Shown: piece by piece, positions 1-64,000 of the stretch | How positions within the stretch are numbered: position 1 is the first letter of the stretch | How the letters are laid out: every line of letters begins with the position of its first letter | Source: Candidatus Hecatella orcuttiae | GTDB lineage: Archaea > Thermoproteota > Bathyarchaeia > Hecatellales > Hecatellaceae | Reading direction: 5' to 3' | NCBI GenBank assembly: GCA_002011035.2 | Contig: MTLY02000002.1 | Location: 372,001-436,000, forward strand | Length of the DNA: 64,000 bases | Notes under the pieces: generated by a model | Seen by the model: the letters and a program-made list of their open reading frames with translations, nothing else | Database searches by the model: none | Told to the model about the DNA's origin: nothing | Position numbers and translations under genes: made by a program

Positions 1-931
1 CCACGTAGCCGGGTACGAGGAGGGTTGTGGCATTGACCACCGGCAGCCCAGGGCGCTTGGTGGAAAACTCCCTTGCAACCATTTCGAAGTTTTCGTAAGC
101 CCTCTGGTTGGGGACCCCGCTCAAAGCGAGGCTGAGGATGGGGGTGAAGGCTTTGAGGTCGAACTTCAGGTTTCCCCCGCTTTCCCAAGCTAGCTCCGCG
201 GCCTCCCTCACCAGCTTGGGGTTTCCGCAGCCGTTCCATTCGAAGCAGATCCTCAGAACGCGGTTAGGGTTTTCTTCCCTCAAGGTTTTGGAAAGCCGGA
301 GGGCGAAGGGAAGCTGCGGCTCAGGGGAGCCTCCGAAGAAGCACAGGCACGTGTAAGTGGAGTCGGCGGAAACCCGGCGGAGGAGGTCGCCTTGCTCCAC
401 AGTTTGACCTACGTTGATTTCCTTATGGTTCATGTTCTGACAGAAGAAGCAGTCAAAATTGCATCCGTAGAAGAACACGGCCAAGTTAGAGTAGCCTACC
501 TCAGCCCCCGGCCTCCGGGCATACTTGGGATAGCCTTCCCCGGTGCCCCCTGGGCAGAAATAGGCGGCGCAGCAGTTGGTCACGTGAGGGTCCCGGTAGG
601 CGTGGAGAACCCCTCGGTCGGGTTTGGTGAGGCTGACCAGTCTTCCATCTTGGTTCCAGCGGAGGCCGCAGTAACCCTTTTCCCCCGGGCCCATCCTGCA
701 TTCGTTGGAGCAGAGAGTACAGGGGATACCCCCTGAGGTCTTAGGTGGGCTTGGGGGTAGCCCCCATTGAAGGCGGCTTCTCCGGTGGGCTTTTAGGATG
801 AGGGGCTCCGCTTCCTCCGCCTTCTCCTTCAGGCAGGAGGGGCAGACTCCCAAGGCTTGGGCTATGAGGCGGTCTTTTCTCCCGCAGAGCATGCAGGTCT
901 TTTCCATCCAACCTAAAGCCTTGAAAGACAT
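1..931 (-). CDS. Radical SAM protein, pyruvate formate-lyase activase-like (partial)
   Basis: The reading frame stays open to the left edge, so the C-terminus is missing. A zinc-ribbon-like N-terminus (CMLC then CPSC) and a second cysteine cluster (CTLCSNEC) precede the radical SAM motif GCNFDCFFCQN (C-x3-C-x2-C), which binds the 4Fe-4S cluster that cleaves S-adenosylmethionine. A later FFGGSPEPQ stretch is typical of the PflA-like group. The substrate is unknown; such proteins activate glycyl radical enzymes or act in modification pathways. I took ATG at 931; ATG at 907, with a weak AGGT upstream, is also possible. The family call is fairly sure, the function is not. Confidence 0.8.
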   Translation of the reverse strand, partial: MSFKALGWMEKTCMLCGRKDRLIAQALGVCPSCLKEKAEEAEPLILKAHRRSRLQWGLPPSPPKTSGGIPCTLCSNECRMGPGEKGYCGLRWNQDGRLVSLTKPDRGVLHAYRDPHVTNCCAAYFCPGGTGEGYPKYARRPGAEVGYSNLAVFFYGCNFDCFFCQNMNHKEINVGQTVEQGDLLRRVSADSTYTCLCFFGGSPEPQLPFALRLSKTLREENPNRVLRICFEWNGCGNPKLVREAAELAWESGGNLKFDLKAFTPILSLALSGVPNQRAYENFEMVAREFSTKRPGLPVVNATTLLVPGYV

Positions 932-1021
932 GGTTTACATTCAGTATTGTGGAAGTCCGCTTTCTCTAAAAGCCTTATCCCCAAGGCCGCTTGGGTTATG
1001 TTTCCGGTAGGTCGCTGCCGG

Positions 1022-1207
1022 TTATTTGTAGGCTACCAGTTTGGCTCCCAGCTCCTTTTCTAGCTGCTGAAGCTTCTTCAACCTAGCCTTAGACAGTTTA
1101 GCGGGGACAGGCGGCTTCTGAACTGCCAGAAGGACAATGCCCAGGCTTTTCTCCAACTCCCTAACCTTCCTGAGTTCGGAGTCAGCCAGTTTCGCGAATC
1201 TGCACAC
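1022..1207 (-). CDS. Small conserved-looking protein (61 aa), unknown function
   Basis: I do not recognise a named family. The protein is built from two similar helical segments (…LRKVRELEKSLG… and …LKKLQQLEKELG…), each followed by a short hydrophobic strand (IVLLAV, KLVAY), so it looks like an internal repeat. A GTG at 1207 is preceded by GGAGGTGA five bases upstream, a strong ribosome binding site, and this decides the start over a GTG three codons earlier that overlaps that site. It stands alone between the radical SAM gene and hisS. Codon use resembles its neighbours. Confidence 0.6.
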   Translation of the reverse strand: MCRFAKLADSELRKVRELEKSLGIVLLAVQKPPVPAKLSKARLKKLQQLEKELGAKLVAYK

Positions 1208-1382
1208 GGGCTTCACCTCCCAGTAAAGACAGCGGCATATCCAAATATTAAGGAAGCGACGGCTCAGTAAGGCCTAACCATGGGAAAGCTGGGCTTAGCC
1301 TTTTATTGCTCCAGCAGCTTTTCTAATCTGTAACCTGTTTGAGGGGAGAAGGCTGAAGAAAAATTTCCCCCTGCCCCGGGGC

Positions 1383-2663
1383 ATGAGGGACATCGAAGCT
1401 GAGGAGGCGGGACGCCGGCTTTGGGTCAACCGCAAAATCCTCGAGGTCATGGAGAGGTACGGCTTTCAACTGGTGGAGCCTTCCCCCATCGAAAGCCTCG
1501 AAACCCTAGAAGCCAAATGCGGCCCCAGCATCCGGGAGGAAATCTACTGGTTTGAAGACAAGGCCCGCCGAAAACTGGGTCTAAGGTTCGACCTCACCGT
1601 GGGGCTGGCGAGGATGGTGGCCAGCCGCCCTGACTGGGCTACACCCCTGAAGCTCTGCGCCCTCTCCAACATGTGGCGCTACGACGAACCCCAGTACGGG
1701 CGCTACCGCTGCTTCTACCAGTGGGACGCGGAAATCTTCGGAAGCCCCCTGCCTGAGGCGGACGCGGAAGTTATCGCCCTCAGCGTCGACGTTCTCGAAA
1801 ACTTGGGGCTGAAAGACTTCGAGGTCAGGATCAGCAACCGAAGGCTGGTGGAAGCCTTCCTCAGCCAGCTGGGCTTGGAAAACCAGGAAAAGCGGGAAGC
1901 CGTGTTGAGGGTCATTGACAAACGCGGCAAACTGGAGGAAAACCGCTTCACCCAAGAGCTGGAAAACCTGAACTTGGCCGCCGAGCAGAGAAACCGTCTG
2001 CTGGATTTTATTTCCATAAAGAAGGAGCCCGAAGCCGCCTTGGCAGTGCTGGCGGAGACGCCTTGGAAAAGCCCTGAAGCAGAGCGGGGTTTGGAGGAGC
2101 TCCGCCGCGTCGTCGACAGCTTGAAGCTTCTGGGAAAGACAGCTCCCTGCCTCTTGGACATGAGCGTCATCCGGGGAATCGGCTACTACGACGGAGTGGT
2201 CTTCGAAATCTACGACAGGATGGAAGCCGCCCTAGGGGCGGTGGTGGGAGGCGGCCGCTACGACGGCCTCTGCCGCGTCTACGGCAGGGACCTCCCGGCC
2301 ACGGGCACCGCGGGAGGCATCGAAAGGCTTCTGATAGCTTTGGAGAAAGCGGGAAGCATTCCGTCCTCCACTCAGGCTCCCCAGGTCTTTGTGGCTGCGG
2401 CTACCTCGGAGGTGAGAGGGAAAGCCTTGGAGCTGGCGGGATGGCTGAGGGCTCAGGGCATCTCCGTGGACTACGACCTCAAAAACCGGCCTCTCAAGGG
2501 TCAGCTAGAGTACGCGGATGCCTCCGGCATCCCCTTCGCCCTCGTCGTCGGCCCTCGGGAGCTGGAGAAGGGCTTGGTGAGACTGAGGGATTTGAGGAAG
2601 CGCATGGAGGCGGAGGTTAAAATCGAAGAAGTGCCCTCCAAGGTTTCAGGCGTCGAAGGTTAG
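1383..2663 (+). CDS. hisS: Histidyl-tRNA synthetase
   Basis: Charges tRNA-His with histidine in the cytoplasm. Class II synthetase features are visible: RFDLTVGLARMVA and MWRYDEPQYGRYRCFYQ (motif 2 region), then the histidine-specific RGIGYYDGVVFEIYD and GGGRYDGLC (motif 3 region), and a C-terminal anticodon-binding domain from about residue 330. At 426 residues it has normal length. The product begins at MRD; the family usually has a few residues before this, so the true start may be slightly upstream at a non-ATG codon. The 3' end shares a 32-base imperfect repeat with the end of endA. Confidence 0.95.
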   Translation: MRDIEAEEAGRRLWVNRKILEVMERYGFQLVEPSPIESLETLEAKCGPSIREEIYWFEDKARRKLGLRFDLTVGLARMVASRPDWATPLKLCALSNMWRYDEPQYGRYRCFYQWDAEIFGSPLPEADAEVIALSVDVLENLGLKDFEVRISNRRLVEAFLSQLGLENQEKREAVLRVIDKRGKLEENRFTQELENLNLAAEQRNRLLDFISIKKEPEAALAVLAETPWKSPEAERGLEELRRVVDSLKLLGKTAPCLLDMSVIRGIGYYDGVVFEIYDRMEAALGAVVGGGRYDGLCRVYGRDLPATGTAGGIERLLIALEKAGSIPSSTQAPQVFVAAATSEVRGKALELAGWLRAQGISVDYDLKNRPLKGQLEYADASGIPFALVVGPRELEKGLVRLRDLRKRMEAEVKIEEVPSKVSGVEG

Positions 2664-2748
2664 GGTTAAACTGGTAGTGTTACTAGGTGCTACTATCGCG
2701 CATAACCCCGTCCTAGTTTCAGCCGTCGAGGGTTAGGGGTTGAACTGG
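2643..2748. repeat. Imperfect direct repeat at the facing ends of hisS and endA
   Basis: Copy A (2643-2674) spans the hisS stop codon and copy B (2716-2748) spans the endA stop codon. With one gap they differ at only about three positions over 32-33 bases. Because the genes converge, one copy is read forward at the end of hisS and the other in reverse at the end of endA. A small tandem duplication is the simplest explanation. I see no known element. Confidence 0.6.
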
Positions 2749-3302
2749 GAGAGAGTGTAATAGACTACTTCTCCTCTCCTTTCGATGACCCCTAGGATGG
2801 CTTCCTTCTTGAGGCTGCGGGCGCTGCTCAGGGTTTTAACCAGCTCCTGAACAGGGAGGGGCTCCCCCTCCAGCATGGTGCTGATGAGGAACTTAGCAGG
2901 CTCCTTGCCGTAGGCTCCTCTTTCGTAGACCCGGAAGTGGCTGCCGTGCCCGAAGCCTTTCTTGACGGTGTAGCCTCGGCTTCGAAGGTCTCGGTAGACT
3001 AGGTATTTAGACCAGACCCTCCGGTCTTTCTGAGAGAAAAAAGAAAGCAACTCCTCAAAGCTCATCGCCACGCCGGAGTCTTTCTCCACAACCCGTAGCT
3101 CCCCCTCCGCCACCAAGTAGAGGGCTTCCCAAGAGGCAAGTTCCAAGCGGCCTCGAGTCTCCTCCCCAAAGCCTCGGCTGACGAGGCGGGCGGCCTCAGG
3201 GTCTTTCAAGCTCACGTAAACCTTTTCCCCCTTCACGAACCCTTCCACAGGCCGCTTCTCAGCCGCGGCTTCCTTCTCAGCTCTTCCCTCCTCGGCTTCC
3301 AT
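2733..3302 (-). CDS. endA: tRNA-splicing endonuclease, catalytic subunit
   Basis: Cuts introns out of pre-tRNA at bulge-helix-bulge structures. The catalytic triad of the family can be placed in the C-terminal half: His in GSHFRVYE, Tyr in the same RVYERG stretch, and Lys in SLKKEAI; the core starts at KYLVYRDLRSRGYTVKKG. At 189 residues it is a single-unit protein like homotetrameric or alpha2-beta2 enzymes, not the fused double form. The N-terminus (about residues 1-20) is charged and low in complexity. The window also holds a tRNA-Ala with a D-arm intron, a likely substrate. Confidence 0.95.
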   Translation of the reverse strand: MEAEEGRAEKEAAAEKRPVEGFVKGEKVYVSLKDPEAARLVSRGFGEETRGRLELASWEALYLVAEGELRVVEKDSGVAMSFEELLSFFSQKDRRVWSKYLVYRDLRSRGYTVKKGFGHGSHFRVYERGAYGKEPAKFLISTMLEGEPLPVQELVKTLSSARSLKKEAILGVIERRGEVVYYTLSQFNP

Positions 3303-3367
3303 GTACCCTTCTCCCTTTCAAGGAAAAAGTGTTAACAGTTAAATTAAGCCTCCAGTTTGAAGCTGCC

Positions 3368-4741
3368 TTAAACCTGCGGCTTGACCATTCTGCCCCATCC
3401 CGGCTTGCCGACGAGGACGCCTTCTTCCACCACCAACGACCCTCGGACAAACGTCATGACGGGGACCCCTCGAACCCTCCACCCATGCCAGGGGGAAACC
3501 TTGCCCCGGCTGTGGAGTTCCTCCACCCTGATAAGCCTCTCCCTTTTCATGTCCACCACCACCAAGTCGGCTTCAGCGCCCACTTGAACGGCCCCCTTCC
3601 TCGGGTAAAGGCCGAAGATTCTAGCCGGGTTCTCGGAGAGAAGTTGAACCAGCTTCTCCAAGGACAGCCGACCCCGGTTCACTTGGGTCAGCATAAGAGG
3701 GAGCAGAGTTTCCACACCGCAAAAACCTGAGGGGGCTTCCCAAAAATCCCTCCACCCCCGCTCCTTCTCCTCCGGGGTGTGAGGAGCATGGTCTGAAGCC
3801 AACGTGTCCACTGTTCCCTCCGCCAAAGCCTCCCATAGGGCCTCTCCGTCTTCGCGGGAACGCAGAGGAGGGTTCACCTTGGCAGCGGGGCCAAGGGTTC
3901 GGAGGTTCTCTTGAGTGAGGAGAAGGTAGTGAGGGCATGTTTCCGCGGTCACCCCAAATCCCGAAGCCTTAGCCCACCTCACTAAGCCGACGGACTCCCG
4001 AGAGGTTGCGTGGACTAGGTGAAGGCGGGCTCCCACCATCTTGGCGGTGAGGAGCACCCTAGCCGCTTCCGCCGCTTCCAAGGGGCTGGGTTTAGCCTCC
4101 GAGTGGGCAGCTGGGTCCCGCCGCCCTTCCTGCCTCAGCCGGTTTTCCAGCTGAGCCGCCAGCCGGGAGTTCTCCGCGTGAACCCCTACGAGAAGCTGGG
4201 AGGAGACCGCGGTCTTCAATATAGCGAGGACCTCCCAGCCGCTTTCAGGCACGGAGAAGATGCTGGCTCCTTCAGCTCGCTCGCGGGCGGAAGCCATCAT
4301 CTTCACCCCCACCGCCCCTGCTTTTTTCAGGGAAGGAGCCTCCGCCAGGTTGTCGGAGGAAATGCCTCCCCAGAGGCCGAAGTCTACGTAGGCTTTTTTC
4401 TCCGCGGCCTCCTTTTTGGCTTGGAAGGCCTGACCGTCCACCGTGGGGGGCTTGGTGTTAGGCATGTCCATGACTGTGGTCACGCCCCCGAAGGCAGCGG
4501 CTTGGGAGCCTGTGGAAAAATCCTCCTTATGGGTTAAGCCCGGCTCCCTGAAATGCACATGGCTGTCCATCACTCCCGGGAGGATGAGGCCGCCTTTCAC
4601 GTCCACAATGAGGTCGGCTTGAACCAGCTCTGGCTCTGTGGTGAAGGCTGCGATCTCCCCACCATCCACCACCAAGCTGGCTTCGAAGATGCCTCCGGGG
4701 GTGAAGATTTTACCTCCCTTGATGAGGACGTCGGCCTTCAT
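3368..4741 (-). CDS. pyrC: Dihydroorotase-family cyclic amidohydrolase
   Basis: A metal-dependent amidohydrolase of the dihydroorotase/allantoinase/hydantoinase group. Metal-binding motifs appear in order: DSHVHFREPG near residue 60, VHAEN near 190, LVHATS near 245 and ASDHAPHT near 315, the last carrying the catalytic Asp. A Lys in GVKMMAS is the candidate carboxylated metal bridge. The most likely role is carbamoyl-aspartate cyclisation in pyrimidine synthesis, but the YVDFGLWGG stretch resembles allantoinases, and a xanthine-dehydrogenase-like enzyme lies elsewhere in the window. No other pyrimidine gene is adjacent, so the substrate is open. Confidence 0.8.
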   Translation of the reverse strand: MKADVLIKGGKIFTPGGIFEASLVVDGGEIAAFTTEPELVQADLIVDVKGGLILPGVMDSHVHFREPGLTHKEDFSTGSQAAAFGGVTTVMDMPNTKPPTVDGQAFQAKKEAAEKKAYVDFGLWGGISSDNLAEAPSLKKAGAVGVKMMASARERAEGASIFSVPESGWEVLAILKTAVSSQLLVGVHAENSRLAAQLENRLRQEGRRDPAAHSEAKPSPLEAAEAARVLLTAKMVGARLHLVHATSRESVGLVRWAKASGFGVTAETCPHYLLLTQENLRTLGPAAKVNPPLRSREDGEALWEALAEGTVDTLASDHAPHTPEEKERGWRDFWEAPSGFCGVETLLPLMLTQVNRGRLSLEKLVQLLSENPARIFGLYPRKGAVQVGAEADLVVVDMKRERLIRVEELHSRGKVSPWHGWRVRGVPVMTFVRGSLVVEEGVLVGKPGWGRMVKPQV

Positions 4742-4799
4742 GGCGGTTAAGCCTCGCCTGTCTAAGCCGGTTGGCTCTTTTATATTTAACGACCAACCT

Positions 4800-5234
4800 T
4801 CACCCCGCTTGGGTAGTTTGGGCTAGGGCTTCCAGTTTTTCAACCTCCGCCTTTCTAAATCCCACGTAGAGGCCGTCCCTCTTCCCCCCAACCCAAGTCC
4901 TTGTTTTCTCCCCAGCTTTCAGAACCCTGTTTAAAACCGGAGAGAGGACAGTAACAGTTGGAGGCTGAGCTGACTTGCTGCCAGTGAGTTCCAGCTTTAT
5001 CTCCAGCCCGCCTTTGATTCCTCTCACGGTTAAAAACCGTCCGCCTTTCAAGGGAAGCAGCCCGTCGAGGGCTTCATGCTCCACATCCAAATGCGTTACC
5101 CTAGCTAGGGCATAGCCCTTTAAGTGAACGTAGACCGTTGCATCATGGAGTTCAATTCGGTTGCCGCCTTCTTGAAGGAAAACATGGGCTTTAAGATGAA
5201 TTTTGCCTTCCGCTGGACCTGTCAACCAAGCCAT
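4800..5234 (-). CDS. Hypothetical protein (144 aa)
   Basis: No family recognised. The sequence reads as alternating short beta strands (KIHLKAHVFLQ, IELHDATVYVHL, RFLTVRGIKGGLEIKLELTG, PTVTVLSPVLNRVL), with no signal peptide, membrane segment or cysteine. This suggests a small cytosolic beta-sandwich. It lies between the amidohydrolase and the PhoU-like gene on the same strand, with about 60 bases to each, so it may be co-transcribed with one or both. Base composition matches the neighbours, which supports a real gene. Confidence 0.55.
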   Translation of the reverse strand: MAWLTGPAEGKIHLKAHVFLQEGGNRIELHDATVYVHLKGYALARVTHLDVEHEALDGLLPLKGGRFLTVRGIKGGLEIKLELTGSKSAQPPTVTVLSPVLNRVLKAGEKTRTWVGGKRDGLYVGFRKAEVEKLEALAQTTQAG

Positions 5235-5297
5235 CTCCCCCGCTTAAAAAATCCAAGTGTCAAACGGCAAAGAAGCAGCTTCCGGTGGCGCTGTCTC

Positions 5298-6368
5298 CTA
5301 GACAGATTTGAAAGAGCATATTTTGGTGGGTTCTTCCAGAATTCGGTTGATTGTGACTTCGGCTATGGTCTTGTAGTAGGTTGAAATCTGGATTAGGTTC
5401 CCCACGATCTGGCTGAGGTTCAAGCATACTAAGCAAGGGTCGGAGACACCTCGCTTCCGCATCTCTGCGAAATTCCCAGCTATCTTTTCCGTCAGCCTTT
5501 TTTCTCCCTTCACGCTTACCTCCACGGTTTCGATGACATCGTTGGCTAGGGCCATGTCCTTGGTGAAAAAGGCTCTGAAAATCTTATCCGAAATCCCTTT
5601 GATCACTTCGTTGTATTCGCGAATCTCCTCCAACAGCCGAGACTCTGTTAAACCCCTCTCCAGAAGCTGAAGAACACCATAAGCCATGGTTTCCACAAAG
5701 TCCCCGATCCTCTCTAGGCACACGGCGATGACCCTGTTGCCGGAGATGTGCGTCGGAGACTCAATGCCTATCTTCTTAGCCAGCTCCGGCTTCCGCATGG
5801 CCGTGAGAAGCTGCCTGATAATCAGCCAGTAGATTCTGTCTGCCTCTACCTCCATATGCAAGGCCTCTTGGGCGAGCTCCGGCCGGCGTTCCAAGAGGGC
5901 TCTGACGGTGGCCTCCTGCATGGAGCTCACGATGACATGGAGGCGGCTGATGAGGCCGTAGATGGGAAACTTGGTTGAGTCCACAAAGCTTTGAAGGATA
6001 ACCTTCTTCAACGTCTGCTCCACTACCCCCAAGCCTGTAAGCTGCTTGACGGTGTTGCGGATTTCTTCAAAATGCCGAGGATGAATTTCCTTGTTCGCCT
6101 CTACCTCCATGGTGTCGTGGCCGAGAAGATAGTTTCCTGTGAGGACTCTCGTCAGCATGCCTTCCCCTTCGCAGAGGTCGCTTTTGATGATACATTTCAC
6201 AGGCTTTTCCTCCGCCATCTTGCTGGGATAGATTCTAAGGGAACCGTCGTCCTCCCTTTTGATGTAGACGATGTCTCCCTTCTTTAAACCGGTCTCTACA
6301 CTCCAATCTCGAGGTAAGGATACGATGAAGGTTGAAACGCTTACCTGCTGGATTTTTCTAGCCTCCAA
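5298..6368 (-). CDS. PhoU-like regulator with N-terminal AbrB/SpoVT domain
   Basis: Residues 1-50 (IQQVSVSTFIVSLPRDW…GLKKGDIVYI) form a swapped-hairpin AbrB/SpoVT-type DNA-binding domain. Residues from about 120 to 350 are helical with the PhoU pattern, including EVEADRIYWLIIRQL and ERIGDFVETM, whose acidic residues bind metal in PhoU. Archaeal fusions of this type are taken to be phosphate or metal responsive regulators. No Pst transporter genes are near, so the regulated process cannot be read here. It is divergent from the dephospho-CoA kinase gene. Confidence 0.88.
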   Translation of the reverse strand: MEARKIQQVSVSTFIVSLPRDWSVETGLKKGDIVYIKREDDGSLRIYPSKMAEEKPVKCIIKSDLCEGEGMLTRVLTGNYLLGHDTMEVEANKEIHPRHFEEIRNTVKQLTGLGVVEQTLKKVILQSFVDSTKFPIYGLISRLHVIVSSMQEATVRALLERRPELAQEALHMEVEADRIYWLIIRQLLTAMRKPELAKKIGIESPTHISGNRVIAVCLERIGDFVETMAYGVLQLLERGLTESRLLEEIREYNEVIKGISDKIFRAFFTKDMALANDVIETVEVSVKGEKRLTEKIAGNFAEMRKRGVSDPCLVCLNLSQIVGNLIQISTYYKTIAEVTINRILEEPTKICSFKSV

Positions 6369-6519
6369 ACCCCTCGTCCTCCGAGCTCTTGTGATTAAAT
6401 CCTTATAATAAACATGAATATAAAGATATTATAACCTAATATATTTTAAAAAATCCCCCCGCAATGTAATTATGCTCTCTATACTAAGCCAAAAGTCGAC
6501 ATAGCCGTGAATAAAAAAT
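6369..6519. promoter_or_regulatory. Divergent A/T-rich promoter region
   Basis: This spacer of about 150 bases between the leftward PhoU-like gene and the rightward dephospho-CoA kinase gene is very rich in A/T, with several overlapping TATA-like stretches between 6400 and 6460. It probably carries promoters for both genes. I cannot tell which box is used. Confidence 0.5.
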
Positions 6520-7110
6520 ATGGGAAGCCAAAAACATATATTTTCCAGCAGTCAAAACCTGAAACGCAGCCTCTTGGAGGAAGGAAGGGTTAAACGTAAA
6601 CTTCTCCTCCCCAACCTAAGGTCGAAGCTGAAGAAGCCTTTAGGCGAACTTTTGAAAGAAGCAGAAGCCAGCGTAGAAAAGAGGCTGCGGAAGAAGCTTG
6701 AACAACTCAAGCCCCCCAAACTGGTGGCCGTGGGGGACCAGACTTCCGCGGCGCTGGAGAGAATGGGAATCAAAGCCGACCTCTACATCGTGGACGGAAA
6801 GGTTGAAAGACGAAAAACCTCCGAGTTAAAGTTGTATCCCTCCAAGGTTTTGAGGGTCGAAAACCCAGCCGGTGTTTTGACGGAAGCAGCCTTGGTAGCT
6901 GTGAGGGAGGCCTTGGAGTCGGAGGAAGCGGGGGTTATCCTTGTCGAGGGGGAGGAAGACCTGCTGACCCTGCCAGCAATTTTATATGCTCCCAAGGAAT
7001 CTTTGGTTCTCTACGGGCAGCCCGGAGAAGGTGTGGTAGCGGTAAGGGTCACCGCTGAAAGGAAAAAATTCGCTGAAAAGATCATAAGCCGCATGGAAGA
7101 GGTTGAATAA
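6520..7110 (+). CDS. GTP-dependent dephospho-CoA kinase (DUF359 family)
   Basis: Catalyses the last step of coenzyme A synthesis in archaea, phosphorylating dephospho-CoA with GTP. Family hallmarks are VAVGDQTSAAL near residue 70, the Asp of ADLYIVDGKVERR, VENPAGVLTEAAL, and VEGEEDLLTLPAILYAP, which holds the glutamate/aspartate cluster of DUF359. The 196-residue length is normal with a basic N-terminal extension; translation may begin a little after the first ATG. Its end overlaps the S27ae start by eight bases, so the two are translationally coupled. Confidence 0.9.
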   Translation: MGSQKHIFSSSQNLKRSLLEEGRVKRKLLLPNLRSKLKKPLGELLKEAEASVEKRLRKKLEQLKPPKLVAVGDQTSAALERMGIKADLYIVDGKVERRKTSELKLYPSKVLRVENPAGVLTEAALVAVREALESEEAGVILVEGEEDLLTLPAILYAPKESLVLYGQPGEGVVAVRVTAERKKFAEKIISRMEEVE

Positions 7111-7315
7111 AAAATTGTCGGAAAGGGTAAGGAAACCTGAAAAAGGAGTTTGGAGCCGCTACGAAGTCGACTACCAGACGGGAAAAGTTACCTTCAAGAA
7201 TAAAAGATGCCCCCGCTGCAAGAAAACCATGGCCCGCCATGATAACCCATCCCGCTGGGCTTGCGGCGGCTGCGGATACATGGAATACATCAAAAAAGCA
7301 GCGGAAAAAACCTGA
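7103..7315 (+). CDS. rps27ae: Small ribosomal subunit protein S27Ae
   Basis: A zinc-binding protein of the small ribosomal subunit. It shows KRCPRCKKTMARHDNPSRW followed by CGGCGY, a C-x2-C…C-x2-C zinc finger, in a basic 70-residue protein of normal archaeal size. It starts at TTG inside the dephospho-CoA kinase gene. S24e, its usual upstream partner in archaea, lies immediately downstream in the opposite orientation. Confidence 0.95.
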   Translation: MNKKLSERVRKPEKGVWSRYEVDYQTGKVTFKNKRCPRCKKTMARHDNPSRWACGGCGYMEYIKKAAEKT

Positions 7316-7320
7316 AACAG

Positions 7321-7677
7321 CTACTTTTTGGGCGCGGCGGCTTTCTTCGCTTTTTTCTCCTTCAGAAGTTTTTCCTTTTCGCTTTTGGGCAGTCCTCTCC
7401 AAGCAAAATATTTGGGAATTACTTGCTCCGCTTTTTCCGGAGAAAAATAGGCGTGGACTGTTCCCCGAGTTTTCCATGTGCGTGTCTTGGTCTCCATCTT
7501 GACGATGTGGACGAGGCTGGGGTCCGCGTTCAGCTTCCCGGCGAGTTTCTCCCGGACCTCCTTCCTGCTCGGCGTGGAGGACATGGTGTGAACGACTTCA
7601 AAGACAGCCTCCTTTCTACTGAGGAGAGGGTTTTCTTTTTCTTCGACGATGTTAACCTCAAACTTGGGGGAAGACAT
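7321..7677 (-). CDS. rps24e: Small ribosomal subunit protein S24e
   Basis: A component of the small ribosomal subunit. The 118-residue protein has the S24e core (EEKENPLLSRKEAVFEV, TPSRKEVREKL, VHIVKMETKT) and a lysine-rich C-terminal tail (KEKKAKKAAAPKK). It faces S27ae with only five bases between the two stop codons. In many archaea these two genes run in the same direction, so a local inversion probably occurred here. Confidence 0.95.
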   Translation of the reverse strand: MSSPKFEVNIVEEKENPLLSRKEAVFEVVHTMSSTPSRKEVREKLAGKLNADPSLVHIVKMETKTRTWKTRGTVHAYFSPEKAEQVIPKYFAWRGLPKSEKEKLLKEKKAKKAAAPKK

Positions 7678-7761
7678 TTCAACTACTCAGCCGGCGCTCA
7701 AGGTTTCTGGTAAAATAGGAGCCGAAGTTTATATAAACCAATCGCCCCGCCAGAGAAGCTT

Positions 7762-8325
7762 TCACAAATTTTTCTTCCTTGAGGCGGCCTTGATCTTCAA
7801 GGCTAGAGACCGCATATGGCGGGTGCTGGCGACGTAGGCTGCCAAAGCCATCTTGAGGGCATCGCCGGGAAGGAAGGGCAAGACCCCCACGGCCACAGCC
7901 CGCTTCAAGCTGAAATCCAGGTAGAAAGAAAGCTGAACAGCTCCCAAGCTGTAGATGATGGCCGTTCCCAGCAACATGGAAAGGAAGACGTAGACGAAGC
8001 GTCTCTCCCCCTTTAACTCCGTCAATTTTCCGATGACATAGGCTCCCAGAACGAATCCTGCTAGGTATCCGCCTGTAGGGCCGAGGAGGACGCCGAAGCC
8101 AGCCATGCCTCCCGCGAACACCGGGAACCCAACGCCGCCTAAGCCTATGTAGACCAGCTGACTGAGGGCAGCTAAACGGCCGCCTAACACGGCGCCGGCT
8201 AGATAGACGAAGAAGGTCTGGAGCGTGATGGGCACAAGGTAGAGGGGGATGGAAATATACGCGCCTATGGCGGTGAGGGCGGCGAAGAGGGCGGCGAGGG
8301 TAATTTCGAAAGGCTTCATCCTCAT
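7762..8325 (-). CDS. bioY: Biotin transporter BioY (ECF substrate-binding subunit)
   Basis: An integral membrane protein with about six helices that binds biotin and works with an ECF energising module or alone. BioY marks are VPITLQTFFVYLAGAVLGG, FPVFAGGMAGFGVLLGPTGGYL and the final LPGDALKMALAAYVA helix. At 187 residues it has full length. It follows birA in the same direction with a 45-base gap, so biotin uptake and protein biotinylation are likely co-expressed. No EcfA or EcfT gene is in the window. Confidence 0.93.
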   Translation of the reverse strand: MRMKPFEITLAALFAALTAIGAYISIPLYLVPITLQTFFVYLAGAVLGGRLAALSQLVYIGLGGVGFPVFAGGMAGFGVLLGPTGGYLAGFVLGAYVIGKLTELKGERRFVYVFLSMLLGTAIIYSLGAVQLSFYLDFSLKRAVAVGVLPFLPGDALKMALAAYVASTRHMRSLALKIKAASRKKNL

Positions 8326-8370
8326 GGTTTTTCTCAGGTTCTAAAATGTAAACTTAAACTTCTTATAAAG

Positions 8371-9390
8371 TTAACGATTCCTCAGCACCTTCACATCCCC
8401 GGCCAAAACCTGCCTCAGCGAGCCGTCTGCAAGCTTCAGAAGCAGCCCCCCCGTCCCATCCAAGTCCACGGCTTCCCCCTCCACGGCTTCTCCTTGAAAC
8501 TCAACCCTAACCCACCTGCCCAAGGTGTCTGAGAGTCTTTTCCACGCATTCAGGATGGCGGTGAAATCACGGCGGAGAAACAAGCGGTAAAGCTTCTCTT
8601 TCTCCTCTAGGAGCACTTGCACAAATGTTGTTCGGGAGATTTCCCTGCCAGCCTCGTCCTTCAGACATGTGGCAGCCTCTCTCAGCCTCGGATCCAAGGA
8701 CGCCGGGTTGACGTTGACGTTCACTCCCACCCCCACGATAACGTAGTTGATGAGGTCTGTTTCCGCGTTTATCTTGGTCAAGATCCCTGAAACCTTTCTT
8801 CCCTCTAACAGCACATCGTTAGGCCACTTGAGCTTTGCCTCCAGATGACAGACCCTCCAAATGGCGCGGGCGACAGCCACCGCTGCCATGAGACTGAGAA
8901 TGGGCGCATATCGGGGATGAATCTTCGGCCGGAGGATGATGGACAGCCATACACCGCCTTGGGGGGAAAGCCACATCCTTCCCATTCGGCCTTTTCCTCG
9001 CTTCTGGGTTTCAGCAACCACCACAAGGCCTTCTTCCCCGCCGGCTTGAGCCAGTTCTTCAGCTTTATCCATGGTGGAATCCAGCTCATCGAAGCGGTGG
9101 ACGCTGTGGCCTATGAGGCTTCTACCCCGTTGAGCTTGAATCTCCCATGGGAAGAGAACGTCGGGGACACCCAGCAGACGGTAGCCCAGCTTGGGCTTAG
9201 ATTCGATGGTGTAACCGTCTTTGCGGAGGGCTTGAATCTGCTTCCACACAGCCGCCCTAGTAACCTTCAGCTCCGCGCTCAGCTTTTCACCGGATACGAA
9301 CTTTCCGTCTTTCTCCTTGAGGCTTTTCAGAACAAGTTCTTTCGCGTTTAAGGCCACCGACGCTTCTCCCAAGATATTTCTCTGATTCAA
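8371..9390 (-). CDS. birA: Biotin-protein ligase with N-terminal HTH (BirA)
   Basis: Attaches biotin to the lysine of carrier domains via biotinyl-AMP. A winged HTH (VSGEKLSAELKVTRAAVWKQ) near residues 30-55 suggests it may also act as a biotin-responsive repressor. The ligase core shows the family's glycine-rich loop as KRGKGRMGRMWLSPQGG, then LKWPNDVLLEGRKVSGIL and GVGVNVN. The C-terminal SH3-like domain ends the protein. The start may be at a later codon near 9354. The biotin carrier at 23675-24067 is a probable substrate. Confidence 0.94.
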   Translation of the reverse strand: MNQRNILGEASVALNAKELVLKSLKEKDGKFVSGEKLSAELKVTRAAVWKQIQALRKDGYTIESKPKLGYRLLGVPDVLFPWEIQAQRGRSLIGHSVHRFDELDSTMDKAEELAQAGGEEGLVVVAETQKRGKGRMGRMWLSPQGGVWLSIILRPKIHPRYAPILSLMAAVAVARAIWRVCHLEAKLKWPNDVLLEGRKVSGILTKINAETDLINYVIVGVGVNVNVNPASLDPRLREAATCLKDEAGREISRTTFVQVLLEEKEKLYRLFLRRDFTAILNAWKRLSDTLGRWVRVEFQGEAVEGEAVDLDGTGGLLLKLADGSLRQVLAGDVKVLRNR

Positions 9391-9443
9391 GGGAATAAAA
9401 ACGCGCAGTGCGGGCTTCAGCTTTAGACTTCAGCTTCCCCCGC

Positions 9444-10211
9444 TCAACTGTAATGTTCGTGGTAAGGCCTGCGGGCTGCTGGGATCAGCTTAGTGAAGCC
9501 GTCTTTCAGAATTCTGTCAGTATCGTAACCGAAGTGTCTAGAAAATTTTTCCACCAGTTCCCGGAGCAGCCTTAGGTCTTCTCCATTCATCTCAACAGAA
9601 CGGACGTGATTGTTCAAACCTGAAATTTCCCCTCTAAGATATATGGTTCCCCCGTGCATTCCTGTGCCTAGGAAGTTCGCCTTCCCTTCCCTTTCCCCGC
9701 TCCCGTTCAGCCTCAAGAGGACGATGACGCCTCCCGCCATGTACTCGCCTAGGAAGTCCCCCGCGTTCCCGCCTACCACAAGAACGGGTTTCCTTTCCTG
9801 AAAGCCTTTCATATGAATGGCAGCTCTGTAGCCTACGCAGCCGCGGATGAAGATCCGTCCGCCCCTCATGGCATAGCCTACGATGTCGCCTGCGTGGCCA
9901 TGCACCACAACCTCGCCGCCGGCCATGGTATTGCCGCAGCCGTCCTCTACGTTGCCGTAAACGGTTATCCTTGAGCCTCCCATGAAGGAAGCTAGGTCTC
10001 CGCCAGGTGTGCCGTGGATTTCAACCTCTACACCGTGGCTTAACCCTGCTCCAATGTACCTCTGCCCGTGAACGTTGAGGATCCGAAGCTTCTTCGCGCC
10101 TTCGAAAACAGCTTTCTTGATAAGCCCGTTTAGGACCCTGTGGTGGAGGCCTTGGGCGTCGATGACAGCCGTAGTCTCCTCAACTTTCATCTTTTCATGT
10201 TCCACCATCAA
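9444..10211 (-). CDS. Glutamate synthase, GXGXG subunit
   Basis: The C-terminal (alpha3, GXGXG) domain of glutamate synthase as a separate 255-residue protein, as in many archaea. Repeated right-handed beta-helix turns of the type G-x-x-G-x-x-x-G are visible, for example GSRITVYGNVEDGCGNTMAG, AGDIVGYAMRGGRIFIRGC and AGDFLGEYMAGG. It is structural, linking the amidotransferase and synthase parts. It is the last gene of a three-gene leftward operon. Confidence 0.92.
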   Translation of the reverse strand: MMVEHEKMKVEETTAVIDAQGLHHRVLNGLIKKAVFEGAKKLRILNVHGQRYIGAGLSHGVEVEIHGTPGGDLASFMGGSRITVYGNVEDGCGNTMAGGEVVVHGHAGDIVGYAMRGGRIFIRGCVGYRAAIHMKGFQERKPVLVVGGNAGDFLGEYMAGGVIVLLRLNGSGEREGKANFLGTGMHGGTIYLRGEISGLNNHVRSVEMNGEDLRLLRELVEKFSRHFGYDTDRILKDGFTKLIPAARRPYHEHYS

Positions 10212-10235
10212 CCACGTTCCTCCTAGCGGTGGAAA

Positions 10236-11750
10236 CTACTCTCCAGCCATCTTCACCCCTAAAACTTTCAACTCACCCTCCGTCAGCCCTACGCCGCGGA
10301 GGTGAAGCCTGTTTCCCCTCAAGCTTTCAACAGAGTTCATTCCCATACCCCCCAGCATCATTTTGATTTCAAGACTCCACGCTTGGAGCAAGTTTATCAG
10401 CCTTCGGGAGGCTGTGTCCGGGCTGAGCCTTTTCGAAATCTCCAGATCGGTTGTGGCTATGCCCCATGGACACTTACCCGTGTAGCATTTTTGGCAGAGG
10501 CTGCAGCCCATGGCCACTAAGGCAGCTGTGCCTATGTAGACGGCGTCAGCGCCCAAGGCTATTGCCTTCACCACATCAGCGCTGTTTCTAATTCCCCCTC
10601 CCACGATGATCGAGGCGCGGTTACGGATTCCCTCATCCCTTAGACGCTGGTCCACCGCCGCCAACGCCAGCTCTAAAGGTATGCCCACATTGTCCCTCAC
10701 AACTAGAGGCGCGGCTCCTGTAGCTCCCCTCATGCCGTCTATCACCACAGCGTCGGCTCCCGCCCTCACGATTCCACTGGCGATGGCCGCTGAATTATGA
10801 ACCGCCGCTATCTTCACGAAAACCGGCTTCACGTAGTCGGTGGCCTCTTTCAACGCGTAGATAAGCTGCCGGAGGTCTTCGATGGAGTAAATGTCGTGGT
10901 GGGGAGCCGGTGAAAGGGCGTCGGTGCCTTCGGGGATCATGCGGGTTTCAGAGACTTCCCGGGTAACCTTCTCCCCTGGAAGATGGCCGCCGATACCCGG
11001 CTTGGCGCCCTGACCGATCTTAACCTCTATGCCCGCTGCGGCGTTGAGGTAGTCGATGTGCACTCCGAACCTTGCGGAGGCCACCTGAACTATGCAGCGC
11101 CCCCCATACGGGTACAGCCTCTTGTGGAGGCCCCCTTCCCCTGCGTTGAATAGGGTTCTGAACTCCAAAGCAGCCTGTGCCAGAGCCTCTTGCGCCTCTA
11201 AGCTGATGGCCCCGTAGGACATGGCTGCGAAGAGGATGGGAGTCTCCAAGGTCAACTGAGGGGCGATGGCTGTTTCTAGCACAGGCCCATCGCCGCTGTC
11301 GCAGACTTCCAAGCGGTCAGGTTTACTTCCCAAGTAGGTGCGCAGCTCCACAGGCTCTCTCAGGGGGTCGATGGAAGGATTGGTCACCTGACTGGCGTTT
11401 AGAAGGAGTTTATCCCAGTAGACGGGCATGGAAGTGTCGCAGCCCATTCCTGCGAGAAGGATTCCCCCCTTCTCCGCTTGGCTGACCGTCGCCCGTATGG
11501 TCTTCTCCGCCCAGTAGAAGTTCTCCCGGTAGGCGGTGGGGTTCTTCACCACAGCTATGGCTTGAACGGGGCAGAATATTACGCATCGGTGGCAGTTAAC
11601 GCATTTTTCGCTTCTAACACTGAGCCCTCTGCTCTCTCTGTTGTGAGAGAACACGCCGTAGGTGCATTGGACTACACAGGCTAGACAGAGAGTACAGCGG
11701 TCTCCGTCCACCTGCACCAAGTATTCAGAAAGCAGGTAGCTTTTCATCAA
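10236..11750 (-). CDS. Glutamate synthase, FMN/ferredoxin subunit
   Basis: The catalytic synthase subunit that reduces 2-oxoglutarate plus ammonia to glutamate. The N-terminus has two 4Fe-4S motifs (CTLCLACVVQC and CVNCHRCVIFCP). The FMN-binding barrel follows (GEGGLHKRLYPYG, GQGAKPGIGGHLPGEKV, DAVVIDGMRGATGAAP, ASIIVGGGIRNSADVVKA), then the 3Fe-4S motif CSLCQKCYTGKCPWG. It overlaps the upstream amidotransferase gene by four bases. The electron donor is probably reduced ferredoxin, since no NADPH subunit is present. Confidence 0.95.
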   Translation of the reverse strand: MMKSYLLSEYLVQVDGDRCTLCLACVVQCTYGVFSHNRESRGLSVRSEKCVNCHRCVIFCPVQAIAVVKNPTAYRENFYWAEKTIRATVSQAEKGGILLAGMGCDTSMPVYWDKLLLNASQVTNPSIDPLREPVELRTYLGSKPDRLEVCDSGDGPVLETAIAPQLTLETPILFAAMSYGAISLEAQEALAQAALEFRTLFNAGEGGLHKRLYPYGGRCIVQVASARFGVHIDYLNAAAGIEVKIGQGAKPGIGGHLPGEKVTREVSETRMIPEGTDALSPAPHHDIYSIEDLRQLIYALKEATDYVKPVFVKIAAVHNSAAIASGIVRAGADAVVIDGMRGATGAAPLVVRDNVGIPLELALAAVDQRLRDEGIRNRASIIVGGGIRNSADVVKAIALGADAVYIGTAALVAMGCSLCQKCYTGKCPWGIATTDLEISKRLSPDTASRRLINLLQAWSLEIKMMLGGMGMNSVESLRGNRLHLRGVGLTEGELKVLGVKMAGE

Positions 11751-12877
11751 ACCTCACTGGAAGCCAGAAGTTTTTCAACTGCCTGAGCCCTCAGCCTGCC
11801 CACAACCAACTCGCCTCCTTTGGGACGCCAGCATCTCTCCACACTCGGACAAACCAAGCGGATGGCTGCCTCTTCGGAGGACATGTAAATCAGGTCATCC
11901 TTAACGCCGACGCAGAGAGGCCGCAATTTTATCCGGTCAGTCAGCCCCACCATTTCACCGCGGCTTGTAAATATCACCGTGAAAGGTCCGTTCATCAGCA
12001 AGCTTCCATACACTTGACGGAGCGCTGTGTACAGTTCCTTTTCTTTTCTCTCCATCCTGTCGATTTCAAACCAGAAGGGTGGTGCAAAGACCTTGGAAAC
12101 AACTTCAAGAGGCAGACCATGGACACGCCTCAGAAGGTCTAAAGCGTAAACCAGAACCTCGGTATCGGTGTGCATGGTGCAAAGGTAACGGTACATTTCT
12201 AGGTAGCGGCGGTTGGTGCCATAGGATGAAATTTCACCATTGTGGACCACAGCCCAGTCGAGGACACTGAAAGGCTGAGCGCCGCCCCACCAGCCGGGCG
12301 TGTTGGTGGGGAACCTCCCATGAGCCGTCCACATGTAGCCCTCATACTCTTCCAAGCAGAAGTATTCAGCGGCATCCTCAGGGTAGCCGACGCCTTTGAA
12401 GACACCCATATCCCGTCCGCTGGAAAACACGAAAGCACCCTCAATGGCATTGTTGACTGTCATTACCTTTTCCAACACGTAGTCATCCCAGGAAGAACGT
12501 CCACAGCCTTTCTTCGGTTGCAGAAAGTACCGCCACAGCAAGGGCGGGTTTGAGAGTTGAATGTTGTTGTTCGTGGGGATTTCCTCGGTGAGATGGAGGT
12601 TGAAGTGCTTGGCCAGAAATTCTTCAGTTCGCCTCTTCGCCGTCGTGTTTTCATACATCAGGTGGAAGGCATAGTAATCCCTGTAGTCGGGGTAAAGCCC
12701 GTAGACGGCGAAGCCTCCTCCCAAGCCGTTGCCCCGCTCCCGCATGTTGGCCATGGCTCTGATGATGTCTTTTCCGTCGAATCTTCTTCCACCGCGGTCC
12801 ATAACCCCGAAGAGAGAGCAGGCCTCCACCACCTTAGAATCTCGGTAGGGGTTGTTTGCGCAGCCTAGGTTCTCCAT
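11747..12877 (-). CDS. Glutamate synthase, class II glutamine amidotransferase subunit
   Basis: Releases ammonia from glutamine for the synthase. The probable nucleophile is Cys near residue 19 in EACSLFGVMDRGG, which implies removal of a short leader. Other amidotransferase motifs are HGRFPTNTPGWWGGAQPF, VVHNGEISSYGTNRRYL and MHTDTEVLVYALDLL. At 376 residues it matches archaeal stand-alone forms. It is the first gene of the leftward operon, divergent from an Lrp-like regulator. Confidence 0.93.
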   Translation of the reverse strand: MENLGCANNPYRDSKVVEACSLFGVMDRGGRRFDGKDIIRAMANMRERGNGLGGGFAVYGLYPDYRDYYAFHLMYENTTAKRRTEEFLAKHFNLHLTEEIPTNNNIQLSNPPLLWRYFLQPKKGCGRSSWDDYVLEKVMTVNNAIEGAFVFSSGRDMGVFKGVGYPEDAAEYFCLEEYEGYMWTAHGRFPTNTPGWWGGAQPFSVLDWAVVHNGEISSYGTNRRYLEMYRYLCTMHTDTEVLVYALDLLRRVHGLPLEVVSKVFAPPFWFEIDRMERKEKELYTALRQVYGSLLMNGPFTVIFTSRGEMVGLTDRIKLRPLCVGVKDDLIYMSSEEAAIRLVCPSVERCWRPKGGELVVGRLRAQAVEKLLASSEV

Positions 12878-12903
12878 TCAGTTCACCGGCATCGGGGCTT
12901 TTG

Positions 12904-12940
12904 TTGCCTTTAAAAGGCAGTAGAAAAGTTTATAACCATT
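12904..12940. promoter_or_regulatory. Divergent promoter between the glutamate synthase operon and the Lrp-like gene
   Basis: TTTATAA in the context AAAAGTTTATAACC (12924-12937) lies about 30 bases before the ATG at 12963, which implies a leaderless transcript for the regulator. The near-palindrome GCCTTTAAAAGGC (12906-12918) lies about 30 bases before the leftward ATG at 12877 and could serve as its TATA element or be a protein-binding site. An Lrp-family product acting on this shared spacer is plausible but inferred. Confidence 0.55.
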
Positions 12941-12962
12941 TCCTAAATTATATGTCATAAAC

Positions 12963-13562
12963 ATGTCAGAAAAATACTTAAAACTGAGAAAACTTGACAG
13001 CCAAGAAAGGCAAATAGTACGATGCCTCATCAAAAACCCCCGCCTCTCCGACAACGCCATAGGCAGACTGACAGACATACCCATCCGAACGGTGAACAGA
13101 AAGAGAAAAGAACTGGAGGAAGAAGGCCTACTCAGCTACTACACTTACCTCAACATAGGGCCTGATGGGCTTAAAGAATTCGGCGCAAGACACCTTTACC
13201 TCATCAAATTCAAGCTAGGCATTACTCAAGACCAGATCATCAAAGAAATCAAAGAAGAGCCCAATGTTCGAACCGTCTTCACCGACCTCATCTACGAATC
13301 CCACATAGCTGAAATCGACGGCCACACAGCCCTCATCATGATCATCGAAGGCCAAACAGACGACGACATCAACAACGGCTTCAACGGAAAGATTCTGCCC
13401 TCGTTGGAAAAGAACCATGGGAAAGGATGCGTCGAACAGGTTTCAACCATAAGGCTCAGCAAACCCATCCGAATCTTCCACAACTACCTTCCAATGGTAA
13501 ACATGGAGAAAGGCTTCATCAAAAGAAACTGGGCTGACGACGCCATCTTTGTCATCCCATAA
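12963..13562 (+). CDS. Lrp/AsnC-like HTH transcriptional regulator
   Basis: An N-terminal winged HTH (QERQIVRCLIKNPRLSDNAI, IPIRTVNRKRKELEEEGLL) covers about residues 15-60. The remainder has the alternating strand/helix pattern of a ligand-binding RAM-like domain but is longer and more divergent than classic Lrp. Divergence from the glutamate synthase operon, with a shared 85-base spacer, points to control of nitrogen metabolism and autoregulation. The effector is unknown. Confidence 0.78.
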   Translation: MSEKYLKLRKLDSQERQIVRCLIKNPRLSDNAIGRLTDIPIRTVNRKRKELEEEGLLSYYTYLNIGPDGLKEFGARHLYLIKFKLGITQDQIIKEIKEEPNVRTVFTDLIYESHIAEIDGHTALIMIIEGQTDDDINNGFNGKILPSLEKNHGKGCVEQVSTIRLSKPIRIFHNYLPMVNMEKGFIKRNWADDAIFVIP

Positions 13563-13583
13563 CTCTATCTGAACAATCAGCTA

Positions 13584-14582
13584 CTACTTCAAGCCAAGTT
13601 TGTCTAAGACTTCAGGGTTGACCACAGCTTCCTTTGGAGGTGCTTCGCCTCTGAAAACTTTCAAGACGTTTTCAGCAGAGTATTCGTAAAGTTTCTCCGT
13701 TGACCTTCTCGCACTGTCTCCGATGTGAGGTGTCACCACCACATTTTCCAGCTGGAATAAGGGATTATCTGGTTTCGCCGGCTCCTCCTCGAAAACATCC
13801 AACCCTGCACCGGCGATACGTCCTTCTTTCAACGCCTTGTAGAGAGCTTTTTCATCTATTATAGCCCCTCTGGCCGTGTTGACGATGTAGGCTGTGGGCT
13901 TCATTTTTTTAAATTGGTCTTCGCCGATGAGATGCTTTGTCTCTTGGGTAAGCAAGGCGTGGATGGTGATGACTTCCGCCTCCTTGACCAAGGTTTCAAG
14001 GTCTACCAAGGATGCGCCGACCTCCGCAGCGCTTTCCTTTGAGACATAGGGGTCGTAGGCCAGAATCCTAACATCGAACCCGCGAAGTTTCTTAGCCACA
14101 AGTCTTCCTATGCTTCCCAGCCCGATGATTCCCACGGTGCATTCGGAAAGCTCATCCCCCACCAGCTTACCGCCCCTCCAACCTCCAGCTTTGAGGTGAG
14201 CCATGGCCAGAGGAACCTTTCTCATAACCGAAAACATCAATGCTAAAGCATGTTCAGCCACAGCGTTCGCGTTCACTCCCGGAGCACGGACAACTAAAAC
14301 ATTTCTTTGAGTGGCTGTTTTGACATCGATGTTGTCGATTCCAGCGCCGCACTTAGATACAACCTTGAGATTAGGAGACGATTCGATGATTCTTTTAGTG
14401 ACTCTATCCCGAGCTTTAACGATGATGGCGTCGACGTCCTTAGCTTCCTCTATAAACTCCTCCTCAGTGTAGGGGCGTTCAAGGCCTACCTTGATCTCCG
14501 CATATCCTCCCAGAACCTTTTCTAAAGCTCTGTCCCCAGGCGGGAGGACTTCTGGGACAAGGACTTTAAACTTTCTTTCCAA
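13584..14582 (-). CDS. D-2-hydroxyacid dehydrogenase (phosphoglycerate dehydrogenase-like)
   Basis: An NAD-dependent 2-hydroxyacid dehydrogenase of 332 residues. The Rossmann motif is VGIIGLGSIGRLVAKKL, the catalytic Arg lies in VNTARGAIIDE, the Glu in LDVFEEEP and the His in VTPHIGDSA. LKVVSKCGAGIDNIDVKTA is the substrate-binding edge typical of SerA-like enzymes. The C-terminal ACT domain of long SerA proteins is absent, so it could be a short SerA (serine synthesis) or a glyoxylate/hydroxypyruvate reductase. No serine genes are adjacent. Confidence 0.9.
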   Translation of the reverse strand: MERKFKVLVPEVLPPGDRALEKVLGGYAEIKVGLERPYTEEEFIEEAKDVDAIIVKARDRVTKRIIESSPNLKVVSKCGAGIDNIDVKTATQRNVLVVRAPGVNANAVAEHALALMFSVMRKVPLAMAHLKAGGWRGGKLVGDELSECTVGIIGLGSIGRLVAKKLRGFDVRILAYDPYVSKESAAEVGASLVDLETLVKEAEVITIHALLTQETKHLIGEDQFKKMKPTAYIVNTARGAIIDEKALYKALKEGRIAGAGLDVFEEEPAKPDNPLFQLENVVVTPHIGDSARRSTEKLYEYSAENVLKVFRGEAPPKEAVVNPEVLDKLGLK

Positions 14583-14776
14583 CTAAACCACCCACAGCCC
14601 AGCATAATTCCTATTCTTCGGTGCTCATATAAAATTTAAGCCCCACGTTTCGCATGGATTCATCTGGCCTCTAAACACTTCGATGTATTTTCCTGTTTTC
14701 CATCATGAATAATAAACCGGAATTAATGGCTAACCAGTTCTTGCGGTTGCAAGTTAAAACCTTTAAATTCCCCGCT

Positions 14777-14787
14777 GTTTTTAAATA
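14777..14787 (+). promoter_or_regulatory. TATA-like box for the B12 radical SAM gene
   Basis: GTTTTTAAATA lies about 20 bases upstream of the ATG at 14803, consistent with a leaderless archaeal transcript. The rest of the 220-base spacer (14583-14802) holds no gene that I can see. Confidence 0.5.
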
Positions 14788-14802
14788 CACGAAGACAGAG
14801 TT

Positions 14803-16074
14803 ATGGATGTTGTTCTTGTCAATCCTCCTGTTGAAGTTTCTCGAGAGTTAGAGGTTACTTCCGCCAGCTATGGCTTAGCCAATATGCCTCCTCTAGGCCT
14901 CCTCTATCTTGCCTCTTCACTGAAAGCAAGCGGCTTCCAGGTTAAAGTTGTTGACTGTAATGCGCGTTTACATCTCATAAGGAGCGCAGAGGAGGCTGCA
15001 AAGATAGTCACAGCCGAAAAGCCTTCCGTGATCGGGATTTCGGCTACAACTCCTCAGCTGAGAGGTGCGGTTCGACTTGCTAAAGCCTCCAAGCTAACCC
15101 TTGGAAAAGATGTTACCATAGTTTTAGGCGGAAGTCACGTCACCTCCGAGCCCAATTTCATTAAAGCCTTCCCAGAAATAGACACTGGCTTCATAGGGGA
15201 GGGAGAAATATCTTTTCCGCTACTTGTTAAAAAAATCCTCAACGGGGAAAAGATTAAAGGCGAACATCATGGTATTGCACCTCAAAACCTCGACGCGTTG
15301 CCTTTTCCAGCTAGGGAGTTGATAAAAAAATCAGACTACTTTGAACATGGGAAAGAGTTCGCAAACATTTCAACATTGAGAGGCTGCCCCTACAATTGCG
15401 TATTTTGCAATGTTCCCGCCACAATGGGTCGAAAGCTCAGATTCCGATCAGCAGCCAACGTCGTGGATGAAATGGAAAAAGTCGGAAAAGAATATGACTG
15501 GCATTTTTATTTGGTGGACGATATTGCCACCATTTCAAGGAAGCACATGGCTGATCTATGCTCTGAAATCCTCAAAAGGAACCTAGACGTAGTTTGGGCT
15601 CTGCAGACAAGGGTGGACCTTGTCGACAGGCGGCTTTTACTCTCCATGTACGAAGCTGGATGTCGGTACATAAATTTCGGCGTAGAGTCAGGCTCTCAAA
15701 GAATACGTTACGATGTTATCGGTAAAAAGTTTAGCGATGAAGAGATTTTCAGAGTTTTTAGGCTTTGTAGAGAGATCGGCATCCGCACACTCTGCAGTCT
15801 TATGATAGGTCTTCCCACGGAAACCGTTGAAGATGTTGAAAAAACGGTTCAATTGGCAAAAAAGATCCCGGCTGATGCTGTTGAAATTTCGCTCACAGAG
15901 ATTTTTCCGGCCACTCCTTTATTCAGGGAGGCGGTGGAAAATAAAACCATCGAACCTAGTGTGTATGCGAGGATCGCCTCAGGTGATATTTCGCCTCCAA
16001 TTTACTATGTTCCAAAAGGCATGTCTCTCAGTCAGCTTCTAAATTACAAGAAAACCCTGACTGTTAAAAAATAA
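14803..16074 (+). CDS. B12-binding radical SAM protein
   Basis: The N-terminal cobalamin-binding Rossmann domain (about residues 1-150: VLVNPPVE, MPPLGLLYLASSL, VIGISATTPQ, VVLGGSHV-like VLGGSHVT) is followed by a radical SAM domain with LRGCPYNCVFCN near residue 195 and FGVESGSQRIR. Enzymes of this class often do radical methylations or rearrangements in lipid, hopanoid or natural-product pathways. The substrate cannot be deduced. It resembles the protein at 37746-39206 in layout. The gene is more A/T-rich than those to its left. Confidence 0.9.
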   Translation: MDVVLVNPPVEVSRELEVTSASYGLANMPPLGLLYLASSLKASGFQVKVVDCNARLHLIRSAEEAAKIVTAEKPSVIGISATTPQLRGAVRLAKASKLTLGKDVTIVLGGSHVTSEPNFIKAFPEIDTGFIGEGEISFPLLVKKILNGEKIKGEHHGIAPQNLDALPFPARELIKKSDYFEHGKEFANISTLRGCPYNCVFCNVPATMGRKLRFRSAANVVDEMEKVGKEYDWHFYLVDDIATISRKHMADLCSEILKRNLDVVWALQTRVDLVDRRLLLSMYEAGCRYINFGVESGSQRIRYDVIGKKFSDEEIFRVFRLCREIGIRTLCSLMIGLPTETVEDVEKTVQLAKKIPADAVEISLTEIFPATPLFREAVENKTIEPSVYARIASGDISPPIYYVPKGMSLSQLLNYKKTLTVKK

Positions 16075-16191
16075 TATTTTCACCTTGCCATATGCCATCA
16101 AATTTATATAAATGAAACAAATTACTATGGCTTACTAGTCTGGCGAAAATCTAAAGCTGTTGACAGCTATAATACATGTACTAGGTGCCTG

Positions 16192-17082
16192 TTGGTGATA
16201 GAGGCAGTCGGTTACACGCTCACAATAGGGATGCGACTTATTGTTGCAGGCATCATCATAGGTTCAGCTTATGCCCTTGGCGCCCTAGGTTTAACCCTGA
16301 TCTGGGGTGGGGCGAGAATAATCAACTACGCCCATGGGGAACTCGTCATGATAGGGGCTTATGTCTCATTCTGGCTTTTCACGGCCTTCAAAGTCCCGCC
16401 GCCCTTAGCAATTCCCTTTGCAGCAGGGGTGGCAGCGGTTATCGGCCTCGGGCTTTATCTCGGAACCATAGGGAGACTCACAAGAGCTCCTGAGGAGATG
16501 GAGAGCTATGGGTTGATTTTAACTTTCGCTTTGATGATACTTCTATCTAACTCCGTTGCTTGGATGTTCACTTCGGACATTCAGGTTTACAGGTGGATGA
16601 TGGTCCCCATAGACTTTTTCGCCGTATCAACACTTCTCAACCGTTTGATGATTCCTATAATATGCCTTCCCGTGGCAGGAATAGTATTGGCATTGATGAA
16701 TAAAACATGGTTTGGCAGAGGCATCTCTCTGGTAATCGACAACGATCAAGTTGCAGGTTTGGTGGGTGTGAACGTAAGAAATGCCTATTTCGGAATTCTA
16801 ACCATAGGAACAATCACTCCAGCCATTGCAGGTCTAGCTTGGAGCTTTAACTATCCCTTCAGTCCCTTCATAGGCATTGAACACGCCATACTAGCTTTTG
16901 TGGTGGTTATCCTAGGAGGCCTCGGAAGCCCCAAAGGAAGCATAGTTGGCGGTCTGCTGATAGGGATAATTGAAACAACTCTCGTTTACCTGATATCTCC
17001 GGGTTTAAGGCTGGCCATAGCCTACTCAATCTTTATACTGGTAATTCTGCTTAGACCTTCAGGATTATTTGGAAGAAAGTGA
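16192..17082 (+). CDS. livH: Branched-chain amino acid-type ABC permease LivH
   Basis: An inner-membrane permease with about eight helices and the LivH signatures GSAYALGALGLTLIWGGARIIN and AHGELVMIGAYVSFW at the N-terminus, then FVVVILGGLGSPKGSIVGG before the last helices. The start is TTG at 16192 or GTG at 16195 behind an AGGTG. A TATA-like GCTATAATAC lies at 16166-16175. It overlaps livM by four bases. The transported compound could be an amino acid, urea, or another small polar molecule. Confidence 0.92.
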   Translation: MVIEAVGYTLTIGMRLIVAGIIIGSAYALGALGLTLIWGGARIINYAHGELVMIGAYVSFWLFTAFKVPPPLAIPFAAGVAAVIGLGLYLGTIGRLTRAPEEMESYGLILTFALMILLSNSVAWMFTSDIQVYRWMMVPIDFFAVSTLLNRLMIPIICLPVAGIVLALMNKTWFGRGISLVIDNDQVAGLVGVNVRNAYFGILTIGTITPAIAGLAWSFNYPFSPFIGIEHAILAFVVVILGGLGSPKGSIVGGLLIGIIETTLVYLISPGLRLAIAYSIFILVILLRPSGLFGRK

Positions 17083-18035
17083 AAGTTTTGATGGCTCTAT
17101 TAAGCTCAAAACAGATAGCCGCCCTGACCCTGTTTATAGTAGTTACAGCTTCCGTTCCTGTATTCGGAGGAACCTACGCAGCCAGCATACTGATCATAGT
17201 CCTTTCGTTTATTGCGCTGGTTTCAGCATGGCAGATAATTTCAGGATACGCAGGTTACATACTTTTGGGCTCAGCAGCCTTCTACGGATTAGGCATGTAT
17301 ATGAGCGCTTTGTTAACGCCCATCTTAACACTTTATGGAGCCATACCGGCTTCCGCAGCTGTATGTTTCGCCGCTGCTCTTGGCCTAGGAGTACCGTTTC
17401 TAAGGATTAAAGGTCCCTATTTTATCATCGCAACACTTGCCCTCGGAGAACTCATAAGAAACATCGTCACCTTCACGGAGACTAACTACTTCAGAACATT
17501 AGGACGTATAACTATAATGTACGATTTGACAACTATCCTCTACTTGCTGATAATAAATGCAGTCGCAGTAATTTTGGCGGTCTATTTTATCAAAAATTCA
17601 AAGTTCGGTTTAGGGTTGATGAGCATTAAAAATGATGAAATCGCAGCTGAATCCTGCGGAATTCCGACCACGAAATATAAGCTTCTAGCCTTCGGTATAA
17701 CCGCCGTCTTCATGGGCTCCACCGGAGCCATAATGGCTTCCAGAGCCGGCTACATAGACCCCGACATAGCCTTTCCAGCATACATATCGATCTACACGCT
17801 TGTCATGGGCATAATTGGCGGCCTAGGCAATCTAATAGGAGGAATCGTAAGTGCAATAATCTTAACCCTCTTATTCGAAATATTCCTCTCCATGGGTAAT
17901 CCTTACCCCTTCGGCATCTTACTGGGCATCCTCCTGATACTCAGTGTACTCCTTCGAGGCAAGAGGGTTACTTTACTCAGGATTTTCAGAATGCAAAAGA
18001 TCACTGTTCAGAAACCCTTATCACCAGCAAAATAG
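17079..18035 (+). CDS. livM: Branched-chain amino acid-type ABC permease LivM
   Basis: The second permease of the transporter, a 318-residue multi-helix protein. It carries YAGYILLGSAAFYGLGMY, the LRIKGPYFIIATLALGELIR segment and the cytoplasmic coupling loop NDEIAAESCGIPTTKYKLLA, followed by GIIGGLGNLIGGIVSA. GTG at 17079 overlaps the livH stop as GTGA, so translation is coupled. An inverted repeat follows the gene before livG. Confidence 0.92.
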   Translation: MKVLMALLSSKQIAALTLFIVVTASVPVFGGTYAASILIIVLSFIALVSAWQIISGYAGYILLGSAAFYGLGMYMSALLTPILTLYGAIPASAAVCFAAALGLGVPFLRIKGPYFIIATLALGELIRNIVTFTETNYFRTLGRITIMYDLTTILYLLIINAVAVILAVYFIKNSKFGLGLMSIKNDEIAAESCGIPTTKYKLLAFGITAVFMGSTGAIMASRAGYIDPDIAFPAYISIYTLVMGIIGGLGNLIGGIVSAIILTLLFEIFLSMGNPYPFGILLGILLILSVLLRGKRVTLLRIFRMQKITVQKPLSPAK

Positions 18036-18060
18036 AATCCGAGAGAACTCTCTTAGAAGC

Positions 18061-18083
18061 AGGGAAAAATCATGGTTTTCCCT
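18061..18083. repeat. Inverted repeat between livM and livG
   Basis: The arms AGGGAAAA and TTTTCCCT are perfect over eight bases with a seven-base loop. It sits between the livM stop and a TATA-like GTATATAAG (18101-18109). It may stall or end transcription after livHM, or serve as an operator for the livGF promoter. This suggests the transporter genes are made from two transcripts. Confidence 0.5.
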
Positions 18084-18181
18084 CGCATGGATGGGAAAGC
18101 GTATATAAGCTGTGGTGTTAACTTTTGTTATTGAAAAATCTCCCGTTAAACGTAAGAATCATTTCAGGGATCGATGGTTAA

Positions 18182-18916
18182 ATGACCATTCTCAGATTGA
18201 ACAAAATAGATAAACGCTTCGGCGGGATTAAAGCGCTGAAAAGTGTAGATTTTGAAGTAGAAGAAGCTAGCATTGCAGGCATCGTAGGGCCGAATGGAGC
18301 TGGGAAGACAACTCTTTTCAACATCGTGACGGGCTACTATAAGCCGGACGGAGGTTACGTCATCTTCGACAACAAGAACATCACTGGGTTAAAGCCTCAC
18401 CAAATCTGCAAGATGGGCATAGCGAGAACCTACCAGATCGTTAGGCCCTTTAAAGATATGCGGGTTTTCGATAACATTATGGTTGGAGCTAAATTCGGTA
18501 GACCTCTGGATAAAAGGAACCCTGAGAAATGGGCGAGAGAAGTGCTGGAGTTCACAGGCCTCATCAACAGGGCGAATGAATTCGCAAGAAATTTAACATT
18601 CACAGAGTTGAGGAGATTTGAAGTAGCAAGAGCCCTTGCATGTAACCCTAAGATTCTACTGCTTGACGAGGTTCTTGCCGGTTTAAACCCAGCCGAGGTT
18701 ACGGTGGCCTGTGAAATGATTAAAAAAATAAACAAAGAGTTCAACATCACCATAGTCATCATCGAGCATGTGCTCAAGGGCGTCTGGGCTTTGGCGGAGA
18801 AGGTCATGGTTTTACATCATGGCGAAAAAATAGGGGAAGGTAAACCTGAAGAAGTATTTAAAATGAAGCAGGTTGAAGAAGCTTACTTGGGCACTAGGTG
18901 GGAAGCTGTTGCTTAG
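18182..18916 (+). CDS. livG: ABC transporter ATP-binding protein LivG
   Basis: A 244-residue cytoplasmic ATPase. Walker A is GPNGAGKTT (about residues 38-46), Walker B LLLDEVLAGL, the D-loop LNPAEV and the switch His in IIIEHVLKGV. The usual ABC signature (LSGGQ or LSYGQ) is replaced by LTFTELRRFEVARAL, a clear deviation. It is transcribed from its own TATA region after an 80-base leader and overlaps livF. Pairing with livF makes a heterodimeric ATPase. Confidence 0.9.
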   Translation: MTILRLNKIDKRFGGIKALKSVDFEVEEASIAGIVGPNGAGKTTLFNIVTGYYKPDGGYVIFDNKNITGLKPHQICKMGIARTYQIVRPFKDMRVFDNIMVGAKFGRPLDKRNPEKWAREVLEFTGLINRANEFARNLTFTELRRFEVARALACNPKILLLDEVLAGLNPAEVTVACEMIKKINKEFNITIVIIEHVLKGVWALAEKVMVLHHGEKIGEGKPEEVFKMKQVEEAYLGTRWEAVA

Positions 18917-19613
18917 GGTTGAAGACCTTTATGTGGACAGAGGATCCATCAACGTCCTTCATGGGGTCTCAATAAAAGTTGAAAAAGGAAGCATAACGTG
19001 TGTCATTGGCCCCAATGGGGCTGGGAAGACAACTCTGCTTTTATCCATAGTCGGGATTTTGCCTCCTAGGAAAGGAAGGAACATTTTCAAGGGCAAGGAC
19101 ATAACATTCCTGCCTTCCTACAAGAGGGTTGAAATGGGTATGTCTCTTGTTCCAGAAGGCCGAGGGCTCTTCCAAGGTAAGACTGTTGAGGAAAACCTTT
19201 TGAGTGGAGCCTTCCGAAAGGAAGCCCGATTAAAATGCCGAGATAACTTGGATAGAGTGTACTCCCTTTTTCCAATTTTGAAGGAGAGAAGAAAACAACT
19301 TGCCTCATCTTTGAGCGGAGGCGAACAGCAAATGCTTGCGGTGGCCAGAGCTCTTATGTCAAATCTTGATTTTTTAATGTTGGATGAACCGTCCCTCGGT
19401 TTAGCGCCTATTATTGTCTCTAAACTCTATGACACTGTTAAAAGTATAAGGGAAGAAGGCGTCACGGTCCTAGTTGTCGAGCAGAATGTTCACCAGATTT
19501 TAAGAGTTGCTGATTTCGGCTATGTTCTAGAAAATGGAAGAATCGTTCACGCTGATCCTTGTGATAAACTTATCGAAGCCCCTGAAATTAAATCAGCCTA
19601 CCTAGGATTATAA
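18909..19613 (+). CDS. livF: ABC transporter ATP-binding protein LivF
   Basis: The second ATPase of the transporter. It has Walker A GPNGAGKTT, an intact signature SLSGGEQQMLAVARAL, Walker B FLMLDEPSLGL and the switch His region VVEQNVHQIL. TTG at 18909, with AGGTGG five to ten bases upstream and an eight-base overlap with livG, fits better than a TTG at 18873, which would add 12 odd residues. The intact signature here would let one composite ATP site work even if the LivG one is weak. Confidence 0.9.
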   Translation: MLRVEDLYVDRGSINVLHGVSIKVEKGSITCVIGPNGAGKTTLLLSIVGILPPRKGRNIFKGKDITFLPSYKRVEMGMSLVPEGRGLFQGKTVEENLLSGAFRKEARLKCRDNLDRVYSLFPILKERRKQLASSLSGGEQQMLAVARALMSNLDFLMLDEPSLGLAPIIVSKLYDTVKSIREEGVTVLVVEQNVHQILRVADFGYVLENGRIVHADPCDKLIEAPEIKSAYLGL

Positions 19614-19790
19614 GGTGGCTTCTTTTCGAAGTTTTCTTTAAATCTACAACTCTATATGGCTTTTAGTTTTCACAATAGGTCTTGGTAAATATTAAATATA
19701 TTTTTGTTAACGGCGCAAATTGAGAACCATAAGCTTTTTAGGTGGAGTTCTGATAAATAGAAAAATGGAAAGATTATGGGTGCCTAATAA

Positions 19791-22136
19791 ATGGGAGATT
19801 TTCTGTTTGTTGGAAAAAACGTTCCCCGCATAGATGCTGAAGCCAAAGTGAAGGGAGAAGCTGTCTACTGCGACGACATTGAAATGCCCGATATGTTATG
19901 CGGGAAAGTGAAGCGAAGCCCCTATCCCCATGCTAAAATTATAAGCATCGACACGAGTAAAGCCGAAGCTTTGGAAGGCGTAGAGGCTGTGGTGGCAGGC
20001 AGAGACTTGCCGGACTTAAGATATGGCCTAGGAGTTTGGGACTGCCCTGTTTTCGCTAGGGATAGAGTTAGATACATCGGAGAACCCGTGGTTGGGGTTG
20101 CGGCTAAAGACGAAGAAACAGCTCAGCGAGCGATAGACTTGATCGAAGTGAAGTATGAAGAGTTACCTGCTATCTTCGATCCTGAAGAGGCTATGAAACC
20201 TGATTGTCCCGTGGTCATCCATCCAGACTTTTGGAAGTATAAAATAGTATGGCCGGGGGGCTGTTCACCCACTCTGACGAAAGCGCTGGAAATACCCAAT
20301 ATCACGAACTATTTTCGAGTTCGAATAGGAGATGTTGAGAAGGGGTTTAAAGAGTCGGACTTGATTGTTGAAAACGATTACACTTATCAATGGGTTCATC
20401 CTTCTGAGCTAGAACCGCACTGCTCTATAGCAAAAGTAGATCCGGCGACAGGAGATGTAACTGTCTGGACTTCAAGCCAGTGCCCCTACATGGTTAGAAC
20501 TGAGATATGCGACGGCCTCGGGCTTTCACCCTCGAAAATAAGGATAATTGTACCCTACGTAGGCGGCGGCTTTGGAAATAAGCTTGAGATGGTGACAGAG
20601 TCGATGTGTGTTGCGTTGGCTCAGAGAACTGGAGGTAAACCTGTAAAGCTGAGGTGGAGCAGAGAGGAAATGTTCACAATAACAGCTCAGCCGGCGATAA
20701 TCCACATCAAGGATGGTGTAAAGAAGGACGGGACACTTGTTGCTCGAGAAATGAAAGTAATCATGAATATGGGCGCCTATGCGGGTTGGACGCAGCTGAA
20801 AGTTAAAAATGCCATGTATGGCGGTATCGGAAACTATAAGATACCGAATTTTAAGTGGGATTCCTATGGTGTGTACACCAACAGTCCTGTGACTGCATGC
20901 TTAAGAGGCTATGCTGCAAGACAGCCCGTCTTTGCCATCGAGTGCCAGATGGATATCATTGCTAAAGAACTTGGAATGGACCCCATAGAATTAAGGCTGA
21001 AGAATTCGCTTGAAGAAGGAGACAGAAATATCATAGGAGAAAAATTGACGAGTGTTGGTGCTAAAGCATGCCTGAAAGCCATAGCGGAGGAGATGAAGAA
21101 ATGGGGCGCCTTAAAGAGAGTCGACGGCTCGATAAGAAGAGGGAGAGGTGTGGCCATAGGAAACAAATACAGTCTTCTTCCCATAGCAGACAGTGCCATC
21201 GTCAAGGTTCACGAGGATGGAACGGTGGAGGTTAGGACCAGCGGGATTGACATGGGACAAGGATATTACACGTTGGCGGCGATGGTGGCGGCGGAAGAGT
21301 TTAAGCTACCTCTTGAAAAAGTTAAGGTGGTGATGGCTGATACTGCTATTACGCCCTTCGGCTTCGGAGCCAGCTCCAACTCGCAGACTCAGGCGTGCGG
21401 CGTCGCCATCAGGGAAGCATGCCGGGATGCCAAAATGCAAATTTTCAAAAAAGCTGGCGAAAAATTAGATGTGAAGGCTGATGAACTTGATATGGAAAAC
21501 GGCAAGATCTACGTTAAAAACGATCCCTCAAAATCGATGATGATCGGGGATCTATTCGCCTACATGCCTCTGGCAGGTACTTTCTATGAGGAGGGGGAGA
21601 TTCTAGGTAAGGCAACCGCCTACTGGAAACCCGCCCCCATGGATCCTGAAACAGGCAAATGTGAGAGGGCCGCAAATTATTATGGATACTCAGCGCAGGC
21701 TGTAGAAGTGGAAGTGGATGTTGAAACAGGAGAAGTGAAAGTGGTGAAACTTGTTAATGCTTTGGACTGCGGTAGACCCATTCTTCCCTTTGCGGTGGAA
21801 GGGCAAGCGGAAGGCTGTGCAAGCATGAACTTAGGCTTCGGCTTATTCGAAGAGATCTATCTAGATAAAGGGAAAGTTCTTAACCCAAACTTTACAGACT
21901 ACAAGATCCCGACCATTCTAGACCATCCTTCAGTTGAGTATTATAAGGCTATACTTGTGGAAGCACCCCACGAGCCTGAGCGAGTTTGGGGAGCTAAAGG
22001 GGTGGGCGAAGCGGCTAACACCGTAGGAGCACCAGCCGTAGCCAACGCGATAGCTGACGCCCTAGGAATCAGAATCCATGACCTCGCAATAACGCCTCAA
22101 AAAATTCTCCGTGCGTTAAAGGCCGGAGGCAGGTGA
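19791..22136 (+). CDS. Xanthine dehydrogenase family, molybdenum-binding large subunit
   Basis: The catalytic molybdopterin subunit (781 residues) of a molybdenum hydroxylase. It begins with the a/b hammerhead (VPRIDAEAKVKGEAVYCDDI). GGGFGNKLE and the CLRGYAARQP loop belong to the Mo cofactor pocket, and the C-terminal AKGVGEAANTVGAPAVANA holds the catalytic Glu. The Cox-type CSFR active-site loop is absent, so it is not a form I CO dehydrogenase. Substrates in this group include purines, aldehydes and aromatic CoA esters. It leads a three-gene operon. Confidence 0.9.
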   Translation: MGDFLFVGKNVPRIDAEAKVKGEAVYCDDIEMPDMLCGKVKRSPYPHAKIISIDTSKAEALEGVEAVVAGRDLPDLRYGLGVWDCPVFARDRVRYIGEPVVGVAAKDEETAQRAIDLIEVKYEELPAIFDPEEAMKPDCPVVIHPDFWKYKIVWPGGCSPTLTKALEIPNITNYFRVRIGDVEKGFKESDLIVENDYTYQWVHPSELEPHCSIAKVDPATGDVTVWTSSQCPYMVRTEICDGLGLSPSKIRIIVPYVGGGFGNKLEMVTESMCVALAQRTGGKPVKLRWSREEMFTITAQPAIIHIKDGVKKDGTLVAREMKVIMNMGAYAGWTQLKVKNAMYGGIGNYKIPNFKWDSYGVYTNSPVTACLRGYAARQPVFAIECQMDIIAKELGMDPIELRLKNSLEEGDRNIIGEKLTSVGAKACLKAIAEEMKKWGALKRVDGSIRRGRGVAIGNKYSLLPIADSAIVKVHEDGTVEVRTSGIDMGQGYYTLAAMVAAEEFKLPLEKVKVVMADTAITPFGFGASSNSQTQACGVAIREACRDAKMQIFKKAGEKLDVKADELDMENGKIYVKNDPSKSMMIGDLFAYMPLAGTFYEEGEILGKATAYWKPAPMDPETGKCERAANYYGYSAQAVEVEVDVETGEVKVVKLVNALDCGRPILPFAVEGQAEGCASMNLGFGLFEEIYLDKGKVLNPNFTDYKIPTILDHPSVEYYKAILVEAPHEPERVWGAKGVGEAANTVGAPAVANAIADALGIRIHDLAITPQKILRALKAGGR

Positions 22137-22143
22137 AAGGACG

Positions 22144-23010
22144 ATGTGGGCTGGGTTTGAGTATTTTAAGCCGGCAACCTTGAAAGAAGCCTGTCTCCTT
22201 CTCGCCAAGTACAAAAGTGAAGCAACGGTCTTCGCAGGCGGAACAGACTTATTGGTGAGTATGAGAACAGGTGGGACTAAGCCAAGATATCTGATAGATA
22301 TAAAAGCGATTCCGGAGCTCAGTCGAATAAAATATGAAAACGAACAGTTAACCATCGGGGCCGCAGTCACAATCAACGCCTTGGCGCAATCGGATGTTAT
22401 CGGAAAAAAATTCGACATTATCACCGAAGCTACAAAGGTTTTCGCCTCCGTTCAGATTAGGAATAGGGCAACAATAGGTGGAAATCTCTGCCGTGCATCT
22501 CCCTCCTCCGATATGGTGCCACCGCTCTTAGTCTTGGATGCTATGCTCACAGCGATAAGCGATAAAGGAGAAAGAGATATTCCAATCAAAGATTTTTTCA
22601 TAGGCCCTGAAAGAACATCTCTGGAGCAAGGTGAAATGCTGAAAGAAATTCGAGTACCAACTCCTCCCCAAAACATGGGCGCAACGTTTTTGAAAGTTAG
22701 GAGAACAGGGGTTGACCTTGCTGTAGTTAATGTTGCTGTAGCTGTGGAGCTCAGCGAAAACAAATTTAAAGATGTTAAAATCTCTCTGGGCGCTGTTGCT
22801 CCAACGCCGATGAGAGCTTTAAAGGCTGAAGCGTTGCTCAAAGGTGAAGCATGCACGGATGAAAACATTGAGAGAGCTGCGGAGATGGCGTCCAGTGAAA
22901 CCAGCCCCATAACCGATGTGCGTTCAACCGCAGAGTACAGGAGGGAAGTAAGCAGAGTGCTGGTTAAGCGGGCTCTAAAAAATGCAATTCAAAAAGTGGG
23001 AGGTCGATAA
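22144..23010 (+). CDS. Xanthine dehydrogenase family, FAD-binding subunit
   Basis: The medium subunit (288 residues) that passes electrons from the iron-sulfur clusters to FAD. It shows the FAD loop FAGGTDLLVSMRTG and the second motif ATIGGNLCRASPSSDMVPPL, followed by the C-terminal FAD-linked domain common to CoxM/XdhB. It starts eight bases after the large subunit and ends three bases before the small subunit, so the three genes form one operon. Confidence 0.92.
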   Translation: MWAGFEYFKPATLKEACLLLAKYKSEATVFAGGTDLLVSMRTGGTKPRYLIDIKAIPELSRIKYENEQLTIGAAVTINALAQSDVIGKKFDIITEATKVFASVQIRNRATIGGNLCRASPSSDMVPPLLVLDAMLTAISDKGERDIPIKDFFIGPERTSLEQGEMLKEIRVPTPPQNMGATFLKVRRTGVDLAVVNVAVAVELSENKFKDVKISLGAVAPTPMRALKAEALLKGEACTDENIERAAEMASSETSPITDVRSTAEYRREVSRVLVKRALKNAIQKVGGR

Positions 23011-23012
23011 GC

Positions 23013-23465
23013 ATGGAAATAAAGACAACTGTGAATGGGCGTCTCTATAAGCTTGACATACCTCCCAATTGGAGTTTGGCTTATGTCTTGCGGAAAAAAC
23101 TCGGATTGATTGGAATAAAACTTGGCTGTGAAACAGGTGAATGTGGTTCATGTACGGTTCTTCTCAACGGGGAACCAGTTAACTCTTGTCTTGTGCTGGG
23201 GGTTGAAGCTGATGGTAAAGAAATACTGACGATAGAGGGTCTCTCGAAAAATGGTGAACTTCATCCCTTGCAAAAAGCCTTCATCGAGCATGGAGCCGTT
23301 CAGTGTGGATTCTGTACGCCTGGAATGATCCTATCGGCTAAGGCTTTGTTGGATAAAAATCCAAATCCCACAGAACAGGAGATCAGAGAAGCTTTGGCCG
23401 GAAACCTTTGTCGGTGCACAGGCTACGTTAAACCAGTGAAAGCTATTCTTTCGGTGAGAAAATAG
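23013..23465 (+). CDS. Xanthine dehydrogenase family, 2Fe-2S subunit
   Basis: The small subunit (150 residues) with two 2Fe-2S clusters. The N-terminal plant-type ferredoxin motif is GCETGECGSCTVLLNGEPVN and the C-terminal helical motif is QCGFCTPGMIL with GNLCRCTGYVK. It completes the L-M-S trio. A run of T follows directly after the stop codon. Confidence 0.94.
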   Translation: MEIKTTVNGRLYKLDIPPNWSLAYVLRKKLGLIGIKLGCETGECGSCTVLLNGEPVNSCLVLGVEADGKEILTIEGLSKNGELHPLQKAFIEHGAVQCGFCTPGMILSAKALLDKNPNPTEQEIREALAGNLCRCTGYVKPVKAILSVRK

Positions 23466-23466
23466 G

Positions 23467-23490
23467 CTCCTATTTTTTTCCTCAGGAGAA
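23467..23490 (+). terminator. T-rich terminator after the molybdenum hydroxylase operon
   Basis: A run of seven T (23473-23479) flanked by CTCCT and AGGAG, which can pair, lies a few bases after the stop codon at 23465. T-runs are the usual archaeal termination signal. The remaining 180 bases before the next gene show no gene that I can support. Confidence 0.5.
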
Positions 23491-23674
23491 TACGCCCGAA
23501 ATTTAGAAAAAACCCTCTAGAGCTCAATGATGGATGAGATTGAAAACTGAGCCTGAGCTGCCTTACGCTTAACTAAAAGACGTGAAAATCGAATAAGTCC
23601 CCTTCTCTTAGTTTAGGTAAAACTTAAATTTCTAATGTAGTTATGGAAAGACGAGGACTTGGCGGGGATAACTG

Positions 23675-24067
23675 GTGAAGAGAAGTTTCAGAGTTAACGT
23701 TGAAGGAAAGATATTTACTGTGGAGGTTGAGGAAATAGGCGGAGAAGAGGCCGCGGTTAAGCCTATTTCGGTGGAGAAACCCTCACTGGAGGCTCCAGCA
23801 CCTTCAGCCAGATTGGTGGAGGAAGCTCCTGCCCCTCCTTCCGCGAAGGTTATGGAACGAGTGGTTACAGCTCCTCTAGCTGGAGTTGTCGCCTCCATAA
23901 AGTGTAAGGTTAACGACAATGTGAAAGCCGGAGAGCCTTTACTGAGTTTAGAGGCTATGAAGATGGAAAATGAAATCCTATCCCCAGTGTCAGGGATTGT
24001 TAAGAGAATAGCCGTGGCAGAAAAGCAGGATGTAAACGAAGGCGACGTTCTGGTAGAGATCGGATGA
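23675..24067 (+). CDS. Biotin carboxyl carrier protein of a decarboxylase
   Basis: A biotin/lipoyl domain protein of 130 residues. The C-terminal half holds APLAGVVASIKCKVNDNVKA and the biotinylation motif EAMKMENEI, whose central Lys accepts biotin. A Pro/Ala/Glu-rich hinge (about residues 30-60) precedes it, as in gamma or delta subunits of oxaloacetate and methylmalonyl-CoA decarboxylases. It starts at GTG. BirA (8371-9390) would biotinylate it. It is followed by the gamma-like and beta subunits. Confidence 0.92.
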   Translation: MKRSFRVNVEGKIFTVEVEEIGGEEAAVKPISVEKPSLEAPAPSARLVEEAPAPPSAKVMERVVTAPLAGVVASIKCKVNDNVKAGEPLLSLEAMKMENEILSPVSGIVKRIAVAEKQDVNEGDVLVEIG

Positions 24068-24102
24068 TACTGAAGTAAAATTTTGCCCTATAATCCAGCT
24101 GG

Positions 24103-24369
24103 ATGGAAACCATGGATTGGAATTTTGCCTTACGAATAATGAGTTCAGGGCTTTCTGCTGTTTTTATCACCCTTTTCCTCCTTTACTTGGTGATGAAGGC
24201 AGTGGAGAAGATTTTCAGCAAGCTTGAAGCCCCCGCTGCTCCTCCGGAGCTGGAAGCTGGTGAAGTGGTGGTGGACATGAAAGAAATCGCAGCTATAACC
24301 GGAGCCATCTACGCCTACTTGGAGGGGAAGGAGAAAACACCTTCCAGTTCAGCTCTAGATAGGAGGTAA
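24103..24369 (+). CDS. Decarboxylase gamma-type small membrane subunit (OadG-like)
   Basis: An 88-residue protein with one N-terminal membrane helix (LSAVFITLFLLYLVMKAVEK) and a charged C-terminal part, matching OadG/MmdD anchors of Na+-translocating decarboxylases. It lies between the biotin carrier and the beta subunit. Identification rests mainly on layout and context, since this family is poorly conserved. Confidence 0.75.
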   Translation: METMDWNFALRIMSSGLSAVFITLFLLYLVMKAVEKIFSKLEAPAAPPELEAGEVVVDMKEIAAITGAIYAYLEGKEKTPSSSALDRR

Positions 24370-24465
24370 GAATCTTGGTTATCTTAGTTTTTTCGGAAGT
24401 AGATACAATCTGGGAGAAGTTTATGATGGAAATAGAGCGGTGCGAAGAGAGGAGGGCGAAGTAGC

Positions 24466-25566
24466 TTGTTTGGGGTTTTTGAGACAGGCTTTGAGGTGTT
24501 AACCCTAGGCCAGATAATAATGCTTCTCATCGGGTTGCTTCTCATCGGGTTGGCGATTAAAAAGGAAATGGAACCCCTTATATTGCTGCCCATAGGGTTC
24601 GGAGTAATCATAGCCAATCTGCCTCTCACCGGCCTCACGGAAGAGGGGGGGCTTCTTCAACTCATATACAATTATGGGCTTGCTTGGAATTTCATACCAC
24701 CCCTCATCTTCTTGGGACTAGGTGCCTTAACTGACTTTTCCCCGTTGCTGGCCAATCCGAAGACAATTCTTCTCGGCGCGGCTGCGCAGGTTGGAATCTA
24801 CGTTGCCTTCTTCGGAGCCTTGCTATTGGGCTTCTCTTTTGGAGAAGCAGCTTCTATAGGGATAATCGGCGGCGCCGACGGGCCGACGACGATCTATGTC
24901 ACGTCAACGCTGTCTCCGCATATTCTGGGTGCTACCGCTGTGGCTGCCTACTCCTATATGTCATTGGTGCCCATAATTCAACCCCCCATCATGAGGGCGC
25001 TTACTACGGAGCGGGAGCGGAAAATTGTAATGAAAAGCTTGCGCCCAGTTAGGAAGACTGAGAGAATAGTCTACCCGCTGGTGGCGACTGTAATAATTAT
25101 ACTGCTGGTTCCCCACTCCGCGCCGCTCATCGGCATGTTGATGTTCGGAAACCTCCTGAGGGAAAGCGGCGTCGTGAAAAGGCTTGCGGAAACAGCGCAA
25201 AATGAGTTGATGAACATACTGACTATTTTCCTCGGAATCGCCGTGGGAGCGTCCATGTCAGCTCAAGTTTTCCTAACGCCTCGAACCATCCTCATCTTTG
25301 CCTGGGGCATCGTTGCCTTCGCTGCCAGCACCGCCGGAGGGGTGCTTTTCGCCAAACTGATGAACCTCGTCTGCAAAGAGAAGGTGAATCCTCTGATAGG
25401 CGCGGCGGGAGTCTCAGCCGTGCCCATGTCAGCTCGAGTTGTGCAGAAGGTGGGCCAGAAAGCAGACCCCGACAACTACCTGCTGATGCACGCCATGGGG
25501 CCCAACGTGGCCGGGGTTGTAGGTTCAGCCATAGCCGCAGGTATCTTTCTGGGAATGATCGGGTAA
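24466..25566 (+). CDS. Na+-translocating decarboxylase beta subunit (OadB/MmdB)
   Basis: The membrane subunit (366 residues, about ten helices) that decarboxylates carboxybiotin and exports Na+. It contains the hallmark [16 protein letters not shown] with the essential Asp, [14 protein letters not shown] near the N-terminus and the late [18 protein letters not shown]. The start codon is TTG. No alpha (carboxyltransferase) subunit is encoded nearby, so the substrate (oxaloacetate, methylmalonyl-CoA or glutaconyl-CoA) cannot be told. Confidence 0.93.
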
Positions 25567-25709
25567 AGTTTTTTCTTATCTTTTCATGCATAATTTTATT
25601 CAATTAAACCAGATTGTCATCGAAGTAGGTGTCGAAAACAAATTTGTAATGAATTGATAACAATATTTAGATACTAAAACCAAGTTAAGTTCTTTTTGGT
25701 GCTTTAAGC

Positions 25710-27113
25710 ATGTCCGAGAAAGTTGATCAGCCACGTAGAAGTGCGTTGAAATATGGTGTTGCGGCTATCGTTGCTGCTGTAGTGGCAGGTGTTGGCGGCT
25801 ATGCCGCTTGGCAGGCTACAAAACCTGCGCCAGCTCCCACTCCTACCCCTACTCCTACTCCTACCCCTACACCTACACCAACCCCTACACCCGCGCCTCC
25901 GGTCGAAGCTCCTGAAACAATAAAGATAGGTTTAAGTCAAGCGTTAACCGGTTGGCTGGCTGACATTACTCGAAGGGTTGAAACTATCAGGTCGATGATG
26001 ATCGAGTACATCAACACGGAGCGGGGAGGGGTTTATGTTGAAGAGTACGGGCAGAGTATACCGTTGGAGCTTATAATGCTCAACGACGAAGGAACAACCG
26101 AAAAGGCCATAAAAAACGTTGAACGCCTCATCACCGTGGAGAAGGTTCATCTCCTTTTCCACTCCTACGGAACCTTCCAGTCTATGGCAGCTTACCCTGT
26201 GGTTCAAGGATATGAGGTACCGATGATTCTAGACGACCACTGCCCCGTTCAGGTAAGCTGGCGGGATATCGTTGAAGAAAAGAAAGTAGTTCCCAAGAGC
26301 ATGTTCTGGACGATGGACCATTCTTATAGGGCTATGGAGGCTTTGATGAACTTCATGAAGGAAGTAGGCGTTTCTGATATAGCCATTCTGGAGATAGAAA
26401 CGCTGTTCGGAGCAGTTAACAGGGAGCCGCTGGAATACCTATGCGAACAGGAAGGCATTGACATAGTTCTCCACAAAACTTACCCCATCGACGTAAAAGA
26501 CTTCACAGGTGTACTTCTGGATATTCAGGCCAAAGACCCAGACGGCCTTGTAGGGTTAACTTATCCAAGAGATGGGTGGTTAATGACGGAGCAGCTCATC
26601 GAGTTAGACGTGAACCCCAGAATGTTTTACAATGCCCTTGGAGTGCAGAATCCTGACTTTGTGAAAAGGTTCGGTGAGCAAGGAGAAGGCATCATCGGAA
26701 TGGGCGGCTGCATGTACGCTCCCTTCGCCCCTTGGAAGAGCCCTACAGGCCTGGGCTGCAAAGATGTTTGGGACATGTACTTGGAGAAGTTCGGCGAAAC
26801 CTTAGAATCCCAAGACGGGGCATGGGTTCTGATGTCTCTTGACGCTGCGGTCTCAGCCATCGAGAAAGCCGGCACACTGGACCCCATAGCGATCTCCGAC
26901 GCTTTGAGAAATTACGATCATGAGACATTGGGAGGCATCTGTCACTGGAAAGATACCGAGTGGTCCAACACGGGCTATAACGTACCTCAGTACATGAGCG
27001 CTGAAGCGGCTGCTCAAGGAATCTTCGAAGTGGTGGCGCAGTCTTGGAGCTACGCGGGAATCGATACCACAACCGCTAAGCCACTGTATCCGAAGCCCAA
27101 GTGGAAGAGGTAG
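25710..27113 (+). CDS. ABC transporter substrate-binding protein (Liv/urea type)
   Basis: A 467-residue type 1 periplasmic-binding-fold protein. The N-terminus has RRSALKYG then a hydrophobic segment (VAAIVAAVVAGVGGYAAW), so it is membrane-anchored, possibly with twin-arginine export. A Pro-Thr repeat linker follows (about residues 40-65), then the binding domain from IKIGLSQALTGWLAD. It probably serves the LivHMGF transporter at 16192-19613, although six unrelated-looking genes separate them. The ligand is not evident. Confidence 0.88.
   Translation: MSEKVDQPRRSALKYGVAAIVAAVVAGVGGYAAWQATKPAPAPTPTPTPTPTPTPTPTPTPAPPVEAPETIKIGLSQALTGWLADITRRVETIRSMMIEYINTERGGVYVEEYGQSIPLELIMLNDEGTTEKAIKNVERLITVEKVHLLFHSYGTFQSMAAYPVVQGYEVPMILDDHCPVQVSWRDIVEEKKVVPKSMFWTMDHSYRAMEALMNFMKEVGVSDIAILEIETLFGAVNREPLEYLCEQEGIDIVLHKTYPIDVKDFTGVLLDIQAKDPDGLVGLTYPRDGWLMTEQLIELDVNPRMFYNALGVQNPDFVKRFGEQGEGIIGMGGCMYAPFAPWKSPTGLGCKDVWDMYLEKFGETLESQDGAWVLMSLDAAVSAIEKAGTLDPIAISDALRNYDHETLGGICHWKDTEWSNTGYNVPQYMSAEAAAQGIFEVVAQSWSYAGIDTTTAKPLYPKPKWKR
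25835..25893 (+). repeat. Tandem Pro-Thr coding repeat
   Basis: About ten copies of a degenerate CC(T/A)AC(C/T/A) hexamer encode a (Pro-Thr)n linker in the substrate-binding protein. It acts as an extended, probably glycosylated, tether between the membrane anchor and the binding domain. Synonymous variation between units shows it is not a recent expansion. Confidence 0.85.
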
Positions 27114-27130
27114 TCTCAATCTATCTCCCC

Positions 27131-27143
27131 TTTTCTTTTTTTT
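27131..27143 (+). terminator. T-rich terminator after the substrate-binding protein gene
   Basis: TTTTCTTTTTTTT lies 18 bases past the stop codon, followed by an A-run and another T-run. This is a good archaeal terminator and separates the transporter gene from gap. Confidence 0.55.
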
Positions 27144-27202
27144 AGAAAAATTTTTTAGCTGATGCCAAGATACTGGTTTCCCAGATATAATGGGTGTGAA
27201 TC

Positions 27203-28237
27203 ATGGCTGTCAAGGTAGGTGTTTCCGGTTACGGGACCATTGGGAAACGTTTGGCTGAAGGTGTTGTGGCTCAGAAGGACATGGAGCTGGTGGGGGTAGC
27301 CGATGTAGCTCCCACTCTACCCGTCAAGTCGTTAAAAGCTAGGGGAATGCCCTACAAGCTCTACTGCGCAGACAAAAACAGGCTTCCCGACCTAGAGAAG
27401 GCCGGAATCCCCGTTTCCGGCATGCTGGAAGACCTCCTGTCGCAGGTGGATATCATCTTGGATTCTACACCTGCGGGAGTCGGCGCCAAGATGAAGAAGT
27501 TCTACGTCGAATACGGCGTCCCCGCGATCTTCCAGGGAGGCGAAAAGGGTGAAGTTGCAGATGTTTTCTTCCACGGCTACGCCAACTATGAGAAGGGTCT
27601 GGGGAAGAAATATCTCCTCCTAACCTCCTGCAATACCACAGGCCTCATCAGGGCTGTGGACTGTCTGGATAGAGCCTTCGGCGTCGAGAAAGTAGCCATC
27701 ACCATCATTCGCAGGTGTGCGGATCCAGGGGACCTTCACCGAGGGTATGTGGACTTGGCTAAGGTGGACCCTGTTCCAAGCCACCAAGCCACGGATCTCA
27801 TGGAGATCATGCCGCATGTCAAGGCTACGGGGCTGTTGGTGCATGTTCCCATAACTCACGGTCATATCATAAATGTGGTGGCAACGCCGAAAAGGAAAAT
27901 CACCAAGGAAGAAGCGTTGGCGGAATTCCACAGGCATCCCAGGATCCATGTGGTTAAGATATCTGAAGGTTTCGCCTCTAACACAGCGCTCTTTCAGTTC
28001 TCTAGGTTCACCCACAGGCCTTGCGCAGACATGTATGAGATAGCTGTCTACGAGGAGACCATAGGCTTTTCCGGAGATGACATAACCTTCGCCATCTACA
28101 TACCGCAGGAAGCTGTAACCATACCTGAAACCATCGACGGCATCAGGGCTTCGCTGCAAATGCAGAAAGACCGTCTTGAGGCTGTATCCGCAACTAACAG
28201 GCATCTTGGACTGGAGCCCAAAAAGCCCCTCTATTAA
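27203..28237 (+). CDS. gap: Glyceraldehyde-3-phosphate dehydrogenase, archaeal type II
   Basis: A phosphorylating GAPDH of central carbon metabolism, using NAD(P). It has the Rossmann motif VGVSGYGTIGKRLAEG, the catalytic Cys in LLTSCNTTGLIRA near residue 140, and IIRRCADPGD and HVPITHGHIINVV typical of the archaeal type II enzyme. The 344-residue length is normal. It faces pgk, the next enzyme of glycolysis/gluconeogenesis, tail to tail. Confidence 0.96.
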   Translation: MAVKVGVSGYGTIGKRLAEGVVAQKDMELVGVADVAPTLPVKSLKARGMPYKLYCADKNRLPDLEKAGIPVSGMLEDLLSQVDIILDSTPAGVGAKMKKFYVEYGVPAIFQGGEKGEVADVFFHGYANYEKGLGKKYLLLTSCNTTGLIRAVDCLDRAFGVEKVAITIIRRCADPGDLHRGYVDLAKVDPVPSHQATDLMEIMPHVKATGLLVHVPITHGHIINVVATPKRKITKEEALAEFHRHPRIHVVKISEGFASNTALFQFSRFTHRPCADMYEIAVYEETIGFSGDDITFAIYIPQEAVTIPETIDGIRASLQMQKDRLEAVSATNRHLGLEPKKPLY

Positions 28238-28293
28238 CCAGCTCCCTCAGGTAGCCGTTAGGAAGACAGTTTCTCCGCAGGGGGAAACAGCTT

Positions 28294-29556
28294 TTAAGAG
28301 GAGCGGCTCAGATATCTTTTCGCCGCTTTCTTCAGCGCGGTTACCACCGGAAGCTCCTCGCCTGAAAGGTATCTGACTAAGGCCCCTCCGCCTGTGCTTA
28401 CGTAGGAAACCTTATCGCGGAGGCTGTATTTTTCCAGAGCAGTTACGGAGTGCCCGCCTCCCACAACTGAGAATACTCCGGATTCCACTATTACTTTCAA
28501 GAGTCTTTCTGTGCCGGAGGCAAACTCTTCCCTTTCAAACATGCCCGGGGGGCCGCTGAAGAAAACTGTCTTCGCTTTCTTGATCATCTCCGAATATTTT
28601 TCAACAGTCTTCTTGCCTATGTCCATCACAGGACTGTCGGTGGGCAGGGAGGAAGTTTCTATCTCCATCCTGCCGTTCTTGTCGACGGCTAGGTCCGTTG
28701 GGAATTCGATTTTATCCCCGTAGGTGTCCAGCAGGTGCTTGGAGGCTGAAACGTATTTCTCGTAGTGCATTTCCTTGATAAGCGACTCCGTGGGGTCGCC
28801 TAGGCTATATCCTGAAGCCTTCAACATCAGCAAGCCGATGATTCCGGAGGTCAGCAGCTTATCGGCCACGCCTCTCTTAAGGACAGGTTCCATCATGACG
28901 TATCTGTCGGAAATCTTGCTCCCGCCTAGGAAGAAAACACACGGCCTTTCAGGGTTATCCCTGATCTTACTGAGGGCTCTCAGCTCGGCCTCCAATGCTC
29001 TCCCCGCCACCGCGGGAAGAACCTCCGCAAAGCCGACGAGGGAAGGCTGGGATTTGTGAGCCGCAGCGAAGGCGTCGTTGATGAACACATCCGCCAGCGG
29101 GTAGAGCTTCTGAACGAGCAAGGTTTGAGCCTGTTCCTCTGGAGACCGGGTGATGGTGTCTTCGAACAGCCTGGTGTCTTCGCTGAAGTATCTGGTGTTC
29201 TCCAACACCAGAACCTCCCCCTCTCCCAGTTTCCTTATCGCCTCCCGGGCGGCAGGCCCGAAGATGTCGTCGATGTACTTCACCTCTCTGCCCAGTATGC
29301 CGGAGAGAATCCGCGCGTGCTGCTCCAACGGTATGAACTGGTCTAGAAACAGGGGGTCTCCTTGGTGCGCTAAGATTACCACCTTGGCTCCTTTTTCCAG
29401 AAGCTCCTTTATGGTTTTTTCATGCGCCCTGATCCGGAAATCGTCTAGAATTTTTTTAGTTTTAGGATCTAAGGCGGAGTTGAAGTCCACCCTGAGAAGC
29501 ACGGTCTTACCGTGGAAGTCGAAATCGTCCATGGTTAAAATTTCTCCGTCGATCAT
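28294..29556 (-). CDS. pgk: Phosphoglycerate kinase
   Basis: Converts 1,3-bisphosphoglycerate and ADP to 3-phosphoglycerate and ATP. It has the N-terminal VLLRVDFNSALDPKTK (substrate-binding Arg and Asp), HQGDP, NDAFAAAHKSQPSLVGF and the C-terminal nucleotide site VVGGGHSVTALEKY. At 420 residues it has normal archaeal length. The canonical GGAKVSDK segment reads LGGSKISDRYVM, a mild variant. Confidence 0.96.
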   Translation of the reverse strand: MIDGEILTMDDFDFHGKTVLLRVDFNSALDPKTKKILDDFRIRAHEKTIKELLEKGAKVVILAHQGDPLFLDQFIPLEQHARILSGILGREVKYIDDIFGPAAREAIRKLGEGEVLVLENTRYFSEDTRLFEDTITRSPEEQAQTLLVQKLYPLADVFINDAFAAAHKSQPSLVGFAEVLPAVAGRALEAELRALSKIRDNPERPCVFFLGGSKISDRYVMMEPVLKRGVADKLLTSGIIGLLMLKASGYSLGDPTESLIKEMHYEKYVSASKHLLDTYGDKIEFPTDLAVDKNGRMEIETSSLPTDSPVMDIGKKTVEKYSEMIKKAKTVFFSGPPGMFEREEFASGTERLLKVIVESGVFSVVGGGHSVTALEKYSLRDKVSYVSTGGGALVRYLSGEELPVVTALKKAAKRYLSRSS

Positions 29557-29740
29557 TCTTCGTTTACCTCCAAGATTTCAAGGCCGCATGTTACATGGTT
29601 TATTGACAGCTTCTCAGATTATAAAAGTTGCCATGGTTTATGGCGCCCACTGTAGCGGTATCCTATTGAAGTGTTTCCTTTCCTAGAACTGTTGAGGGAA
29701 AGGTACATTTACTATCTTTTTTGAGGTTTCTGGGTTTTCT

Positions 29741-30067
29741 CTAACCGCCTTCTATCGGTGCTAAGATTTTCACCCATTCTCCGTCTTTCAGTTTTTTGGT
29801 AGGCTTATCGATTCCCGCTATCAGTTCCCTGCTGATCACAAAAGGGTACATTTCTAGGTATTTTTTGGCTTCAGCTCCATACTTTTCACCGAGATGCTCT
29901 ATCAGAGTCTTCACGGTGGCTCCGGAAGGCAGCGTAATGCTCTCGCATTTAACGCCCCCTACTATAGGTGAAAACCATCCGTACTCTATGAACACTTTAA
30001 TCTGTGTTGGACCGCTGTTTTCACCCAATCTATTTTCCCGGAGGCCGTAACCCGCGAGAATTTTCAT
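29741..30067 (-). CDS. MoaD/ThiS-like ubiquitin-fold protein with C-terminal Gly-Gly
   Basis: A beta-grasp sulfur carrier or SAMP-like modifier. The core from about residue 23 (IKVFIEYGWFSP) ends exactly in ILAPIEGG; a terminal Gly-Gly is the site that is adenylated by E1-like enzymes. The segment LPSGATVKTLIEHLGEKYG fits the family. The first 20 residues may be an extension if a later start is used. No E1 or molybdopterin synthase gene is adjacent. It lies beside a Rieske protein. Confidence 0.82.
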   Translation of the reverse strand: MKILAGYGLRENRLGENSGPTQIKVFIEYGWFSPIVGGVKCESITLPSGATVKTLIEHLGEKYGAEAKKYLEMYPFVISRELIAGIDKPTKKLKDGEWVKILAPIEGG

Positions 30068-30146
30068 TCTACCCTCTTATTAAGGTAACGTCCGTTTTCT
30101 CTTGACCTTTCAGCTTGTGGGTGTGCAAGAATTTCCCAGGCTGTGT

Positions 30147-30458
30147 TCAGAGGGCGTAGACGTCTTGGTTTTCGTCGACCTTGAGCTCTATCTTGGTTAA
30201 GCTTTTGTTCAACTCGAAGAGGGAGCTGTGCCTGTACACGGAGCCGTCTTCTACGTTGAACAGGGAGAGATGGCATTCGCAGAGCATTTTGTTGAGCTGT
30301 TCATCCCATTCGATGTTTCCCCCTTCATGGGGGCAAACGGTAAGGTAGGCCACCAGCTTGCCCCCTTTGGTTCGAACGAGAATGGCTTTTTCGCCCTTAT
30401 AGTTGAAGGTTAGAGAGCCTCCGGGTTTAACGTCCTTAAGGTTGGCTATTTTCTCCAA
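30147..30458 (-). CDS. Rieske-type 2Fe-2S protein
   Basis: A small soluble Rieske ferredoxin. The cluster ligands are CPHEGG (Cys-x-His) and CECHLSLF (Cys-x2-His), with a GSV turn after the second box. I chose TTG at 30458, behind GGGAG, giving a 103-residue protein that starts MEKIANLKDVKPGG; a longer reading from 30533 lacks such a site and adds residues atypical of the family. Such proteins donate electrons to oxygenases or reductases; no partner is adjacent. Confidence 0.88.
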   Translation of the reverse strand: MEKIANLKDVKPGGSLTFNYKGEKAILVRTKGGKLVAYLTVCPHEGGNIEWDEQLNKMLCECHLSLFNVEDGSVYRHSSLFELNKSLTKIELKVDENQDVYAL

Positions 30459-30522
30459 GGATCTCCCTTCTCCCTCAGCGCTTCTTAGCGAATAAAGATA
30501 AGGATGTAACTTAAAAGGTTCC

Positions 30523-31170
30523 CTATAAAACAAAGACTGCTTGGGCTCCGTACTTCAGCAGAAAGTATGCACCGAAAAAGAACAGCGCTCCAGCGCAGCC
30601 TAACGTTAGAGGTTGATGAAGACTCGAGAGCATGCCCCTCCCACGCCAGACAACTTGGGAGAGGCCAGAGTACCAAGCGAGGTCGGCGAGAAAGTGCCCC
30701 GCCACCCAGAAGCTCAGGCCTAGGACAGCGGAGACAGCGTAGGCTTCCATCATCATCGCCAACCCAACGGTGGCCCACCAGAGAGCGACACTGGGATTCA
30801 GCGCGGTGCTGAAAAGGACGCCGCCTACCACTGGGTGGGTTCTCAATCCGAGGCTCTGCGCGGGAACAAGGAGGCTGCGCTGCCTTCCAGCCTTCAACAG
30901 AGTGAAGAGCGCGAAGGTAATGAGGAGAATACCGCCGATGATGCCCACAGCGGTTTGGAAAGCCCAGACGCTGAGGATGAAGCCGAGGCCGGTGAAGATA
31001 AGGGCGATGATTCCCCCTTCTACTAAGATGTGCCCTAGGGCTGTGAGGGGCCCTGCCTTGGCTCCGTAGGAGGGGGTTTTAGTTAGGAGGAAGACGGAGA
31101 GGGGGCCGGGGATGAGGGCGCCTGAAAGAGCCACTACGAACCCTATGCCTAGTTGGTATATTTCTATCAA
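30523..31170 (-). CDS. LysE-family exporter
   Basis: A 215-residue membrane protein with about six helices. The LysE/RhtB hallmark is near the N-terminus (GIGFVVALSGALIPGPLSVF), with further helices ending in LGCAGALFFFGAYFLLKYG. The family exports amino acids or small cations. Its end lies close to the Rieske gene. The substrate is unknown. Confidence 0.88.
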   Translation of the reverse strand: MIEIYQLGIGFVVALSGALIPGPLSVFLLTKTPSYGAKAGPLTALGHILVEGGIIALIFTGLGFILSVWAFQTAVGIIGGILLITFALFTLLKAGRQRSLLVPAQSLGLRTHPVVGGVLFSTALNPSVALWWATVGLAMMMEAYAVSAVLGLSFWVAGHFLADLAWYSGLSQVVWRGRGMLSSLHQPLTLGCAGALFFFGAYFLLKYGAQAVFVL

Positions 31171-31201
31171 CGTAGGGCCCGAGGCGCTTTCGTAGGCCGG
31201 A

Positions 31202-31978
31202 TTATTTTTTTAGAACTTCCCTGAGGGGGACTATTTCTATTCCTTCTTCTTCCAGCCTTTTTCTCACGGTTCTGACGACTTCAGGTGCGTTGGACGGGTC
31301 TCCGTGCATGGTTAAGGTTTCTGCCTCCATCTTGATGATGGTTCCGTCTATGGCGGGGATTTTCCCTTCCTTGACAACCATCAAGGCTCTCTCAGCCACA
31401 ACGTTCGGATCCCAGTTTTTCTTCACCCTTTCGATGATCCAGTCTCCCTGCTGGCTGTAGTGCAAGTCGACCATGGCGTCGCGTGCCACCCTCACGCCTT
31501 TTCTTTTAGCCACCACATGCGCCTTAGATCTTTCCTCGCTTTCCGTGATGAATATGAGCTCCGGGTCGACGTCTCTAACGCCCTCGATTATCGCCTCAGC
31601 TAAGGCTTCATCTCTTTCCACCATGGCGTAGAGGGTGCCATGGGGCTTAATATGCTCAAGCTTAAGCCCCTCCGCTTCTGCGAAAGCCTTCAAAGCACCC
31701 AGCTGGTAAACGATGTAGTTTCTCAGCTCATCGGGTGTTATTTTAATCTCTCTCCTACCAAAACCAGCCAAGTCCGGAAGCCCAGGGTGAGCGCCCACGG
31801 CTACGCCGTATTTTTTTGCAAGCCTGACTGTAGCCCTCATGACCATGGGGTCTCCGGCGTGGAAGCCGCAGGCGATGTTCGTGGAGCTCACATACTTCAT
31901 GACTTCTTCGTCATTTCCGATCTTGTATCTTCCGAAGCTTTCACCCATGTCGACGTTTATGTCAATCCGTTTAGCCAC
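31202..31978 (-). CDS. pxpA: 5-oxoprolinase subunit A (LamB/YcsF family)
   Basis: A component of the ATP-dependent 5-oxoprolinase (PxpABC) that opens 5-oxoproline to glutamate. It begins with RIDINVDMGESFGRYKIGND, then NIACGFHAGDP and VGAHPGLPDLAGFGRR, all typical. GTG at 31978 sits after AGGTGG, a better start than the ATG at 31999. The partners PxpB and PxpC are not in the window, so the role is inferred from the family alone. Confidence 0.9.
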   Translation of the reverse strand: MAKRIDINVDMGESFGRYKIGNDEEVMKYVSSTNIACGFHAGDPMVMRATVRLAKKYGVAVGAHPGLPDLAGFGRREIKITPDELRNYIVYQLGALKAFAEAEGLKLEHIKPHGTLYAMVERDEALAEAIIEGVRDVDPELIFITESEERSKAHVVAKRKGVRVARDAMVDLHYSQQGDWIIERVKKNWDPNVVAERALMVVKEGKIPAIDGTIIKMEAETLTMHGDPSNAPEVVRTVRKRLEEEGIEIVPLREVLKK

Positions 31979-32081
31979 TTCAATCCACCTATCTTTCACT
32001 GGTCTTCAGCGAATTTAAATCTTAGCTCACGGGTGTGCCGCAAAACAGGTTGCGGATGAAGTTAAAGATTTAGAAAAAATA

Positions 32082-33350
32082 TTAACCTAAGAGGTAGGCT
32101 TGGAGGCCCAGTTTTTTCGCAGCCTTTACCAAAAAGTCGCTGTGGTCTCCGTAGCTTAAAACTTGATGGTTGCCTGAGTTCTCCAGAAAATCTCGGGCTT
32201 CACAGTCCAGTTTAACGTCGGCTTGAGTTCGGCAGAGCTTCCAGTGGCCGAGCTGAGACTCGGTCAGCCTTCCAGTGGCAATCACAAGCTTCGGAGGGTT
32301 GAGGGTCAGGTGGGCTAGGGTTACTTTCCCCCTTCTCATAGGGACGTCCAACGCCACACCTGAGCCGGATTCGAAATGGTTTCGGATTCGAACCAAGCCT
32401 GCTGGCTCTGAAAGCTTGAGGGGAGCTGCGCAATGGGTTAGGGCTACAACTCCGTTTATCTGGTCGAGTTTGGCGGCGTTGGCCATCCACAGGGGTTCGG
32501 GGGTTACGTATCTGAGGAGAAGCATGAGGAGGAGGGACGGAAAATCAGCTTCGCAGACTCCGGGGATGCCTTCGTCGCTGAGGAATGCCAGGGGGACGCA
32601 GGGGTTCATGCCGGTATGCCTCAGAAACCTGTAGCAGTCCACGGTTACCGCTTTCAGGTCTTCCTCCAAGGCCACCTGCCTCATGGCTAGGTAGAGTTTA
32701 GCCATTTTCTCTAGGTCTTTCCGAGAAGGCTCCACCACCTCCGCATTCTTCAGTTTACTCTTCAGAACATGTTCAGCAGACTCGGCTGGAATCTTCGAGG
32801 TTGTCGCCTTCAGCACCTCCACGGAAACCGGAACTGTTTCCACTTGAAACCGGTCTCTGAAATACCGGATCACAGCTTGATAGGGGGGAAGTTCTTCTTC
32901 CTCCACGAAAAACCCAACCTTGATGTTTCTGAGGGCCTTCGCCGCGCCGGAGGCGTAGGTTTCTGAAACTATCTCCCGGGGGGCTGCGGACAGGTTGTTG
33001 TAGACGAAGGTGGCCTTCCAAGCCTGTTTCTCCATCAGCTTCTCTCTGGCGTCCAAGGCGGCTGGGAGGCTGTTGTTTTCATGATAGCTCCACATCGTCC
33101 ATTCCTTACCGGCCATGAGCTCCGTGGCTAGGGTGCTGGTGCCGCCGCTGGCGATGAAGATCACCACCGCGTCGAACTCTTCGGTTTTGGCTGAGGGAAA
33201 CTCCCCAGCCTCTCTGATGGGCTTCCGGGGGCCGAAGACTTTTATTCCCGATTCCTCCAGCAGAGACCTAGCTCTGATGATGGGGCCGGGAACCCTCTCC
33301 ACATGTAGTGGGGAGGCTATGGGTATCAGGTAAACAGAAGGCTTTTCCAA
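32082..33350 (-). CDS. Fucose/arabinose isomerase-like protein
   Basis: A 422-residue protein of the L-fucose/L-arabinose isomerase superfamily. Support comes from VVIFIASGGTSTLATELM in the N-terminal Rossmann-like domain and the C-terminal pattern NPCVPLAFLSDEGIPGVCEAD, then ALTHCAAP and RRGKVTLAHL. The Glu/Asp and His residues of these stretches would bind the metal. It is shorter than true FucI. The substrate may be a pentose or another polyol. It is divergent from the DegT gene. Confidence 0.75.
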   Translation of the reverse strand: MEKPSVYLIPIASPLHVERVPGPIIRARSLLEESGIKVFGPRKPIREAGEFPSAKTEEFDAVVIFIASGGTSTLATELMAGKEWTMWSYHENNSLPAALDAREKLMEKQAWKATFVYNNLSAAPREIVSETYASGAAKALRNIKVGFFVEEEELPPYQAVIRYFRDRFQVETVPVSVEVLKATTSKIPAESAEHVLKSKLKNAEVVEPSRKDLEKMAKLYLAMRQVALEEDLKAVTVDCYRFLRHTGMNPCVPLAFLSDEGIPGVCEADFPSLLLMLLLRYVTPEPLWMANAAKLDQINGVVALTHCAAPLKLSEPAGLVRIRNHFESGSGVALDVPMRRGKVTLAHLTLNPPKLVIATGRLTESQLGHWKLCRTQADVKLDCEARDFLENSGNHQVLSYGDHSDFLVKAAKKLGLQAYLLG

Positions 33351-33456
33351 CCTTGGGCTCCCTCGGTTATCCTTCCCTTTTAGAGGGTTTCAGTTTTAGG
33401 TCTTTCAGCACTGCGAGTAAATAAGGTTTTTCAAGGCTACTTTTTTGTCGATGGTA

Positions 33457-33466
33457 ATTTTTAAAT
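33457..33466 (+). promoter_or_regulatory. TATA-like box for the DegT aminotransferase gene
   Basis: ATTTTTAAAT lies 43 bases before the TTG start at 33509. A ribosome binding site AGGCGGAG at 33496-33503 follows, so this gene has a short leader, unlike the leaderless genes nearby. Confidence 0.45.
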
Positions 33467-33508
33467 CGTTGAACCACAGCTTAGCTAAGGATTGAAGGCG
33501 GAGACGCT

Positions 33509-34630
33509 TTGAGAAAGATCATCACCATAGCACAGCCCATCATAGGGAAGGAAGAAATAGAAGCCGTGGTCGGGGTTTTGAAAAGCGGCATCCTCACTTC
33601 TTCCCGCGGAGATGGGCCTTATGCTAAAAAATTTGAGGAAAGCTTCGCCAAGTATGTGGGCGTAAAATACGCGGTGGCCATGAGCTCCGGGACGGCGGCC
33701 TTGCATGCTGCCCTCCTGGCCGCGGAGCTGAGCCCTGACAGCGAAGTGATCGTTCCCAGCTTCACCTTCACGGCTACTGCCTCCGCTGTGGTTTTGGCGG
33801 GGGCTAAACCTGTTTTTGTCGACATCGACCCTAAAACTTTCAACATGGACCCTGTCTGCTTCGAGGAGGCCATAACCAGCAAGACTCAGGCTGTCATCCC
33901 CGTGCACATGTACGGGTTGATGGCGAACATGGAGGAGATTGTCAGAATAGCCAAGGAGAACGACCTAGAGGTCATCGAGGACGCAGCCCACAGTGTGGGA
34001 GCTGAGCTGAAGGGTAAAAAGGCGGGGTCCTTCGGAGACTACGGCTGCTTCAGCTTCTATGCCTCCAAAAACCTCACCACAGGGGAGGGAGGCATCGTCA
34101 CCACCAACCGGCGGGAGAACATGGAGGCTCTCTGCTCCATTAGGGCCCACGGCTTCGGAAGACATCAGTCCAGCGAAATCCTCGGCCACAACTACAGGAT
34201 GTCCGAGCTGGCTTGCGCCATCGGCTACTACCAGCTTCTGAAGCTTCCCAAGTTTCTGGAAGCCCGGAGGAGGAACGCTGCCAAGCTGACCTCCCTTCTG
34301 GAAGGGTCCGCTCGGCTGGAGCTTCCCGAGGAGCCGGAGGGCTACAAGCATGCTTGGCACCTCTACACCATCAGGCTTCGGGGAAGCAGGGCTGGGGAGA
34401 GGAACAAGATCGTCAACAAGCTGGTCAACGCGGGCATTCAGGCGGAGGTCTTCTACAGCACGCCCCTCCATTTGGCGCCCTTCTATCGGAGGAAGTTCGG
34501 CTTCCGACCTCGCTCTCTCCCCCGGACGGAAACCGCGGCTAGGCAGGTTTTCTCCTTGCCTGTGCACCCGGAGCTGAGCGATGAGGACCTCCGCTACATG
34601 GCCCAGCGGCTGACCAGAATCGTCAGGTAG
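33509..34630 (+). CDS. DegT/DnrJ/EryC1/StrS-family PLP aminotransferase
   Basis: A sugar aminotransferase-type enzyme of 373 residues. Features are MSSGTAALHAALLAAEL (PLP phosphate site), VIPVHMYGLMANME, EDAAHSVGAELKGKKAGSFG (cofactor Asp) and FSFYASKNLTTGEGG with the PLP lysine. This family makes amino sugars for surface glycans or nucleotide sugars. It starts at TTG with a good ribosome binding site. Its stop overlaps the convergent larC end by eight bases. No other glycan genes are adjacent. Confidence 0.92.
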   Translation: MRKIITIAQPIIGKEEIEAVVGVLKSGILTSSRGDGPYAKKFEESFAKYVGVKYAVAMSSGTAALHAALLAAELSPDSEVIVPSFTFTATASAVVLAGAKPVFVDIDPKTFNMDPVCFEEAITSKTQAVIPVHMYGLMANMEEIVRIAKENDLEVIEDAAHSVGAELKGKKAGSFGDYGCFSFYASKNLTTGEGGIVTTNRRENMEALCSIRAHGFGRHQSSEILGHNYRMSELACAIGYYQLLKLPKFLEARRRNAAKLTSLLEGSARLELPEEPEGYKHAWHLYTIRLRGSRAGERNKIVNKLVNAGIQAEVFYSTPLHLAPFYRRKFGFRPRSLPRTETAARQVFSLPVHPELSDEDLRYMAQRLTRIVR

Positions 34631-35900
34631 CCGGCTGGTTGTTTCGGGTTTTCTTTTTCTTTCCTTCCTTTTTGGCGGTTTCCCGGACCTCGCGGAGGGG
34701 TTGCCTGGTTTCGAGGGAGATCCTTCGCACGTCTTCGAATTCAGGTTTAACCTGCACTGTTTTCCCTTCCCGGTCTTGGGCTATTTTGACGTGGGCGGTA
34801 AACTTTTTCCCCGCCACCTCCACTTCCACTAGGCGGGTTCGACGGGAGAGCGTAAACCTGCGGACGGGCTGAACCCGGATGCCTAGGGTGCCGGTTTCCC
34901 TGAAGACCAAGTCCGCCAGCCGGTCTAGGTTTTCCCTCCCAGCTAGGACGCCTAGGAGGTGGACGGGTCTCCCCTTCTTGCCCGTGCATGGGATGATGTA
35001 AAAGTCTCTGGCGCCCTCCTCCATCAGCCTCTCCCCCAAATAGCCTAGGGTCTCCCCGCTGACGTCGTCCAAGTTAGTTTCGAGGAGGTAGACCTCCTCT
35101 TGGGCGAAAGGGCTCTCCCACCGTCGGCCTAGGTAGACCCTCAGAAGGTTGGGGACGGCTTCAGGGTCCCGGGCTCCAGCTCCGTGGCCCACCTTGTAGG
35201 GCTGAGTCAGAGGGAGCGCCGCCGCCGGCTCAGCAAGGTTCACGAGGAGGGCGACGCCGGTGGGGGTTGACCGCTCCTCTCCTGAGCGGCCTGTTTCGAA
35301 GGGGAAGTTTTTCTCCCTCAAAATCTCGAGGACGATGGGAGGCGGCTGGGTTAGGATGCCGTGGGAGGTCTTCACCTTGCCGCTGCCCACCACCACTGGA
35401 AGGGAGTAGACTTGGGTTTCCAGCAGGCCTAGGTCCTCTAGGGCGGTGGTGACGCCTACGATGTCGGCTAGGGTGTCGGCGGAAGCCATCTCCCCCAGGA
35501 TGAGCTGCTCCTCCGAGGTGGCGTGGAGGTAGGTTTCCCCCTTCAGCAAGGTGGACAGGGTGCGGAGGGCGTAGGCCTTAGCCTCGTCGGAGAGGGTGGA
35601 GGCGGCCAAGTAGCTCTGCAGGGCTTCCTTCAGCTCCCGCCCTGTTCTACTATCGAAGCGCTCCTTGACTTGGATGTCTGCTCTCACACCTCTTATCCCA
35701 TGCCTCAGGACTTGGGAGACCTTCAGCTCTAGGTCTTCGCAGCCGGGGATAACCGCGCTTAGCCTCCGGAAGGCTTCTTGGATCTTTTCAGGGGAGGCTC
35801 CTAGGTCGATGAGGGCTCCTAGGAGCATATCACCGGAGACACCGGCCAGCTGGGGGTCGATGACGGCCACGGTTTTCCTGCTGGGCAAGGGAACCATCAC
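34623..35900 (-). CDS. larC: Nickel-pincer cofactor biosynthesis protein LarC
   Basis: A CTP-dependent nickel insertase that finishes the nickel-pincer nucleotide of lactate racemase. It shows AVIDPQLAGVSGDMLLGALIDLG at the N-terminus and LLETNLDDVSGETLGYL in the C-terminal half, with IPCTGKKGRPVHLL later. The 425-residue length is normal, and LarC1 and LarC2 are fused without frameshift. A lysine-rich tail ends it. Divergent from larB; larE and larA are absent from the window. Confidence 0.93.
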   Translation of the reverse strand: MMVPLPSRKTVAVIDPQLAGVSGDMLLGALIDLGASPEKIQEAFRRLSAVIPGCEDLELKVSQVLRHGIRGVRADIQVKERFDSRTGRELKEALQSYLAASTLSDEAKAYALRTLSTLLKGETYLHATSEEQLILGEMASADTLADIVGVTTALEDLGLLETQVYSLPVVVGSGKVKTSHGILTQPPPIVLEILREKNFPFETGRSGEERSTPTGVALLVNLAEPAAALPLTQPYKVGHGAGARDPEAVPNLLRVYLGRRWESPFAQEEVYLLETNLDDVSGETLGYLGERLMEEGARDFYIIPCTGKKGRPVHLLGVLAGRENLDRLADLVFRETGTLGIRVQPVRRFTLSRRTRLVEVEVAGKKFTAHVKIAQDREGKTVQVKPEFEDVRRISLETRQPLREVRETAKKEGKKKKTRNNQPAT

Positions 35901-35928
35901 CTTAAATTGAAGGTTCCCCGGATTAAAA

Positions 35929-35940
35929 TACGTTTATAAC
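35929..35940 (+). promoter_or_regulatory. TATA-like box in the larC-larB divergent spacer
   Basis: The CGTTTATAAC stretch sits about 20 bases before the larB ATG at 35956, implying leaderless or nearly leaderless transcription. The whole spacer is only 55 bases, so both lar promoters overlap and are likely co-regulated. Confidence 0.5.
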
Positions 35941-35955
35941 ACGGGGAAACGCAGC

Positions 35956-36765
35956 ATGAGCCTAAGGGACCTGCTGAGGAAGGTGAAAAACGGCCGGCTG
36001 TCGTTGGGGGAGGCGGAAGCTCGGCTGAGGCTGGACATGGTCAAGGCTGTGGAAGACTACGCCAAGCTGGACGTGCACCGGCCTCTGCGGAGAAGAGTCC
36101 CAGAGGTCATCTTCGCCGAGAACAAAACCCCTGCGGAGACCGCTAAGATCGCCTCCGAACTCGCCGGCCAGGTGGGCGCAGCCTTGGTAGCCCGACTGTC
36201 CGAGGCCCACTGGAGGGAGCTGAAGAGGCTGGGGAGAAGGGGCTTCAAGGTGGAGCGCTGGGAAAGAGCCCGCATGACTGTGGTGCGGAAGAGAGGCGTA
36301 ACCCCGCCGCCCAGTAGCGGAGGCCGGGTGATGGTTCTCACCGCCGGAACAGCCGACGTGCCCGTGGCCGAGGAGGCTCGGGTAGTGGCGGGGGAGATGG
36401 GCTGCGAAGTCTACACCGCCTACGACGTAGGCGTCGCCGGCTTCCACCGGCTTCTCCAACCCCTGAAGGAAAGCCTCCGGAGGAAGGTGGACGTCATAGT
36501 GGTGGTAGCGGGAATGGAGGGCGCCTTGCCTTCGGTGGTAGCCAGCCTAGCCGACTGCCCGGTGATAGGCGTGCCCACCTCCACCGGCTACGGCCTGGGA
36601 GGCGGAGGCCAAGGAGCCCTGATGTCCATGCTCCAGTCCTGCACCTTGGGGCTGGCGGTGGTGAACATCGACAACGGAGTGGGCGCCGGAGCCCTCGCAG
36701 CCCTCATCGCCAACCGGGCGGCTGAGGCCCGAGCCTCCGCGTCCGGGAGAAAAAAGTGGGGCTGA
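35956..36765 (+). CDS. larB: Nickel-pincer cofactor biosynthesis protein LarB
   Basis: A carboxylase/hydrolase that acts on nicotinic acid adenine dinucleotide in the first step of nickel-pincer nucleotide synthesis. The C-terminal PurE-like half shows VLTAGTADVPVAEEA, VVVAGMEGALPSVVASL, PVIGVPTSTGYGLGGGGQGA and NIDNGVGAGALAA. The N-terminal half has the typical LarB helix with FAENKTPAETAKIA. The 269-residue length is normal. Confidence 0.95.
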   Translation: MSLRDLLRKVKNGRLSLGEAEARLRLDMVKAVEDYAKLDVHRPLRRRVPEVIFAENKTPAETAKIASELAGQVGAALVARLSEAHWRELKRLGRRGFKVERWERARMTVVRKRGVTPPPSSGGRVMVLTAGTADVPVAEEARVVAGEMGCEVYTAYDVGVAGFHRLLQPLKESLRRKVDVIVVVAGMEGALPSVVASLADCPVIGVPTSTGYGLGGGGQGALMSMLQSCTLGLAVVNIDNGVGAGALAALIANRAAEARASASGRKKWG

Positions 36766-36800
36766 ATCTCGGTGTCCGGGTCTGGTAGGTCTGCGCTGTT

Positions 36801-37199
36801 CTATTGTTCGCGCATGATTTCGTCGGGGGTTCTGACGGATTCTCTCATCCACTTGAAGTGTTTCTTGTTCTGGGTGACTAGGACTGCTCCCTGCTGGAGG
36901 GCGGTGGCGCCTATGAGGAAGTCTCTTCCGTGGTGTTTGAAGGGTAGCCTAGGATTCTTCACCGCCTCGTCTACGGCTCTTTCACCCGCCGTCCTATCCA
37001 AGGGAGTGACGGAAGCTCGGATGCCGAGTAGAACGGTCTTCAACTCCTTAAACAAGCTCCGTCGAACGCTGCGAAGGTAGACTTCCACGTAGGCGACGAC
37101 GGGCACGCATACGTCGATTTCGCTTCTTTTCCTGAGCCAAGCTAAGAATTTTTTATGGTGGAAGACATTGGAGTCTAAGAGAAGCCTAATCCTATGCAT
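36801..37199 (-). CDS. PIN-domain ribonuclease toxin (VapC-like)
   Basis: A 132-residue PIN-domain nuclease. The acidic active-site residues are Asp in LLLDSNVFHH, Glu in VVAYVEVYL and Asp in GRDFLIGATAL, with LVTQNKKHF near the end. Its start overlaps the upstream antitoxin-like gene by eight bases, the usual VapBC arrangement. It would cleave RNA when its antitoxin is lost. Confidence 0.85.
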   Translation of the reverse strand: MHRIRLLLDSNVFHHKKFLAWLRKRSEIDVCVPVVAYVEVYLRSVRRSLFKELKTVLLGIRASVTPLDRTAGERAVDEAVKNPRLPFKHHGRDFLIGATALQQGAVLVTQNKKHFKWMRESVRTPDEIMREQ

Positions 37200-37455
37200 C
37201 TAGGCCACCCAAGGCCTTCCGCAGCTCTGCCGCTTCCTTAACTTCCACGTCCCTCATTCCCGGGCAGAACCTTGCAAGAGCTTCTTCAAACTCCTTATCG
37301 CTCACTCCAGAAGGCTTAGGGGCAAGCTCCGTCAAAAGGCGAATGGCCTCGTTGAGGGAGAGGTCGCGGCCTAGCTTCGACTGGGCTTTAAGCCTGCAGC
37401 TTAACAGCTGAGCGTAGGTTTCGTCATCCACCTTTATCGTCGAATATCCCGCCAA
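37192..37455 (-). CDS. Antitoxin-like protein (VapB type), second copy
   Basis: An 87-residue protein whose N-terminus (TIKVDDETYAQLLSCRLKAQ, then LSLNEAIRLLTEL) resembles ribbon-helix-helix VapB antitoxins, with a charged C-terminal tail that would wrap the toxin. It starts at TTG, preceded by GGAGGGTGA, and overlaps both the PIN gene and the upstream small gene. This is the most likely partner of the PIN protein. Confidence 0.72.
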   Translation of the reverse strand: MAGYSTIKVDDETYAQLLSCRLKAQSKLGRDLSLNEAIRLLTELAPKPSGVSDKEFEEALARFCPGMRDVEVKEAAELRKALGGLDA

Positions 37456-37604
37456 CCTGCTTCACCCTCCGCCAGACCCAGAAGATAGCGTAGCACATCG
37501 CTGTAGCTACATTTCCTCCCCCACTGTAAAGACATTTCCCTTTTAAGCCTCCCCAGCCGCTTTTTAACCTCCAACTCCACCGTTACAGTTTTCACGGCAT
37601 CCAC
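37434..37604 (-). CDS. Small antitoxin-like protein (56 aa), first copy
   Basis: Begins MDAVKTVTVELEVKKRLGRL and continues CSYSDVLRYLLGLAEGEAGW, again a ribbon-helix-helix-like layout, in a different frame from the gene that follows and overlapping it by 22 bases. GTG at 37604 is the first start after an A/T-rich promoter stretch (37610-37650). It may be a second antitoxin, or the remnant of one that once ran on into the next frame. Confidence 0.55.
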   Translation of the reverse strand: MDAVKTVTVELEVKKRLGRLKREMSLQWGRKCSYSDVLRYLLGLAEGEAGWRDIRR

Positions 37605-37745
37605 GGATAGTTAATACCATTAATACTTTAAATACTCTACGGAACACGTTTTCAGCAAAAACTTGACAGGATCCGGCATCGATACTTATTTATGCTTGTG
37701 TTGAAGTTTATAGCTGATCCCAGAGCCTTTAGGGGATAGGTTAAA

Positions 37746-39206
37746 ATGAGGGTCCTCCTAGTCCAGCCTCCCACCCCCTTGGAGGTGGAGACCCTCTCCT
37801 CTATCGACATGGTCGCCCCCTCCATGGGCCTCGCCTACCTGGCCGCGGTGCTGGAGCAGCACGGCTATGCGGTGGAGATCCTCGACGCCCCCGCCCTCCA
37901 AGTCACCCACGAGCAGCTTCCCCGGGAGCTGGAGCGACGTAAACCCGACCTGGTGGGGGTCACTGCCACCACAGCTGTCATAGGCAGCGCGCTGAAAACC
38001 GCGGAGACAGCCAAAGCCGTCCTGCCCGAGGCCACGGTGGTGCTGGGCGGAGCCCACCTGACTTTCACCCAGGAGACCACCATGAGTCTCTGCCCCTCCG
38101 TGGATGTGGGGGTGGTGGGGGAAGGCGAGTACACGCTGCTGGAACTGGTTCAAACCCTTGAAAAGGGCGGCAGCCTCAAGGATGTTAAAGGAATCATCTA
38201 CCGGGAGGACGGTAGGTTGGTTAAGACGCCGCCTCGGCCTCTCATCGCCAACTTGGATGAGCTTCCCTTCCCAGCCCGCCACCTGCTTCCCATGGACCAG
38301 TACCGGGCTTTTGGCAAGAAGCGAATCCTAGGCACTATCTTCACCAGCCGGGGCTGTCCTTTCAGCTGCATCTTCTGCTCCTCCTCCCTCCTCTTCGGCA
38401 AGAAGTTCAGAGCCCGAAGCCCCAAGAACGTGGTGGACGAGATCGAACAGTTCCAACGGGAGTACAACAGCAAGTTCGTGGAGATCATCGACGACATCTT
38501 CATCCTCGACAGGAAGAGGGCAGAGGCCATCTGCCGCGAGCTGATGGAGCGGAACCTAGGCACCGTCTGGGTCTGCTCCGCCCGCATAGACCTGATGACC
38601 AAGGAGCTGATGCAGATGCTGAGGAAAGCCGGCTGCGTCATGATCTACTACGGCGTGGAATCCGGCGTCCAGAGGGTGGTGGACCTGATGAAGAAAGGCA
38701 TCAAGGTGGACCACGCTTTCAAAGTCATCCAGTGGGCTAGGGAGCTGGGCATGGAGTCCGTGGCCTCCTTCGTCGTGGGAATCCCCGGGGAAACCTGGGA
38801 GGAAGCCGTGCAGACCATCAAGTTCGCCAAGAAGCTCAACGCTGAGTACGCCCAGTTCGCCATCGCCACCCCGTTCCCTGGAACCGAGCTCTATGAAATG
38901 GCGAAGAGGGAAGGCCTCCTCCTCACCGAAGACTGGTCCCAGTACACGGTGTTGAAGCCTGTGATGAGAACCCGGGAGCTCTCCGCGGAGCAGCTTAAGA
39001 AGCTCATCCGGAAATGCTACCTGGAGTACTATCTCAGGCCCCGGATCATGTGGAACTACATCCGCCGAGGTCACGCCAGGGAGCTGCTGGTGAACGTCAT
39101 CGGCCACTACCTTTGGCAGGCGGTGAAGGCTGGGGTGAAGGGCCTCTTCAAACCCGCGGCTTCCACCCCGCCTCCGGTGGACTCCGAGCTGAGGGTGAAA
39201 ACCTAG
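37746..39206 (+). CDS. B12-binding radical SAM protein
   Basis: A 486-residue protein with an N-terminal cobalamin-binding domain (VLLVQPPTPLEVE, MGLAYLAAVLEQHGY, VVLGGAHLTFTQE) and a radical SAM domain with FTSRGCPFSCIFCSSS near residue 205, EIIDDIFILDRKR and YGVESGVQRVVDLM. The C-terminal part (about residues 400-470) is helical and amphipathic, hinting at membrane or lipid contact. Similar in plan to the protein at 14803-16074. The substrate is unknown; radical methylation is common in this class. Confidence 0.9.
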   Translation: MRVLLVQPPTPLEVETLSSIDMVAPSMGLAYLAAVLEQHGYAVEILDAPALQVTHEQLPRELERRKPDLVGVTATTAVIGSALKTAETAKAVLPEATVVLGGAHLTFTQETTMSLCPSVDVGVVGEGEYTLLELVQTLEKGGSLKDVKGIIYREDGRLVKTPPRPLIANLDELPFPARHLLPMDQYRAFGKKRILGTIFTSRGCPFSCIFCSSSLLFGKKFRARSPKNVVDEIEQFQREYNSKFVEIIDDIFILDRKRAEAICRELMERNLGTVWVCSARIDLMTKELMQMLRKAGCVMIYYGVESGVQRVVDLMKKGIKVDHAFKVIQWARELGMESVASFVVGIPGETWEEAVQTIKFAKKLNAEYAQFAIATPFPGTELYEMAKREGLLLTEDWSQYTVLKPVMRTRELSAEQLKKLIRKCYLEYYLRPRIMWNYIRRGHARELLVNVIGHYLWQAVKAGVKGLFKPAASTPPPVDSELRVKT

Positions 39207-39264
39207 CCGGCTGCCAAACCTAATTATCCCCTGCGAGAAACCTTAGAGAAGGGCGTGGTGAGGT

Positions 39265-39855
39265 TTGTTTGACCTTGAAGGCTACGGGATCCTCAGCCTT
39301 TTCCTAGTGGCCTTCGCCGTCAACCTGCTTCCCTTCACCAGCCCCTCCAACCTTTTCATCGCCTTCAACTTCGCCCTCCTCACTCCTGTTCAGCCTCTGG
39401 CCGTCGGCTTCCTCGTGGCCTCCGCGGCCTCCGCAGCCAAGCTTCTCCATTATTATGTGGTCTTCTTTCTGAGAAGCGCCATGGGAGCCTCCCGGAGAGC
39501 CTCCTTGGAGAGGCTGGGCTCCGCCCTCGGGCGTTGGAGTCTCCTAGCCGTGGTCGTGGCAGCTGTGACGCCCATCCCCGACGACCCCGTCATCCTACCC
39601 TTGGGCCTGCTCAAGTACAGCCCTCTGAAGCTGGCCCTAGGCTACTTCGCCGGAAAAATGGCTGTGGCCAGTGTAGGCGGCTACTTGGGGAAGGTGGGTG
39701 TAGCGGTCTTCCAGCCGCTGGTGGGAGGAACCGCCCTGATGGCCGTCTCCCTTGCCTTAACGGTGGCGGCTGCCGTGGTTTTGGTGAAGGTGAACCCGGA
39801 GGAGCTGCTGAGAAGGCTGAAGAGGCCTCCTGCAGGGAGGGGGGAAAAAGCCTGA
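39265..39855 (+). CDS. VTT/DedA-like small membrane protein
   Basis: A 196-residue integral membrane protein with about five hydrophobic segments. VTPIPDDPVILPLGLLKYSP followed by LALGYFAGKM resembles the SNARE-associated (VTT/DedA) core, where a Pro-rich re-entrant loop lies before a helix; many members scramble lipids. It sits between two radical SAM genes and its stop overlaps the start of the next gene as CTGA, so a link to membrane lipid modification is possible but inferred. Confidence 0.68.
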   Translation: MFDLEGYGILSLFLVAFAVNLLPFTSPSNLFIAFNFALLTPVQPLAVGFLVASAASAAKLLHYYVVFFLRSAMGASRRASLERLGSALGRWSLLAVVVAAVTPIPDDPVILPLGLLKYSPLKLALGYFAGKMAVASVGGYLGKVGVAVFQPLVGGTALMAVSLALTVAAAVVLVKVNPEELLRRLKRPPAGRGEKA

Positions 39856-41432
39856 GGCTAGGCAGCCCCAAGATAGTTCTAACCGCCCCTGCCACGGAGA
39901 TGAGCACCCACCACCGGAAGGTCTTCCTAGGCTTCGGAGCCTGCCTTTCCAACCCCCCCTTTCCCCCCTGGTTTGTGAAGCGGCTTTTCTATCCGCCCGT
40001 CTCCCACAGCCGGGGGAAAGCGGACTTCGCCCCCTACAACCTGAGGAAGGTGGAGGCCTGTCTCTTGGAGAAAGGAGGCTTCCGGGAGTCCGAGGTGGCG
40101 ACGGTGCACCCCCAGAGGCTAAGCCGGGTGGTGGGGTCTGAAACCCGGGTGGTAGGTGTCACGGTCATGGACCCTCTAGGCCTAGGGCCCACCAGCCTCA
40201 CCTTCGCCTCCCTCTTCCGAGGGGAAACCGCCACCTGCCGGGAGTTTCGGAGGCTGATGGCTCAGGAGCCCCTTGCCTCCCGTCGGCTGCCCGTGGTGGT
40301 GGGCGGTATGGGCGCTTGGCAGCTCTATTACACGCCTGGGGCTCGAGAAAAGTACGGTATCTCCACGCTGGTCTTGGGGGAGGGAGAAAAGGTGGTGCCG
40401 GAGCTCTTCGCCAAGGCCGTGGAAGGAGCGCCTCTGCCCCCGGTAATCTTCGGAGAAGACGCGGAGGTAGAGGCTATTCCCACCATCCGGAAGCCGGCGG
40501 TAGGGGGCTTGGTGGAGGTGGCTCGGGGATGCGGGAGAAACTGCCAGTTCTGCTCCCCCACCCTCCGGGGGAGGAGGGACATGGCCCTCGGCCAGATAGT
40601 GGCGGAGGCCAGGCTCAACGTGGAGGGCGGCTGCCCCCGGCTCTGCCTCCATGCGGAGGACGTTCTGGGCTACGGCTCCGACGGCTGGAGCCGGTTTAAG
40701 CCCAACCGGGAGAAGGTGCTGGGGCTTTTCCGGAGGCTGGCGGCTGAGGTCGGCGCCCACCGGCTGGGGGTCAGCCATGTGACCCTTTCCTCCATAGCCG
40801 CGGACCCGGGGTTGGTGGAGGAGGTTTCCCAGCTTCTCCAAGTGGGCCCGGGGGCGCCTCTCTTCGGCTATCAGACAGGCATTGAAACCGGCAGTGTGAG
40901 GCTTATCAGGAGGCTGATGGCTGGGAAGCCTCTGCCCTTCAAGCCTGAGGAATGGCCTGAGGTGGTGGTTCAAGGGTTCGGAGTGTCCAAGGACTGCAGC
41001 TGGGTTCCCGCGGCCACCCTCATCATGGGCCTCCCGGGGGAGAGGGAGGAAGACGTCAACGCCAGCCTCGACCTGCTGGACGGGCTGAGGGACTGTCCAT
41101 CCTTCGTCATCCCCCAGTTTTTCATGCCCATCACCGAAACCCTGCTGGAGAAGGCGCCGCGGTTCGATGTGGAGGCCATGGGGGAAGCCCACGGCCTGCT
41201 ACTCCTCCGCTGCTTGGAGCATTCCGTCCGCTGGGCTGACCACCTGAGGCAGCGGCTCTTCCAGAGGGACGCCCCCTGGCTCAGGCTGGGCTACTGGCTG
41301 GGCTACAGGCTGCTCTACTTCTTCGCTTGGCTGGGGGGAAAGAAAATAGCGGGGAGGCTGGGGCTGAACTGGCGCCGCCTCCAAGCCGCCGGCCTCCCAC
41401 GGGAAAGCGGAATCCAGCCTTCCGGAGATTAG
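39852..41432 (+). CDS. Radical SAM protein with B12-binding-like N-terminal domain
   Basis: About 526 residues. The cluster motif is ARGCGRNCQFCSPT (C-x3-C-x2-C) near residue 225, with VVVGGMGAW before it and FGYQTGIETGSVRLI after. The family starts with a PKIVLTA-like strand followed by EMS; this stretch is encoded only if translation starts before the ATG at 39900. A CTG at 39852 overlaps the previous stop (CTGA) and has GGGAGGGGGG upstream, so CTG is my preferred start. Function unknown. Confidence 0.82.
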   Translation: MRLGSPKIVLTAPATEMSTHHRKVFLGFGACLSNPPFPPWFVKRLFYPPVSHSRGKADFAPYNLRKVEACLLEKGGFRESEVATVHPQRLSRVVGSETRVVGVTVMDPLGLGPTSLTFASLFRGETATCREFRRLMAQEPLASRRLPVVVGGMGAWQLYYTPGAREKYGISTLVLGEGEKVVPELFAKAVEGAPLPPVIFGEDAEVEAIPTIRKPAVGGLVEVARGCGRNCQFCSPTLRGRRDMALGQIVAEARLNVEGGCPRLCLHAEDVLGYGSDGWSRFKPNREKVLGLFRRLAAEVGAHRLGVSHVTLSSIAADPGLVEEVSQLLQVGPGAPLFGYQTGIETGSVRLIRRLMAGKPLPFKPEEWPEVVVQGFGVSKDCSWVPAATLIMGLPGEREEDVNASLDLLDGLRDCPSFVIPQFFMPITETLLEKAPRFDVEAMGEAHGLLLLRCLEHSVRWADHLRQRLFQRDAPWLRLGYWLGYRLLYFFAWLGGKKIAGRLGLNWRRLQAAGLPRESGIQPSGD

Positions 41433-41974
41433 AGCTTCTCCCCGCTTGGAAACTCCTCGGCCAATTCCCGAGCTAGGCGGCTGCGGTTGTCCGTGGTGAC
41501 CTCCAAGAGGCGGGCTGCAGGGTGGGCTCTGAGCCTCTGGATGAGGGAGTCTCGAGCTCGGTGGTGGACGGTGACCACCAGCGGCTTCCCGCTTTCCACC
41601 GCCTCCTCCACGGCCTGCTTGAAGCTGGGAGAAAACAGCTCCATGGGGCCGACTTCGTCGACGAAGACCACGTCCGCCTCCGCCACCGCCCTCCGCACAG
41701 CCTCCACGCCCACCGCCTCCAAGTCGGCTAGGTTGACCCGGTATTTTCCCAGCCGCGGCCCCTGAGCTTGGTGGACGTGGGCTAGGACGCCCCGGCGGCC
41801 GGTGGCCAGGTCGGTGACCTCGAAGCCTAGGCGGGTGGAGCCTTGTCGGATTTCGCCGGTGGCCATGCCGCCTACCCGGTAGCCTCTCTCGGCTAGGAGC
41901 TCGGCCAGTTTCCTGAAGACGGTGCTTTTCCCCACGCCGGGTAGGCCTGTGAGGAGGAGGATGCGCGGCCGCAT
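41429..41974 (-). CDS. Nucleoside-triphosphatase, THEP1 family
   Basis: A P-loop NTPase of about 181 residues. Walker A is LTGLPGVGKSTVFRKL, followed by YRVGGMATGEIRQGSTRLGF and Walker B VVFVDEVGPMEL, both diagnostic for THEP1. These enzymes hydrolyse several NTPs; the cellular role is unsettled. The ATG at 41974 places the P-loop at the usual distance from the N-terminus; ATGs further up (to 42019) would add 15 atypical residues. It converges with the radical SAM gene. Confidence 0.9.
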   Translation of the reverse strand: MRPRILLLTGLPGVGKSTVFRKLAELLAERGYRVGGMATGEIRQGSTRLGFEVTDLATGRRGVLAHVHQAQGPRLGKYRVNLADLEAVGVEAVRRAVAEADVVFVDEVGPMELFSPSFKQAVEEAVESGKPLVVTVHHRARDSLIQRLRAHPAARLLEVTTDNRSRLARELAEEFPSGEKL

Positions 41975-42093
41975 GGCTTGGGACCGAGAATGTTTAGTCT
42001 GAGAAAACATAAAAACCAACCTTCCGAGGATGTTTTTGTCGCCGCAAATAATTTCAGGAGTTTGACCGTGAATTCAGGGGTCTGGTTGGCGGT

Positions 42094-42339
42094 TTATGGC
42101 TTGTAGATTTTCTTCCTATGCCCGACGGCTATGAGGGTTATGGTTTTGGTCTCTTCGTCGACGGCGTATATGACGTTGTAGTTTCCGATTGTCAAGCTGT
42201 ATCTCCCTTTTAGGTCTCCGTGGAGGGGTTTGCCTAGGTGTGGGTTTTCTTGCAGCTGGCGGATTTTCCGGTCAGTTCTCCGCTTGGATTCTAGGCTTAG
42301 TTTTCGGAAGTCTCTTTCAAAACTCTTCGTGGAGAGCAG
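42094..42339 (-). CDS. RelE/ParE-family toxin (non-ATG start)
   Basis: An 81-residue protein in a frame without ATG, GTG or TTG at its head. STKSFERDFRKLSLESKRRT, then NPHLGKPLHGDLKGRYSL, IGNYNVIYAVDEETKTITL and AVGHRKKIY are in RelE order and at RelE spacing. A CTG at 42339 follows just after the antitoxin stop. Either CTG serves as start, or the true start was lost and the gene is silenced. The paired antitoxin gene lies directly upstream. Confidence 0.75.
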   Translation of the reverse strand: MLSTKSFERDFRKLSLESKRRTDRKIRQLQENPHLGKPLHGDLKGRYSLTIGNYNVIYAVDEETKTITLIAVGHRKKIYKP

Positions 42340-42340
42340 C

Positions 42341-42559
42341 CTATATTTCGTCGGACTTTCTGAGCTCCTCGACGAATTCTTCGTAGCTTCTCGTCCGCCC
42401 GGCTTTAAGGTCGGCCTCCCCCCTCCGAATGGCCTTCACCATCTCACGGTTGGCTAGGATGTCCAGTGTCTCGATAAGTTCCTCGAGCAGGTTTTTTGTC
42501 CGAACCAGAAGCTCCGTCTGCTCGCGGTTTAAGACCACAGAATCCATCTCGATCAGCAT
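42341..42559 (-). CDS. RelB-like antitoxin
   Basis: A 72-residue mostly helical acidic protein (LLVRTKNLLEELIETLDILA, then SYEEFVEELRKSDEI at the end) of the type paired with archaeal RelE toxins. Its stop codon lies one base before the toxin's proposed CTG start. The start could be the first ATG or the ATG four codons later. It likely neutralises the RelE protein and represses the pair. Confidence 0.75.
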   Translation of the reverse strand: MLIEMDSVVLNREQTELLVRTKNLLEELIETLDILANREMVKAIRRGEADLKAGRTRSYEEFVEELRKSDEI

Positions 42560-42584
42560 TCAAAGCGTTAATCTTGTTCATATG

Positions 42585-42839
42585 TTATTGTTCTGTTTTC
42601 TCCGGTGATGTCTGCAAGCGATTCAGGAGGCTGTTAGCGGCTGCGGCTTTTATTTCTCTGGCTATTTCTTGGGCCAAGGCTTTGGCTAGGTTTCTTCGGG
42701 TGTTTATGATTTCGATTCCCGCAACCTCGCCGTCCCTGCCGTATTCCAGTCGGATGTCTTCGTCGTTCTCCTTGCTGTCGAAGACTCGGCTGTCTCTGGC
42801 CACGATGTACAGGCTGTCTTCTTCCGGGTTGTAGTTCAC
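42585..42839 (-). CDS. DUF2283 family protein
   Basis: The 84-residue protein begins YNPEEDSLYIVARDSRVFDS and continues DIRLEYGRDGEVAGIEIINT, the DUF2283 pattern (a small beta-rich protein that keeps a record of D-x-L-Y). The C-terminal helix is Ala-rich. The family is often found near toxin-antitoxin genes; its role is unknown. It precedes the RelB/RelE-like pair in the same direction. Confidence 0.8.
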   Translation of the reverse strand: MNYNPEEDSLYIVARDSRVFDSKENDEDIRLEYGRDGEVAGIEIINTRRNLAKALAQEIAREIKAAAANSLLNRLQTSPEKTEQ

Positions 42840-42942
42840 CTTTAAAGCCGCGTTCCCTTTTATTGGGAGGCTGCCTCTTCGATTTTAACGTTTATGAAAG
42901 GTTTAAGCTGGTGTTGAAGCAAACCTACTTGGAGTGTTCTGG

Positions 42943-43077
42943 GTGGGCGAATCTGTCACGTTGGAGATGGTCTACAGGGAGGTTAGAAGCATCAGGGGGA
43001 TGCTTGAGAAGGTTCGGAAGGGAGAGTACGTGGCGCTCGAAGAGGCTGAGAAGAAGCTGGGTTTTACTCGGATTTGA
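42943..43077 (+). CDS. Small antitoxin-like protein (44 aa), orphan
   Basis: A short helical protein, VTLEMVYREVRSIRGMLEKV then GEYVALEEAEKKLG, reading like archaeal antitoxins of PIN toxins. GTG at 42943 with GGAG eight bases upstream is the best start. No toxin follows: the end overlaps the convergent MEDS gene by 14 bases. It may be a leftover of a decayed module. The 100 bases before it hold nothing else I can support. Confidence 0.45.
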   Translation: MGESVTLEMVYREVRSIRGMLEKVRKGEYVALEEAEKKLGFTRI

Positions 43078-44044
43078 CTAGGCCGGTTTTGGGGCCTAGG
43101 ATGATGGCGGTGGAGTGGGCTTTGAGGAGGGCTGGAAGCAGCTTGGGTTTCCCTTCTCTGGCCACTACCTCCGAGTCGTAGGCGCAGATGGCCGTCAGGG
43201 GGATTTCCAAGGTCCGATGGAGGGCGCGCTCGTAGGCTACCAGCTCTTTGACCATTCCGTGGTTGAAGAAGCAGGCCATCTCCCCGGCGACCCGGAGGCC
43301 TTGGAAGCCCCGGGCTTTCGCCTCCTCCAGCAGCTTCTTCCACAGCCTCAGGGTTTTGGCCATGTCGAACTTTCCGTCGATGATGTACCATTCTTGGTAG
43401 GGGATGACCTTCAATGCGCCTTTTCTCTTGTGTCTCTCCACGTCGATTCCGAACTTCTCCATAGCCCGCCTGACCTGGTCGCAGGCCTCTTGGCCGGCCA
43501 CGTAGGCGGCGGCTTCCTCCTCCTCCAGCCCGGCTTTCAGGTAGGTGAAGAGGACGCGGTGCTTGTCTTCGGGGTCTGTGTAGAAGAGGGCCACGTGGTC
43601 GGTGGGCTTCATCTTCTTGACAAACTCTAGGATTCCCGCCTTCTCCATCTTCGCCTCCCGGTCCCTCGGAGGGGCTGGAAATGGGAGGTAGGCGGTTTGA
43701 GTCCAGAGGCCCCGGGCTTGCTGTACGTAGTCGGCGAAGGCATAGCCTTCTTTTTCCTCGAAGTTCAGCCCCATCCTCCGGTAGAGCTTTCTGAGGATGG
43801 CTCTCAGGAGGACTGGAGCTCCGAGGCCGAACAGCCTTTCCAGCCCTTGGGCGAAGGCTTCGGGCTTTCGGGGAATATCCCTTCTTCTGAGGTGGAGGTC
43901 TCTCTCCAGATGGTAGTAGATGGCTTGGGCGGGGGGCTTTCCCACCACGGCGACTAGGCCTTCGTCCACGACCTCCAGCAGAAGCCGTCGGAATTCAGTT
44001 TCCCTCCTCCTTTCCACTGGTCTGTGCTCAGACAAACCCTTCAT
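43064..44044 (-). CDS. MEDS-domain sensory protein
   Basis: A 326-residue protein whose residues about 130-320 match the MEDS domain (methanogen/methylotroph DcmR sensory): PTDHVALFYTDPEDKHRVLF, YVAGQEACDQVRRAM, GEMACFFNHG and EIPLTAICAYD. The N-terminal 120 residues are helical and unassigned. MEDS domains are thought to bind hydrocarbon derivatives and are often linked to KaiC-like ATPases, as here: the KaiC gene lies eight bases upstream. Confidence 0.85.
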   Translation of the reverse strand: MKGLSEHRPVERRRETEFRRLLLEVVDEGLVAVVGKPPAQAIYYHLERDLHLRRRDIPRKPEAFAQGLERLFGLGAPVLLRAILRKLYRRMGLNFEEKEGYAFADYVQQARGLWTQTAYLPFPAPPRDREAKMEKAGILEFVKKMKPTDHVALFYTDPEDKHRVLFTYLKAGLEEEEAAAYVAGQEACDQVRRAMEKFGIDVERHKRKGALKVIPYQEWYIIDGKFDMAKTLRLWKKLLEEAKARGFQGLRVAGEMACFFNHGMVKELVAYERALHRTLEIPLTAICAYDSEVVAREGKPKLLPALLKAHSTAIILGPKTGLVKSE

Positions 44045-44052
44045 CTCCCAGA

Positions 44053-45468
44053 CTATATCATGGGTGTCAGCTTCACCCCGGAGATGCCTTCCCGGGTGAC
44101 CACTTGGAAGTAGTAGAGAGGCGTCTTTGGCTTGACCCCGTACATGAAGAGGGCTCCGTCGATCTCGTCGACTTTGAAGTAAAGGTCGGATACGGCTCTC
44201 AGCTGCTCCGCTAGGGCGATGGTGGGTCTGATGACGTTCACCCTCACGTCTTCAAGGTTTCTGACTAGCGTGATGTCTTGGCCGAGAATCTTCAGTCCCT
44301 CCTCCCGGCCGTAGATGTACTCGAGAGAGTCGAAACCCACCACCGACAACACCGGCTTCCCGGTTTGCTCCCTGAGCTGGGAGGCTCCGTTCCAGAAGGT
44401 TTCTATATCCTCCTCGATGGACTCGCCCTTCAACTTCAGGATGTAGGGGTCTTCGACATCGTCGCCGAAGTCCGCCACCCTCACCAGCTGCTGGAAGGTT
44501 TCCTCCTCCAAGGGAGGCACCAGCCGGGTTTTTATTCGGGGGGCGCTCAGCCCTCGGGGTGGGAGGATGAGGACTCCGTGGCCTTGGTTGGTGAAGTTGC
44601 AGACGGTAGGCCGCACGAGGCGGATGAGCGGAAAGGCCACATCCCGCCCGACTTCGACGAGGTTGTAGGTGCCTTTCCTTATCCCTCCGCCCAGCGCCTT
44701 GTCCATGTCTGGGATGCCTGTGGACAGGTGGGTTTGGGTGGAGGGTATAACCTCAAACTTCACCGGTTCCTCCACAGGCCGGAGGGTCAGTGGGGGGAAC
44801 ACTTGAAAGCCTTCCTTCAGGGTGAAGGGAATCCGGTGCTGGGTTATTTCCGCTCCCCTGAACTTCAGCACTTCTATCTCCCTCACCAGCCGGTCGTTGT
44901 GTTCGCGTCTGTTCAGCTTCAAGGTTGCGTCAGCTACAAACTCCTCCACCCCCAAGCCCAGTCTTTCCTCGCCTAGGGGGATCTCCACCACCATGAGGGT
45001 GGTACATCCGATTTGGCGGACGATCTTCCCCAGCACGGTGTGAAGGATTATTCGAGCGTCGATGCGGTTCTTGAAGGCCTGAACCAAAGCCGTGAAGGAG
45101 TCCATCACCAGCCTTCGAGCCTTCAGCGAATACACCTGGTCCAGTATCTCCTCCAGCAGCGTGGAGACCCCTTCCTCCCTGACGGTGAGCGCGTCGAGAA
45201 ACTTGAACTTCCCCTCCGCCTCCAGCTTCTGGAAGTCGAAGCCGAAACTTCGCATGTGCGCGTAGAAGCTCTCCCGGCTCTCGGCGAAGCTGACGTAGAG
45301 GCCGTTCTCCCCGTGGTCCGCGGCGCCGGAGTGGAGGAAGCGGGCTGAGAAGATGGTCTTTCCCGTCCCCGGGTTTCCCGCCAGGAGGATGAGGCTGCCT
45401 CGGGGGAAGCCGCCTCCGATGAGGAGGTCGAGGCCGGGGATACCTGTCCCCACGCGTTTTAGGCTCAA
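44053..45468 (-). CDS. KaiC-like RecA-superfamily ATPase, double domain
   Basis: Domain 1 (about residues 1-235) has GIPGLDLLIGGGFPRGS, Walker A AGNPGTGKTI, LYVSFAESRE and a Walker B-like RRLVMDSFTAL. Domain 2 (about 245-471) begins TGIPDMDKALGGGIRKGT but has VEVGRDVAFPLI where a P-loop should be, so it is probably inactive. With the downstream MEDS gene it forms a signalling pair; the output is not identifiable. The first gene of a two-gene leftward operon. Confidence 0.88.
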   Translation of the reverse strand: MSLKRVGTGIPGLDLLIGGGFPRGSLILLAGNPGTGKTIFSARFLHSGAADHGENGLYVSFAESRESFYAHMRSFGFDFQKLEAEGKFKFLDALTVREEGVSTLLEEILDQVYSLKARRLVMDSFTALVQAFKNRIDARIILHTVLGKIVRQIGCTTLMVVEIPLGEERLGLGVEEFVADATLKLNRREHNDRLVREIEVLKFRGAEITQHRIPFTLKEGFQVFPPLTLRPVEEPVKFEVIPSTQTHLSTGIPDMDKALGGGIRKGTYNLVEVGRDVAFPLIRLVRPTVCNFTNQGHGVLILPPRGLSAPRIKTRLVPPLEEETFQQLVRVADFGDDVEDPYILKLKGESIEEDIETFWNGASQLREQTGKPVLSVVGFDSLEYIYGREEGLKILGQDITLVRNLEDVRVNVIRPTIALAEQLRAVSDLYFKVDEIDGALFMYGVKPKTPLYYFQVVTREGISGVKLTPMI

Positions 45469-45601
45469 AAACTGGCACCCTCAGCAGTCTATTCTCACCA
45501 GCCTCTTATTATCTTTTATTTCAGCCTCCGCGCGGCTTAGTTTCACCTTCCTCTCAAGGCTATCTAGCGGAAGGACGCTAGAACTCTGAGGGGTCCCTTC
45601 C

Positions 45602-45811
45602 ATGCCTGTCCCCAAGGGCTACCCTGTGAGGATCACCCGGTGGAGCAGCACCAGCCGGGTGAAGAGAGGCCGGAAGAAATACTGGAAGCTCGTCTTGAAC
45701 TTCCCTCAGAAGATGGCCCCGGAGCTGGAGGACCTCTTGGGCAGGCCGGCTGTGGCTTGGAGGGAAGGCAGCAGGGTCATCATCCAATTTCAGCTAGCTG
45801 GGAACCCCTGA
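45602..45811 (+). CDS. Small basic hypothetical protein (69 aa)
   Basis: No family recognised. The sequence (YPVRITRWSSTSRVKRGRKK, then KLVLNFPQKMAPELEDLLG and RVIIQFQL) reads as a basic N-terminal part followed by strand-helix-strand, without membrane segments. It is divergent from the KaiC gene and marks the left edge of the viral cluster; whether it is viral or host is unclear. ATG start. Confidence 0.45.
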   Translation: MPVPKGYPVRITRWSSTSRVKRGRKKYWKLVLNFPQKMAPELEDLLGRPAVAWREGSRVIIQFQLAGNP

Positions 45812-46140
45812 GGGAGAACACCCCGCCTCCACGCCTCCTTCCACACGTCCATGTAAATCCCCCTCATATCCTCACACCCCTCCCGTTTTCCCAAGGGGGC
45901 TTCTCGCTAGCGGAGGCAAATTCCCCCAGCCCCCGACTTCCCCACCCTTCACAGGGCTGTGTCGAAAACCCTAAAAGCCCACCCATGCCCTAGGGAGGTT
46001 GCTGAAAAGGGTCGGGTGCACCGGAAACCCAGCCGCTGGAACCCGCAGGCCTTGGGGCCGGCGGGGCATGGGGCGGCCTTCCGCCTAAGCCAGCTTCCTT
46101 TCTCACCCGGCCTTCAGGGTTTTCTCCGAGGTGACGGCTT
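45812..46140 (+). other. 329-base stretch without a secure gene
   Basis: No RNA gene, integrase fragment or copy of the downstream tRNA end is visible here. One frame is open from a GTG at 45959 (MSKTLKAHPCPREVAEKG…, later GDGFWEV) and runs into the gene after it in a different frame; a minus-one shift near 46155 would join them. This could be a decayed or frameshifted gene, but codon evidence is weak. Confidence 0.3.
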
Positions 46141-46332
46141 CTGGGAAGTCATCGGAACCTCTACCTCCGCCACCTCCGCCGGGAGGCGGAGAGGCTGTTC
46201 AAGGAAGCCTACCACGACCGGGAGAAGGCGGAGCTGGTGGCCCTAGCCGACTACCCGCTGCTGGACATCCGGAGGGGGGAGGTGCTGCGAAACCCCCACT
46301 ACGTCAACCCCAGCCTGGAGCGCCTCCTCTGA
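46141..46332 (+). CDS. Small helical protein (63 aa) before the methyltransferase
   Basis: A convincing charged helical sequence (NLYLRHLRREAERLFKEAYH, then ADYPLLDIRRGEVLRNPHYV) in a frame with no ATG and no GTG in its first half. CTG at 46141 has GAGGTGA six bases upstream, so CTG is the likely start. A stop lies just before this site in the same frame. Its TGA overlaps the methyltransferase's proposed CTG (CTGA). Function unknown; probably viral. Confidence 0.55.
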   Translation: MGSHRNLYLRHLRREAERLFKEAYHDREKAELVALADYPLLDIRRGEVLRNPHYVNPSLERLL

Positions 46333-47141
46333 CAGCCCGGCCCAAAGGCCGGTGGGGTCTCCCCCACAGGCTTTTCCAAGGCCCCGCCTACCAGGGCGCC
46401 GCCGGGCCCGTGGCTGTGGAGGCGGACGAGGAGAAGATAGCCCTCCGTCTTCAAGCCTACCGGCTCTGGCCCCAGCGGACGGTGGTGGACCTCTACGCGG
46501 GGAAGGGCTTCCTCAGCTGGCTCTACGCCCGGGAAGGCTGTGAGCGGCTCATCTGCGTGGAGAAGAACCCTGAATATTTTGCGGTGTTGAAGCGGAACTT
46601 GGCGGAGTTCGGTGAGAGGGTGAAGCTGGTCCGGGCGGACAACCTCCGATGGCTGGAGCGAGGTGGGCTGTCCCCCGAGGAGCCGGTGACCTTCGTGGAC
46701 TTCGACGCCTTCGGCATCCCCGCCCGGCTGCTGCAGCGGTTCTTCACCGTCCACCCCATTCGGAGGGCTTTGGTGATGGCGGTCACCGACGGGCTGCTGT
46801 TCAACTTCCGGCGGATGAGCAACGCTGACCTCCGTAGGCTTTACCTGCAGGATTTTTATTTGGGCGGCGAAGCCGGGCGGCCGCTGAGCATCCAAGACCT
46901 GGGGGAGTACGCTTTCCAGATCCAGCGGACGCTGCTGGACATCTTGGCCATGCGCCACGGAGCCCAAGCCTACCCTCTCTATTTCAAGGTGAACCGCCGC
47001 TGCACCGTCGCCTACTCCGCCTATTTGGTCCTGCCCAAATTCGTGGGCGCTGTGGACTTTAAGCGCTATGTAGGTTTGAGGAGGGTGAAGACGGGGAGTG
47101 CCGCAGTATCCTTCGAGGGAAGTCTTGGACAGGCTGGCTAG
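46329..47141 (+). CDS. SAM-dependent methyltransferase, Trm1-like fold
   Basis: A class I methyltransferase of about 270 residues. Motif I is VVDLYAGKGFLSWLYA, motif II the Glu in LICVEKNPEYF, then VKLVRADNLRWL and the catalytic-region TFVDFDAFGIPARLL, which resembles the D-x-D-x-F-G-x-P of tRNA guanine methyltransferase Trm1, followed by VMAVTDG. The target could be tRNA or DNA. CTG at 46329 gives the family-like GPAYQG stretch; GTG at 46410 is the alternative. It lies at the head of the viral genes. Confidence 0.75.
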   Translation: MTARPKGRWGLPHRLFQGPAYQGAAGPVAVEADEEKIALRLQAYRLWPQRTVVDLYAGKGFLSWLYAREGCERLICVEKNPEYFAVLKRNLAEFGERVKLVRADNLRWLERGGLSPEEPVTFVDFDAFGIPARLLQRFFTVHPIRRALVMAVTDGLLFNFRRMSNADLRRLYLQDFYLGGEAGRPLSIQDLGEYAFQIQRTLLDILAMRHGAQAYPLYFKVNRRCTVAYSAYLVLPKFVGAVDFKRYVGLRRVKTGSAAVSFEGSLGQAG

Positions 47142-47496
47142 GCTTCAGCCGGACCACTACGTGGAGGTCACGTGGAGCGACGCCTGCGAGATGCGGGACG
47201 CGACTCCGGAGGACATCGAACGCGACTACCACACCACCATCCTGTGCTCAGGCCGGGTGTACGGGGTCCGAGGCGACTACCTCATCCTCGTCAGCGAGGA
47301 AACCTTCTACGGCTACCGGTTCCTCAGCATCCCCATCGGCGTCATCCAGAAGCTGCGCATCCTCACCCGGAAGCCGCGGAAGAGGCCCCTCCGCATCCTC
47401 AAGGCCGGAGTCGCCTACAAGGTGGTCTACGTCTATGTCAAGCCCGGGGAAAAGTCTCAGGTTGACGTTAAAGGACTTCGCCTTGTACGAGCATGA
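47098..47496 (+). CDS. Hypothetical viral-region protein (132 aa)
   Basis: No family recognised. The sequence is strand-rich (HYVEVTWSDACEMRDAT, TTILCSGRVYGVRGDYLILV, YRFLSIPIGVIQKLRIL), suggesting a small beta barrel such as an SH3- or OB-like fold, with a basic C-terminal third. GTG start, overlapping the methyltransferase end by 44 bases and the next gene's start by 35; such nested overlaps are typical of compact viral genomes. Confidence 0.6.
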   Translation: MPQYPSREVLDRLARLQPDHYVEVTWSDACEMRDATPEDIERDYHTTILCSGRVYGVRGDYLILVSEETFYGYRFLSIPIGVIQKLRILTRKPRKRPLRILKAGVAYKVVYVYVKPGEKSQVDVKGLRLVRA

Positions 47497-48034
47497 CTGG
47501 AGGGGCATCATCGCCCTCACCCTCGTCGCAGGGTACATCCTCCTCCTCTGGGCTCAGGTTCCCGGCATCGAAGTCCTCTCCGTGGCCGTCGGCCTGGTGG
47601 TAGGCTGGTACTTCGGCCTCCAGCAGCACCCCCAGCCCCGGCCGTGGGCGGAGCCGTCGGTTCCCCTCAAGCTCCGGCGGGCGACGGTGAAACATCCGGC
47701 GTTCAAATCCATCAAAACCCGACTGGTCGAAGCCCTCCGGCAGACGGGCTGCTACGACCCTGCCTTCGACGATATGGTGGTCGACGAGGTTGTTAAGTCC
47801 ATCATCGACATCCGCACTGTTGACCGCTATGTGGAAGGCGCCAAAGACCTCCGGGAGCTCGCTGAGGCCTTCAACGCCAAGGCGACTATAACCCGAATAC
47901 TCTACCAAGCTGTGGAGCAACTGGCCGTAACTCGGCGAGGCCGGCTGAAGAGAAAAGACATGGAAGGCTTCAAGGACACTCTCTTCACCCGTCTCAGGGA
48001 GCTGACATCCGCATCCGAGAACAATGCGCGATAG
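47462..48034 (+). CDS. Membrane-anchored viral protein, possible small-terminase-like C-terminus
   Basis: About 190 residues. Two adjacent hydrophobic segments (GIIALTLVAGYILLLWAQV and EVLSVAVGLVVGWYFGLQ) are followed by a soluble helical domain (RLVEALRQTGCYDPAFDDMV, YVEGAKDLRELAEAFNAK). Its place two genes before the large terminase is where a small terminase is usually found, and the helical part is compatible, but membrane helices argue against that; a holin-like or packaging-anchor role is possible. TTG at 47462 is my start choice. Confidence 0.5.
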   Translation: MTLKDFALYEHDWRGIIALTLVAGYILLLWAQVPGIEVLSVAVGLVVGWYFGLQQHPQPRPWAEPSVPLKLRRATVKHPAFKSIKTRLVEALRQTGCYDPAFDDMVVDEVVKSIIDIRTVDRYVEGAKDLRELAEAFNAKATITRILYQAVEQLAVTRRGRLKRKDMEGFKDTLFTRLRELTSASENNAR

Positions 48035-48261
48035 TGGCATATGGTGGCATGGTTTTGGGCGGAAAGACGAGGGTTAATTTAACGCTCGACAGCCTTCTGG
48101 TCAAAGCCATCGACCAGGTTCGCGGCCCCATCAGCCGGAGCAGCTTTATTCAAGCGCTGATCGAGGAGGCTCTGAAGAGTGTTCCCCGTGAGCGTCGAAG
48201 AGGCTTGGCTAAGGGCGAGGAGAGATCCAAGCTTCTTCGCGGGGTGGCTGCTCAGGCTTAG
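48034..48261 (+). CDS. Ribbon-helix-helix DNA-binding protein
   Basis: A 75-residue protein with the ribbon-helix-helix pattern TRVNLTLDSLLVKAIDQVRG then SRSSFIQALIEEALKSV. It likely binds DNA as a dimer, as a regulator of the viral genes or as a DNA-recognition (small-terminase-like) factor, since it lies directly before and overlaps the large terminase by 83 bases. The basic tail may be an artefact of the overlap. The start may be the ATG at 48049. Confidence 0.7.
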   Translation: MAYGGMVLGGKTRVNLTLDSLLVKAIDQVRGPISRSSFIQALIEEALKSVPRERRRGLAKGEERSKLLRGVAAQA

Positions 48262-49501
48262 GCCCACAGCCTACCAGGCCAGGTTCCTCACCGACATGAG
48301 CAAGCGGCAGGTGTTGAAGTGGAGCCGGCAGAGCGGAAAGTCCACCTGCCTCGCCGTCAAAGCCTTGTGGTTCGCCATCTTCCACCCTCAAACCACCACC
48401 CTTATCATCTCTCCGTCTCTCAGGCAGTCGATAAACTTGAGGGATATTGTCGCCGGCCTCGTCGAAAGGCTGCCCCAAGATGCCAGGAAGAACTTGGTGG
48501 AGAAAACCTTGAGAACGACCCTCTACCTCTGGCGGGGCAGCCGCATCCTCGCACTGCCCGCAAACCCAAACACGCTCCGCGGCTTCACGGCTCACATGGT
48601 CCTCGTCGATGAGGCGGATTTCTTCCAAAACCCTGAGGCCATCTTCTACGGCACCGTTTACCCCATGCTGACCACCACCGACGGCTGGCTGATAGTCAGC
48701 TCCACCCCATGGACCACCAAGGGCTTCTTCCACCGCATCTGCCAGCCCGGCAGCGGCTACACGCACCACTTCATCAACTGGCGCGACGCGGTGCAGGCGG
48801 GAGTGGCCCGGGAGGCGGTTATCCGCGAGGCCATGGAACGCAACCCGCCGGAGGTCTTCCGCAGGGAGTACGAGTGCGAGTTCGTGGAGGACGTCGACGT
48901 CTTCCTGCCCTCGGACCTCATCGCCCGCTGCATCGACTCGCAGCTGGAGTACACGCCCTTCGAGGCTGAAGCCCGGGGTGAGTTCTACGTGGGATGCGAC
49001 TTCGGCAAGCACCAGGACTACTCGGTGGTGGCCGTGGTGGAGAAAAAGGACGACGTGATTTCCCTAGTCCACCTTCACAGGTTTCCACTGGAGACCCCCT
49101 ACGCCTCGGTCATCGGCTACGTGAAAGCCCTGTGCGACCGGTGGCGCAGCGTCGCCGCGGTGCGCCCTGACATGACCGGGGTGGGCGACTTCATCGTGGA
49201 AGAAATGCAGCGGGCTGGAATCCCCAGCGTGGAAGGCGTCAAGTTCACCCGCGAAAGCAAAGAGGCCATAGCCGTGCCGGTGAAGCAGGCTATGATTTCA
49301 GGGCGTGTTCGCATCCCCTACGACCGGGACCTCATCGCTGAGCTCAACGTGGAACGCTATGAGATGTCGAAAGACGGCCACTATGTTTTCAGCCACCCCG
49401 AGCGAAGCCACGACGACCGCTTCTGGGCCTTCTGCCTCGCCGCCCACGCCGCCCTCGGCAGGGGCGAAGGAGGAGCCATCATAGGGGGTGTCCGTCGATG
49501 A
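48179..49501 (+). CDS. terL: Terminase large subunit
   Basis: The DNA-packaging motor and nuclease of a tailed virus (440 residues). Walker A is WSRQSGKST near residue 50, Walker B MVLVDEAD near 142, coupling motif IVSSTPW. The RNase H-like nuclease domain shows VGCDFGKHQDYSVVAVVEKK and RPDMTGVGDFI, with the final Asp pair in HDDRFWAF. All catalytic acids appear intact, so packaging should work. It starts inside the upstream gene and overlaps the portal start by four bases. Confidence 0.95.
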   Translation: MFPVSVEEAWLRARRDPSFFAGWLLRLRPTAYQARFLTDMSKRQVLKWSRQSGKSTCLAVKALWFAIFHPQTTTLIISPSLRQSINLRDIVAGLVERLPQDARKNLVEKTLRTTLYLWRGSRILALPANPNTLRGFTAHMVLVDEADFFQNPEAIFYGTVYPMLTTTDGWLIVSSTPWTTKGFFHRICQPGSGYTHHFINWRDAVQAGVAREAVIREAMERNPPEVFRREYECEFVEDVDVFLPSDLIARCIDSQLEYTPFEAEARGEFYVGCDFGKHQDYSVVAVVEKKDDVISLVHLHRFPLETPYASVIGYVKALCDRWRSVAAVRPDMTGVGDFIVEEMQRAGIPSVEGVKFTRESKEAIAVPVKQAMISGRVRIPYDRDLIAELNVERYEMSKDGHYVFSHPERSHDDRFWAFCLAAHAALGRGEGGAIIGGVRR

Positions 49502-50709
49502 CCCTGTGGGGAAAAATCAAAAACTGGTTCACCGCCAGCGAAGCCCAAGGCTTGGAGGAGAAAGCCCGAGGCCTCGTCGCCGGGGTCCCTTCCGTCTGGG
49601 GCCGAGGGCAGAAGGCACCCTTCAGCTTCCAAACCTGCTTCGAACGCTACGAGAACGTAGGCTTGGTCACCGCGGCTGTGGACGCTACAGCGGAGATGAT
49701 CGCAGGCCCAGGCTACCACACCGAGGGCGTCGGTGAAGCCAAGCGTGTGGTGGACGACTTCGCGGAGGAGGTCAACCTCGACGGCCTGCTCATGGACGCG
49801 GTGCTGGACTGCGCCATCTGCGGCAACTCGTGGGTGGAGAAGGTGGTGGAGGACGGCCTCATCGTCGGCCTCAACTACCTCGACCCACTGAGCATGGAGC
49901 AGAGCATCATCCTCAAGAAGGCCCCCGGAGGCTTCGACCTCTACCACAACCAGGTGGAAGGCTACGTGCAGACCGTCCGAGGCAGGAAGACAGCCCAGTG
50001 GCCTGCGGACCGCATCATCCACTTCACCTGGAACCGGCCCCGCGGCAGCCTCTACGGCACAGGCATGGTGAAGCCTGTGGAAGCCTACCTGCAGACCATC
50101 CTCGAAGCCGAGCAGGACATGGGCAAGATCATCAAACGCTACGCCGCCCCCAAGGTGGCTTGGATGCTGCAGGACGCGGGGAAGACGGTTTTCGACGAGG
50201 TGAAGCGGCAGCTCCGCACCGTGCAGCCGGACGAGGACTACGTCATCGCCACCACCGGGAAGACGAGAATCGACGCCCAAGTCATCCAGATTGACCCCCG
50301 CAGCCGCTTCGAGTACTTCTTCAACCACATCACCAACGCCATCATGGCCGGGTTGGAGTGCCCCATCACCTTCCTCTTCCGCGGCGACGTGAGGGTCTCA
50401 GACGCCTCCGCCACGGCCATGCTTCAAGCCTTCGACCGGAAAATCCGCATGAAGCAGCGCCGGTTCAAACGCATCATCGAAGCCCAGCTTTTCCGCCCGC
50501 TGGTCCGGCAGCACGGCCACAGCGAAGTCCCCCGCCTGGTCTGGGGACCTGTGGAGGTGGAGACCTTGGAGGACAAGCTCAAGAAGTGGACGGAGCTGCT
50601 TTCCAGCCGCCTCAGCCTCAGGGATGAAACCCGCCGCGCCCTCGAGGATGAAATGATGAAAGACCTAGGCCTTCAGTCTACCGCAGAAGAGAGGAGTGAA
50701 GATGCCTAA
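49498..50709 (+). CDS. Portal protein
   Basis: The ring at the capsid vertex through which DNA passes (403 residues). The HK97/SPP1-like pattern is visible: VGLVTAAVDATAEMIAG near the N-terminus, DCAICGNSWVEKV, NRPRGSLYGTGMVKPVEAYL and the late helical HITNAIMAGLECPITFLFRG with SDASATAMLQAFDRKI. It starts at ATG overlapping the terminase stop (ATGA) and is followed, with overlap, by the presumed protease. Confidence 0.92.
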   Translation: MTLWGKIKNWFTASEAQGLEEKARGLVAGVPSVWGRGQKAPFSFQTCFERYENVGLVTAAVDATAEMIAGPGYHTEGVGEAKRVVDDFAEEVNLDGLLMDAVLDCAICGNSWVEKVVEDGLIVGLNYLDPLSMEQSIILKKAPGGFDLYHNQVEGYVQTVRGRKTAQWPADRIIHFTWNRPRGSLYGTGMVKPVEAYLQTILEAEQDMGKIIKRYAAPKVAWMLQDAGKTVFDEVKRQLRTVQPDEDYVIATTGKTRIDAQVIQIDPRSRFEYFFNHITNAIMAGLECPITFLFRGDVRVSDASATAMLQAFDRKIRMKQRRFKRIIEAQLFRPLVRQHGHSEVPRLVWGPVEVETLEDKLKKWTELLSSRLSLRDETRRALEDEMMKDLGLQSTAEERSEDA

Positions 50710-51448
50710 GCATCCTGACTTCGAAAAAATCCACCGCGACTTCCTAAGCCGCTACGGAGCCGAGGAGGGGGAAAGACGCTACTACGCCTGGCTCCGCAGC
50801 CGCAGCCTCGACGACACCCAGCCCTTGGGCTCCCAGCGCGCTAAGCTGGAGGAAGGCACCGCCTTCCAGTGGGCTAACACCCTCGACTGGGTGGGGCAGC
50901 CCAACCGCATCCGAGGCCTCGCCCTCACCCCCGGCTCCAGCCTCAACCGCAACCTCTACCCGGAGGAGGAGCTGGCCAAGGCAGCCAGAACGCTGGCGGG
51001 GAAACCCATCTACGTCAACCACCTCCACACCGGGACAGCTGTCCCCGGGCAGGCTCAGCCGCAGGTAGGCCGGGTGCTGGACGCGGAGTACATCCCCGGC
51101 CGAGGCATCGAATACGTGGGCGCCGTCGAAGACCCCGCTGTTTGGAGGCTCATCCGAAGCGGCCTGATCACAAAGGTGAGCGTGGCGGGAAGATGCCGCT
51201 CCGCCCTCCCCGTCGACGGGGTGAAGCCGGAGGGGCTCATGTTCGAGGAGCTGAGCCTCCTCTGGGGGGAGGAACAGCCCGGTGTCCCCGGCGCCTACGT
51301 CCAAGTTTGGGAAAAGCTCAGCCCCAGGGGAAGGGCGAAGCCGCTGGGCCTAGGCCTCCGGGAAGGCCCTGAACCCGCGCAGCCGCCCACTCCAGACCTT
51401 TGGGGGGCTAGGCTGAGGGACGTGCTGCCTTCCAAGGCAAGGCGGTGA
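50696..51448 (+). CDS. Putative prohead protease
   Basis: A 250-residue protein in the protease position between portal and capsid. RIRGLALTPGSSLNRNLYPE, LAGKPIYVNHLHTG, GRVLDAEYIPGRGIEYVGAV and RLIRSGLITKVSVAG resemble herpesvirus/HK97-type prohead proteases, where the conserved His would be in VNHLH and the Ser in VSVAG. The C-terminal part is Pro-rich and may be the scaffold end. Family assignment is by position and pattern, not certainty. Confidence 0.72.
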   Translation: MKMPKHPDFEKIHRDFLSRYGAEEGERRYYAWLRSRSLDDTQPLGSQRAKLEEGTAFQWANTLDWVGQPNRIRGLALTPGSSLNRNLYPEEELAKAARTLAGKPIYVNHLHTGTAVPGQAQPQVGRVLDAEYIPGRGIEYVGAVEDPAVWRLIRSGLITKVSVAGRCRSALPVDGVKPEGLMFEELSLLWGEEQPGVPGAYVQVWEKLSPRGRAKPLGLGLREGPEPAQPPTPDLWGARLRDVLPSKARR

Positions 51449-51579
51449 AGCTGATTTTTCACGGTCACAGCCATGACGGCAGCCCAGCCGCGTCGGTTGG
51501 GCCTACGCCGGAGCTTGACGGCTGAGGGGGATACTCCCCTGCCTTAGTGTGGGAGAGCAAAAGTTTGGGAGAAAGAAAC
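51449..51579 (+). other. Spacer with hairpins before the decoration protein gene
   Basis: About 130 bases without a gene. AGGGG and CCCCT around a GATACT loop (near 51525-51540) form a stable hairpin. An A-rich ribosome binding site GGGAG lies eight bases before the ATG at 51580. It may hold a promoter or processing site for the abundant capsid proteins. Confidence 0.35.
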
Positions 51580-51987
51580 ATGACCAGTCAAGGCGACGTG
51601 TACACCCTAGGCATCGTGCTAGACCTCAGAGCCGGAGGAGCCATCGCCAAAGGAGAACCTGTCAAAACCGGCGCCGCCGACGGCAAGGTTGTCGCAGCCT
51701 CCGACGGAGACGACCCCGTAGGCGTGGCCCTGAAGGCCGCCAGCGCCGACGGAGACCCCGTGCCCGTCATGGTTTCCGGAGCCGTCTACCTGACGGCCGC
51801 CGCGGCCATCAGCCGGGGGGAAGCCGTTCAGCCGGCGGGGTCCCAGAAGGTGAAAGCCCTCGCCGACCAGCCGGTGGACGAAGGAGGCACCGCCACCTAC
51901 ACTGTCTACTACCAGAAGAAGCTGGGCATCGCCTTGGAAGCCGCTTCCGCGGACGGAGACGTCATCCTCGTCCAGCTGGCCCTCTAA
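51580..51987 (+). CDS. Capsid decoration protein (DUF2190-like)
   Basis: A 135-residue beta-rich protein with two similar halves: KGEPVKTGAADGKVVAASDG and RGEAVQPAGSQKVKALADQ, each followed by a strand and then by ALKAASADGD or ALEAASADGD. This fits head-stabilising (cement) proteins of the DUF2190 type and lies directly before the capsid gene. ATG at 51580 with GGGAG eight bases upstream is the start; an upstream GTG gives an unlikely basic leader. Confidence 0.8.
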   Translation: MTSQGDVYTLGIVLDLRAGGAIAKGEPVKTGAADGKVVAASDGDDPVGVALKAASADGDPVPVMVSGAVYLTAAAAISRGEAVQPAGSQKVKALADQPVDEGGTATYTVYYQKKLGIALEAASADGDVILVQLAL

Positions 51988-52001
51988 GGCGGTGAAGCGC
52001 C

Positions 52002-52991
52002 GTGCAGAAGATTCTAGAAACAGGAGTTAAGGTGGCTAAGGAAGACATGGCTGTTCGAAGGCTGGAGGAAAAACTTCAGACTCCCCTGCTTTCAGGGCGG
52101 ACCCTCCACGAAGCCCAGCGGGTCCTCCACCAGCGCACCGAAGCCATGCTTAAAGACCGACATCTCCGCGAGGTCCTCCTAAGCGACCAGTCGCAGGCCA
52201 CGGCCAAGGTTCTGGACATCGTCTGGGAGGCGGCCAAGCCCCGGCTCATCGGCCGGGAGCTCTGCGCGGTCTTCGTCAAGGAAGACCCGTCCCTGAAGGT
52301 GCCCCGGCATAAGACCTTGGTCTCAGCCCGCTACCCGGTGGCGGAGGGCGCTGACATCCCTGTGAACGTGGGAGCTTTCGACTCGGTGACCCTGACCCCT
52401 GAAAAGTCCGGGGTAGCCGTGCCCATCAGCCGGGAGATGATCGAAGACGCCGCGTGGGATGTCGTGGAGTTCCAGCTCCGCGAAGCCGGCCGAGCCATGG
52501 CCGAGGTGGAAACAGAGCGGATCATCGCCCAGATGATCGCTGACGCAGGGAACTCCGCGGCTGCAGCCACAGCTGGGACGCTGGCCTACGACGACATCGT
52601 GGGCATGATCAACCTCATCCAAGCCGACAACTTCCTCCAAGACTACATCCAAACCGGCCGAGGCTACTTGGTGGTGCACCCCGACCAGTACGCCGACCTC
52701 CTCAAGGACTCCAGCGTGAAGCAGGCTCACTCTTGGGGCGGCATCGCCGTGGCGCCCACAGGCCGCTTGGAGACCATCTTAGGCCTCAACCTCCGGGTGA
52801 CCACCAAGATCACCAGCGGCACCGCCCTGGTCGTCGACGCGGAGCACGCGGGAGCTCTGTTTATCCGAAGGGACATCACCGTGGAAAACTACGAAGACCC
52901 GATTAAGGACCTGGCCGGAGCCGTGCTGACAGCCCGGTGGAAGTACGCGACGATGCAGGCGAACGCCATAGGCAAGATCACAGGAGCCTAA
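52002..52991 (+). CDS. Major capsid protein, HK97 fold
   Basis: The shell protein (329 residues). A helical N-terminal part (about 1-95) is followed by the HK97 core: EGADIPVNVGAFDSVTLTPE, VAVPISREMIEDAAWDVVEF, MAEVETERIIAQMIA, RGYLVVHPDQYADLLKDSS and the C-terminal GALFIRRDITVENYEDP. The GTG start is preceded by AAGGCGGTGA. A hairpin with a T-run follows, so transcription of the head genes probably falls off here. Confidence 0.93.
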   Translation: MQKILETGVKVAKEDMAVRRLEEKLQTPLLSGRTLHEAQRVLHQRTEAMLKDRHLREVLLSDQSQATAKVLDIVWEAAKPRLIGRELCAVFVKEDPSLKVPRHKTLVSARYPVAEGADIPVNVGAFDSVTLTPEKSGVAVPISREMIEDAAWDVVEFQLREAGRAMAEVETERIIAQMIADAGNSAAAATAGTLAYDDIVGMINLIQADNFLQDYIQTGRGYLVVHPDQYADLLKDSSVKQAHSWGGIAVAPTGRLETILGLNLRVTTKITSGTALVVDAEHAGALFIRRDITVENYEDPIKDLAGAVLTARWKYATMQANAIGKITGA

Positions 52992-53014
52992 GCCTAAACC
53001 ACCCGTTTTCTTCC

Positions 53015-53055
53015 GGCGGTTCTTTTCCCGTGAAAAAGCAACCGCCCCTTTTTTT
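53015..53055 (+). terminator. Hairpin plus T-run terminator after the capsid gene
   Basis: GGCGGTT (53015-53021) and AACCGCC (53040-53046) pair perfectly around an 18-base loop, followed by a run of seven T at 53049-53055. This looks like a bacterial-type intrinsic terminator and would limit read-through from capsid to tail genes. Confidence 0.7.
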
Positions 53056-53083
53056 ATCGCTTCCAAAAATCACGTGAGTTAGG

Positions 53084-53356
53084 TTGAAGGTTAAAACCGG
53101 CGTCTGCCCCCGGTGTGGAACCCGCTACTACCAGCGAGGCGACCGCCTTTACATCTGCGACTGCATGCTCACCAAGCCCGACGGGTCCCTCATGGCCGCC
53201 TACGACCCCGCCGTCGACAGCCTCAGCTACGGCTCTAGGGCTATGCAGAAAATCCGAAACCCTGAGGACCGGAGTCGGAGAAGTTGGAGGGTTCACTTCT
53301 GGGACGGCGGCGAGAAGAACGAAGAAAACCGCCCGGTGGAGGTGAAGATGAAATGA
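53084..53356 (+). CDS. Small zinc-ribbon-like protein (90 aa)
   Basis: CPRCGTRYYQRGDRLYICDC forms a C-x2-C…C-x-C pair that probably binds zinc; the rest is charged and unassigned. TTG start at 53084. It lies between the capsid terminator and the connector genes. Function unknown; small zinc proteins at this place are common in archaeal tailed viruses, but this is inferred. Confidence 0.6.
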   Translation: MKVKTGVCPRCGTRYYQRGDRLYICDCMLTKPDGSLMAAYDPAVDSLSYGSRAMQKIRNPEDRSRRSWRVHFWDGGEKNEENRPVEVKMK

Positions 53357-53373
53357 CCTCCCCGAGGGAAAAA

Positions 53374-53383
53374 ATCTTTAAGC
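53374..53383 (+). promoter_or_regulatory. TATA-like box in the capsid-connector spacer
   Basis: ATCTTTAAGC lies about 40 bases before the lysine-rich micro-ORF. With the terminator at 53015-53055 and a T-run at 53518-53528, it suggests a separate small transcript here. Confidence 0.4.
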
Positions 53384-53421
53384 ACAACCCGCGGATATAT
53401 TACCCAGCCGGGTGAAAAATT

Positions 53422-53490
53422 CTGGCTAAGAAAAAAGCTAAGAAAACCAAGGCTAAAGGCTCCGCTAAATCCAAAGGCAGAAAGTGCTAG
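53422..53490 (+). CDS. Lysine-rich micro-protein (22 aa), CTG start
   Basis: Reads LAKKKAKKTKAKGSAKSKGR then KC, extremely basic. GGGTGA lies six bases before the CTG, and a TATA-like box is about 40 bases upstream, so translation is credible even without ATG. A DNA- or capsid-binding peptide is possible. A T-run terminator follows. Because it is so short, chance cannot be excluded. Confidence 0.4.
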   Translation: MAKKKAKKTKAKGSAKSKGRKC

Positions 53491-53517
53491 CCGGACCGCC
53501 TTCAACCTCCCTCCCCT

Positions 53518-53528
53518 ATTTTTTTTCT
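53518..53528 (+). terminator. T-run before the connector gene
   Basis: TATTTTTTTTC follows the lysine-rich micro-ORF by about 30 bases and precedes the connector gene by about 25. A typical archaeal T-rich terminator. Confidence 0.45.
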
Positions 53529-53553
53529 TTCCCCGTCCACTCGAGGTGAACTC

Positions 53554-53871
53554 ATGGGCTATTCAACTCTGAACGCTGTCAAAGAGCGCTTGGGCATCGA
53601 CCCAGCGGACACCACCCAGGACACGGTGCTGACCAACAAGATCGCCGCGGCGGACGCCATCATCGACAACGTCCTCCAAGCCTACACGGACGTACCTCTG
53701 GCTTCGCCGCCTCAGCTCATCCAAGACATCAGCGCCGACCTAGCCGCAGCGCTCTACCGCGAAGACCGAGGCCCCCCGGAGGCCGGCGGCGCATTCCGCC
53801 AGCGGGCTGAGAAGGCTTTGGAAGCCTACATCACCCAAACCTACCGCCAAGTAGGATTCGAAAAAACTTAG
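53554..53871 (+). CDS. Head-tail connector protein (DUF1320/gp6-like)
   Basis: A 105-residue mainly helical protein: YSTLNAVKERLGIDPADTTQ, NKIAAADAIIDNVLQAYTDV, QDISADLAAALYREDRGPP. The start with a helix then an aspartate-rich loop, the length and the place after the capsid match adaptor proteins that attach beneath the portal. It has an ATG start with GAGGTGAA upstream. Confidence 0.75.
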   Translation: MGYSTLNAVKERLGIDPADTTQDTVLTNKIAAADAIIDNVLQAYTDVPLASPPQLIQDISADLAAALYREDRGPPEAGGAFRQRAEKALEAYITQTYRQVGFEKT

Positions 53872-53888
53872 ACGGCTGAAGGCTGAAG

Positions 53889-54317
53889 ATGGCCACCGTC
53901 AAGGTTGATGCCTCCGCAGCCCGCCGCCTGCTGGAGGCCTTGAAAGAACACTCCGACAGGGTTCAGGCTGAGTTTCTCCGGCAAGGCGCCCGGCTGACGG
54001 TGGAGGAGATGAAGCGGAAGGCTCCCGTGCGAACAGGCGCCCTGAGGCGGTCGATAGGCGTCAGGGCGGTGGAGGGAGGTAGGGTTGCCGTCAGCCCCGC
54101 GGTGCCCTACTGGCACGCGGTGGAACGAGGAGCCAAGCCGCGGGTAATTCTCCCCAAGCGGGGGAAGGTTCTTGCCTTTGAAGTCGACGGCCGGCCGGTG
54201 TTCGCCCGCCGGGCCCGGTGGCCAGGGTTTCCGGGGCGTTTCTTCGTCAGGGCGACGGAGCAGGCTGTGAGACCCAAGCTCCGGCAGCTGCTACTCCAGT
54301 TGATGAAGAAGCGTTGA
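53889..54317 (+). CDS. HK97 gp10-like head-tail joining protein
   Basis: A 142-residue protein with the gp10-like signature: RLTVEEMKRKAPVRTGALRR near residue 40, then VSPAVPYWHAVERGAKPRVI and GRFFVRATEQAVRPKL at the end. It forms the second connector or stopper ring. It lies between the connector and tail terminator, as in other siphoviruses. Confidence 0.85.
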   Translation: MATVKVDASAARRLLEALKEHSDRVQAEFLRQGARLTVEEMKRKAPVRTGALRRSIGVRAVEGGRVAVSPAVPYWHAVERGAKPRVILPKRGKVLAFEVDGRPVFARRARWPGFPGRFFVRATEQAVRPKLRQLLLQLMKKR

Positions 54318-54392
54318 CATCTTCCGCATGGTCGGATGAAAATTTCCTTTCGAACATACTAAACAGTTCTTTTCCAGTGGACGGGAGACATC

Positions 54393-54813
54393 ATGTACAA
54401 GGAGATTGTGCAGAAAATCATCGACCTGCTGAAGGCGGACGCCGCCCTCTCGGAGCCGGCTAAGGTGAAAAAGTATTACTTCGGCATCCCCCCCGGAGGC
54501 GAAGGCCGGCTACCCGTGGGTCAGCGTCCGCTGGGCGGGGGGTCCCGTCGAAACCGAGACAGCCCGGAAGGAGCGGTACCAGATGGATTTTGAGATCAGG
54601 GTGGTGGACCAGTCCTACCGGGAGGACACGGCGGAGAAGTCGGTGATGGACCTGGTGGAGGACATCGACCGGGTGCTGGACGCTAACCCCACGCTGGACG
54701 GGCTGGTGGACGACTGCCGCATCGTCAACATCGCCTCAGAGACCATGGCCTCAGGCTCCTACGCCCTAGTGGGCGCCCTCATCACCCTCACGGCTAGGAA
54801 AACACAGCTCTAA
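54393..54813 (+). CDS. Tail terminator-like protein, reading frame broken at a C7 run
   Basis: Two frames together give one continuous tail-terminator-like protein: residues 1-33 (MYKEIVQKIIDLLKADAALS, to YYFGIP) in the first, and PWVSVRWAGGPVETETARKE, MDFEIRVVDQSYREDTAEKS and the rest in another. Removing one C from CCCCCCC (54488-54494) restores GIPPEAKAGYPWVSVRW without a break. So the gene carries a +1 slip signal, a mutation or a sequencing error. A start at the ATG 54583 would give only the C-terminal half. Position fits a tail terminator. Confidence 0.7.
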
Positions 54814-54832
54814 AAGGAGGTGAAACAGGCAA

Positions 54833-55759
54833 ATGGCTGAAAGATACATAGTAGTAGGCGAAGAAACCACCTTCGGCTCGCCGGTGACCCCTGACAAGTA
54901 CATCGACATCCGCCGGGAGGCTGTGGTTTTCGACGTCGGCGTCATCCCCGTCGAAACCGTGTACAGCCGGGACACCCGCAAATACGTGTTCGGCAAGGCC
55001 CTAGCCCGAGGGCCCATCGACTTTGCCGTGGAGCCGGAGAACGTGGCCCACCTGTTCAAGTGGGCGCTGGGCAGTGTGACTACCAGCGGGGCAGGACCCT
55101 ACACCCACGACTTCACCCCGGCGGACACCGTGAAAAGCTTCACCGCCATCATCAACCCGGAGCAGGAGACCTACGGCTTCTTCCGAAAACTCAGCGGCTG
55201 CCTGGTGGAGCGGCTGACCCTCGAATCCGCCCTCGACGTGCTCACCGGCTCCGTGGAAATCGTGGCAGCAAAGGAAGAAAAAGACACAGCCTTCACTCCG
55301 TCGGTTTCCCTCTCCCCGCTGGCGCCCTTCGTCTTCCACGAAGCCACCCTGACACTGGGCGGTGCCGACAAGTCCAGCGTCCTCAAAGCCTTCAGGCTGA
55401 CGGTAGGCAACAACCTGCCCGTCGACGACATGTACGCCCACGGCGACAAGCATCTACGCCGCATCCTCGTGGGCCGGCGGGAGGTGGAGGTGCAGATGGA
55501 GCTGGCCTTCGAGGACTCCGCGGACTACGACCGCCTGCTGGCGGGGACGGAGGTGGCGGCTTCCCTCAGCTTCGTCAAGACCGCGGGCAGCGCTGAGCTG
55601 CTCATCGACCTCCCCCGCATGGTCTACCACAGCGACGTGGCGCCGCACATCGCGGGAAGGGACCCCTTCACCGTCGTGGCCCCCTGCCAAGTGCTCTACG
55701 ACTCCGCCGCCGGCTATGAGGTGAAGATTCAGGTCAAAAACAACGTGGCCGGCTACTGA
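54833..55759 (+). CDS. Tail tube protein
   Basis: A 308-residue strand-rich protein of the tail-tube type: RYIVVGEETTFGSPVTPDKY at the N-terminus, YVFGKALARGPIDFAVEPEN, GPYTHDFTPADTVKSFTAII, the LTLESALDVLTGSVEIVA stretch and the end VVAPCQVLYDSAAGYEVKIQ. The fold (two beta sheets repeated) and position before the chaperone and tape measure fit. An AAAAGGAGGTGAAA leader is an excellent ribosome binding site, fitting high expression. Confidence 0.88.
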   Translation: MAERYIVVGEETTFGSPVTPDKYIDIRREAVVFDVGVIPVETVYSRDTRKYVFGKALARGPIDFAVEPENVAHLFKWALGSVTTSGAGPYTHDFTPADTVKSFTAIINPEQETYGFFRKLSGCLVERLTLESALDVLTGSVEIVAAKEEKDTAFTPSVSLSPLAPFVFHEATLTLGGADKSSVLKAFRLTVGNNLPVDDMYAHGDKHLRRILVGRREVEVQMELAFEDSADYDRLLAGTEVAASLSFVKTAGSAELLIDLPRMVYHSDVAPHIAGRDPFTVVAPCQVLYDSAAGYEVKIQVKNNVAGY

Positions 55760-55786
55760 CCGCCAAGAGTTTTCAGGTGAACGGAC

Positions 55787-56311
55787 ATGTCTGCGGAGAC
55801 GCCTGCAAGAAGGCTCAGTGTGAAGGAATGGCGGGAAAGCCTAGTCCGCACGGTGGAGGCGCCCAGCGGGCTGACCTACCAAGTCCGCCTGCTGACCTCG
55901 CCCCTCCCCTTCCTGAGGCTTCTCCGAAAGCACGGCTTAGAAGGCGTGGGGGAAGCTCAGGCGGAAAGCTTGGATGTGGCTGAGAAGTCCGACGCCCTGC
56001 TGAGGGACCTCTTCGCCGAATACGTCCTAAACCCCAAGGTGGCGGAGGGCGGGGGAGCTGAAGGCGAAGAACGCTTGGCTTTCTCGGAGATGCTGGAGGA
56101 GGACAAGGCAGTCCTCTTCAACGCCATAGCCGAGAAGTTCCGTTTTCTTCGCAGCGAAGACAGCCAGCCCCCTCACCCCAGCCCTGCTGGGGGAAGCTCT
56201 CCTCCTCCTAGGCGGGCTGCTGGGGGAAGCCTACCACCGCCTCCCCAGCCGGGTTCTCGCCCTCCCAGCCGAGGAGCTGGCTCTCAACTGGACCTGCCTC
56301 CAAGAGGCTAA
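55787..56311 (+). CDS. Tail assembly chaperone (gpG-like), zero-frame product
   Basis: The meaningful part runs to about residue 119 (…FLRLLRKHGLEGVGEAQ, FSEMLEEDKAVLFNAIAEKF), then becomes Pro-rich sequence (PPHPSPAGGSSPPPRR) that is only the shadow of the frame in use downstream. Tail chaperones coat the tape measure and are often made as a short and a frameshifted long form, which fits here. It follows the tail tube and precedes the tape measure. Confidence 0.8.
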   Translation: MSAETPARRLSVKEWRESLVRTVEAPSGLTYQVRLLTSPLPFLRLLRKHGLEGVGEAQAESLDVAEKSDALLRDLFAEYVLNPKVAEGGGAEGEERLAFSEMLEEDKAVLFNAIAEKFRFLRSEDSQPPHPSPAGGSSPPPRRAAGGSLPPPPQPGSRPPSRGAGSQLDLPPRG

Positions 56312-56381
56312 GAGGGCCTTGGCCCAAGCCTCCAGCCTCAGCGCTGAGATCCGTCGACGCCGGGGGGAGCTGGGCCTCTAG
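56129..56381 (+). CDS. Frameshifted extension of the tail chaperone (gpT-like)
   Basis: In the +1 frame, after a TAG at 56126-56128, a good protein reads FFAAKTASPLTPALLGEALL, YHRLPSRVLALPAEELALNW and CLQEAKRALAQASSLSAEIR to a TAG at 56379-56381, with no ATG, GTG or TTG before it. A slip on CGT TTT CTT (56141-56149), tRNA-Phe moving from UUU to UUC, joins it to the chaperone. The final product would be about 196 residues. Either programmed frameshift or a lost base. Confidence 0.7.
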
Positions 56382-56391
56382 CAGGTGGACG

Positions 56392-56637
56392 GTGGAGGAT
56401 GTGAAGCTTCGAACCGGCTTGGGAGCCGTCTTATGGGCGGTGGGCGTGGGGCTCATGGCGGAGAAGCTGCTTCGCTACGGGGCTCTCTACACCTATCCTC
56501 CCCACCTCTTGGACCACGGCCTCTACGGCCTCATTTTGGTCGCCTTATCCCTGCTCCTGCTGTCCAAGCAGGAGAAGCCGGTCCGGGGTGGGGCTCTCCG
56601 AAGGCCGGAGGACGGAGTAACCGCGGCCGGAGGCTAG
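56392..56637 (+). CDS. Small membrane protein (81 aa)
   Basis: Two hydrophobic segments (GLGAVLWAVGVGLMAEKLL and LYGLILVALSLLLLSKQEK) with a basic tail: a helical hairpin with holin-like layout. It lies between the tail chaperone and tape measure. A lysis or membrane role is possible but inferred from layout only. Start GTG at 56392 or the GTG three codons later. Confidence 0.55.
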   Translation: MEDVKLRTGLGAVLWAVGVGLMAEKLLRYGALYTYPPHLLDHGLYGLILVALSLLLLSKQEKPVRGGALRRPEDGVTAAGG

Positions 56638-56786
56638 GTTTTCAAGTCTGGAAACCAGATGGCGTAGCTTCCGCACTTCCAGCAGCGGCTGCCGGTGACG
56701 ACGAACAGGCGGCCGCCTTTGATTTCAACCTTGGTGTCTCCTGGTATTTCCCTGACCTCCCCGCAGGAGGCGCATTTGACCTTCAT
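56634..56786 (-). CDS. Zinc-ribbon micro-protein on the opposite strand (50 aa)
   Basis: MKVKCASCGEVREIPGDTKV then RCWKCGSYAIWFPDL gives a clean C-x2-C…C-x2-C zinc ribbon. GGGGAGG precedes the ATG. It is the only gene read leftward inside the viral cluster, converges with the membrane protein gene (overlap of four bases) and faces away from the gene after it (overlap of two). Function unknown; maybe a DNA- or RNA-binding regulator. Confidence 0.55.
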   Translation of the reverse strand: MKVKCASCGEVREIPGDTKVEIKGGRLFVVTGSRCWKCGSYAIWFPDLKT

Positions 56787-56997
56787 GGCCTCCCCTAAAA
56801 TGATTCGCGAAACTCAGCCCTTTAACTCTTTCAGCAACCCCGGTCCTTGGGTGGTGAAGACGGCCGCGGAGCAGATAGGTGACATTCTGAAAAACGCCAG
56901 GGACCTAGGCTACAGGCTGCTGGTCATCCAAACCCGCAGCCGGCTGTTCGCTGTCCCCCTCAAATCCATCCGAGAGGTTAGGCTGGTGAAAAAATGA
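56785..56997 (+). CDS. Small hypothetical protein (70 aa)
   Basis: MASPKMIRETQPFNSFSNPG then KTAAEQIGDILKNARDLGYR and LFAVPLKSIREVRLVKK: a short helix-strand protein, no family recognised. ATG at 56785 or 56800. Its stop overlaps the tape-measure start (ATGA), so it is coupled to it. It may be a tail completion protein, by position only. Confidence 0.5.
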   Translation: MASPKMIRETQPFNSFSNPGPWVVKTAAEQIGDILKNARDLGYRLLVIQTRSRLFAVPLKSIREVRLVKK

Positions 56998-58340
56998 GCG
57001 CAGAGCAAGCCCGCGTCGCCATCATCCTCGAAGCCCAGAACAAGGCCAAAGCCGTCCTAGCCGAAGCCCAACGGGACGTGCGCAGCTTCAGCCAGCAGGC
57101 ACAGGCCTCAGCTCGAGGCGCCGGCCAAGCAGCCGACCGCATGGGCCAACGCATGGCCGCGGCCGCCCGCACCAGCCAAGTCAGCTTCAGCCAAGTCTCC
57201 ATGGGCATGACCACGCTGGCCGCCAGCGCCATGAACCTCTACAACGCCTACGACCGCATCGGCACCGTGCAAGCCCGGGTGGCCGCCCTCCAAGCCAGCT
57301 ACAAGGCGGCTCAGGACGCTGTGGCCGCCGCCCAGCTGAGGCTGAACAAGCTGGCTGAGGCGGGAAAAGAAGGCAGCGAGGAATACCGCATCGCCCAGGA
57401 GAAACTGGCCACCGCCCAGCAGCGCCTCGCCGCCTACGAGGTGAACAAAGCCTACATTCAGATGGCCATGTCGGTGCTGCCGGCGGTGATGGGCAGCATG
57501 CAGGCGCTGCAGGGCATGAAGGGCATGGGCGGCCTGGTCTCCGTCGCCCCCAAGGTGGTGGCGGCCATGCACAGCATCCGCACCGCCTCCTACGGAATGC
57601 TCGGCCCCTTAGGGCTGCTGATCGCCGCTGCTGCGACCCTCTACCTGGCGTGGACCCAGAACTGGGGTGGGATCCGCGAAAAGGTCGGCGCGGTGGTGGA
57701 GTGGTTCAGCAGCGTCTACACCCACTACATTCAGCCGACGTTGGAGGCGATTGTGGGTGGTTTCCAGTGGCTGGCGGACAGGGTGACGTGGCTTTGGGAC
57801 CGCACCCTCGGCCCCATCGTGGAAGGCGCCAAGAGGCTCTACGACGCCTTGGTTGGACGGTCCGTCTTCCCTGAGCTCATGCACCGTCTCGAAGCCGTCA
57901 CCGCCAAGGGGCTGGGGGAAACCGTGGCCCTCTGGCATTTCGCCTCCCACCGCATCGCCGCCTACACCCAGGCCATCTTGGCCAAGATGACCGTGTCCCA
58001 GAAGGCAGCTAGGTTCTTCGCTGAAACCGCTGTGGCTCCGGCCTTGGCTCGGGGAGGCTTCGCCGGGGTCACATCCCGCGGCCAAATCCTAGCCGCCAGC
58101 ATCCCTCGGGCTGAGTATCTCCGGGGCTTGGAGGAAAGCCTCCGCGTCAGCCGGGAGGTCTACGGCTACGGCCCTGAGCATCCTGCGGTGCGGCGCTATG
58201 AGGCCGCCATCGCCGAGGTCAGAGGCATCACCATCATCATGAACAACCAAATTCAAAGCCCCGCCGACGAGGTCCGCCTTGCCAAGCGGGTGGGCGTGGC
58301 GGTGGTGGACGCTGCAACCCTCAGGAAGGGACCCCTCTAA
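56994..58340 (+). CDS. Tail tape-measure protein
   Basis: 448 residues, long helical N-terminus (about 1-160) with heptad-like Ala/Gln-rich coiled coils (AVLAEAQRDVRSFSQQAQAS, AAQDAVAAAQLRLNKLAEAG), then hydrophobic segments (GPLGLLIAAAATLYLAW at about 200) and a C-terminal helical domain. This architecture and the position after the chaperone are those of tape-measure proteins that set tail length. It is short, predicting a fairly short tail. Confidence 0.88.
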   Translation: MSAEQARVAIILEAQNKAKAVLAEAQRDVRSFSQQAQASARGAGQAADRMGQRMAAAARTSQVSFSQVSMGMTTLAASAMNLYNAYDRIGTVQARVAALQASYKAAQDAVAAAQLRLNKLAEAGKEGSEEYRIAQEKLATAQQRLAAYEVNKAYIQMAMSVLPAVMGSMQALQGMKGMGGLVSVAPKVVAAMHSIRTASYGMLGPLGLLIAAAATLYLAWTQNWGGIREKVGAVVEWFSSVYTHYIQPTLEAIVGGFQWLADRVTWLWDRTLGPIVEGAKRLYDALVGRSVFPELMHRLEAVTAKGLGETVALWHFASHRIAAYTQAILAKMTVSQKAARFFAETAVAPALARGGFAGVTSRGQILAASIPRAEYLRGLEESLRVSREVYGYGPEHPAVRRYEAAIAEVRGITIIMNNQIQSPADEVRLAKRVGVAVVDAATLRKGPL

Positions 58341-60173
58341 ATGGCCCGATTCACCGTCAAGATAGCCGGCGTGGACTACCCGTTCACAGCCCTGACCCTC
58401 CGCCAGTCGGTTGACCCCCCTGACGAGTTCACCGTGGAGCTGCCCAAGGTGGAGGCAGCGCCGGCCTTCGAAGACCCCGTGGACATCTACAGGGACGGGG
58501 TGAAAATCTTCAGCGGCCTCCTGGAACGCCGGCAGGCGGTGTTCGGGGAGGAAGGCGAGAGGCTGGTCCTAGGGTCTAGGGACCTCAGCCAGAAGCTGTT
58601 CCGCCACCTCACCGGCGCGCAGACGTGGACTGAGACCAAAGTCCGCACCATCCTCCAAGACCTCATCGCCGGCACAGGCCTGACCGAGGGGGCGATCGCC
58701 GACCCCTTCCAAGTGTGGCACCGGTGGCTTCAGACCACGGACGCAGACTTCGGCGGCGACGTCCTGACGGATGTGGAGGTTGCTGGGACGGGGACGGCGG
58801 CTAAAGTCGTGCTAACCTACGCGGGTGCAACCAAGACAGGAAACATCAAGTCGACGTTGATAGCGCCTGTAAACTGGCAAAGTTGGATTGAATTTAATGC
58901 TGCTGTGGATGAAAAAAACCAAACCATCACCTTCGACATCTTGGATTCGGCGGACAACACGCTTGTAGGCGGCATCACACCAGCTCAGCTGCCCTACGAC
59001 CTATCCGCCCTAGCAGAGTCATCCCTAAAGGTCAGATGCAACCTGACGGCAGCCCCTTGGGTTGATGGAACCGCCCTAGAAAGCAGCACGGGTGTCATTT
59101 ACGCATCATATCCTCGGCGAGGCCAGAAGATTACTGTGCCCAACAAAACCCTCCACACAATAATTTTCGCCATCCACAAGGAAGGCAGCCCCACCGGTAC
59201 GGCGTATCTGAGGATAAGAAGAACCTCAGACGATTCGATTATCTACGAGGAAAGCTTCGACGTTGCCTCTCTTCCTACCGATTCTGGGAATTGGCAGGTT
59301 TTCAAACTCACTAATCCTCCTACCGTCAACGAAGAAGTTAGAATTATGGTTGAATATTATGGCGGCTCCACTGACAACTGGATCAGGATGAGACGTTACA
59401 GAAACTCCTACGGGGAAAACTGGGAAGGCGTCGAAACAAGCTACGATGGAACAGCCTACACGGACGACAGCACCGCCGACAGCAACATCGTCATCCACGA
59501 CAAACCCAGCCCCGAACTCCTAGAATGGTCCGTCACCCACCACAGCGACTACACCGACTTCACCGTGGACTACGAATACCGGTTTGAAGCCGTCAACCGG
59601 CTGGCCGCCATGCTGGGAGCCGAATGGTGGGTGGACTCCGCGGGAGCCCTCCACTTCCAACCCCAAAGGGGCTCCGACCTTTCTGGGACGGTGCGCTACC
59701 AAGCGGAGCGGGATGTAACCGTCTCCCGGGTTACGGAAACCTTCCAGCTGGCCAACCGTATCACCGTCATCGGAGCCGGGGAAGCTGCCAGCCGGGTGGA
59801 GGAGACGGAGGAAGACCCGGCTAGCCAGGCAGCCTATGGGCTGCATGAAGCCGTCTACGTGGACAAGGAAATCGACACCGCGGACGCAGCTAGGACCACG
59901 GCTCAGAACCTCCTAGCCAAGTACAAGGACCCCGTGGAGAAGATCGTCCTCCAAGTCCTCCCCGTCTACGACTTCCAAGTAGGCGACATCATCACCGTCA
60001 CCGACCCCCACACCGGGCTGGAGGGCAGCTACCGGGTGAAGGTCAAGACCATCAGGTTCACAGCCGAAGAAGGGGAGCAGTGGGAGCTGGAGCTGGCCAC
60101 CCGCCTCACCGACCTCCCCGACGAACTGCTCAAGACAGGCCAGCTGCAACGCTGGCTCAAGGGGTTAGCCTGA
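58341..60173 (+). CDS. Tail-tip/baseplate protein with an inserted domain
   Basis: 610 residues. The N-terminal (TVKIAGVDYPFTALTLRQSV, KIFSGLLERRQAVFGEEGER) and C-terminal (YRFEAVNRLAAMLGAEWW, VYDFQVGDIITVTDPHTGLE) parts resemble gp44/gpD-like tail hub proteins. Between about residues 170 and 390 lies a strand-rich domain coded by visibly more A/T-rich DNA (58850-59510), possibly a carbohydrate-binding unit acquired by transfer. It starts directly after the tape-measure stop. Confidence 0.75.
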   Translation: MARFTVKIAGVDYPFTALTLRQSVDPPDEFTVELPKVEAAPAFEDPVDIYRDGVKIFSGLLERRQAVFGEEGERLVLGSRDLSQKLFRHLTGAQTWTETKVRTILQDLIAGTGLTEGAIADPFQVWHRWLQTTDADFGGDVLTDVEVAGTGTAAKVVLTYAGATKTGNIKSTLIAPVNWQSWIEFNAAVDEKNQTITFDILDSADNTLVGGITPAQLPYDLSALAESSLKVRCNLTAAPWVDGTALESSTGVIYASYPRRGQKITVPNKTLHTIIFAIHKEGSPTGTAYLRIRRTSDDSIIYEESFDVASLPTDSGNWQVFKLTNPPTVNEEVRIMVEYYGGSTDNWIRMRRYRNSYGENWEGVETSYDGTAYTDDSTADSNIVIHDKPSPELLEWSVTHHSDYTDFTVDYEYRFEAVNRLAAMLGAEWWVDSAGALHFQPQRGSDLSGTVRYQAERDVTVSRVTETFQLANRITVIGAGEAASRVEETEEDPASQAAYGLHEAVYVDKEIDTADAARTTAQNLLAKYKDPVEKIVLQVLPVYDFQVGDIITVTDPHTGLEGSYRVKVKTIRFTAEEGEQWELELATRLTDLPDELLKTGQLQRWLKGLA

Positions 60174-60174
60174 G

Positions 60175-60390
60175 TTGAAGCTCCGCAATCCCCGCAGCCG
60201 CCCCTACCAAGTCACCGTCCGAGGCCGAAGGTGGGTGATCCCGGCTAAGGCGGTGGTGGAGGTCCCCGACAGGCTGGCGGAGGCCATCCTCGCCACCCGG
60301 GCCTCCCGCTTTCTCCAGCAGGAGAACCCCCCTGTCTCCGACCTCCAAGAGGAGGTAAGGAGGATCAAGGCCTACCTGAGGTTGAGGTAG
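60175..60390 (+). CDS. Small structural protein (71 aa)
   Basis: NPRSRPYQVTVRGRRWVIPA, then VPDRLAEAILATRASRFLQ: a strand-rich basic start and a helical end. No family recognised. TTG start, one base after the previous stop codon, and a stop one base before the next gene's ATG; tight packing supports a real tail gene, perhaps a tail-tip completion protein. Confidence 0.6.
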   Translation: MKLRNPRSRPYQVTVRGRRWVIPAKAVVEVPDRLAEAILATRASRFLQQENPPVSDLQEEVRRIKAYLRLR

Positions 60391-60391
60391 C

Positions 60392-61846
60392 ATGACGGCT
60401 CCCAAGGTCAAAATCGGCATGGACAGCAACACCCTCGACCTGCTGGCCGCGGGCAACGTCCACCGCCTAACCCGCCATCCGCTGAAGACCTTCAGCCGCC
60501 GGAAGGTGGCCGGAGGCGAAGTGCACCTGCCCAGCCTAGGCCCCGCTGAAACCCTTCACATCCTCGAAGGCTGGCTGGACGGGTCGGAGGCGCAGGCCAA
60601 CCTCCAGAAGCTGCTAAACCTCTACCACAGCCAAGAGCTCACCGCCTTGGAGACGGCGAAATACGAGGCCTTCGGCAAGCTTACGGACTTGGAGATTCCC
60701 TACCAAGGCGGAGAGACCGCCGTCCGCTACCGCCTCGAACTCACCGAGCTGCCGGCTTGGGGCCGCACAGCGGTCAACCAGGGCACCGACGCCTACTTGG
60801 CTGACTTAGACTACGCGGCTCTGCGCAGCCAGCTGTTCAGCCCCCTCTGGGCCCGGCATGGATGGAGCTGGGACCGCGGCGGGAAGAAGTTCGCCTACGA
60901 ATTCATCCTCGTCAACGCCCTCGAGGAAACCTCACCTGCGGTTCTCTACGACGACGATGAGGCGTTTTGGTCGACGACGGGATGGGGCTCAGGCTCCAGC
61001 GCTGCCTCCCTGACCGAGGAGTCAACCGTTGTGAAGAAGGGAACTTCGTCAGCCAAAGTCTCCCAGACATCCGGCTCCTACGATGTGTTCGGAATCTACC
61101 ACAGCTGGGCCGCAGGGCAGGACTGGTCTGGCTACGAGTTCGTCGCCCTCTGGCTTTACGGCTCCAACAGCGGCGGAAAGATGGCCCTAGACATTAGGGC
61201 GCCTGATGCCTCCAACAAATACTTCGCTTACATCGACGACACTTGGACGGGGTGGAAGCGGCTGGTTTACCCGTTGAGAGCTATGCCGAAAGTCGGGTCG
61301 CCGGATTTGACAAACGTCAAAGCCGTCTATCTCACCACCGACGAGGGCAACCCATGGGCTCCCTTCTACCTCGACCGCATGGTGCTGGACGTGGGCCAGT
61401 GGGTTGCGGTGGAGGTCTTCGTCCCTGACACGCTAAACACGGCCGATATTAATGTGCGCCTGTATTCATGGGATGGGTCCGGCTGGGTCGTCGGCCCCGG
61501 GGTGGAAGCCACAGACCTGAGCCCTTGGTCTGCCGGCGTAGACCTGTACTTCCTCGACGGCACAAAGGCGAGCGAAGCCTACGGAGGCAACTGGTACAAC
61601 GACCAATTCGCCTACTACTCTCTAGGGGAGAGAGGCCAAACCCCCGGCAAATGGTCTTCACCGCCGCCAGACATCACCTACTCCCTCAACTACGGCTGCC
61701 TGAAACGCCTAGGCTTCGCCGTCAAAATGCCCCCCAGCACGCTGGCCCGCGACACCAGCGGCAGCCAAGCCGTCAACAAAACCCAGCTCAAGCTGGAAAT
61801 CACCTACAACTCAGAGCACACCACCTACGTCGACGGAAGCCTCTAG
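60392..61846 (+). CDS. Receptor-binding/tail-fibre-like protein
   Basis: 484 residues. A structural N-terminal part (about 1-185) is followed by a beta-jelly-roll-like region (about 190-375), with GWKRLVYPLRAM, LTNVKAVYLTTDEGNP and FYLDRMVLDVGQW, resembling carbohydrate-binding modules. The C-terminus is strand-rich and ends TYNSEHTTYVDGSL. The last gene of the cluster, as expected for a host-recognition protein. Host glycans may be the target. Confidence 0.65.
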   Translation: MTAPKVKIGMDSNTLDLLAAGNVHRLTRHPLKTFSRRKVAGGEVHLPSLGPAETLHILEGWLDGSEAQANLQKLLNLYHSQELTALETAKYEAFGKLTDLEIPYQGGETAVRYRLELTELPAWGRTAVNQGTDAYLADLDYAALRSQLFSPLWARHGWSWDRGGKKFAYEFILVNALEETSPAVLYDDDEAFWSTTGWGSGSSAASLTEESTVVKKGTSSAKVSQTSGSYDVFGIYHSWAAGQDWSGYEFVALWLYGSNSGGKMALDIRAPDASNKYFAYIDDTWTGWKRLVYPLRAMPKVGSPDLTNVKAVYLTTDEGNPWAPFYLDRMVLDVGQWVAVEVFVPDTLNTADINVRLYSWDGSGWVVGPGVEATDLSPWSAGVDLYFLDGTKASEAYGGNWYNDQFAYYSLGERGQTPGKWSSPPPDITYSLNYGCLKRLGFAVKMPPSTLARDTSGSQAVNKTQLKLEITYNSEHTTYVDGSL

Positions 61847-61900
61847 CCCCTCCGGGGACAGCGGAAAGGTTAAATTTTCCACCTTTTCACCCTTAAGTTG

Positions 61901-61997
<97 letters not shown>

Positions 61998-62004
61998 CTA
62001 ACTC

Positions 62005-63504
62005 TTAGCACATGATTAAAAACAGCCACAGTGGAATGCGGACTGTGTTTCCTGAAAGTTCGAGTTTTTCCCGTGTGACAACTAGGCTGAAGGGTGGTCT
62101 GTGTTTTTGAGCGAAGTCCCTTAAACCTCTCAAGTCCTTTTCGCTTATTCTGTCCTTGTATTTCACTTCTATGGGGATTGGTCTTTGAAGTAGCTCTATT
62201 ATGATGTCGGTTTCGTATCCTTGGCTTTTCCAGTAAAAAAGTTGCAGCTCTGAGGCAGGCTCAAGGTTGAACTTAAGCCGTTTACAATGGTCTGCCACCA
62301 CACTTTCAACTACTTTTCCCAGTTCCGCGCTGTCTTTCAGAAGGTATTCACTAAAGGCTGCAACAGTAACATTTCGTATACCAGGGTCGTTGACGTAGAC
62401 TTTCTTTTCCCTTCGTATTCTCTTCATTCGGCTGCGAGAGTAGTACTCGGATTCGGATATTAAAAAAGCAGTTTTGAGATAATAGAGATAGGCTTTCAAG
62501 GTTTGCCTCTTAAGCCCTAGGGTGTTGGCCAGTTCAGAATAGTTCATCCGGTGGGAGCTCTCCTTTGCTAAGACCGTGATAAGTTCTTCGAAGGCTACTG
62601 GGTCTCTGATATTGAACGTCCGAACTATATCTCTGTATATTGTCAGGTGGAGATAATTCCTGAGGTTCTCCGCGGATTGGTACAAGTCCTCGGCTGCTAC
62701 AACTTCAGGATATCCTCCTTTTACTAAATAATCCTGTAAAGAGAGGATGAAGCGATCTATGTCTCTTGCTAAAATGTTAGCATTATCTTGAAGCGCGGAG
62801 TAAAAGATGTACGGGTTCTCTCTGCGAATTCCGTCTTGAAGTGATTTTCTGACCTGCCAGTTGACATTATCGAGGCGCTTTTCAAAGCTCTTCTCTTTCA
62901 CGCGAAACCTAACTGTCTCTAAGAATTTCATGGGGAAAACTATTTGAGGAGCAATTCTTCCGACAAGCGATTCTGCGGTCCCCGTCAAAATGTTAACGCT
63001 TGAGGAGCCTGATATGAAAAATTTTACATTATATCCTAGGTCAAACCAGCGTTTCAGGACGCTTTCCCAGTTTTGGAGGAACTGTATTTCATCCAAGAAA
63101 AAATAGACCGGTTTTTCTAAGCGGAAAAGGGATTCCTTAAGGATGTATTTTGAATACAGGTCAAAAATAGCTTTCAAGGATTCGATCGTGATCTTGAGAT
63201 ACAGGTCGTCCAAGGAAACATACATAACTCTTGACGGTCCAACCTTTGAAATAACGTGCTCGATTAACTGATACATTAAAGTGGTTTTTCCGATCCTTCT
63301 TGCTCCCACAATGGCTGTTATCTTTTGATTTTCAACCGTTTTGAGAAGTTTATAATAGTCCCGCCTTTTAAATTCTGGAGCTTTGGTGGAAGGAACTTTC
63401 CCTGAATCCCACCAAGGATTATATATGTACAGGACCCTTAACAATTCAATTTCATCGAGCTTACATGCCTCGCTGTTTCCGCTTCTAACCAAATCCCTCA
63501 CCAA
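62005..63504 (-). CDS. AAA ATPase with DUF4143-type C-terminus
   Basis: A 499-residue ATPase: P-loop VGARRIGKTTLMYQLIEHV near residue 65, Walker B VYFFLDEIQFL near 132, sensor region FFISGSSSVN, then a winged-helix-like stretch (MNYSELANTLGLKRQTLKAY) and a restriction-nuclease-like end (YWKSQGYETDIIIELL, IPIEVKYKD). The family is common in archaea, often with transposable character, role unknown. TTG start. The gene is more A/T-rich than its neighbours and adjoins the tRNA, suggesting transfer. Confidence 0.85.
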   Translation of the reverse strand: MVRDLVRSGNSEACKLDEIELLRVLYIYNPWWDSGKVPSTKAPEFKRRDYYKLLKTVENQKITAIVGARRIGKTTLMYQLIEHVISKVGPSRVMYVSLDDLYLKITIESLKAIFDLYSKYILKESLFRLEKPVYFFLDEIQFLQNWESVLKRWFDLGYNVKFFISGSSSVNILTGTAESLVGRIAPQIVFPMKFLETVRFRVKEKSFEKRLDNVNWQVRKSLQDGIRRENPYIFYSALQDNANILARDIDRFILSLQDYLVKGGYPEVVAAEDLYQSAENLRNYLHLTIYRDIVRTFNIRDPVAFEELITVLAKESSHRMNYSELANTLGLKRQTLKAYLYYLKTAFLISESEYYSRSRMKRIRREKKVYVNDPGIRNVTVAAFSEYLLKDSAELGKVVESVVADHCKRLKFNLEPASELQLFYWKSQGYETDIIIELLQRPIPIEVKYKDRISEKDLRGLRDFAQKHRPPFSLVVTREKLELSGNTVRIPLWLFLIMC

Positions 63505-63532
63505 TAAATTGTACAGTATAATGGTCGAGACT

Positions 63533-63570
63533 TATTGTAATTTGACCATTATAATGGTCAAATTACAATA
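63533..63570. promoter_or_regulatory. 38-base perfect palindrome upstream of the ATPase gene
   Basis: Every base from 63533 to 63570 pairs with its mirror about the centre at 63551/63552; the core half-site reads TATAATGGTC. The same half-site recurs at 63517-63526 and, degenerate, at 63584-63593, about 33-34 bases apart. It overlaps the promoter of the leftward ATPase gene and is probably an operator for a dimeric regulator. Confidence 0.7.
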
Positions 63571-63689
63571 TAAACATGATCTGTGTAATGGCCAAAACGA
63601 AATCATCCAGATTGCAATGATTCTCAGTACTGTCTAGAAGGCTTGATAATTTAAATGGATGCCTGGGGAATCTATGTTTCTCCGGCAAG

Positions 63690-64000
63690 TTATAGGGGCA
63701 TGTGGTCTTTTCGGTAGACCCAGACCACCAAGGGGATTGCCACCGCCAGGTAGGCGAGGTGGACGATTATTCTAGCCCATTCCGCGTTGGTGGTGTAGCC
63801 GAACATCACCGCCAGCACCGAGCCTAGGATGCCCTTGTGGTGCAGCAGGCTGCCTTTCGCTATGTTCAGGGTGTAAGCGTGTTCCCCCAGCCAGCCTGCT
63901 TCGACGCCGGTTTGCTCGTAGAACTCCAGCAGTTCGTGAACCCCATAGCCAGCGAGGCCTCCGGCTAGGAGGATCAGGAGGATGCTGGTGAAGTAGAAGA
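63690..64000 (-). CDS. FTR1-family iron permease (partial, C-terminal part)
   Basis: The frame enters from the right edge and ends at 63690. LLILLAGGLAGYGVHELLEF, AYTLNIAKGSLLHHKGILGS and VHLAYLAVAIPLVVWVYRKD fit the last helices of FTR1/EfeU-type ferrous iron permeases. The N-terminal part with the REXXE iron motifs lies outside the window. It is in normal high-GC composition, marking host chromosome to the right of the A/T-rich segment. Confidence 0.82.
   Translation of the reverse strand, partial: FYFTSILLILLAGGLAGYGVHELLEFYEQTGVEAGWLGEHAYTLNIAKGSLLHHKGILGSVLAVMFGYTTNAEWARIIVHLAYLAVAIPLVVWVYRKDHMPL

Follow-up and report, generated by a model that had tools for sequence, protein, structure and literature searches.

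Apparent initiation of some genes at CTG, ACG and other non-standard codons in Bathyarchaeia, including Candidatus Hecatella orcuttiae

Candidate non-standard starts in the window

The window, a 64,000-nucleotide stretch of the genome of Candidatus Hecatella orcuttiae (Hecatellales, Bathyarchaeia), carries several genes for which a start outside the set ATG, GTG and TTG is the best candidate (Table 1). A sequence-only reading had proposed CTG starts for five of them, and all five codons are present, as are the motifs it quoted upstream. Alignment with orthologues supports genuine CTG initiation at 39852, 46141 and 46329; at 42339, however, an ACG is favoured, and CTG initiation at 53422 is unproven.

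Table 1. Window genes with candidate non-standard starts (SD, Shine-Dalgarno sequence)
Feature	Position	Strand	Evidence
hisS, 436 codons, candidate CTG start	1353..2663	+	GAGGGG, 6-nt spacer; NCBIfam hisS
Radical SAM gene, 526 codons, candidate CTG start	39852..41432	+	Pfam Radical_SAM; SD; orthologues
RelE/ParE-like toxin gene, 85 codons, probable ACG start	42094..42351	-	Pfam ParE-like toxin; homologues
63-codon gene, candidate CTG start	46141..46332	+	GAGGTGA, 6-nt spacer; G002 homologue
Methyltransferase-like gene, 270 codons, candidate CTG start	46329..47141	+	CTGA overlap; GGAG, 8-nt spacer
Putative 22-codon Lys-rich ORF, CTG	53422..53490	+	GGGTGA, 6-nt spacer; sequence only
Gene of provirus-like region, possible ATT start, weak candidate	54475..54813	+	AGGTGA, 6-nt spacer

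Orthologues of the three supported genes have TTG, GTG or ATG at the aligned place or a few codons away. The CTGA at 39852 overlaps the stop of an upstream VTT-domain gene and is preceded by GGGAGGGGGG; from TTG 39534 onward the frame contains no ATG, GTG or TTG until an ATG within the conserved KIVLTAPATEM motif. Orthologues of this radical SAM gene have TTG one codon past the aligned codon (G024, L022) or ATG 10 codons before it (G007). The 46141 gene has a homologue in G002 with 67% identity across all 63 residues and TTG at the same codon. For neither gene did we find homologues starting at a later ATG or GTG. At 46329 the homologous GTG falls on the CTG itself in G003, two codons before it in G002, but three codons after it in G001. 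Homologues of this methyltransferase are 58–66% identical in G001, G002, G003 and G007; since none was found in viral contigs and four of seven family members carry it, it looks like a cellular gene.

The expectation that standard gene callers would miss or truncate such genes is borne out at these three loci. A list of ORFs of 60 or more residues, restricted to ATG, GTG and TTG, stretches the radical SAM ORF to 632 aa, from TTG 39534, and that of the methyltransferase to 336 aa, from GTG 46131, and omits the 63-residue gene altogether.

For the RelE/ParE-type gene, ACG 42351 is the more probable start and CTG 42339 is rejected: homologues of the gene align from the residue following the ACG, and two of them (L216, L219) have TTG exactly there. 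This ACG is an exception to the SD pattern, its SD being weak. The CTG lies four codons inside the conserved N-terminus, and no SD-like run stands just upstream of it. For the 53422 ORF no homologue was found, nor a counterpart in the related G001 element. Beyond the range of the sequence-only reading, similarity in hisS extends upstream of the first standard codon, and its orthologues in G003 and G028 have TTG or ATG one codon upstream of the aligned position, and the one in G002 has TTG three codons after it. A first all-against-all homology test, redone because antisense ORFs from redundant loci dominated it, gave the 54475 gene similarity to G003 upstream of its first ATG; in the redone test this gene was not positive.

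The CTGA stop-start overlaps, also noted in the sequence-only reading, are by themselves no evidence, as they show no enrichment: in the Ca. Hecatella orcuttiae sample the overlapping TGA has a C before it in 5/37 cases with a downstream ORF, as against 54/172 of the comparison set, all ORFs of 80 or more codons ending in TGA (the 63-codon ORF is under this length limit). The same analysis lists three cases from this genome with no other start, and neither window overlap (39852, 46329) is among them.

Start-codon swaps among orthologues

Some genes of Bathyarchaeia, essential ones among them, appear to initiate at CTG, ACG or another non-standard codon. The PheT gene of G014 and G008, a pair of sister species, has CTG downstream of a conserved GAGGTGATTTAAA, while the aligned start codon is ATG, TTG or GTG in 27 of the 30 loci read. 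For uS11, G002 has CTG and the same-genus G004 and G006 have ATG, 28 of 29 readable loci being standard. CTG also stands at the start of uS9 in G002 and in G010, a member of another family, and at the start of uS15 in relatives. ACG starts fit PurQ, DnaG, DHODH and Csl4; in DHODH and a NuoM-like subunit, Ca. Hecatella orcuttiae has ACG and G001 has ATG. ATT fits isopentenyl phosphate kinase and ThyX, TTT fits HisH, and TCG follows the same SD in L020 and L021. The first position of curated profiles coincides with the non-standard codon in PheT and uS15 (CTG), PurQ (ACG) and fructose-6-phosphate aldolase (TCG). Altogether, orthologues that carry a standard start in the same place were found for PheT, uS11, the 46141 and 46329 genes, DHODH, the NuoM-like and a CbiO-like gene, and geranylgeranyl reductase. 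CTG does recur, in ribosomal proteins and in PheT of relatives, but the earlier emphasis on this codon leaves out too much: ACG is found in roughly equal numbers, and there are further cases with ATT, TCG and TTT.

One might suppose that no non-standard initiation takes place, and that downstream standard starts, decayed genes or assembly errors create its appearance. Metagenome assemblies do contain errors, and a later ATG, GTG or TTG is available in some cases, such as hisS, DHODH, the NuoM-like gene and an HTH gene. Against this, the CTG of pheT is kept across G014 and G008 at 81% identity, that of uS9 across two families, and the TCG across L020 and L021. Some conserved N-termini, furthermore, have no standard start at all; a standard codon first appears after 90 codons in PheT, 24 in uS11 and 46 in Csl4. 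We regard this explanation as improbable.

Frequency of apparent non-standard starts

By homology, 16 of 714 testable ORFs of Bathyarchaeia (~2%) have no standard start, a figure that rests on manual curation of 26 raw positives; over all taxa, 17 of 28 were kept. Those dropped from Ca. Hecatella orcuttiae were window minus 39913 (antisense) and the short or low-identity L016 plus, L011, L005, L008 15883 and L019. Curation also removed L145 and L143 from Hecatellales relatives, L136 (cbf5, probable intron) and L318 10273 from other Bathyarchaeia, and L298 from outside the class.

Codon counts at the SD-defined position point the same way for CTG and ACG. In Bathyarchaeia, CTG occurs there 10 times against 2.17 expected per null offset (Poisson P = 9e-5, uncorrected for the number of codons) and ACG shows a weak excess, 5 against 1.83 expected. 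Three codons, CTG, ACG and TCG, are in nominal excess; AAG and AGG show none at this position. The near-cognate excess is carried by Ca. Hecatella orcuttiae (7 vs 0–6) and other Bathyarchaeia (16 vs 3–10), with none among Hecatellales relatives alone (4 vs 3–7).

A similarly low rate might prevail in all SD-using archaea, so that Bathyarchaeia would not be special. Thermoproteota outside the class do provide one curated case (L299, ACG or AAG) and one SD-positioned CTG (L303). Their rate is lower, however, at 1/126 testable ORFs against 16/714, a difference that by eye is not significant. This possibility deserves serious attention, although we think it is probably not the answer.

Several other measures were set aside. 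A free-codon EM start model gave 16% non-standard starts in Ca. Hecatella orcuttiae; as it gives 39% in E. coli, it was rejected as evidence and kept only for listing candidates. GGTGA-N6-X followed by 80 or more open codons was found for CTG in 10/69, ACG 4/34, TTG 16/72, ATG 13/42 and GTG 10/35, and was not used because CTA (5/51) and CAA (5/50) were also raised. The SD-to-codon excess gave no clear signal without a coding filter, for ATG included. Coding scores upstream of the first standard codon did not separate this genome from controls (score >4 in 15/334 genes of its sample, 4/130 in E. coli, 21/215 in G003 and 13/102 in G014).

Probable near-cognate initiation and its alternatives

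What can be read directly is the codons, their SDs, the missing standard starts, the orthologous swaps with ATG, GTG or TTG, and the presence of aIF1. We consider it likely on this basis that a small share of genes in Bathyarchaeia, Ca. Hecatella orcuttiae included, starts at SD-anchored near-cognate codons outside the standard set: CTG and ACG for the most part, ATT more rarely, and apparently TCG or TTT on occasion. The non-standard codon usually occupies the place of AUG, ~6 nt past a G-rich SD predicted to pair with the end of 16S rRNA, GGATCACCTCCT; the 16S 3' end was found in the sequence. In the most probable scheme, the 30S subunit is kept in position by the SD while the normal CAU initiator tRNA tolerates the mismatch, so that proteins would still begin with methionine. 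Initiation by ribosomes at these codons, the tRNA used and the amino acid inserted are all three what we infer.

Start selection in the lineage might be altered by a special initiator tRNA or by loss of aIF1, either of which would account for a lineage-wide pattern. Loss of aIF1 is rejected, as SUI1 has one match in Ca. Hecatella orcuttiae and is found in 49 of 61 genomes. As to a special initiator, a search with one stem pattern, GGGCTNNNAACCC, gave nine matches in this genome, of which a single one is a tRNA, with anticodon CAT; initiators of another pattern may exist. We give these ideas hardly any credence.

C-to-U editing of the mRNA before translation, a prokaryotic form of start-codon editing, would convert CTG, ACG and TCG, the very codons in nominal excess, to AUG or UUG by one change each. 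ACG start codons are edited in plant chloroplasts, where, as here, a genomic ACG stands at a conserved start position. The Bathyarchaeia, whose cases are seen in DNA, differ in that codons lacking C also occur: ATT (isopentenyl phosphate kinase, ThyX) and TTT (HisH) are beyond repair by a C-to-U change, so that editing would leave some starts unexplained. Under editing, these few would need another account, as near-cognate starts in their own right or as misreadings. To our knowledge, comparable editing of archaeal mRNA has not been described, and we hold this alternative to be very unlikely.

Near-cognate initiation at CUG, ACG and AUU occurs in eukaryotes and in E. coli initiation-factor mutants. 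The likeness extends to the codons, CTG and ACG leading, ATT next, and AAG and AGG without excess; in contrast to those systems, the present one concerns a class of archaea whose mRNAs are SD-led and which possess aIF1, and is seen through sequence only. Among titles and the opening lines of abstracts, in a collection with a minority of the subscription literature, none dealt with CUG or ACG starts in Bathyarchaeia. One study records 2 CUG and 1 AUU among 61,358 ancestral AUG starts in bacteria and archaea (PMC5622118). In that study, as here, a codon outside the standard three takes the place of AUG, GUG or UUG at a start that orthologues share, and an SD accompanies it; the Bathyarchaeia differ in the share (~2% of homology-testable genes), in the inclusion of ACG and in the essential genes affected.

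Starts outside ATG, GTG and TTG cause ordinary gene-finding programs to lose or misplace the first parts of genes. If near-cognate initiation is confirmed, an uncultured archaeal class has a wider start set than the three codons of gene callers, with ribosomal proteins and tRNA synthetases among the genes concerned. The N-termini given in annotations, the small genes and comparative work on start codons would then be biased for Bathyarchaeia genomes, and the lineage would be a natural system in which to test the control of start fidelity by SD and aIF1.

TCG has two mismatches to AUG and suits mismatch-tolerant initiation less well. Of the two SD-positioned TCGs, the one at window minus 4792 is followed by an ATG that could plausibly serve instead.

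Near-cognate codons at Shine-Dalgarno distance

The genome containing the window (three contigs, 1.75 Mb; hereafter the own genome) belongs to a family that also holds seven of the searched genomes (G001-G007). We assign it to Hecatellales, class Bathyarchaeia, by the names that its relatives bear. Its 16S rRNA ends in GGCTGGATCACCTCCT, which predicts Shine-Dalgarno (SD) sites of the GGAGGTGA type, and called genes with ATG are enriched in G at -13 to -7. We scored ORFs of at least 100 codons for an in-frame codon at normal SD distance, at most 12 codons from the upstream stop. A non-standard codon was counted only if no standard codon (ATG, GTG or TTG) lay nearby, and six null distances gave the background. 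In the pooled Bathyarchaeia (own genome, 424 kb; Hecatellales relatives, 484 kb; others, 1,080 kb), 27 near-cognates were seen against 14.7 expected (Poisson P 0.0025, Fisher P 0.0056); the other non-standard codons numbered 75 against 84.7. CTG and ACG ranked first (10 seen versus 2.17 expected and 5 versus 1.83; nominal per-codon P 9e-5 and 0.04) and ATT next (4 versus 1.67, nominal P 0.09), with no excess for AAG and AGG (jointly 2 versus about 5.7, derived from the same counts). TCG was seen twice, one case being doubtful, against 0.33 expected (nominal P 0.04). By group, near-cognates numbered 7 in the own genome (0-6 at null distances), 16 in other Bathyarchaeia (3-10) and 5 outside the class (2-5); the Hecatellales relatives gave no excess (4 versus 3-7).

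A second test sought similarity upstream of an ORF's first standard codon, raw positives being curated by hand. Curation kept 6 of 12 positives among 181 testable ORFs in the own genome (3.3%), 5 of 7 among 247 in Hecatellales relatives (2.0%), 5 of 7 among 286 in other Bathyarchaeia (1.7%) and 1 of 2 among 126 in non-Bathyarchaeia Thermoproteota (0.8%), counts that do not establish a lineage trend. The kept set includes three ORFs without a clear start codon: cysS, a nucS-like gene (locus L015) and hisS of G014 (L131). In the own genome's cysS, no standard start lies close to the conserved N-terminus; one candidate is a CTGA overlap. We assigned the labels nucS-like, CdhA-like and ornithine cyclodeaminase-like by recognising motifs. 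Two cbf5/TruB-like frames are interrupted at a GTL(D/E) motif, probably by the archaeal cbf5 protein-gene intron; the break imitates a missing start in this test. A start model whose codon frequencies could vary freely put non-standard starts at 16% of own-genome genes and at 39% in E. coli, and was therefore discarded; by coding score, the own genome could not be told apart from controls.

Strongest candidates for non-standard starts in conserved genes

PheT matches came from 60 genomes, and 30 loci were read. Of these, 27 carry ATG, TTG or GTG at the aligned position and one has its ATG two codons downstream; G014 and G008 have CTG following GAGGTGATTTAAA; the TIGR00471 profile match begins at residue 1. 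Ribosomal protein uS11 (30 loci taken) has a standard start in 28 of 29 readable loci and CTG in G002, where the same-genus G004 and G006 have ATG. In uS9, CTG occurs in G002 and in G010, from another family, with ATG one codon before the aligned codon in G037 and G039. Residue 2 matches profile position 2 in uS15 (G003, CTG), PurQ (own genome, ACG) and fructose-6-phosphate aldolase (G032, TCG). ACG in the own genome's DHODH and NuoM-like subunit aligns with ATG in G001, ACG in the CbiO-like ATPase of G014 with TTG (G002) and ATG (own genome), and CTG in the geranylgeranyl reductase of G037 with TTG in two of five homologues shown. DnaG of G012 has ACG, and 50 of 59 aligned residues upstream of its first standard codon are identical. 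In Csl4 of the own genome, the first 46 codons past the upstream stop hold no standard codon; the second is ACG. ATT fits isopentenyl phosphate kinase (own genome) and ThyX (G014), and TTT fits HisH (G003).

Start candidates in the window

The five CTG codons proposed as starts by the sequence-only reading, and the motifs quoted for them, are all present in the window.

Coordinates of start candidates and neighbouring features
Feature	Sequence	Position	Strand	Remark
hisS	window	1353		CTG, further candidate
Radical SAM gene	window	39852		CTG
RelE/ParE-like toxin	window	42339	-	CTG
RelE/ParE-like toxin	window	42351	-	ACG
63-codon gene	window	46141		CTG
Methyltransferase-like gene	window	46329		CTG
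Provirus-like genes	window	51549-54813	+	
HK97-type capsid gene	window	52002-52991	+	Pfam Phage_capsid
22-codon ORF	window	53422		CTG
Start candidate	window	54475		ATT, weak
cysS	L009, own genome	14533	+	CTGA overlap
cbf5/TruB-like gene	L017, own genome	~11079	+	frame break
cbf5/TruB-like gene	L136, G039	~13722	+	frame break
Nucleotidyltransferase gene	L299, non-Bathyarchaeia Thermoproteota	~1567	-	ACG or AAG
ORF	L303, non-Bathyarchaeia Thermoproteota	8054	-	CTG

The radical SAM gene was compared with nine other radical SAM loci. TTG lies one codon past the aligned codon in L285 (G024) and L022, and ATG ten codons before it in L281 (G007, 69% identity); the aligned codon is itself ATG in L283 and L117 and GTG in L282, but these three are just 41-43% identical. 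The loci L020 (which coincides with L284) and L021, from the Candidatus Hecatellales MAGs that are the nearest named relatives by this gene (64 and 62% identity), have an upstream stop followed by no standard start and share GGGGGTGG-AAAGGC-TCG. The CTG start of the toxin gene was not borne out: the conserved KYR would be lost. Most homologues align from the residue following the ACG, which has a weak SD; its position is exactly TTG in L216 and L219, and elsewhere among the homologues ATG or TTG occurs upstream of it by a few codons. Over its entire length the 63-residue product matches G002 at 67% identity, and the codon aligned with its CTG is TTG there; G001 has an ATG two codons downstream (extrapolated alignment). 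For the methyltransferase-like gene, GTG is found at the same codon in G003 and three codons after it in G001 (both extrapolated alignments), and two codons before it in G002. No convincing homologue of the 22-codon ORF was found, and it is absent from the related G001 element. The provirus-like genes with the HK97-type capsid are 78% identical in G001 and 57-60% identical in five viral contigs.

Decoding and novelty

The near-cognate order of other systems resembles CTG/ACG, then ATT. The codon order found here suggests direct reading, in which a CAU initiator tRNA would decode the near-cognate codon where an SD anchors the site. A search with one pattern found one initiator-like tRNA, with anticodon CAT. 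Were C-to-U RNA editing instead to produce standard starts, CTG, ACG and TCG would come under one cause, but ATT and TTT would be left unexplained. In Sulfolobus, aIF1 is reported to favour discrimination against non-canonical starts (PMC6237735, PMC8211752); it is present in the own genome, so its absence is not the cause of relaxed start selection.

Near-cognate starts as such are already known. In a survey that covered 36 sets of related genomes, 61,358 ancestral AUG starts yielded two switches to CUG and one to AUU (PMC5622118). Our literature searches turned up no paper describing genes of Bathyarchaeia that start at CUG or ACG, and what looks new is the repeated use of near-cognate starts, ACG included, by conserved genes within a single class of archaea. 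Outside that class, the nucleotidyltransferase gene of L299 and the ORF of L303 carry their candidate codons after a strong SD; the two cases suggest that near-cognate starts may extend beyond Bathyarchaeia.

Follow-up and report, generated by a model that had tools for sequence, protein, structure and literature searches.

The window, by which we mean the whole analysed stretch of 64,000 nucleotides, is part of contig 2 in a 1.75-Mb genome belonging to the Hecatellales (an order of Bathyarchaeia), and contains a tailed provirus. The tailed-virus module spans about 48 to 62 kb of the window and comprises terminase, portal, HK97-type capsid, neck, tail tube, a chaperone gene, tape measure and tail proteins. 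The nearest named relatives bearing the chaperone gene are Candidatus Hecatellales MAGs. The order tail tube, chaperone, tape measure (Table 1) is kept in relatives, and the start of the tape measure gene is similar to the gene found directly 3' of the chaperone in G003, a genome of the same family. Between chaperone and tape measure the window also encodes, on the minus strand (56634-56786), a zinc-ribbon-like protein of 50 aa that has two CxxC pairs and matches nothing in Pfam, an insert that G003 does not have. Directly before the provirus lies a methyltransferase-like gene (46131-47138), to which the CbiT, TRM5/TYW2 and Taw2 models match weakly and far under their cut-offs.

Table 1. Features of the chaperone locus (positions in the window; the +1 frame is given relative to the first ORF, frame 0).
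Feature	Position	Strand	Remarks
Tail tube protein gene	54833..55759	+	Pfam Phage_tube_2 (E 6.9e-28); PHROG tail protein; upstream neighbour and search anchor
Frame-0 ORF, putative tail assembly chaperone (G-like product, 174 aa)	55787..56311	+	Fold search of residues 1-120 points to tail assembly chaperones
TAG of the +1 frame; the frame change must lie 3' of it	56127..56129	+	
Codon CGT preceding the slip codon	56141-56143	+	
Putative slip site TTT_C	56144..56147	+	TTT at 56144-56146; in-frame TTT_C at the junction in 27/27 loci (for their selection see text)
A-site codon CTT	56147-56149	+	
+1-frame extension, T-like part (77 codons and stop)	56148..56381	+	Homologous +1 frames in relatives; purifying selection indicated
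Tape measure protein gene	56994..58340	+	PHROG tape measure (E 2.1e-6); downstream neighbour

The first ORF reads as a natural protein up to ...AIAEKFRF and then turns into a proline-rich stretch (LRSEDSQPPHPSPAGGSSPPPRR...) that runs to the frame-0 stop. At this point a second natural protein begins in +1. That frame opens behind a TAG lying 17 nt upstream of the slip codon, ends at another TAG (56379-56381), and contains neither ATG nor GTG; its single TTG is situated 175 nt past the slip codon. Within the overlap stands CGT TTT CTT (56141-56149), and if its TTTC is read as one step the translation of the window DNA yields an unbroken protein of 197 aa. The arrangement is thus of the G/GT type, with two overlapping ORFs joined by a putative frameshift and the second devoid of a start of its own. 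A preliminary description, made from the window alone, had proposed precisely this: a frame 0 passing into proline-rich shadow where the +1-frame protein sets in, a second frame opening after a stop with no usual start, and a UUU to UUC slip that gives a seamless fusion. The first two claims were borne out, the first also by the relatives, which carry both halves in the same relative frames, and the proposed slip was supported.

The same description had named the gene a tail assembly chaperone, an identity to which both gene order and fold point. Neither Pfam nor PHROG returned a family match for the chaperone, and the sequence search of the PDB found none. The structural comparison is given for the N-terminal half, which was folded instead of the fused protein (pLDDT 86): among viral models it was best matched by tail assembly chaperones from phages of actinobacteria (probability 1.00, E from 3.7e-5), and the top PDB match was the HK97 chaperone 2OB9 (E 0.29, not significant alone).

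In genomes of the same family (G002, G003 and G005) both halves were 36-49% identical to those of the window, and the second half was again in +1 (junctions GGC TTT CTT, TTT TTT CGG and TGG TTT CGG, respectively). The +1 half of G003 (L040, 9987-10482) contains one in-frame TAG, which may represent a recent nonsense change, an error or recoding; the same genome harbours a second tailed provirus (L035, 1208-2015) whose second ORF at the chaperone position, again in +1, has an ATG of its own and may therefore be made as a separate protein. Scans of viral contigs with the chaperone as query gave no matches. As the chaperone gene was too divergent, the tail tube was used as the search anchor; its matches in other Bathyarchaeia families led to G078 (TTT TTT CAA), G140 and G141 (both CTT TTT CGC), while its profile search recovered 22 IMG/VR contigs and, phylum-wide, had hits in 43 of 398 genomes. 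The +1 layout was found 3' of the tail tube in L049-L053, L055-L057, L059-L061, L066, L078-L080 and L082-L084, each with an in-frame TTT_C. Some +1 overlaps picked up mechanically were rejected when sorted by eye, either for having the conserved second half in the -1 frame (L075, L089, L092, L096) or for lacking a recognisable chaperone pair (L067, L070).

Altogether the layout was shared by 27 archaeal or likely archaeal virus loci (after dropping L053, a copy of L051), or 23 if the near-duplicates L052, L060, L079 and L083 are also left out. They derive from Bathyarchaeia, other Thermoproteota, IMG/VR contigs and the isolates HSTV-2 (TCC TTT CGC), HRTV-4 (GGG TTT CGC) and Methanobacterium virus Drs3 (AAA TTT CCT). 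In HRTV-4 (L108, 27531-28140) and Drs3 (L099, 4080-4665) the TTT_C comes with a +1 frame that is open where the first ORF ends, and the public records of both viruses carry no annotation of a chaperone fusion. The nucleotide-level comparison called for in the preliminary description hence gave an in-frame TTT followed by C at the junction in 27/27 loci, with the frames kept separate; the invariance of TTTC in the final table, which was built by a search for TTTC, is there by construction, the actual +1 pairs having been picked by eye from ORFs before the motif was tabulated, and the loci being related to each other.

Substitutions in close pairs showed dN below dS for frame 0 before the site and for the +1 frame after it. 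The dN/dS values were 0.045/0.226 before and 0.023/0.257 after the site for L049/L052, 0.074/0.763 and 0.161/0.687 for L078/L079, and 0.027/0.306 and 0.060/0.180 for L082/L083, a sign of purifying selection acting on each half in its own frame. All aligned second halves have a proline in common, and nearly all of them the serine that follows (within a motif resembling RPSExL).

The TTT_C sequence is scarce outside the junction: among the 41,944 codons of long ORFs in the compared loci 108 (0.26%) were TTT followed by C, and among the 4,552 codons of the chaperone genes outside the junction 4 were. For any one locus the allowed stretch would contain it by chance with a probability of 3-12%, yet all of them do. 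Considering that in most loci the upstream +1-frame stop is 8-35 nt away, and that in L078 and Drs3 the frame-0 stop follows 15 nt downstream of the site, the site is pinned to a few codons. By codon usage computed from the window only, TTT occurs 1.8 times per 1000 codons in the provirus vs 31.5 for TTC, so the kept TTT stands out, and CTT reaches 6.1 per 1000 in the provirus and 17.0 in the host genes (where it is not rare).

The A-site codon was CGN in 18 of 23 loci, vs 12.8% of C-initial codons (nominal p 1e-12, with relatedness ignored), an enrichment that may come partly from the residue encoded in the new frame. Past TTTC, a G at the next position (17/22 loci) was the only strong signal. 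Apart from CGN the archaeal set uses CTT (the window, G002 and L061), CAA and CCT; the window is thereby a member of the wider UUU_C class and not of the strict UUU_CGN form. An upstream Shine-Dalgarno-like motif was weakly represented (9/22, vs 21% in control stretches), and downstream RNA structure did not rise above shuffles (mean z 0.13).

Could the break be a sequencing or assembly error, or mark a decayed gene, with an extra base in the T-run splitting what was a single frame? The T4 run is a possible error site, the sequences are mostly metagenomic, and the second half in G003 has its further in-frame TAG. However, the same break recurs at the same place in 27 loci (separately sequenced virus isolates included), several sites hold just three T (G005, L055, L080), and both halves bear the mark of purifying selection. 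Moreover, a fusion encoded in one frame, an outcome that the preliminary description had singled out as speaking against a frameshift, occurs in 0/27 loci of this layout. We regard error or decay as very improbable.

A -2 frameshift, of the kind known for phage Mu, would lead to the same downstream frame, and in about 10 of the 23 loci a TT before the TTT could allow re-pairing at -2. Nevertheless, the remaining 13 do not have the TT needed, the -2 codon in the window is GTT (with which tRNA-Phe is unable to pair at the first base), and the conserved C after TTT would be left unexplained; we give this reading as little credence as error or decay. No more credible is a second half that is made as a separate protein, initiated independently (by re-initiation or from a rare start codon), with no fusion. 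Such a protein could draw on the ATG, GTG or TTG present near the junction in the +1 frame of some relatives, and on the ATG of the second ORF in L035. In the window, however, the start codons are wanting except for the distant TTG, the homology of the +1 frame begins directly at the junction, and frame 0 stays open for another 165 nt, so that there is no stop for re-initiation; the conserved TTT_C is again left without explanation. Least probable of all is polymerase slippage on the T-run, giving mixed mRNAs read in frame: runs of four or more T are found at many sites, but G005, L055, L080 and L082 have just TTT between other bases, and a run of three T is generally too short for the polymerase to slip.

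A +1 shift at UUU_C, on the other hand, would explain all loci. We are highly confident that the comparative data are best read as programmed +1 frameshifting in the gene for the tail assembly chaperone. Counting against this reading are the CUU that stands in the window in place of the usual CGN and is no rare codon in the host genes, the lack of a conspicuous RNA structure downstream, and for the chaperone identity the missing Pfam and PHROG matches and the weak hit to 2OB9. The feature itself (layout, conservation, selection in both frames, gene order and the predicted chaperone-like N-terminal fold) is confirmed as real, and its use for frameshifting is very probable. The gene would accordingly encode the chaperone pair of the tailed provirus, similar to lambda G/GT, with products of 174 and 197 aa. 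We infer that in the cell most ribosomes would read frame 0 and release the G-like protein, while the shift, at whatever efficiency the site allows, would take place when the P-site tRNA-Phe slips and re-pairs from UUU to UUC, producing the longer form. If the two products share the work as they do in lambda, the G part would attach to the tape measure protein, and tail tube subunits would be recruited by the T part.

A second half in -1 was seen in another 20 loci, where the heptamer at the shift frequently includes a Phe codon (G_GGT_TTT in L072 and L074, A_AAT_TTC in L075 and L081, C_CCT_TTT in L095). The -1 layout was found 3' of the tail tube in L072, L074-L076, L081 and L086-L098; it was likewise present in psiM2 and in all five bacterial phages (5/5) with related tail tubes. 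A classical -1 heptamer (X_XXY_YYZ) was rejected for the window, its second ORF being in +1. On a tree of the tail tube, the direction label cannot be mapped with fewer than four changes, of which two are imposed by well-supported branches; tail tube and chaperone may have been exchanged. This pattern suggests that the direction of the shift can change with the two-product outcome kept.

Several elements of this site have been described in other systems. Firth et al. 2012 predicted a class of UUU_C slip signals with restricted choice of the A-site codon, and UCC_UUU_CGU was proven in influenza PA-X (PMC3498833). Influenza A PA-X shares with the window the +1 direction and the P-site tRNA-Phe slip from UUU to UUC (established for influenza, proposed for the window), and differs in being an experimentally proven case from a eukaryotic RNA virus, with an unrelated protein and CGU in the A-site. 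In plant amalgaviruses Nibert et al. 2016 reported UUU_CGN (PMC5052127), also a +1 site at UUU followed by a C-initial codon and conserved by comparison; these, however, are RNA viruses in which the fusion yields a polymerase and CGN is nearly always kept. Lambda G/GT resembles the window in its position between tail tube and tape measure and in having a single start for two products, of which the longer arises by frameshift, but shifts -1 and not +1 (PMC5009743). In Listeria phage PSA, also a tailed phage, structural genes likewise undergo +1 frameshifting (PMC5009743); its slips take place on CCC beside a stop codon or pseudoknot, in capsid and tail shaft genes and not in the chaperone.

Among archaeal viruses, Atkins et al. 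2016 considered HSTV-2 very likely to shift +1 and other haloviruses -1 (PMC5009743), and TTT-CGC was put forward as the +1 site of HF1-group haloviruses in a 2020 study (PMC7230728). HSTV-2 and the HF1 group (Hafunaviridae) infect halophilic Euryarchaeota and possess a tail sheath; their chaperone sequence differs from that of the window, as do the A-site codon (CGC vs CTT) and the distance from the site to the frame-0 stop (24 nt vs 165 nt). In a 2021 review devoted to recoding in archaea (PMC8211752) a single demonstrated frameshift is listed (-1, fucA1), and +1 figures only as an apparent case in HSTV-2; frameshifts are absent from the survey of Bathyarchaeia viruses (PMC10848311). The UUU_C kind of +1 site was therefore already known; new in relation to the literature compared are the lineage, the breadth and the CUU A-site form, as well as the relatives with -1 slips at the same Phe codon.

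The comparison argues strongly that a +1 site is conserved among tailed viruses of archaea, and adds a predicted fusion missing from the HRTV-4 and Drs3 records along with the missing chaperone half in uncultured archaeal viruses. Tentatively, and with more doubt than conviction, we propose that UUU_C could be a general +1 signal of archaeal tailed viruses (in Thermoproteota and Euryarchaeota), a part that the comparison supports, and that chaperones would switch between +1 and -1 around the same Phe codon, perhaps (and here we speculate) tuned by tRNA-Phe modification. A short site of this kind, which fits a reporter and has no obvious need of RNA structure, makes archaeal +1 recoding directly testable.

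At the end of the tail module a tRNA gene (61901-61997, plus strand) was missed by the default scan of ARAGORN, and called tRNA-Phe(aaa) by its intron scan. The latter assignment was ruled out by the anticodon arm (CTCGG TTTGCAA CCGAG), which identifies a tRNA-Ala(TGC) carrying an insert close to the D arm; the gene thus has no tie to tRNA-Phe.
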